From an uncultured Caldimicrobium sp. (GTDB lineage: Bacteria > Desulfobacterota > Thermodesulfobacteria > Thermodesulfobacteriales > Thermodesulfobacteriaceae), in contig CALLJI010000207.1 in assembly GCA_938091475.1 (NCBI GenBank), positions 1 to 23,431 on the forward strand: DNA of 23,431 nt, given 5' to 3'. Position numbers and translations under genes: made by a program. Of this stretch, positions 1 to 23,431 are shown piece after piece. The notes beneath the pieces were generated by a model that did not search any database, was not told where the DNA came from, and saw only the letters and a program-made list of their open reading frames with translations. Numbering within the stretch: the stretch's first letter is position 1; each line of letters opens with the position of its first letter.

Positions 1-11
1 AGGGTGGAAAG

Positions 12-1667
12 ATGAGAAGTGATAAAATCAAAAAGGGAGTAGAGAGAGCACCTCATAGAGCTTTACTTAAGGCGCTTGGATTTAGTAAGGAAGAGTTAAA
101 AGCTCCTCTAATTGGAATAGCTAATTCCTTTAATGAAATTATTCCGGGTCACATCCATTTAAGAGAGATCGTTTCTGCGGTAAAGGCTGGGGTCAGACAG
201 GCAGGCGGAGTACCCGTTGAATTTGGTGTGATTGGAGTATGTGACGGAATTGCTATGAATCACGAAGGTATGAAGTATTCCTTGGTTAGTCGTGATCTTA
301 TTGCAGATTCCATAGAGATAATGGCTCAAGCTCATGCCTTTGATGGTCTAGTCTTGGTCACAAGTTGTGACAAAATTACTCCCGGAATGCTTATGGCTGC
401 CTTTAGACTAAATATTCCTTCCCTTCTTATTGCAGGTGGTCCGATGCTAACAGGTGAATATAAAGGACAAAAGGTTAATCTTATTTCAGCCTTTGAAGCC
501 ATTGGAAAGGTTAAAAAGGGAGAAATGACCGAGGAGGAGCTAAGTGAATTAGAGGCCTGTGCTTGTCCGACCTGTGGGTCCTGTGCAGGTATGTTTACAG
601 CGAATTCTATGAATTGTCTTACAGAGGCTCTGGGTATGGCTTTGCCTGGAAACGGTACCATTCCTGCGGTTTATGCTGATAGAATTCGCTTAGCTAAAGA
701 GACTGGTAGGACCATTATGGAATTAGTAAAAAAAGGATTGACTCCTAAAAAACTTATCACAGAAGCTTCATTTAGAAATGCTATTGCAGTGGATATGGCT
801 TTAGGATGTTCTACAAATACTGTTTTACATCTTATGGCTATTGCTAAGGAGGCTGGAATTCCCTTAGATCTAAAGGTATTTGATGAGATTTCTAAAAAGG
901 CGCCAGTCTTAGCAAAGCTTATCCCAGCAGGTCCTCATAGTGTACCAGAGCTTCATCAAGCAGGGGGTATACCTGCTGTAATGAAAGAACTATCCAAAAT
1001 TGGCTTGATTGAGCTTTCCTGTAAAACGGTTTCTGGAAAAAGTATAGGTGAAATTATAGCAAAGGCTGAAAACAAAAATCAGGAAGTGCTTAGACCTGTA
1101 GAGAATCCCTATAGTTCGGAAGGAGGTATAGCTATTTTATATGGGAATCTTGCCCCTGAGGGAGCGGTAGTGAAAACAAGTGCTGTTGTGCCAGAGATGT
1201 TAAAGTACCAAGGGAGAGCACGTGTTTTTAATTCAGAAGAGGAGGCCTATGAGGCTATTTTAAGAGGTAAAATCAAAGAGGGAGATGTAGTAGTTATTAG
1301 ATATGAAGGGCCAAAGGGAGGCCCTGGTATGCGAGAGATGCTTTCTCCTACTTCAGCTATTATGGGAATGGGATTGGGCAAAAGTGTAGCCCTTCTCACG
1401 GATGGGCGATTTAGTGGAGGGACTCAAGGTGCCTGCATTGGCCATATTTCTCCTGAAGCTTCAGAAGGTGGTCCTATTGCCTTGGTAGAAGAAGGAGATT
1501 TAATTGCCATTGATATTCCCCATAGAAAACTTGAACTACTCGTGACTCAAGAAGAACTTGAGAAGAGAGAGAAAAGATGGAAACCTCCTAAAAGAAAGTT
1601 GCAAGGCGTCTTGAAAAAATATCACACCTTGGTAAAATCAGCAGCTACTGGAGCTATTTTAGAATGA
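12..1667 (+). CDS. ilvD: Dihydroxy-acid dehydratase
   Basis: This 551-residue cytoplasmic enzyme dehydrates 2,3-dihydroxy-isovalerate and its methylvalerate homologue to 2-oxo acids, the third common step of valine and isoleucine synthesis. The family's iron-sulfur signatures are present: CDKITPGM with Cys119, and [19 protein letters not shown] with Cys185, Cys188 and Cys191. The C-terminal [20 protein letters not shown] block is also intact. Near residue 45 the protein reads PGHIHL, like the oxygen-sensitive E. coli enzyme, rather than the PCN form of [2Fe-2S] dehydratases; the cluster type is inferred from this. The length matches the shorter bacterial IlvD class (about 550-560 residues against 616 in E. 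coli). The start follows an AGGGTGG ribosome site at the window edge, so upstream genes may belong to the same operon. The stop overlaps the start of mlaE as ATGA. Confidence 0.97.
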
Positions 1668-2431
1668 ACCCCCTTTTTTACTTAGGTAGAGGTTTCATAA
1701 AATTCCTAAGAGATTCTGGAGGAATTTTCCTTTTTTTCTGGCAAGCCTTTTTTTATAGCTTTTCGCCTCCTTATAGAGTTAGGTTGTTCATAAAACATAT
1801 GGAATTTATTGGGGTCAAATCCTGGCTAGTAGTAGCCTTAACTGCCCTCTTTTCTGGAATGGTTACGGCTTACCAAGTGCATCATGCTTTGGTAAAGTTT
1901 GGGGGGCAGAGTGTCTTAGGAGGGGTAGTTGCGCTCACGCTAACGCGAGAGCTGGGTCCGGTTCTCACTGCTATTATGGTGGTTGCCAGGGCTGGCTCTG
2001 CTATCACTGCAGAACTCGGTAGCATGCGTATAACTGAACAGATTGATGCCCTGAAGATTATGGCAGTAAATCCTGTTCAATATCTCATAACTCCAAGAAT
2101 TTGGGCTGCTATGATAGTTTTACCCTTGCTCACTGCAATGGCTGACCTAATTGGAATTGCCGGAGGCTACATAATAGGTGTGATGGTGCTGGGAATCGAT
2201 CACGGAATATTTATTGCCAGGATGGAAGATATGGTAGAGTTAATGGATCTTATGAGTGGGATATATAAATCTATTTTTTTTGGGGCTTTTATAGTTGCCG
2301 TCTGTGGATACAAAGGCTATTTTGCCTCGGGTGGGGCAGAGGGAGTGGGTAGAGCTACTACAGAGGCAGTAGTTATTTCTTCTGTAGGAATTTTGGTGGC
2401 TGATTATATATTGACTACTATCTTTTTCTAA
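1664..2431 (+). CDS. mlaE: MlaE-family lipid ABC transporter permease
   Basis: This is the integral inner-membrane subunit of an MCE-type (Mla) phospholipid transporter, 255 residues long, which is normal for the family. The conserved permease block [20 protein letters not shown] followed by [15 protein letters not shown] is present at about residues 101-136. Hydrophobic stretches at roughly 55-75, 90-110, 145-170, 200-215 and 233-253 fit the usual MlaE topology. The start codon overlaps the ilvD stop as ATGA, so translation is probably coupled to ilvD. The ATPase and MCE subunits follow directly. No MlaB or MlaC gene is adjacent, so those partners must lie elsewhere or be missing. Confidence 0.93.
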
Positions 2432-2442
2432 TAGGAAGATAG

Positions 2443-3195
2443 ATGGAAATAATAAAGATTAAGGATCTTAAAAAGAGCTTTAATTCCTTTCAAGTTTTAA
2501 AAGGGGTAAATCTCTCTATTCCTTCTCAGGAGATAACCTTTATTATGGGAGGAAGTGGGACTGGAAAAAGTGTATTACTTAAGCATCTGGTTGGTCTTCT
2601 AAAGCCTGATGAAGGAGAAATCTGGTTTGAGAATCAGGATATTACTAAACTTTCTGAAAGAGAACTGGAAAAAGTGAGAAAAAAGATAGGGCTTCTTTTT
2701 CAAGAGGGAGCTCTTTTTGATTCACTGACTGTGGCAGAGAATGTAGCCTTTCCCCTAAAAGAGCATACGAAGCTTTCTAAACGGGAAATAGAAGCTAAGG
2801 TAGAGGAATTACTCTCAGCTGTTGAGCTTCTTCCTGCTAAGGATAAGTATCCCTCAGAACTTTCCGGAGGTATGAGGAAGAGAGCTGCCCTTGCTCGTAC
2901 TTTAGCCCTTAATCCGCAGGTAATTCTTTTCGATGAGCCCACTACGGGTTTAGATCCAGTTCTCCAAATCACCATTATGGATTTAATTAATAAAATCAAA
3001 GAAACTTATGGCTTAACTTGTGTGGTGATAAGTCATGACCTTATTTTGGCTTTTAAATATGCCGATAGGATGGCCTTTTTATATGATGGAGTCATTGTGG
3101 AAGAGGGGCCTCCAGAGAAGATTAGGGCTTCTGCTCATCCTTATGTGCAAAGGTTTTTAGAAAGTGTCTTTTTAGAAAACAAAGAGGAGGGCTAA
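2443..3195 (+). CDS. mlaF: MlaF-family ABC transporter ATP-binding protein
   Basis: This 250-residue ATPase powers the MlaE permease from the cytoplasmic face. It has a Walker A motif GGSGTGKS (about residues 36-43), a Q-loop LLFQEGALFDSLTVAENVAFPL, the ABC signature LSGGMRKRAALAR, a Walker B VILFDEPTTGLDP and an H-loop VVISHD. The signature LSGGM(R/K)KR and the Q-loop sequence are typical of the Mla/Ttg2A subfamily rather than of amino-acid or metal importers. It starts 11 bp after mlaE behind a weak AGGAAGA site and ends two bases before the mlaD start, so the three genes form one transcription unit. Confidence 0.95.
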   Translation: MEIIKIKDLKKSFNSFQVLKGVNLSIPSQEITFIMGGSGTGKSVLLKHLVGLLKPDEGEIWFENQDITKLSERELEKVRKKIGLLFQEGALFDSLTVAENVAFPLKEHTKLSKREIEAKVEELLSAVELLPAKDKYPSELSGGMRKRAALARTLALNPQVILFDEPTTGLDPVLQITIMDLINKIKETYGLTCVVISHDLILAFKYADRMAFLYDGVIVEEGPPEKIRASAHPYVQRFLESVFLENKEEG

Positions 3196-3197
3196 CT

Positions 3198-4235
3198 ATG
3201 ACCAAAAGAGGAGGAACAGAAATTAAAGTAGGTATTTTTGTTTTTCTTGGAATTTTGGCCTTGCTTTATCTAACCGTTCAATTAGCACAAGAGGCTTTAA
3301 CTCCTAAGGATACTTATAAAATTTATGCTGTTTTTGATAGTGTCTCAGGACTCACTAAGGGAGCCAAGGTCGAGATGGCTGGCGTGCCTATTGGGAAAGT
3401 AGGAGAGATTACCTTAACTCCTGAGGGAAAGGCTAAAGTTGAACTCTTGGTATATAAAAAATTTAAAATTCAAGAAGATGCTACCGCAGTAGTGAGAACC
3501 TTTGGCGTTTTAGGGGATAAGTTCATTGAAATTAGACCAGGAACTTCTCAGGCTTATCTTTCCGAGGGTACAGTTATGACCAAAACAGAGAGCCCGGTTG
3601 ATCTTGACCAGATTCTTGCAAGCCTTGGTCCTACCGTTGAGGGATTAAAGGAAATCTTAGGTTCTAAGGAAGGAAAAGAAAATTTAAAAATCCTTGTAGC
3701 AAACATTAGAGATGCTTCAGAGAGTTTTAAAAAGATAGCTGATAAAGTAGAAAAAGGAGAAGGCACTCTTGGGAAACTTATTGCAGATGATAGGCTTTAT
3801 AAGGATCTCTCTGCTACCTCACAAAGTCTCAAAAACATTGCCCAACAAATTGAAAGAGGAGAAGGCACCCTCGGCAAATTAGTAAAAGATGAGTCTTTAT
3901 ATCTTACATTAAAGAACACAGCTAATAGTTTGGAAAAGGTTTCTAAAAAACTTGAAAAAGGAGAGGGAACTCTTGGTAAGCTCATCCATGAAGATGAGCT
4001 CTATAAGGATTTAAGAGTACTCTCTAAGGATCTTAAGAATGCCGCTCAGAATTTAGATAAAATCCTTGCACAAATTGAAAGGGGAGAAGGAACCCTTGGA
4101 AAACTCCTTAAGGATGAGTCTTTATATACTGAGGCCAAAAAAACTCTAAAAAGTGTGAATAGAGCTGCCAAAGGTGTAGAGGAACAAGTGCCTATTTCTG
4201 TTCTTGGAACGGTAGCTGGTGCAGCTATGAAATAA
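3198..4235 (+). CDS. mlaD: MlaD-like MCE-domain substrate-binding protein with internal repeats
   Basis: This is the periplasmic, membrane-anchored MCE subunit that forms a ring for lipid passage. One transmembrane anchor covers about residues 10-30. An MCE domain follows at about 38-115 (VFDSVSGLTKGAKVEMAGV, then DKFIEIRPG). A long helical C-terminal part carries four copies of GEGTLGKL at residues 187-194, 221-228, 255-262 and 296-303, each followed by a D/E-rich xxDxxLY segment. The first three copies are spaced by exactly 34 residues and the last by 41. GEGTLGKL-type repeats are known in MlaD-like proteins; here they probably lengthen the helical tube or mediate oligomer contacts (inference). 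The ATG at 3198 follows a GAGGAGGG site inside the mlaF 3' end. No clear terminator follows the stop. Confidence 0.92.
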   Translation: MTKRGGTEIKVGIFVFLGILALLYLTVQLAQEALTPKDTYKIYAVFDSVSGLTKGAKVEMAGVPIGKVGEITLTPEGKAKVELLVYKKFKIQEDATAVVRTFGVLGDKFIEIRPGTSQAYLSEGTVMTKTESPVDLDQILASLGPTVEGLKEILGSKEGKENLKILVANIRDASESFKKIADKVEKGEGTLGKLIADDRLYKDLSATSQSLKNIAQQIERGEGTLGKLVKDESLYLTLKNTANSLEKVSKKLEKGEGTLGKLIHEDELYKDLRVLSKDLKNAAQNLDKILAQIERGEGTLGKLLKDESLYTEAKKTLKSVNRAAKGVEEQVPISVLGTVAGAAMK

Positions 4236-4411
4236 GCTTTAACAAACTTTCAAAAAAATTATAAGTTGTATTATATGAGCAAGGCAAGACCAGTTCAAAT
4301 CTGTTAATTTTAGAACAATTCAAGAATGACCCGTGTTAATCATTGAGGGATGGACCTACCCAGAGGTTTTAGGGGTAGGGGCGATTCACGCATTGCTCTG
4401 AGGGGTTTAAT

Positions 4412-4434
4412 GTAGGGGCAAATCACGATTTGCC
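4412..4434. repeat. Palindromic element, inner stem CAAATC
   Basis: GTAGGGGC leads into the perfect inverted repeat GGCAAATC-AC-GATTTGCC (4417-4434). It has the same frame and the same AC centre as the elements at 6823 and 6853, but a different inner stem. Confidence 0.8.
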
Positions 4435-4448
4435 AAAAAAATCAAATC

Positions 4449-4473
4449 GTAGGGGCAACCCTTGCAGTTGCCC
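4449..4473. repeat. Palindromic element, inner stem CAAC
   Basis: GTAGGGGCAAC opens an inverted repeat with arms GGGCAAC (4453-4459) and GTTGCCC (4467-4473) around a 7-base loop, CCTTGCA. Confidence 0.75.
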
Positions 4474-4494
4474 AAAATTGTTTTAAACCCCTTT

Positions 4495-4515
4495 GGGCAG
4501 GGGTAAGCCCTGCCC
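4495..4515. repeat. Palindromic element, stem GGGCAGGG
   Basis: Perfect arms GGGCAGGG (4495-4502) and CCCTGCCC (4508-4515) flank the loop GTAAG. It belongs to the same cluster but lacks the GTAGGGGC lead. Confidence 0.75.
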
Positions 4516-4532
4516 CTGCATTTGAAACCCTT

Positions 4533-4557
4533 GGGCACGGCGGTGCCGTGCCCCTAC
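4533..4557. repeat. Palindromic element, stem GGGCACGGC
   Basis: Perfect 9-bp arms GGGCACGGC (4533-4541) and GCCGTGCCC (4545-4553) surround GGT and are followed by CTAC. The element from 4550 runs into AAAATATCGGGCAG, and this 22-base junction recurs exactly at 22809-22830. Confidence 0.8.
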
Positions 4558-4604
4558 AAAATATCGGGCAGATGCAAGCTCTACCCTATAAATGAAACAT
4601 TCAG

Positions 4605-4620
4605 GCGATTTTTAAATCGC
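4605..4620. repeat. Short inverted repeat GCGATTT/AAATCGC
   Basis: Perfect 7-bp arms GCGATTT (4605-4611) and AAATCGC (4614-4620) with a TT loop are followed by TCCTCC. This looks like a related, partly decayed element at the downstream edge of the cluster. Confidence 0.6.
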
Positions 4621-4666
4621 TCCTCCTTTTAAAACTTCAAAATATTAACAATTCAATGTAACATAG

Positions 4667-4698
4667 TTTTAACATTTATTGTTAAAATTAACTATAAC
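4667..4698 (+). promoter_or_regulatory. Candidate chemoreceptor promoter with inverted-repeat operator
   Basis: A sigma-70-like pair, TTAACA (4669-4674) and TATAAC (4693-4698), has an 18-base spacer and lies 22 bases before the start codon. A perfect 8-bp inverted repeat, TTTTAACA (4667-4674) and TGTTAAAA (4680-4687) with a 5-base spacer, covers the -35 box and could be an operator. The proposed start site would leave only a short leader carrying the ribosome site. This is prediction by eye. Confidence 0.4.
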
Positions 4699-4720
4699 AA
4701 ACATAAAAAGGAGGAGATAT

Positions 4721-6718
4721 ATGCGTCTTAATCTCGAAATAAAAATATTTATTCTCATTATCCTATCAACTTCTCTTATAATAGGATTTCTCTCTTACAG
4801 CATAATGAAAAGGAACCTAACAGAAAGTTTTCAAGCACGCTTTGAAAGACAAAATCCTCAAATTCACATTATCTTAAGAGGTATAGAAGACAAAATTAAA
4901 ATCTACGCCTCTATCATGGCTCAGGACAAAGAACTTATTAAAGCTTTAGAAAAAGAAGATGTAGGTGCTTTAGAAAAGACACTCACCAGCTATTTCAAAG
5001 AGCTCCATCGATTAGACCCACTAATTTCCACCTTAGAGGTATCAAATAAAGCTGGTATAGTAGTGATGAGGTGGCACAATCCCCAGAAGTGGGGAGATGA
5101 CAATTTTAAAGTTTACACAGTTAGCTATGCCTTAAAAGGGCATATCACCTCTGGCTTTGAAATCTCCCCTACCACAAAAGAAATAGACTATGATGCAGGC
5201 TTGCCTGTAAAATCTGGCGTATCTACACTTTCCTCCTTTAAAGAGGTAGAGAATAGTCAAAAGAAATTAGTTAACTCCTTGCTAATTGCTATTGCTCCCA
5301 TATCTATAATTTTGCTTGTAATTAGTTTTATTTTTGTTTATCTATCATCAAGGAGGATTAATACTTATAATACTCTGATGGATAAATTATCAGCAGGTGA
5401 GCTAGAGGTGATTTTTGACCGAGTTAGATTTAAAGAAAGAGAAAAGATTAATACTTTGAATAGAGGTTTTGTTAATCACGTGCAAAACCTGAAAAATATA
5501 ATCTATCAAATCTTTAACACCACTTTAAAGCTTACTATGTCTTCTGGTAATCTAAGCATAAAAAAAGATATTATTATAAAGGCTTTGAATGAAAATTTTG
5601 TTAGGCTTGAGAGCGTAACCGCAGCCCATAAGCAAATGACAGATACCATAGTAGATATAGCCAAAAATATTACCAAGGCGGAAGAAGATGCTAAATTGAC
5701 TATGAAAAGTGCAGAAGAGGGAAAAAATGTCTTAGGAAGAACTGTGGAACAAATTAGAAAGGTTTATGAAACTACAGAAAATACCTTCGCCTTATTCAAT
5801 AAACTTAATCAGAGTGTGAATGAAATTGGTAATATTGTATCCCTCATCAAGGAGATTGCCGATCAAACCAATTTACTTGCCCTTAACGCAAGCATTGAGG
5901 CAGCAAGAGCGGGAGAAGCTGGTAAAGGCTTTGCAGTTGTGGCAAATGAAGTAAAAAATTTAGCCCAAAACACGATTAAAGCAACCCAAGCTATCTCTGA
6001 ACAAATTGAAAATATTCAAAGGGAAACCTTGGCCACCACAGAATCAATGAATTTAACCAAGGAATTGGTAGAAAGTGCTACCCACGCCACAGAGGAGGTA
6101 AGATCAACTTTTATGGAAATTATTGAATCTGTAGAAAAACTTAAAGATGCTATCGTCTCTATTTCAAGTGCTGTAGAGGAGCAATCTATTGTCTCTAATG
6201 ATGTGGCCAAGCATTTAGAGGGAATTTTTGAGTTTTCTAAGAAAATAGAACAAAAAAGTCACATGTTGGATGAAGCTACCCTTAATATAGACGATGTGGT
6301 GGAAGAATTGAGAAATTTTATCGATATTTTTAAAACCAAGGAGAGTGAAGTTTATATGTTGGATCTGGCTAAATCTGACCATCGGATATTCTTAGAAAGG
6401 ATTGAAAATGCCTTAGATGGTTTTATAACCTTAGACCATATGGCTTTAGCAGACCATACTCAATGCCGTTTTGGTAAATGGTATCACGGTAAAGGAAATA
6501 AACTTTTGGGGCATTTGTCTTCTTTTAAGGCCATTGATGAGCCTCATAAGAAATTTCACGAGTTAGCCAAAGCCTGTATAACAGCCTATAATGCTGGAAA
6601 AAAAGAGGAAGCAAAAAAGATTTTTGAAAAGATGGAGAAAATCTCTGAAGAGATTGTAAAGTTACTTGAAACCATAAAGATGGACTATTTAGGCAAAAGC
6701 TCCTATAATATATCGTAG
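4721..6718 (+). CDS. Methyl-accepting chemotaxis protein with Cache-like sensor and C-terminal CZB domain
   Basis: This 665-residue chemoreceptor would signal through CheA/CheW to the flagellar motor. Transmembrane segments at about 8-28 and 187-208 enclose a roughly 155-residue extracytoplasmic sensor. That sensor's [11 protein letters not shown] (117-127) and SGFEISP resemble single-Cache sensors; the ligand is unknown. A weak HAMP-like linker leads to the signalling hairpin tip [20 protein letters not shown] (378-397) and [20 protein letters not shown]-terminal CZB domain follows, with its usual His/Cys/His/His zinc set at His554, Cys582 ([12 protein letters not shown]), His609 and His613. 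CZB domains respond to zinc and oxidants such as hypochlorite in characterised receptors. I chose the ATG at 4721 because AAAAGGAGGAG lies just upstream; an in-frame TTG at 4679 falls inside the promoter region. The gene stands alone between two palindrome clusters. Confidence 0.93.
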
Positions 6719-6750
6719 TTAAATACAATTTTGAGAGCTCACATTGTAGA

Positions 6751-6782
6751 GGCTGGGCTTGCCCCAGCCCAAAGGTTTTTTT
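6751..6782 (+). terminator. Hairpin plus T-run after the chemoreceptor, possible terminator
   Basis: Arms GGCTGGG (6751-6757) and CCCAGCC (6763-6769) close a CTTGC loop 33 bases after the stop codon. A run of seven T residues (6776-6782) follows after CAAAGG. The gap between stem and T-run is longer than in a classic intrinsic terminator. The hairpin also belongs to the palindrome family by composition, so the terminator role is tentative. Confidence 0.4.
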
Positions 6783-6822
6783 CGTAAAGGCGGTTCCCGA
6801 GTCGCTCTATTAAACCCGTAGC

Positions 6823-6840
6823 GGCAATTCACGAATTGCC
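6823..6840. repeat. Palindromic element, inner stem CAATTC
   Basis: Perfect inverted repeat GGCAATTC-AC-GAATTGCC, preceded by CGTAGC. It matches the element at 4417 except for one stem base pair (CAAATC to CAATTC), changed on both arms. Confidence 0.8.
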
Positions 6841-6848
6841 CGAAGAGT

Positions 6849-6872
6849 GTAGGGGCACGGCACGCCGTGCCC
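6849..6872. repeat. Palindromic element, stem GGGCACGGC
   Basis: GTAG precedes the perfect inverted repeat GGGCACGGC-AC-GCCGTGCCC (6853-6872). The stem is the same as at 4533, with a different centre. Confidence 0.8.
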
Positions 6873-6878
6873 AATGGG

Positions 6879-6895
6879 GCAACCGCATGGGTTGC
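6879..6895. repeat. Palindromic element, stem GCAACC
   Basis: Arms GCAACC (6879-6884) and GGTTGC (6890-6895) flank GCATG, with GGG just upstream. It is shorter and less regular than its neighbours. Confidence 0.55.
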
Positions 6896-6969
6896 GGATA
6901 CTATTTTTTTAATGATTCTTGGGCACAGCAAGAAAACCCTTGCAATTTTTGAAACAAACTTTCAAAAAA

Positions 6970-6997
6970 TTGACAACTGTCAAAAAAATGATATTAT
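6970..6997 (+). promoter_or_regulatory. Sigma-70-type promoter of the first activator, nearly leaderless
   Basis: A consensus TTGACA (6970-6975) and TATTAT (6992-6997) are separated by 16 bases. The expected start site (about 7003-7006) is almost at the ATG at 7007, and no ribosome-binding site is visible, so the transcript may be leaderless. The -35 box is half of a perfect inverted repeat, TTGACA-AC-TGTCAA (6970-6983), a plausible repressor site. Confidence 0.6.
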
Positions 6998-7006
6998 TTT
7001 TTCATA

Positions 7007-8035
7007 ATGAGCTACCTTCTTGAAACTTTTAATCCTCTTATGCAAGAGGTTTTGCAGATAGCTAAGAAGGTAGCTCTTTCCTCGAGTACGGTCCTTTTAC
7101 TCGGTGAATCTGGAACGGGAAAAGAGGTTTTAGCAAGATATATCCATTACGCAAGTGGCAGAAAGGGTGCCTTTGTAGCTATCAATTGTGCAGCCATTCC
7201 AGAAGAACTCTTAGAAGCAGAGCTTTTTGGTTTTGAAAAGGGGGCTTTCACAGGGGCTGTAAAAGCCAAACCAGGCAAATTTGAATTAGCCAAAGAGGGC
7301 ACCCTTTTTTTAGATGAAATAGCAGATCTACCTTTAAAATTACAGGCCAAACTCTTAAGAGCTATTCAAGATAAGGAGATTGAACGGTTAGGCGGAGAAA
7401 AACCCATAAAGGTGAACACCCGCCTCTTAGCAGCAACCAATCAGGATTTAGAAACTTTAGTGAAGTTAGGTCAATTCAGGGAGGATTTGTATTTTAGGCT
7501 AAATGTCATTCCCCTTAAGCTTCCTCCTCTCAGAGAGAGAAAGGAGGATATTCCTCTTTTAGCAGAATTTCTTCTTAAAAAAATTTGTGAAAGGGAAAAA
7601 TTACCCTTAAAAAAGCTAACTTCTGAAGTTTTACAAGCCTTTACTTTGTACCACTGGCCAGGAAATATAAGAGAATTTGAAAATGTCTTAGAAAGGATGG
7701 TAATTTTATCTGAAAGAGAAATCTTGACTTTGGAGGACTTACCTCGGTATATTCGAGAAAAAATTAATTCTATGGGAGAGCCCCAAATCACGAAGAGAGA
7801 AACTCAGGAAAGAGAAATTATTGAGGAAAGAAGTTTTTTTACTACTAAATACTTAAATTATCCTCATTTAGAAAATGGTGCTATATCTTTGCAAGATTTT
7901 TTAAAGGAGATAGAGATTTTTTATCTAAAGAGGGCTTTAGAAATCTCCGGTGGTGTAAAAAGTAAAGCCGCTAAACTTCTGGGTTTAAATAGAACAACCT
8001 TAATTGAAAAGCTAAAAAAATATAACTTGGCATAG
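7007..8035 (+). CDS. Sigma-54-dependent transcriptional activator without receiver domain
   Basis: This 342-residue AAA+ enhancer-binding protein would remodel RNA polymerase-sigma-54 at flagellar promoters. It has a Walker A GESGTGKE (33-40), the sigma-54 contact loop GAFTGA (79-84), a Walker B TLFLDEI (99-105), the FREDLYFRLNV arginine-finger region (157-167) and a C-terminal Fis-type helix-turn-helix (about 314-340, KSKAAKLLGLNRTTLIEKL). The AAA+ domain begins almost at residue 1, so there is no receiver, PAS or GAF input domain. Activity must be set by expression, partner proteins or oligomerisation. It is the first gene of the flagellar block. It shares a 29-base identical stretch around Walker A (7094-7122) with the second activator (10354-10382). 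FleQ/FlrC-like roles are inferred from context only. Confidence 0.93.
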   Translation: MSYLLETFNPLMQEVLQIAKKVALSSSTVLLLGESGTGKEVLARYIHYASGRKGAFVAINCAAIPEELLEAELFGFEKGAFTGAVKAKPGKFELAKEGTLFLDEIADLPLKLQAKLLRAIQDKEIERLGGEKPIKVNTRLLAATNQDLETLVKLGQFREDLYFRLNVIPLKLPPLRERKEDIPLLAEFLLKKICEREKLPLKKLTSEVLQAFTLYHWPGNIREFENVLERMVILSEREILTLEDLPRYIREKINSMGEPQITKRETQEREIIEERSFFTTKYLNYPHLENGAISLQDFLKEIEIFYLKRALEISGGVKSKAAKLLGLNRTTLIEKLKKYNLA

Positions 8036-8042
8036 AAATTGT
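8028..8042 (+). promoter_or_regulatory. Imperfect -24/-12 element before the TPR gene
   Basis: TGGCAT-N5-TTGT resembles the sigma-54 consensus TGGCAC-N5-TTGC, with GT in place of the key -12 GC. It overlaps the stop codon of the preceding gene and would give a leaderless transcript of the next one. The evidence is weak. Confidence 0.15.
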
Positions 8043-8054
8043 ATTTAATTGATT

Positions 8055-9902
8055 ATGTTACGCCCTTTTTATATTCTCCTAAGTTTATTCATTTTAACAG
8101 GGTTAATTTTGAAGGGAAGTTCTCTTGCCAAAGAGAGAGGTGAGAATAAAAGGGAGGTTATTAGAGGGATTTTATATAATGCATCTTCTTTTACTCCAGA
8201 GGCAGACAGCTTAAAAAAAATTACAGAAGCCTATAAGGAGAAGGCTTACGAGAGAGTAATAAAGCTTTATCAAAAGCTACCTCCCTTTACTCAAATTGCT
8301 CCAGAAGAGTTTTTGATAGTGGCTGAAAGTTACTTTAAGATAGGGGATCTAGATAAGGCTTTAGATTTAGCAGAGCGCGCTCATAGTTTAAGAAGAGGCA
8401 CACAAATTGCTTGTGAAGCCTCCCTTTTGAAAACGAAATCCCTTTTGATCTTGGGAAAAGAAAAAGAAGCTTTAAAGGAACTTTCAGGCTTGGAAGAGAG
8501 TTATTGTAAAGATGTGCTTGAAGAGAAGATAGAGCTCATTAAGATCTATATAAACCAAAAGGGAAGAGAAGGTCTTGATTTCAAAAAATATTCCTCTTTT
8601 ATAGAAGAAATCTTTGAAGCAAAAATTAACTATTTGTTAAAAAAAGGATGGATAAAGGAAGCGGAAAGGGAAATTTTTAATTTTTTAAATCTTACAGGGT
8701 TTTACCAAAGGGGGAAGGATTTCTTTTACAAACTGGCTGAAGCTTATTATGAAAAGGGAGATATCTCAAAGGCTAAAAAGTATTACCGGTTGATTATAAC
8801 TGACTGGGATCCCTCTAAAGAGGCTTTCTTTGCTAAATTTAGGTTATATCAAATAGCCTATGAAAGGGCAATTCTCAAGGAGCTTTTACCGCCTAAGACA
8901 ATAGAAGATTTGCTTTTGTTTATCTCCCAAATAAAGACTAAATATTCAGAAGAAAAAATAGCAGAAGAGGCAGCTTTCTTAGAGGTTAAAATTTATTTTG
9001 AAAAAAAGGATTGGGAGAGAGCCAGAAAGAGCGCCAAGGAATTTTTCAAACGCTATGAAGAGAGTTCTTTTCGGAGTAAGGTGCGAGACTATTTTTGCCA
9101 GGCCTCTTTTAACTTGGTTCCAGAGGTATTTGCCAGAGGGAAAATCTCAGAACTTCAAGAAATAGCGCGTAATGATTGGGACCTTTTTAAAAGAGAGGCT
9201 TGTGGCGACTTTTATTATGCCTTAGGCTCTGTTTTCTTTAACTACAAATTGTATACACAAGCCCTTTATTATCTTTTATTTACCTATGATATTAACCTAT
9301 CCCGAAAACATTTGCCAGATTACTATTTGAAATTGGCCTTTTTATCTCTGGAAAAGACAGAAAGAGAATTGTCTCAAATGCTCTTTAATTACATAAAGAA
9401 AACTTGGAAGGATACCCTAAAAAGTAAGCCAGAATTTCTCTATTTGGAGACCTATTTTGCCTTAGAGAGGGATTTAACCTTAGGGATAAAGTTATTAATG
9501 GACTTACTATCCTCTGATATAGCCTCTTATTATAAAAAAAATCTTCTCTATAAAGCCTTTTTACAAGCTGTAGAGGCAAAAAAATATAACATAGCCTTAA
9601 CTTTATTACAAAATCCTCATTATAATGCCACATTAAAGGATTACTTAGTTTTACTTTCTGATACCTTAGATAAAGATCCTCAATTTTTTGAAAAACTTTT
9701 AAGGGAGGCCAAGGAAAAATTTCCAAAAAACGATAAACTTCTTTTCTTAGAGGCCTATCATTTGGAGAGGAAAGGAAATCTCAAGGCAAGAGCTGAGTTA
9801 TGGGGTAAATTAGACCAGTCTAAGGATTGGGAGGGGAAATTAGTGCAACAATACGAAAAAATGCAAAAACTTTCAGAGAGAGCAAGAAATCTTGTCTATT
9901 AG
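8055..9902 (+). CDS. Secreted TPR-like repeat protein in the flagellar operon
   Basis: I do not recognise a named family for this 615-residue protein. It starts with a signal peptide (about residues 1-25, hydrophobic [15 protein letters not shown], then SSLA); there is no lipobox cysteine, so a soluble or anchored periplasmic protein is likely. The rest is helical with TPR-style A/Y/G spacing, for example [40 protein letters not shown], and repeated xxYxLGxxFFNYKLYxQAL patterns. Such proteins usually act as scaffolds. It sits 19 bp after the first activator and its stop is one base before the ATG of the second. A role in flagellar assembly or in controlling the activators is inferred from position only. 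The start could be ATG 8055 or TTG 8049; neither has a clear ribosome site. Confidence 0.8.
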
Positions 9903-9903
9903 T

Positions 9904-11286
9904 ATGCTCGATAAGATCGGAATTGTAGGGTCTTCTATAGAAACAAAACTTCTTAAGGAGGCTTTAGAGGAACAAGGTTTAGAAGTTCTTTTTTATGAGC
10001 ACGGAAACTTTACATTAGACCTTATCACGCCAGAGATTAAAGTTTTAGTTTATGAATTATCTTCAAAAAGGGATAATCCTCATCTTGTAGAAGCCCTTTT
10101 GAAGGAGAAAACTTTTTCACTCCTTTTATTGGTGGATGAGATCTCCCTGGATAAGGCTATAGAACTTATTAGAAAGGGAGTTAGGGATATCAAACTTTTG
10201 AGCTCTCCCTTAGAATTGATAGAAAAATCGGTCCTTTCAGTTTTTAAGGAAAAAAAGCTTTCAGGTTTAGAGGAGGTATTTCTTACTTGTGAGCCCAAGC
10301 TTTTAAAAATTTTAGGTGCCTTAGAGGAAGTTGCCAAAACAAAGGCTCCTGTACTTTTACTCGGTGAATCTGGAACGGGAAAGGAGCTTTTAGCTAAATA
10401 CATCCATCAAAAAAGCTCTCGCAGGGAAGGACCCTTCATTGCTATTAATTGTGCTGCCCTTCCTGAAACTTTGCTTGAATCTGAACTTTTTGGGTACGAA
10501 AAAGGTGCTTTTTCTGGAGCAAATTTCAGAAAAAAGGGAAAAGTTGAATTAGCTGATCAGGGTACCCTCTTTTTAGATGAAATTGCCGAAATGAGTCTGC
10601 ACCTACAAAGTAAACTTTTGAGAGTGCTTCAAGAGGGAGAAGTAGATAGATTGGGAGGTTATCATCCCGTTAAAGTAGATTTTCGCCTAATCTCAGCTAC
10701 TAACAAGCAACTTGAAAAGGAAATCTCCGAGAATAAATTTCGAAGTGATCTATTTTATCGTATAAATGTAATTACAGTAAAGATTCCGCCTCTCAGAGAA
10801 CGAAGAAACGATGTCAAATTTTTGGCCAACTATTTTTTGGAAAAATTTTCCAGAGAATATGGAAAAACTTTCAAGGGATTCACAGAGAAAGCTCAGAAAT
10901 TTCTAATGAACTATCCCTTTCCAGGAAATGTAAGAGAGCTCAAAAATATGTTGGAGAGAGCAGTAATAACCTGTAAAGAAGAGTATCTTGATGTCAAAGA
11001 TTTGACAAATCCCTTAGAGGAGAGTTTATCTGGAGAGGAGTTTAGGGCCTTTTCTAAGATAGAAGAGCCAGAAAAAGTATCAGAAATAGGCATAAATTTT
11101 GATATTTCTAATTTTGAGATAAAACCCTTGGAGGAGATGGAAAGAGAGGCTATTTTAAAAGCTTTAAAATTAACTAAGGGTAATAAAAGTAGGGCAGCTG
11201 AACTTTTAGGAATTACTGTGAGGACCTTAAGGAATAAACTTAATGAGTATAGGGAGAAAAATTTGCTCTCTTGGGAGGAGGTTTAA
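9904..11286 (+). CDS. Sigma-54 activator with degenerate receiver (FleQ/FlrC-like)
   Basis: This 460-residue activator has an N-terminal receiver-like fold (about 1-118), an AAA+ domain and a Fis-type helix-turn-helix (427-450, [19 protein letters not shown]). The receiver is not standard: the acidic pair after strand 1 is replaced (IGIVGSS) and the phospho-acceptor position reads VLVYELSS, with Glu51 where Asp is expected. Phosphorylation is therefore unlikely. Walker A GESGTGKE is at 154-161, Walker B TLFLDEI at 221-227, and the sigma-54 loop reads GAFSGA (201-206) in place of GAFTGA; Thr-to-Ser is a conservative change there. I chose ATG 9904 over the in-frame TTG at 9892, which lies within the upstream gene. 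flgB follows with a 2-bp gap, so it probably controls the genes it precedes. Confidence 0.92.
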
Positions 11287-11288
11287 GG

Positions 11289-11684
11289 ATGTGGGGGGCC
11301 TTTCAGAAACTTTTGGATACAGTCAGACTTTCTCTACATTTTAGAGGACTTCGCCATCAAATGCTTTCCTCTAATCTTGCTAATGTAGATACACCAGGTT
11401 ACAGAAGAAAGGACCTTCCCTTTGAGAAAATTATGCAAAGTTATTTAACTTTCAAATCTCCCTTAAAGACAACTCATCAAAGGCACTTTTCACAACGAGA
11501 GAGAACCATTGAAGATTTCCTAAGAACTTCACAACCTTCCACCCTTGGAACACCTAATAATGTGAGTTTAGAAGAAGAAATGGTAAATCTTACGGAGAAT
11601 CAGCTCCTTTACGAAAGTACCCTACAGGCACTAAGCAAGGAGATAGAAAGACTCAAGGAGATTATTACAGAGGGAGGTAGATAG
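11289..11684 (+). CDS. flgB: Flagellar proximal rod protein FlgB
   Basis: This 131-residue rod protein is exported through the flagellar type III apparatus and forms the proximal rod with FlgC, FlgF and FliE. The N-terminal family motif SSNLANVDTPGYRRKDLPFE lies at about residues 27-46, and the C-terminal helix EEEMVNLTENQLLYESTLQAL is typical. Its length matches FlgB (about 130). I chose ATG 11289 because the strong GGAGGAGG site at 11274-11282 precedes it; an in-frame TTG at 11271 would swallow that site. flgC follows 2 bp after the stop. Confidence 0.95.
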   Translation: MWGAFQKLLDTVRLSLHFRGLRHQMLSSNLANVDTPGYRRKDLPFEKIMQSYLTFKSPLKTTHQRHFSQRERTIEDFLRTSQPSTLGTPNNVSLEEEMVNLTENQLLYESTLQALSKEIERLKEIITEGGR

Positions 11685-11686
11685 AA

Positions 11687-12097
11687 ATGAATCTTTTGAA
11701 GGCTGGAAGAATTGCCCACAGTGGTTTATATGCTCAAAGGGTCAGAATTAATGTGGCTGCTACTAATCTTGCCAATGCGCAAGTCACAAGAACCTTAGAA
11801 GGAGGTCCTTATAAGGCAAGACAGGTAGTACTTAAGGCTATCCCTATAGCCAAGGAAAGTCCCTTTTTGCAACAAGTAAAGGTTGAGGCTATTAAAGAAG
11901 ATCCTACTCCCTTTAGAGAGGTGTATGATCCGGGACATCCTGATGCAGATGAAAGGGGGATTGTGCGGTATCCCAATGTGGAAGTAATTACGGAAATGGT
12001 AGAGCTTTTATCAGCAAGTCGAGCCTATGAGGCTAATTTAAGTGTTTTAACTACCACCAAAAGTATGTACCTAAAAACCTTAGAACTTTTAAAGTAA
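11687..12097 (+). CDS. flgC: Flagellar basal-body rod protein FlgC
   Basis: This 136-residue proximal rod component has the usual NVAATNLANAQVTRT motif near its N terminus and the highly conserved C-terminal block YPNVEVITEMVELLSASRAY followed by EANLSVLTTTKSMYLKTLELL. Standard length and position between flgB and fliE leave little doubt. The start follows GGGAGGTAG inside the flgB 3' end. Confidence 0.96.
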   Translation: MNLLKAGRIAHSGLYAQRVRINVAATNLANAQVTRTLEGGPYKARQVVLKAIPIAKESPFLQQVKVEAIKEDPTPFREVYDPGHPDADERGIVRYPNVEVITEMVELLSASRAYEANLSVLTTTKSMYLKTLELLK

Positions 12098-12098
12098 A

Positions 12099-12113
12099 AG
12101 GCCATATTATTGC
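12099..12113 (+). promoter_or_regulatory. Weak candidate sigma-54 promoter before fliE
   Basis: GG at 12100-12101 and TTGC at 12110-12113 have the correct -24/-12 register, but the expected CAC after GG reads CCA. The predicted start site near 12125 falls within the fliE ribosome site (GGGAGG, 12123-12128), which makes a functional promoter doubtful. It is listed because two sigma-54 activators are encoded upstream. Confidence 0.25.
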
Positions 12114-12134
12114 TAAAGCATAGGGAGGAAAAGT

Positions 12135-12419
12135 ATGAAAATTTCAAGCCTTTTAGCAAACAAAGTTAGTCTCTATCAAAAGCTTGATAAGACTACATCA
12201 CCTAACTTTCAGAAAGTACTTTTTGACAAACTACGCGAAATAGATCAAAAGGAAAAGGAGGCTCAGGCAGCACTGCTTTCTTTAGCCAAAGGGGAAGAGA
12301 TAGATCCTGCAGAAGTAGCTCAGAAGATTTCCTCTGCAGATGTCAGTATGAAACTATTACTCAGGATAAGAAACAAGGTATTAGAGGCATATCAAGAGAT
12401 AATGAGAATGCAAATTTAA
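12135..12419 (+). CDS. fliE: Flagellar hook-basal body protein FliE
   Basis: This 94-residue protein joins the MS ring to the proximal rod. The C-terminal family signature is clear: KISSADVSMKLLLRIRNKVL followed by EAYQEIMRMQI, the usual FliE ending. The start has a good GGGAGG ribosome site seven bases upstream. It lies in the standard flgB-flgC-fliE-fliF order. Confidence 0.95.
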   Translation: MKISSLLANKVSLYQKLDKTTSPNFQKVLFDKLREIDQKEKEAQAALLSLAKGEEIDPAEVAQKISSADVSMKLLLRIRNKVLEAYQEIMRMQI

Positions 12420-12447
12420 AGTTTCTATTAACGATTAGGGGGTTCAA

Positions 12448-14001
12448 ATGGCACCCATAAATTTTAGAGGTTTGTTAGAACAGCTTAAAGAGTCTTGGGC
12501 AAAGCTTAGCTTTAAGCAAAGGCTTCTGCTTGTAGGTGGGATAGTGGGGTCTACCCTTTTAATAACCCTTTTAGTATGGTTTTTAGGGAGACCCTCCTTT
12601 GATTTGCTCTATAGGGGGCTGGATGAAGCTTCCGCTGGACAGATAGTTCAATACTTAAAGGAGCAGAAAATAACTTACAAAATTGAAAGGGATGGAAGTA
12701 TTTATATTCCCAAGGACAAGGTACCAGAGGTAAGAATGGAGATAGCCAGTAAAGGGCTTTTAGGAGGGGGAGGTCCAGGTTTTGAACTTTTTGATAAAGA
12801 TAAATTGGGGTTAACAGAGTTTCAAGAAAAAATAAATTATCAAAGGGCCTTAGAAGGGGAACTCTCCCGAACTATTCTGGGAATAAAGGGGGTAAAATCA
12901 GTTAGGGTTCATTTAGCCTTACCAAAGGAGAGTCTTTTTATAGAGGAAGAAAGACCTCCTAAGGCCTCAGTTCTATTAGAGCTAAAACCAGGTTTTACTT
13001 TAAGTCAAGAGCAAGTAAGAGGGATTGTGAACTTAGTGAGTGGTGCTGTGCCCAAACTTGATCCCAAAAATGTGGTAGTAGTAGATGCCTTAACTGGAAA
13101 AAAGATTTATGCCTATGAAGGAGAAGAGGAAGCTATTGCTACAACCCAACTTGCCTATAAGAGAAAGATTGAAGAGAATTTAAAAAACAAAGTAGAAGAG
13201 CTTTTAACTTCAGCTTTAGGTTATGGGAAAGCTATAGCTCAGGTTACTGTAGAGTTATCCTTTGATAAGGAGAGTCTTCTAGAGGAAAAAGTAAATCCAG
13301 AGGAAAGTGCGGTTCTCTCTGAAGATTTGGAAGAAGAAATTAGGAGAAGTAGGCTTGCTCAGGAAGAGGGTGGAGCTGGGGTTAAGGGTGCCTTGACGCA
13401 AAAATTTGAGGCCACCACCCAGCCCCAAGAGCAGGGTGAAGAATATACTAAGAAAAGAGTGGTGAGAAATTATGAAGTTAGTAAAAAGGTCAGAAACCTT
13501 GAAATTTCACCGGGAAGTATTAAAAAAATAAGTGTAGCGGTAGTGGTAGACAAGAAGGTTTTAGCTGAAAATGAGACAGCAAAATTTGAATGGATAGAAA
13601 ATTTAGTTAAGGGGGCTATTGGATATAATCCAGAAAGAGGAGATGAGGTGAAGGTGGAGGCAAAGGTCTTTGCAGAGGGGCCAGTTGTAAAACCCAGTAT
13701 TATGGATTATTTAGCTCAGGCATATAAGCCCTTAATAGTGATTTTAATCTTAATTTTCTTGTACTTTTTTATTTTACGCCCAATTTTGAGAGCTATAAAA
13801 CCAGCACCAGCTCCAACTCCGATAGGAGAAAGGATTCCACCACCTTTAGAGGAAGAGGTATTGGAAGAAGAGGTCTTGCCGCGGGAAATTGCAATTGGTA
13901 TTATTAGGAGCCAACCAGAGAGAGCTGCAGCCTTAGTTAAAAAATGGTTGCTTGAGGAAGCCTTGGAGGAGAGGAAAAAAGCCTTAGCTGAGGCCAAGTG
14001 A
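12448..14001 (+). CDS. fliF: Flagellar MS-ring protein FliF
   Basis: This 517-residue protein forms the inner-membrane MS ring. An N-terminal transmembrane segment lies at about 25-47 and a second at about 424-447. Between them is the periplasmic YscJ/FliF ring-building region (LYRGLDEASAGQIVQYLKEQ near residue 52; FQEKINYQRALEGELSRTIL near 127). The cytoplasmic tail ends in an AIGIIRSQPERAAALVKKWL segment that corresponds to the FliG-binding motif. The protein is slightly shorter than the usual 530-570 residues. fliG starts one base after the stop. Confidence 0.96.
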   Translation: MAPINFRGLLEQLKESWAKLSFKQRLLLVGGIVGSTLLITLLVWFLGRPSFDLLYRGLDEASAGQIVQYLKEQKITYKIERDGSIYIPKDKVPEVRMEIASKGLLGGGGPGFELFDKDKLGLTEFQEKINYQRALEGELSRTILGIKGVKSVRVHLALPKESLFIEEERPPKASVLLELKPGFTLSQEQVRGIVNLVSGAVPKLDPKNVVVVDALTGKKIYAYEGEEEAIATTQLAYKRKIEENLKNKVEELLTSALGYGKAIAQVTVELSFDKESLLEEKVNPEESAVLSEDLEEEIRRSRLAQEEGGAGVKGALTQKFEATTQPQEQGEEYTKKRVVRNYEVSKKVRNLEISPGSIKKISVAVVVDKKVLAENETAKFEWIENLVKGAIGYNPERGDEVKVEAKVFAEGPVVKPSIMDYLAQAYKPLIVILILIFLYFFILRPILRAIKPAPAPTPIGERIPPPLEEEVLEEEVLPREIAIGIIRSQPERAAALVKKWLLEEALEERKKALAEAK

Positions 14002-14002
14002 A

Positions 14003-15013
14003 ATGGCTAAATTAGATCCAGAGAAATTAACTGGACCTCGAAAGGCAGCTATTTTTCTTATGCTTATGGGAGAGGAATTTACTTCTCAGGTTTATAAATT
14101 TTTAGAGGAAGAGGATATAAAGAGAATTGGAATTGAGATGGCAAAAATTGAGTATATACCTTCGGAGGTAGCCAAAAAGGTGCTCGAGGAGGCAAATATT
14201 GAGGCAAAGGACCTTCTTAGTAATATTAATCTCTCTCCAGATGAATTTTTAAAGAAAAGTTTGATTGAGGCTTACGGAGAAAAGGGAAAGGCGCTTTATG
14301 AAGAGATAAAAAAAGAGGTTGGCCCTGAAACTTTTAAAAGACTTAAAAAACTTGATCCCAAAACTATTGCAAATTTCCTTGCCAATGAGCATCCGCAAAC
14401 TATTGCTATAATTTTGGTTCATCTTGAGCCTGAACTCTCTGGTCAGGTTCTTCAACTTTTACCAGAGAAAATAAGGGGTGAAGTTATTCTCAGAATTGCC
14501 TTATTAGATAAGGTGGATCCAGAAATTGTTAAGGAGATTAGTGATGCCTTAGAGGAGGAGCTAAAAACAGTAGGTGGTGCTTTAGGTAAAAAAATTGGTG
14601 GTGCCGAGAAAGCCGCTGAAATTCTCTCTCATGCTGGAAGAGAATTAGAAGATGAATTGCTTACTGAGATTGAGGATGAAAATGCTGCCTTGGCAGAAGA
14701 GATTAGGAAATTCCTCTTTACCTTTGAAGACTTTCTCAAAGTGGATGACTTTGCTATTCAGACACTCCTTCGTGAAATTTCTACAGATGACTTGAAATTA
14801 GCCTTGAAAGGTGCCTCACAGGAGGTAAAGGAAAAATTCTTTAGAAATATGAGTAAAAGGGCAGCTGATTTACTTAAAGAAGAGCTTGAAATGATGCCTC
14901 CTGTTAGAATTGCAGAAGTGGAAAAGGCACAGATGAATATCATAAGAGTAGCTAAGAAGCTTGAACAGGAAGGAAAAATAGTTCTCTCAAGAGGAGAAGA
15001 AGAGTTTGTCTAA
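14003..15013 (+). CDS. fliG: Flagellar motor switch protein FliG
   Basis: This 336-residue switch protein forms the rotor ring and contacts the stator. The N-terminal domain (KLTGPRKAAIFLMLMGEE) would bind the FliF tail. The middle domain has the EHPQTIAIILVHLEP motif, which contacts FliM, and GGAEKAAEIL. The C-terminal torque domain FTFEDFLKVDDFAIQTLLRE and DDLKLALKGASQEVKEKFF keeps the conserved charged residues needed for rotation. Length is normal. It overlaps fliH by 8 bp. Confidence 0.97.
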   Translation: MAKLDPEKLTGPRKAAIFLMLMGEEFTSQVYKFLEEEDIKRIGIEMAKIEYIPSEVAKKVLEEANIEAKDLLSNINLSPDEFLKKSLIEAYGEKGKALYEEIKKEVGPETFKRLKKLDPKTIANFLANEHPQTIAIILVHLEPELSGQVLQLLPEKIRGEVILRIALLDKVDPEIVKEISDALEEELKTVGGALGKKIGGAEKAAEILSHAGRELEDELLTEIEDENAALAEEIRKFLFTFEDFLKVDDFAIQTLLREISTDDLKLALKGASQEVKEKFFRNMSKRAADLLKEELEMMPPVRIAEVEKAQMNIIRVAKKLEQEGKIVLSRGEEEFV

Positions 15014-15770
15014 GATAATTAAAGCGGAAAAATTGAATCTGCATGAAGTAATTCAGCCCAAAATAGAAGTCAAAGAAGACTTCTCACTTCTTATAGAAAT
15101 AAAAGATGAAATTTATCTAAAGAGAGATGAGGGAGTGGTAGAGGAAGAGAGAAAAGAAGAGAGTAATTCAGCCCTTGAAGAGGTATTGTCAAGAGCTTAT
15201 GAAGAGGGTTTTAAGAAGGGTTTTGAAGAGGGATGGGGCAAAGGCGAGAAAGAGGGGTATGAAAAGGGTCTGAGTTTAGGACTTGAGGAAGCTCAAAAAC
15301 TTTTAGCTCAAAGAGAAAGGGAACTCGAAGAAAAGTTTCAAGGGGAGTTGATAAGAAAAGAGCAAGAAATTGAGCAATTTCTAAAAAAAGCTGAGGAAGA
15401 ATTAAGATTATTAATTTTAAACTTAGACCAAGAAATTCTTAAACTGGCATTATCTATGGCCCAAAAATTAGTTTTAAAAGACTTGGAAGTTGATAAAGAG
15501 TATCTTTTAAGAATCCTACGGGAGGCTCTCAATTATATTGTTGAAGGTACAGAGATTGTGATTAAAGTAAATCCTGAGGAATACTCTTTTCTTGAAAATA
15601 AGATGGAAAAAAGGGCACTTCCCATCCACAACTATAAAGTGAAAATAGTTTCAGATGCCTCTATTTCAAAGGGAGGTTTATTTATTGAAACCAAAATGGG
15701 TGCCATTGATGCTACACTTGAAAAGAGATGGGAAAAACTCTTAACCCAACTTGAAAATTATGCAAGTTAA
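15006..15770 (+). CDS. fliH: Flagellar export ATPase regulator FliH (TTG start)
   Basis: This 254-residue protein binds FliI and links the export ATPase to the basal body. It has a variable acidic N terminus, then an unbroken series of glycines every fourth residue (Gly68, 72, 76, 80, 84, 88 and 92) giving six consecutive GxxxG steps, a known FliH feature. A coiled coil (about 95-140) and a C-terminal V-ATPase E-subunit-like domain (about 150-250, with VIKVNPEEY and DASISKGGLFIET) follow. No ATG is usable in this frame before residue 150, so the TTG at 15006, overlapping the fliG end and preceded by AGAGGAGAAG, is the start. Translational coupling to fliG is likely. Confidence 0.92.
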   Translation: MSKIIKAEKLNLHEVIQPKIEVKEDFSLLIEIKDEIYLKRDEGVVEEERKEESNSALEEVLSRAYEEGFKKGFEEGWGKGEKEGYEKGLSLGLEEAQKLLAQRERELEEKFQGELIRKEQEIEQFLKKAEEELRLLILNLDQEILKLALSMAQKLVLKDLEVDKEYLLRILREALNYIVEGTEIVIKVNPEEYSFLENKMEKRALPIHNYKVKIVSDASISKGGLFIETKMGAIDATLEKRWEKLLTQLENYAS

Positions 15771-17070
15771 ATCCATAAAGAGGTATATTTCTAAACTTGA
15801 AGAGTTTACGCCTTTTGAGGTGTATGGCTATATAACTAAGGTTACGGGGATATTACTTGAAAGCTCTGGACCAAAGCTTAGAATTGGCGATCTATGTCGG
15901 ATTGTAGGAAAAGAGGTTGAAACCTTAGCAGAGGTAGTAGGATTTAAAGAAGATAAATTAAGCTTAATTGCCTTAAAGGAGATTCAGGGTTTAGAGATTG
16001 GGGCTAAGGTAATACCTTTAAATAGATGGCATTGTCCTGTAGGTAGCTCATATATTGGAAGGGTGGTTAATGCCCTGGGAGAACCCATAGACTATAAAGA
16101 ACCACCTGCACCTGAGGATTTTTATTCTCTTTATGGGGATCCACTCAAGCCTTTAGAAAGGGATAGAATAAGGGAGATTTTAGATGTAGGTATAAAGGGT
16201 ATAAATATCTTTTTAACTATTGGTGTGGGACAAAGAGTGGCTATTATGGCTGGATCCGGGGTTGGGAAAAGCACCCTTCTGGGGATGCTGGCTAGATACA
16301 CCAAAGCAGATATAAATATCATTGCCCTAATTGGCGAGAGGGGAAGAGAGGTAAGAGAATTCATAGAGAGGGATTTAGGAGAAGAGGGTTTAAAGAGATC
16401 AGTGGTCGTTGTCTCTACTTCAGATGAAAGTCCAGCCCTGAGAATTAGAGCTGCCTATTATGCCACAGCTTTGGCTGAGTACTTTAGAGATCAAGGAAAA
16501 AAAGTCTTATTACTTATGGATTCCCTAACCAGATTTTGTATGGCTGGAAGGGAGATTGGCTTAGCCAGTGGAGAGCCTCCGACCGCACGAGGTTACACCC
16601 CTTCTGTTTTTGCTATGCTTCCAAGGCTATTGGAGAGGGCAGGGCCTAAAATAGGAGCAGGTGCTATCACAGGGATTTATACAGTTTTAGTGGAAGGAGA
16701 TGATATGAATGATCCAATTGCAGATGCAGTGAGAAGTATTGTAGATGGGCATATTGTTCTCTCAAGAGACTTGGCTCAAGAAGGGCATTATCCACCCATA
16801 GATATTTTGGCGAGTATTTCCAGAGTTATGAGGGATATTGTATCAAAGGAACAAATTCTTCTCACTCAAGAAGCCATAAGTCTTTTAGCTACCTATAGAA
16901 AAGCAGAAGATTTAATCAATATCGGAGCCTATGTAAAGGGATTAAATCCAGAAATAGACCAAGCTTTAGAATTGGTACCTAAGATAAAAGCCTTTTTAAA
17001 GCAAGAGATAGAAGAAAGTTGCTCCTTGGAAGAAGGAGTAAATCAGTTAAGAGAAATATTAAAAGGTTAG
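15760..17070 (+). CDS. fliI: Flagellum-specific export ATPase FliI
   Basis: This 436-residue F1-beta-like ATPase energises flagellar type III export. Walker A GSGVGKST is at about 165-172, Walker B KVLLLMDSLTR at 248-258, with PPTARGYTPSVFAMLPRLLE and a GAITGIYTVLVEGDDMNDPI block that are diagnostic for FliI/SctN rather than for F-type ATPase. The ATG at 15760 overlaps the fliH stop by 11 bp; an alternative in-frame TTG at 15751 would add three residues. fliJ follows after 3 bp. Confidence 0.96.
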   Translation: MQVKSIKRYISKLEEFTPFEVYGYITKVTGILLESSGPKLRIGDLCRIVGKEVETLAEVVGFKEDKLSLIALKEIQGLEIGAKVIPLNRWHCPVGSSYIGRVVNALGEPIDYKEPPAPEDFYSLYGDPLKPLERDRIREILDVGIKGINIFLTIGVGQRVAIMAGSGVGKSTLLGMLARYTKADINIIALIGERGREVREFIERDLGEEGLKRSVVVVSTSDESPALRIRAAYYATALAEYFRDQGKKVLLLMDSLTRFCMAGREIGLASGEPPTARGYTPSVFAMLPRLLERAGPKIGAGAITGIYTVLVEGDDMNDPIADAVRSIVDGHIVLSRDLAQEGHYPPIDILASISRVMRDIVSKEQILLTQEAISLLATYRKAEDLINIGAYVKGLNPEIDQALELVPKIKAFLKQEIEESCSLEEGVNQLREILKG

Positions 17071-17073
17071 GAG

Positions 17074-17514
17074 ATGAAAAGGAAGGTCAAACTTCTTAAA
17101 CTGCTTTCCTGGTACAAAAAACTCCAGGAAGAAAATTGCAAAGTCAGAGTCTATTATGCCAGAGCGAATTTACAGAAACTTCTTGAGGAAAAAAACTTAA
17201 TTGAAGAGGAATATAAAGAGAGCTCTGAGTATTTGGAAAGTAAGGGGAGTTTTAATGGAGAGGAGTTTAGGGCATGGTTAAATTATTTACAAGTCCTTTT
17301 AGAGTTTAAAGAAATTGCCGATAATAAAGTGCAGATGCAAAAGGAAATTTTAGAAAAACTTAAAGAAGAGCTACAATCACTTCATAGAGAAAAAAGGCTT
17401 GTAGAGAGATTCACAGAAAAAGTGCTATTTAGGTTTAATATGGAAGAGTATAAGAGGGCAATTAAAGAGTTAGATGAACTTACCTTATTAAGAAAAGGGA
17501 GAGGTCTTGCTTAA
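17074..17514 (+). CDS. fliJ: Flagellar export chaperone FliJ
   Basis: This 146-residue, strongly charged coiled-coil protein (LLSWYKKLQEENCKVRVYYA to the C terminus) has the size, composition and position of FliJ, the stalk-like partner of FliI. FliJ sequences are poorly conserved, so identification rests on length, predicted long helices and location directly after fliI. The start has TAGGAG four bases upstream. It overlaps the next gene by 8 bp. Confidence 0.85.
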   Translation: MKRKVKLLKLLSWYKKLQEENCKVRVYYARANLQKLLEEKNLIEEEYKESSEYLESKGSFNGEEFRAWLNYLQVLLEFKEIADNKVQMQKEILEKLKEELQSLHREKRLVERFTEKVLFRFNMEEYKRAIKELDELTLLRKGRGLA

Positions 17515-18043
17515 GGTTTTTAAATTAAGAAATCTTATTAAAGTTTTATTACTCATAGTGATTTTTAAATTTATCTTGGCTTCCTTCTACTTTATTTCAG
17601 TGACCGCTCCTCTTTCGGCTAAGGAGAGTAATGCCACATTTACTTGTTCTCCTGAGGTCTCTGATTTTCTTCATTTGGAGAAGGAGCGAATACTTTTGAA
17701 GGCTAAGGAACTTGAAAGCCGAGAAAGGGAGCTTAAGCTCTATGAAAAGAGATTAGAGGAACAAATGAATGCTTTAATGCAACTATCCCAAGAGGTAGAG
17801 GAAAAACTGAATAGGATTTCTGCTATTCAGGATGAGAGAGTAAAACTTTTGGTTAAGGCCTACTCTGAGATGACCCCATCTAAAGCGGCTCAACAACTTA
17901 TCAATATGGATAGGGAGATGGCTGTGAAGATTTTGAGTCAGTTAAAGAGTAATCAAGTAGCAAGCATTTTAAGTGCTATGCCTCCTGAGAAAGCAGCTGC
18001 TATGGCTGAGGCTCTCTCAGGCTATCCTCCAAAAGAAATTTAG
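17507..18043 (+). CDS. MotE-like flagellar protein with MgtE N-terminal-like domain (TTG start)
   Basis: This 178-residue protein has one transmembrane segment (about 10-31), a coiled coil (about 55-110) and a C-terminal domain, MTPSKAAQQLINMDREMAVK to about residue 172, like the MgtE N-terminal/FliG-type helical repeats. This is the MotE architecture, a periplasmic chaperone for a stator-associated protein in some bacteria, and such genes often follow fliJ. The start is a TTG overlapping the end of fliJ, with AAGGGAGAGG upstream; no earlier ATG exists. It is the last gene of the flagellar run. Its final 44 bp overlap the opposing tatC-family gene and no terminator is visible between them. 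Confidence 0.8.
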   Translation: MLKVFKLRNLIKVLLLIVIFKFILASFYFISVTAPLSAKESNATFTCSPEVSDFLHLEKERILLKAKELESRERELKLYEKRLEEQMNALMQLSQEVEEKLNRISAIQDERVKLLVKAYSEMTPSKAAQQLINMDREMAVKILSQLKSNQVASILSAMPPEKAAAMAEALSGYPPKEI

Positions 18044-18743
18044 ATCCTTTGATGAGTTTTCCCAAAAGTAAACCTAATTCAAAAAGAAGATAAATAGGCA
18101 GGGCAAGAAGACTCATATTAATAGCATCAGGAGTAGGTGTTACAATAGCAGAGAATAACACAATAAAGAAAAAGATTTCTTTACGATATCTGGTAAGTTT
18201 TACAGGGTTTAATATGCCAATTAGACTTAGAACAGACAAGAATAAGGGCAATTCAAAGATAAATCCAAAGACTAAAAGAAAAAAACTAAAAAAATTAACA
18301 AAGTGGGATAGGGAGATAGCCGCCTCTAAAGTTTCTGTCTTAAAGGAAATCAAAAATTTTATACCATAAGGTAAGGTAATAAAATAAGCAAAGGCAATGC
18401 CTGAATAGAAAAAGACCAATCCTAAAAGATAGAGAAGCAGTAAGAATTTTTTTTTAAGAGAAAGCATAAAGTCTATGAGAGAAAGTATTCCCAAATATAC
18501 TAATGGAAAGGTTATTATGATAAAGAGAGTGAAAGTGAATTTTAATAAGGCTAAAAGGGGTTCTGTTGGGGTGAAAAAGACAAATTTTTGTTGAAATCTC
18601 TTTTGTAGATAGAGCAAAAGTTCAGGAGATAACCAAAAAAGCGACAGGAAAACCGCAAGAGCAAGTGGCAAAAGTAGAAGCCCTTTTTTTCTTAAGAAAA
18701 AAAAGCCTCTTTTGAGGGCTCTAATAAGAGAAGCGCGTTCCAT
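18000..18743 (-). CDS. tatC: TatC-family protein translocase subunit, atypical N terminus
   Basis: This 247-residue integral membrane protein has six hydrophobic segments (about 22-38, 66-90, 99-121, 144-170, 188-202 and 211-230), as in TatC, the receptor of the twin-arginine export pathway. Family hallmarks are FFTPTEPLLALLKF, the FFYSGIAFAYFITLPYGIKF block, FGFIFELPLFLSVLSLIGIL with Glu164, and the C-terminal RYRKEIFFFI...TPTPDAINMSLLALPIYLLFE. The HLxELRxR motif expected near the N terminus is missing; RALKRGFFFLRKKG is found in its place. The second acidic signal-binding residue (Glu103 in E. coli) has no obvious match either. It could be a diverged TatC or a paralogue. It lies 9 bp after purQ, probably co-transcribed, and its 3' end overlaps the flagellar operon. 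Confidence 0.85.
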   Translation of the reverse strand: MERASLIRALKRGFFFLRKKGLLLLPLALAVFLSLFWLSPELLLYLQKRFQQKFVFFTPTEPLLALLKFTFTLFIIITFPLVYLGILSLIDFMLSLKKKFLLLLYLLGLVFFYSGIAFAYFITLPYGIKFLISFKTETLEAAISLSHFVNFFSFFLLVFGFIFELPLFLSVLSLIGILNPVKLTRYRKEIFFFIVLFSAIVTPTPDAINMSLLALPIYLLFELGLLLGKLIKGSKFLLEDSLREPQP

Positions 18744-18752
18744 TAGAGGCGT

Positions 18753-19565
18753 TTAAAGCACATTTTTTTTCACCCAATTAACCCCATTTTCAAAGATAAG
18801 GAGCCCTTGAGGATAGGAAAGGTTTAGCCGTGTCCAACGAGGGTGATTGGTGACATCATTGAAGGCCTCTGGATGGGGCATAAGCCCAAAGATTCTTCCA
18901 GTGGGATCACAAAGACCAGCTACAGCTTTTTGTGAACCATTGGGATTATAAGGGTAAACTTGGGTAGGTGCCTTAGTTTCAGGATCAATGTATTGAAGAG
19001 CTATTTGACCATTAATTTCCCATTCTTTTAAAAGCTCTTCATTTTCAGCCACTAATTTCCCTTCGCCATGTCTTACAGGTAGGTACAGCTCTTCAAGCCC
19101 TTGAAGAAATACACAAGGGGTGTTAGCCTTTACCTTTAAATGAACCCATCTATCTTCAAACTTTCCCGAATCATTATAGGTAAGGGTAACCTTTCTTTGT
19201 CCTAAATAGGGTCCTCCAGGGAGGAGACCAGTTTTTACTAAAAGTTGAAAGCCATTGCAAATTCCAAGCATTAGGCCACCTTGTGCAAGAAACTTTATGA
19301 ATTCTTCCCAAAGAGGGATTTTACCTTTGATTTTTAAATATCTAAAACGATGGGCACAAGCCTGAGCAGAACCTAAGTGATCCCCATTTAAAAAACCACC
19401 TGGAAAACATAAGATGTGATAATTAAGCAAGCTTTTTTCTCCGGACAAGATCTCTGAGAGATGAATTATTTCAGCAGAAGCCCCCACCTTTTCAAATACG
19501 AATTTCGTCTCCTCTTCGCAATTAATTCCATATCCCCATAACACTAAGACTTTTACCTTTTTCAT
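18753..19565 (-). CDS. purQ: Phosphoribosylformylglycinamidine synthase, glutaminase subunit
   Basis: This 270-residue class I glutamine amidotransferase supplies ammonia to PurL in the fourth step of purine synthesis. The N-terminal WGYGINCEEET block is a PurQ signature, FPGGFLNGDHLGSA follows, and the catalytic triad is visible as Cys103 in LGICNGFQLL and His221/Glu223 in GLMPHPEAF. At about 270 residues it is longer than the 227-residue Bacillus enzyme and similar to longer PurQ variants. I chose the ATG at 19565 because GGAAAAGGGG precedes it; an upstream in-frame start at 19619 would add 18 residues with no family match. No other pur gene is nearby. A divergent promoter region lies upstream. 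Confidence 0.93.
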   Translation of the reverse strand: MKKVKVLVLWGYGINCEEETKFVFEKVGASAEIIHLSEILSGEKSLLNYHILCFPGGFLNGDHLGSAQACAHRFRYLKIKGKIPLWEEFIKFLAQGGLMLGICNGFQLLVKTGLLPGGPYLGQRKVTLTYNDSGKFEDRWVHLKVKANTPCVFLQGLEELYLPVRHGEGKLVAENEELLKEWEINGQIALQYIDPETKAPTQVYPYNPNGSQKAVAGLCDPTGRIFGLMPHPEAFNDVTNHPRWTRLNLSYPQGLLIFENGVNWVKKNVL

Positions 19566-19583
19566 CCCCTTTTCCTTTCCATC

Positions 19584-19611
19584 TTGGCAATCATCTTGAT
19601 TAGAGTATAAT
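19584..19611 (+). promoter_or_regulatory. Promoter of the ChaN/PDZ fusion gene
   Basis: TTGGCA (19584-19589) and TATAAT (19606-19611) with a 16-base spacer form a near-consensus sigma-70 promoter. The expected start near 19618 gives a leader of about 32 bases. The ribosome site before ATG 19650 is weak (AAGAG). Confidence 0.6.
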
Positions 19612-19618
19612 AAACCCA

Positions 19619-19646
19619 ATTATACCTCTAAACTTAAAAATCCCAA
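19619..19646 (-). promoter_or_regulatory. Promoter of purQ-tatC
   Basis: Read on the minus strand, TTGGGA (19646-19641) and TATAAT (19624-19619) have a 16-base spacer. The expected start near 19612 lies about 47 bases before the purQ ATG. The two opposing -10 boxes are separated by only 7 bp, so polymerase could hardly occupy both at once. Confidence 0.55.
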
Positions 19647-19649
19647 GAG

Positions 19650-22454
19650 ATGAAGAGATTGATTTTACTTTTCATATGTTTTCTGCTTCCCGCTTTAGCT
19701 TTGGCTAATCCTATTCCAAGTAGATATCAATTAGAAGTTGTAACTGAAAAAAATTTGCTTAAGGGGAAGGCTCAATTTGAGTTGCTTAGAGAGGGTTTAT
19801 ATGAGTTTAATAAAGGGAATTTAAAAATTCTCTCCATAGAACTTGACTCTAAGCCTCTCAAAATAACTTCTTCTGCCGATACAAATACCCTTAGAATTTT
19901 TAATCCTCAAAAAAAAGGTACCTTAGAAATTAGCTTTGAAGTTAACTTAGAGACTGGCAATACCCTTTATCCACAAATCTTGGAGGACTATTTACCCTAT
20001 CCCAAAGATGCTTTCTTGTGGGAAATGACCCTCAATGTTAAAGATGAAAAGGGTTTAAATCTTTTTATTCCTTACGAAGAAAAAGAAGCAATAAATGAAG
20101 AAAAGAATCTCTATAAAATAACAAAACCTTTATTGAAACCACCTCCTTTGATCAGGGGTTCTTTTATTCATAGAAAACTATCCTTTACAGGGGGAGAACT
20201 TGAATTTTTATTTCCAAAATTCTCTTCCGAGCAAGAATGGAAGGAATTTGAAAGATATTTTCAAAAAGAAATCGTCAAATACCCCTTGCCTGAGGTACTT
20301 TTTCCTTTCAAAAAATTGTATTTTATGCCTTTTTTTGAAAAAAGAAGCTATCCTCTACTAACTTTACTACCCTTAAATTTAAAGGAGGGATATGAACCAA
20401 TTTTGGAAGCTCAGATCAGCCAAACTCTTAAATATGGCTTAAATCTGCACCAATCCTATCTTTTAGAAGGTCTAAAAACTTATTTAACCTCCTATGTTCT
20501 TTCACCCACAAAAAAAGAATTTAGAAAAAAGCTCCTCTTAAGAGATAGCGAAGAAGCCAAGGCTTTCTTTTATCTTTATGAAAAAATAGAGAGTATAGGA
20601 GAAAAGGCCTTTGAGGAATTTTTGAAAAACTATGTGCAGAGATATCTTTTTAATGGTTCCACAGAGGAGCTTTTTATAGGAAATTTATCTAAACTTGCCA
20701 ATTCCTCCTTTAAGGTGGATTTTGAGACCTTCCAAAAGGTTGATTTAATTACGGAATTTGAAGTATCCTCTTTAGAGAATGAAAATAGATTTTTTTTAAG
20801 GGTTAAAATTTTGCAGGAGAGGGCTTTTAGACCCTTTCCCCTTGAAATAGTGGTTGAAACTGAAAAAGGAGAAAAGATTAAAAGAAAGCTCTATTTAAGC
20901 CATAAGGAAAATTTCTTTGATTTGTTTTTTACTCACAAACCCCTCAGAGTCACTCTGGATGATGAATATAAAATCTATCGTAGCCTCTCCTTTGAAGAAT
21001 CCCCTTTTACTTGGGAGAGACTTTTCTCAAGTAAAGGTATAATCTATCTTGCTAAAAAAGAGGCACTACCTCTATATAGAGATTTGATCACTAACCTAAG
21101 GGAAAAGGGCTATTCACTTAAATTTGAGTCTCTGGAGCTTAATTCCTTACCGAGAGAAAATCTAATTTTTCTGGAAACCTTACCTATAAATTTTCATCTT
21201 CCCTCTCCTATGGACGGTTTTTATTTTAGAATTCTACCGCATCCCCATTCACAAGATCATTTTTTGGCCTTTATCAAAATTTCCTCTGCTCCGGATCTTA
21301 AAAAAATTCTCTCAAAGAGAGAACAATTAAAGACTGCTCAAGAATTTCACTTTAAAAAAGGAGAATGGGTTTTTAATAGGCAAAATTTTGCAAAAGAGGG
21401 TATAATCCTTGAAATTCAAGAAAAACCCAAATTTTATGGAATGAGGCCACAAGATTTAAAAAGTTTGGAAAATTTTATACCAGAGCTTTTACCTGTTCAA
21501 GTAATTCTCATTGGAGAAAATCATGATGAATATTCCCATCACCTCTTTCAACTTGAGATAATTAAGCAGTTCTATAACCTTGTAGGTCCTCAGGTTGTGA
21601 TAGGACTTGAAATGGTGCAAAAACCCTTTCAAAAATCCTTAGATGATTTTATCTTAGGGAAAATCAGTGAAGAAGAGTTGTTAAAAAAAATTGAGTATTA
21701 TGAAAGGTGGAAGTTTGATTATAGGCTTTATAGAGATATTTTCCTTTTGGCCAAGGAGAAAAAATTAAAGCTCTTAGCCCTTGATCTTCCGCAAGAGGTA
21801 ACAAAAAAGGTTTTTAAAAGTGGATTGAACAATCTTTCAGAGGCAGAGAAAAAATATTTGCCTGAAATGGATCTAAATAATCCAAGTTATAGGGAATTCC
21901 TAAGAAAGGTTTTTTGGTTGCATAATTTTGATAATGGAACCAACTTTGAGTATTTTTATCAAGCTCAACTTCTTAGAGATGAAGCTATGGCTGAAGAAAT
22001 AGTTAATTTTTTGAAAAAAAATCCAGAGAAGAAAATGATTGTTTTAGTGGGTAAAGGACATATTCAGGATAAGTATGGCATACCCTGGGCCTTAAAGAAA
22101 AGAAATTTTTCTAATTTTAAAACTATAGTTTTAGGAGAAGTAGAAATTTTATCTCCTGTGCTTGCAGATTATTGGTTTAATCCGGGTCCTATGGAGTACG
22201 AAAAAAGTCCTACCCTGGGAGTTGTAGTGGAGGAGGTTCAAGAGGGCTTGGTTATAAAGGAGGTCAAAAAAGGCTCCCTGGCTGACTCGCTTAACCTCAA
22301 ACCAGGCGATATACTCTTGATGTTAGACAATAAACCATTAAAAAAGATAGCTGATTTAAAAATACTACTTACCTTTAAAAGAAAAGACTCGGAAATATAC
22401 TTAAAGATAAAAAGGAAAGAGGAAACGCTGGATTTAAAAGGTAATTTAAAATAG
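19650..22454 (+). CDS. Exported fusion: degenerate M1-peptidase-like region, ChaN-type domain, PDZ domain
   Basis: This 934-residue protein begins with a signal peptide (1-19, ending ALALA) and is probably periplasmic or membrane-attached. Residues 20 to about 330 resemble an M1 aminopeptidase layout: a beta-rich start, then AQISQTLKYGL where HExxH would be expected, then HQSYLLEGLKTYLTSYVL like the WxxEGxAxYL segment. The zinc ligands are absent, so it is probably a pseudo-peptidase. A middle region (about 345-610) has no recognisable match. Residues 618-840 form a ChaN/Cofac_haem_bdg-type domain, with ILIGENHDEYSHH, VVIGLEMVQ and VLVGKGHIQDKYGIP. Residues about 855-930 are a PDZ domain (GVVVEEVQEGLVIKEVKKGS, then LKPGDILLMLDNKPL). 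ChaN binds haem in Campylobacter; haem binding here is not shown. Expressed divergently from purQ. Confidence 0.85.
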   Translation: MKRLILLFICFLLPALALANPIPSRYQLEVVTEKNLLKGKAQFELLREGLYEFNKGNLKILSIELDSKPLKITSSADTNTLRIFNPQKKGTLEISFEVNLETGNTLYPQILEDYLPYPKDAFLWEMTLNVKDEKGLNLFIPYEEKEAINEEKNLYKITKPLLKPPPLIRGSFIHRKLSFTGGELEFLFPKFSSEQEWKEFERYFQKEIVKYPLPEVLFPFKKLYFMPFFEKRSYPLLTLLPLNLKEGYEPILEAQISQTLKYGLNLHQSYLLEGLKTYLTSYVLSPTKKEFRKKLLLRDSEEAKAFFYLYEKIESIGEKAFEEFLKNYVQRYLFNGSTEELFIGNLSKLANSSFKVDFETFQKVDLITEFEVSSLENENRFFLRVKILQERAFRPFPLEIVVETEKGEKIKRKLYLSHKENFFDLFFTHKPLRVTLDDEYKIYRSLSFEESPFTWERLFSSKGIIYLAKKEALPLYRDLITNLREKGYSLKFESLELNSLPRENLIFLETLPINFHLPSPMDGFYFRILPHPHSQDHFLAFIKISSAPDLKKILSKREQLKTAQEFHFKKGEWVFNRQNFAKEGIILEIQEKPKFYGMRPQDLKSLENFIPELLPVQVILIGENHDEYSHHLFQLEIIKQFYNLVGPQVVIGLEMVQKPFQKSLDDFILGKISEEELLKKIEYYERWKFDYRLYRDIFLLAKEKKLKLLALDLPQEVTKKVFKSGLNNLSEAEKKYLPEMDLNNPSYREFLRKVFWLHNFDNGTNFEYFYQAQLLRDEAMAEEIVNFLKKNPEKKMIVLVGKGHIQDKYGIPWALKKRNFSNFKTIVLGEVEILSPVLADYWFNPGPMEYEKSPTLGVVVEEVQEGLVIKEVKKGSLADSLNLKPGDILLMLDNKPLKKIADLKILLTFKRKDSEIYLKIKRKEETLDLKGNLK

Positions 22455-22545
22455 TATAGAGGTGTTATTCCTAAGGTCAGGCACACTTTTTTACTGTTTT
22501 GAATTGTCAAATTCTTCTTTATTCGCTTTCTATTATTGAATTGTA

Positions 22546-22571
22546 TTGTAGGGGCTCAGCATGCTGAGCCC
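22546..22571. repeat. Palindromic element, stem GGGCTCAGC, copy 1
   Basis: TTGTAG leads into the perfect inverted repeat GGGCTCAGC-AT-GCTGAGCCC (22552-22571). All 26 bases recur identically at 22682-22707. Confidence 0.85.
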
Positions 22572-22616
22572 AAGAATTTAAAAATCGTAGTGGCTGCCCT
22601 TGTAGCTGCCCATAAT

Positions 22617-22641
22617 GGGCAAGGCGATGCCGTGCCCCTAC
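22617..22641. repeat. Palindromic element, stem GGGCAAGGC/GCCGTGCCC
   Basis: The arms GGGCAAGGC (22617-22625) and GCCGTGCCC (22629-22637) pair with a single mismatch and are followed by CCTAC. It is a slightly decayed relative of the elements at 4533 and 6853. Confidence 0.7.
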
Positions 22642-22655
22642 ATAAAAAAGGTAGC

Positions 22656-22673
22656 CGCAGGCTTTAGCCTGCG
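22656..22673. repeat. Inverted repeat CGCAGGCT-TT-AGCCTGCG
   Basis: Perfect 8-bp arms (22656-22663 and 22666-22673) with a TT centre are preceded by GTAGC. Six T residues follow on the minus strand after GGCTACC, so it could act as a distant terminator for the HU gene, but a repeat-family origin is as likely. Confidence 0.65.
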
Positions 22674-22681
22674 AAAAATAC

Positions 22682-22707
22682 TTGTAGGGGCTCAGCATGC
22701 TGAGCCC
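22682..22707. repeat. Palindromic element, stem GGGCTCAGC, copy 2
   Basis: Exact 26-base copy of 22546-22571, 136 bp downstream and in the same orientation. The identity argues for recent duplication or conversion. Confidence 0.85.
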
Positions 22708-22794
22708 TAAGGGTTTAAAGGTTTAAACTTTGAGGGTAATTCAGGAATTGACTTGATTTGTAGAGGTAAATCACGCTTTGCCACAAAAAAATGA

Positions 22795-22814
22795 GCGATT
22801 CGTGAATCGCCCCT
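22795..22814. repeat. Palindromic element, stem GCGATTC, reversed orientation
   Basis: GCGATTC-GT-GAATCGC (22795-22810) is followed by CCCTAC. With the CCCTAC end on the right and GT in the centre, it is the reverse complement of the GTAGGGGC...AC... form. Confidence 0.75.
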
Positions 22815-22823
22815 ACAAAATAT

Positions 22824-22849
22824 CGGGCAGGGGCTAGCCCAGCCCCTAC
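22824..22849. repeat. Palindromic element with GGGCTAGCCC core
   Basis: GGGCAGGGGC and GCCCAGCCCC pair imperfectly around a self-complementary GGGCTAGCCC, ending in CTAC. It follows the element at 22795 with the spacer AAAATATC, the same junction seen at 4550-4571. Confidence 0.6.
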
Positions 22850-22939
22850 ACAATGCGATCCTTCAAGATAGTGATTAACAGTGATGATTTAAAATAGTAT
22901 CTTCTTACTTCCCTTCTCTTTGGAGAGAAATCTTTATTA

Positions 22940-23212
22940 TTACTTTACTGCGCTTTCTAATTTCTTTCCCGGACTAAATTTTACTACTTTTTTGGCAGGT
23001 ATTTTAAGAGGAGCACCTGTTCTTGGATTTCTTCCACTTCTCTCAGCTCTTTTGGCGACTTGAAAAGTTCCAAAACCAACTAAAACTACTTTATCTTCCT
23101 TTGCAATAGCCTCTTCCACTGCTTGCATAAAGGCATCTAAGAGTTTCTCAGCATTAGCCTTAGTAGTTCCAGCTATCTCTGCCATTCTCTTTACTAAATC
23201 AGCCTTGTTCAT
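22940..23212 (-). CDS. hup: HU-family DNA-binding protein
   Basis: This 90-residue nucleoid protein bends and compacts DNA as a dimer. The full HU/IHF signature is present: MNKADLVKRMAEIAGTTKAN at the N terminus, the GFGTFQVAKRAERSGRNPRT segment (about 47-66) and the beta-arm GAPLKIPAKKVVKFSPGKKL. Length matches HU (about 90), and the general HU sequence with N-terminal MNKADLV favours HU over IHF. A strong AAAGGAGGG ribosome site (23225-23217) and a near-consensus promoter lie upstream, as expected for an abundant protein. Confidence 0.96.
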   Translation of the reverse strand: MNKADLVKRMAEIAGTTKANAEKLLDAFMQAVEEAIAKEDKVVLVGFGTFQVAKRAERSGRNPRTGAPLKIPAKKVVKFSPGKKLESAVK

Positions 23213-23216
23213 AGTA

Positions 23217-23225
23217 CCCTCCTTT
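23217..23225 (-). promoter_or_regulatory. Strong ribosome-binding site of HU
   Basis: AAAGGAGGG on the minus strand lies four bases before the ATG. It fixes the start codon and points to high expression. Confidence 0.8.
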
Positions 23226-23256
23226 TATTTAGGATTTTCTGGAATTATTGAGAATT

Positions 23257-23284
23257 TATATAACAAACTTAGAAGGTTTGTCAA
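23257..23284 (-). promoter_or_regulatory. HU promoter with spacer inverted repeat
   Basis: On the minus strand, TTGACA (23284-23279) and TATATA (23262-23257) have a 16-base spacer and a TG extended -10. Start near 23250 gives a leader of about 37 bases. An inverted repeat, ACAAAC and GTTTGT with a 7-base spacer (23263-23281), fills the region between the boxes and could be a regulator site. Confidence 0.65.
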
Positions 23285-23431
23285 GAGTGAATGAGAATGT
23301 TTCAAAAAATTTAGCAAGCTCTCTAAGTACAAAGATTACACTAACTTATTGCAAACTCCTATACCCTCCAAAATAATACAAAAAACAAAAAACCCCCACC
23401 CCAAAGGAGCACTCCTACCAAATTCCACATA
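23285..23431. other. Window-edge sequence without recognised gene
   Basis: About 150 bases upstream of the HU promoter contain A-rich tracts and a C-rich patch with the short inverted repeat AGGAG-CA-CTCCT at about 23406-23417. No open frame or RNA gene is supported. The sequence may belong to a gene beyond the window. Confidence 0.5.

Follow-up and report, generated by a model that had tools for sequence, protein, structure and literature searches.

The hairpins that occupy three intergenic gaps of the analysed DNA are very probably GTAG-tagged REPs, non-autonomous elements copied by a RAYT transposase of subclass 2.4 (encoded on contig C217) that would need the tag, the foot and the pairing of the stem, while resident copies decay one arm at a time. 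The DNA in question, hereafter the window, is a stretch of 23,431 nucleotides, contig C207 of a 1.26 Mb assembly that is 72% complete, and its FliI shares 79% identity with FliI of Caldimicrobium thiodismutans; the genus is very probably Caldimicrobium. What the RAYT would recognise is the GTAG tag on the 5′ side, the G-C foot (GGGC/GCCC) and the pairing itself, with little regard to the identity of the inner pairs. Such indifference would allow many paired cores to be amplified, and badly paired variants would be copied less. The expected outcome would be a fixed frame shared by cores that are multi-copy, for the most part fully paired and covarying between classes. Inserted copies would drift afterwards, with pairing lost base by base, and selection would act when copying rather than through arm-to-arm correction in place.

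The element is a hairpin of 24-25 nt, in which the tag GTAG comes first and GGGC and GCCC then enclose a core that is 12 or 13 nt long. An earlier note on the same DNA had described a dozen or more palindromes in the three gaps, and this description was borne out. The scan of the window, allowing up to 6 mismatches against class consensuses derived from genome-wide copies, returned 18 copies (6, 5 and 7 in the first, second and third gap). Seven of them have the exact frame, and two extend a few bases beyond the gap borders given in that note. The control scan of 61 sampled sequences, reversed, gave 0 matches. A repeat-pair search on the three gaps gave 0, 0 and 4 pairs at the chosen settings, and a tRNA scan of the window found none. 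The elements are as follows.

4375..4398, plus strand: REP copy, GATTC class, 3 mismatches
4412..4435, plus strand: REP copy, AAATC class, 1 mismatch
4449..4473, plus strand: REP copy, AGCCC class (AACCC-type core), 3 mismatches
4495..4519, minus strand: REP copy, AGGGC class, 2 mismatches
4533..4557, minus strand: REP copy, ACGGCACCGCCGT class, exact
4603..4626, minus strand: decayed REP copy, GATTC class nearest, 6 mismatches
6746..6770, plus strand: REP copy, AGGGC..CCCCA class (TGGGC core), 2 mismatches
6784..6807, plus strand: decayed REP copy, GATTC class nearest, 6 mismatches
6818..6841, plus strand: REP copy, AATTC class, 1 mismatch
6849..6872, plus strand: REP copy, ACGGCACGCCGT class, exact
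6877..6901, minus strand: decayed REP copy, AGCCC class, 6 mismatches; the aligned copy on contig C105 has a GTGT..ACAC frame
22548..22571, plus strand: REP copy, TCAGC class, exact; the counterpart on contig C63 has two one-arm changes
22587..22611, plus strand: REP copy, AGCCC class, 4 mismatches
22617..22641, minus strand: REP copy, ACGGCATCGCCGT class, 1 mismatch
22651..22673, plus strand: hairpin of a second GTAG-tagged family, GTAGCCGCAGGCTTTAGCCTGCG, which has 24 exact copies in 621 kb
22684..22707, plus strand: REP copy, TCAGC class, exact
22760..22783, plus strand: REP copy, AAATC class, 4 mismatches
22793..22816, minus strand: REP copy, GATTC class, 1 mismatch
22825..22849, minus strand: REP copy, AGGGC class, 2 mismatches

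The tag is one-sided, since GTAG is present on 372 of 462 copies and CTAC on the opposite side in just 2 of the 462. The direction of the loop is locked to it: read from the tag, the 12-nt cores have AC in 65 of 153 copies and GT in one. Two details of the first description have to be corrected accordingly. Copies on the opposite strand account for the right end written there as 'GCCC(CTAC)', which is their GTAG tag, and the separate 'GT' centre is what 'AC' becomes when the element is read in reverse complement. A one-sided tag with a tag-locked loop argues for copying by the RAYT.

The high copy number in this assembly is another argument for such copying. The pattern GTAGGGGC-N(6-20)-GCCC matched 997 times (447 + 550) in the whole assembly, against 1 + 0 matches in the reversed control. 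Some elements were counted twice by the pattern because two GCCC ends fit, and in 621 kb 564 pattern matches corresponded to 501 distinct starts. In 45 contigs unselected for hits (250,660 bases), 321 copies were present, which amounts to 1.28 per kb and 3.1% of bases. Six same-genus genomes, by comparison, gave 19, 1, 0, 0, 0 and 1 pattern matches. In one genome of this genus, G001, the REP family is smaller and its cores are for the most part 14 nt long (AAACCTATGTGTTT type); this genome gave no Y1_Tnp match at E≤0.001. Among 28 genomes drawn from the 80 RAYT loci described below, the top value, 383 in 3.1 Mb, corresponds to roughly a sixth of the density observed here; double-foot elements are scored twice in those counts.

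A candidate for the copying enzyme is encoded on contig C217, which carries one RAYT ORF, the sole RAYT detected in the assembly. Its product matches Y1_Tnp (PF01797) with 27.7 bits, above the cut-off of 23, and REP_Tyr_transpos (NF047646) in two stretches with an E-value of 7.6e-17; the latter score, 61.5 bits, lies below the curated cut-off of 80 and counts against the RAYT as copier. A search with the sequence gave no PDB match at E≤1. The protein has the motifs NHIH at 91, WQ at 176 and YIINNP at 197. REPs lie on both flanks of the gene, three more are in frame between HuH and Y, and inside the gene one copy is double-foot. By these motifs and by the in-frame and flanking REPs, the protein is a predicted TnpAREP of subclass 2.4. 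The presence of a REP-flanked RAYT gene with three in-frame REPs supports the proposed copying, and that this enzyme would be the copier, and what it would read, are deduced from published work on other RAYTs.

The REPs within the coding sequence deserve separate comment. In-frame REPs in subclass 2.4 are already known, because they were reported by Quentin et al. (2018; PMC6006769). A RAYT alignment, run against named genomes, gave at least 569 confirmed stretches, 80 of which were taken; 66 of these 80 and the C217 gene formed a survey of 67 genes, the other 14 being left out because the motif search was without result. Framed elements were present in 53 of the 67 genes (86 in total, two of which are alternative readings). 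In the in-gene cores of 12, 13 and 14 nt (21, 25 and 14 distinct), pairs 1-4 were Watson-Crick at 0.79-1.00, against 0.31-0.49 in shuffled cores, save for two near-invariant and uninformative pairs (0.79 and 0.93). An in-gene core recurred outside the gene at its own locus in 25 of 84 cases, against 17 of 3308 for cores taken from other genes, which sharpens the question why subclass 2.4 RAYT genes carry REPs in their coding sequence, with the caveat that, of the three cores inside the C217 gene, a single one is abundant. A dominance of in-gene cores over their genome found no support: beyond the gene itself, the 621 kb hold 38, 2 and 0 copies of the three C217 cores, and in four whole genomes of other groups (G068, G065, G066 and G042) many cores in the GTAGGGGC..GCCC frame were found among the matches listed, often with tags on both sides. 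Some cores of the present genome are shared with other groups, again among the matches listed, examples being TCAGCATGCTGA and ACAGCATGCTGT in Nodosilinea and ACGGCATGCCGT in one Chloroflexi genome. A literature text search with the peptide words VGAPLAGA, RAGASPAPT, VGAIHELPL, VGATLAVA, ATARVAPT and VGAGFTPA, taken singly, gave no match. It is conceivable, though unlikely, that subclass 2.4 RAYT genes keep in-frame REPs at one linker as portable seeds, and that a gene moved to a new genome carries paired cores along and can found new REP families there. If true, seed copies would help to account for the recurrence of identical core words in unrelated phyla and for the filling of one lineage with many classes at once.

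The arrangement of the copies bears on a different origin of their number, namely recombination of a few old hairpin clusters without transposition. Neighbouring copies (n=389) are oriented head-to-tail in 275 cases, head-to-head in 70 and tail-to-tail in 44, and the predominance of head-to-tail neighbours speaks against copying by the RAYT. Clusters reach 13 copies, and a class repeats itself in 33 of the 66 multi-copy clusters, as local duplication would predict. Further support for exchange between clusters comes from a second strain. Contig C63 (L206) aligns with window positions 16363-22582 at 95.6% identity, and the assembly looks like a mixture of two or more strains with a DNA identity of about 95% (window 16363-23292 compared with L206). 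The reported contamination of the assembly is 0.54%, despite this two-strain signal. Between the strains, the segments that follow two TCAGC copies (window 22548-22710 compared with L206) are swapped; therefore clusters recombine, and the exchange looks as if recombination had occurred at the REPs. The strain comparison gave no clean presence or absence of one copy, the third gap being rearranged in the second strain and not simply empty. Duplication of this kind is, however, quite unlikely to have produced the copy number: clusters occur in most sampled contigs with classes mixed and with unlike spacers of 5-20 nt, just 17 block pairs longer than 250 bases were found among 102 sampled sequences, and the genome carries a REP-flanked RAYT.

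The position of the copies relative to genes could also reflect a role in RNA. ORFs of at least 120 aa hold 10 of 462 copies, yet cover 76% of the sample, so that the elements are mainly intergenic. At L076 (contig C158, about 1412-1732), seven REP copies lie within open frames of at least 120 aa, which are perhaps spurious or REP-built. Intergenic placement would suit selection on RNA structure in resident copies, acting as stabilisers of mRNA 3′ ends, attenuators or terminators, with pairing under purifying selection at each locus, and such roles have been discussed for REPs (PMC3733652). This possibility is very improbable, however, since pairing is lost on one arm, a Rfam scan of the window gave no family up to the gathering score, and strict copies are absent before the HU gene in six same-genus genomes. 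The gap between the 934-aa gene and the HU gene (the third gap) measures 485 bp with 7 copies in the window; in each of the six same-genus genomes it is 60-114 bp long and free of strict REPs, and this difference is in turn an argument for copying by the RAYT. The gap from the MlaD-like gene to the sigma-54 regulator gene is 67-118 bp in 4 of 6 same-genus genomes, 300 bp with one strict REP in G001 and 823 bp with none in G005; in the window, a chemotaxis-receptor-like gene (4679-6718) and 11 copies lie between these two genes, and the receptor-like gene has no match in the six same-genus loci compared. TTTT falls within 8 nt of the hairpin for 33 of 462 copies when they are read in tag orientation, and for 156 of 462 when the opposite strand is read; by these raw counts, the hairpins may not be general terminators.

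The cores themselves show how copying by the RAYT could account for covarying stems. In 621 kb, 487 strict copies carry 132 cores, 19 of which occur in 5-38 copies each, and the cores are mostly a set of multi-copy words and not a continuum. Sixteen of the 19 multi-copy cores are fully paired, and several are distinct in the loop alone; the three that are not fully paired count against the proposed copying. In the first sample (279 copies), full pairing was observed in 15 of the 17 cores that have 5 or more copies, in 5 of 15 with 2-4 copies and in 15 of 53 singletons, and the contrast between abundant cores and singletons is in favour of the RAYT. Pairs 1-4 of the 12-nt cores (153 strict copies) were Watson-Crick at 0.89-0.97, compared with 0.34-0.45 after shuffling, and at 0.73-0.90 compared with 0.31-0.45 when the 41 distinct cores were counted. 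For pairs 2-4 of the 13-nt cores (126 copies), the values were 0.87-0.94 and 0.45-0.59. Pair 5 of the 12-nt cores is nearly invariant (0.95 in both real and shuffled sets), and there is little covariation at pair 1 of the 13-nt set (0.81 vs 0.76 shuffled). Work on other RAYTs, as reported in PMC8266576, points in the same direction: swaps in the upper stem had no or moderate effect, mismatches in perfect-palindrome REPs cut or nearly abolished cleavage, and GTAG mattered. This tolerance of stem swaps but not of mismatches supports the reading of pairing as the selected feature. In the same source, the RAYT of E. coli needs a mismatched bulge in its REP, and loop bases matter for others; therefore recognition rules differ between RAYTs, which is a point against the proposed reading.

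Within classes the picture is different. The earlier note had proposed that both arms change together, and this holds between classes, where covariation exceeds that of the shuffles, but not within them. In copies with at most 4 mismatches (462 of 513), pair changes were one-sided in 287 cases, compensated in 13 and otherwise double in 7, where assignment to the nearest class under a mismatch limit favours little-changed copies. The 13 compensated changes exceed the 2.4 expected by chance; nine of them come from the AGCCC class, in which the second core pair is A-T or C-G, and this excess in one class is a point against the proposed copying. Compared with their nearest multi-copy core, the 113 minor cores comprise 68 with one-sided changes only, 26 with loop changes only, 7 with compensated changes only, 7 mixed and 5 far. 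The fixed outer frame described earlier was confirmed, the frame pairs being held across 619 copies anchored on tag and core; of their changes, 185 affected one side, 3 were compensated and 8 were double in another way.

The clearest view of change in resident copies is given by homologous copies. The sampled contigs yielded eleven homologous block pairs of at least 250 bases and at least 88% identity; some involve the second strain, others may be within-genome duplicates, and L082, L207 and L211 overlap three ways. The eleven pairs contain 17 copies, 13 of which are gap-free and were counted, and 4 with indels were left out. In the 114 pairs of these 13 copies, 94 were the same, 20 had changed on one side and 0 were compensated, as expected if the copies decay after insertion, although the set is small and some blocks overlap. 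The C63 counterpart of 22793..22816 has an A-C mismatch at core pair 1 (alignment read by eye). Outside the 11 blocks, the copy on C105 (L239, last 200 bases) that aligns with 6877-6901 reads GTGT-core-ACAC, i.e. two compensated pairs relative to the consensus frame; it is a lone hint of symmetric change and stands against copying followed by decay. The covariation across classes, the excess of compensated changes and this C105 frame would suit an arm-to-arm correction in which template switching inside the hairpin rewrites one arm from the other, keeping the pairing of resident copies as the core changes, but the homologous copies, the frame pairs and the minor cores, mostly one-sided or loop variants, make it the least probable of the explanations considered.

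For the first description, this means that symmetric rewriting of the core is not supported. The independent changes on the two arms that it had named as evidence against its claim are largely what was found, and the covariation at the class level stands. It had also excluded a transposon on the grounds that identical cores with random decay were absent, and each class shows nearly such a pattern. Selection on structure, its other suggestion, fits if it acts at mobilisation. More generally, when the stems of a repeat family covary strongly, it does not follow that each copy is under selection or that the arms are rewritten symmetrically; an enzyme that needs paired stems for copying would suffice, as the homologous copies illustrate.

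Among known systems, the hairpins resemble most directly the GTAG-tagged REP super-family of 24 families described by Di Nocera et al. (2013; PMC3733652). In both, GTAG stands 5′ at the foot of the hairpin and on one side only, the length is similar (20-40 nt there, 24-25 nt here), copies are numerous, mainly intergenic and clustered, sub-families have alternative complementary stem residues, and a RAYT lies nearby. Dimers in that account are mostly head-to-head and head-to-tail dimers are rare, a feature that is not defining, whereas head-to-tail neighbours prevail here. Species with several families have repeat-specific REPtrons according to the same source, and here many cores accompany one detected RAYT. 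The C217 protein shares with TnpAREP subclass 2.4 (PMC6006769) the NH[IFV]H, WQ and YIxNNP motifs, a gene flanked by REPs, and REPs in frame between HuH and Y, and the REPs share at least three G-C pairs at the bottom of the stem; relative to subclass 2.4 REPs, the genomic copies here are single-foot, with one double-foot copy in the gene. The string 'Thermodesulfo' has 0 occurrences in the main text of that paper. REPINs (Bertels and Rainey, 2011; PMC3116915) are likewise REP-based mobile units in which compensatory changes on two sides of the hairpin are common, but they consist of an inverted REP pair, and the hairpins were not filed as REPINs because outward inverted neighbours account for 70 of 389. 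Compensatory stem variation as such had thus already been described, in GTAG REPs (PMC3733652) as well as in the hairpins of REPINs (PMC3116915), and a 2025 survey of REPs includes Caldimicrobium thiodismutans as a table row (PMC12306157). What is unusual here is the REP load, the large number of cores next to a single detected RAYT and the head-to-tail arrays, and the REP/RAYT record gains a heavily loaded genome, probably of the Thermodesulfobacteriota.
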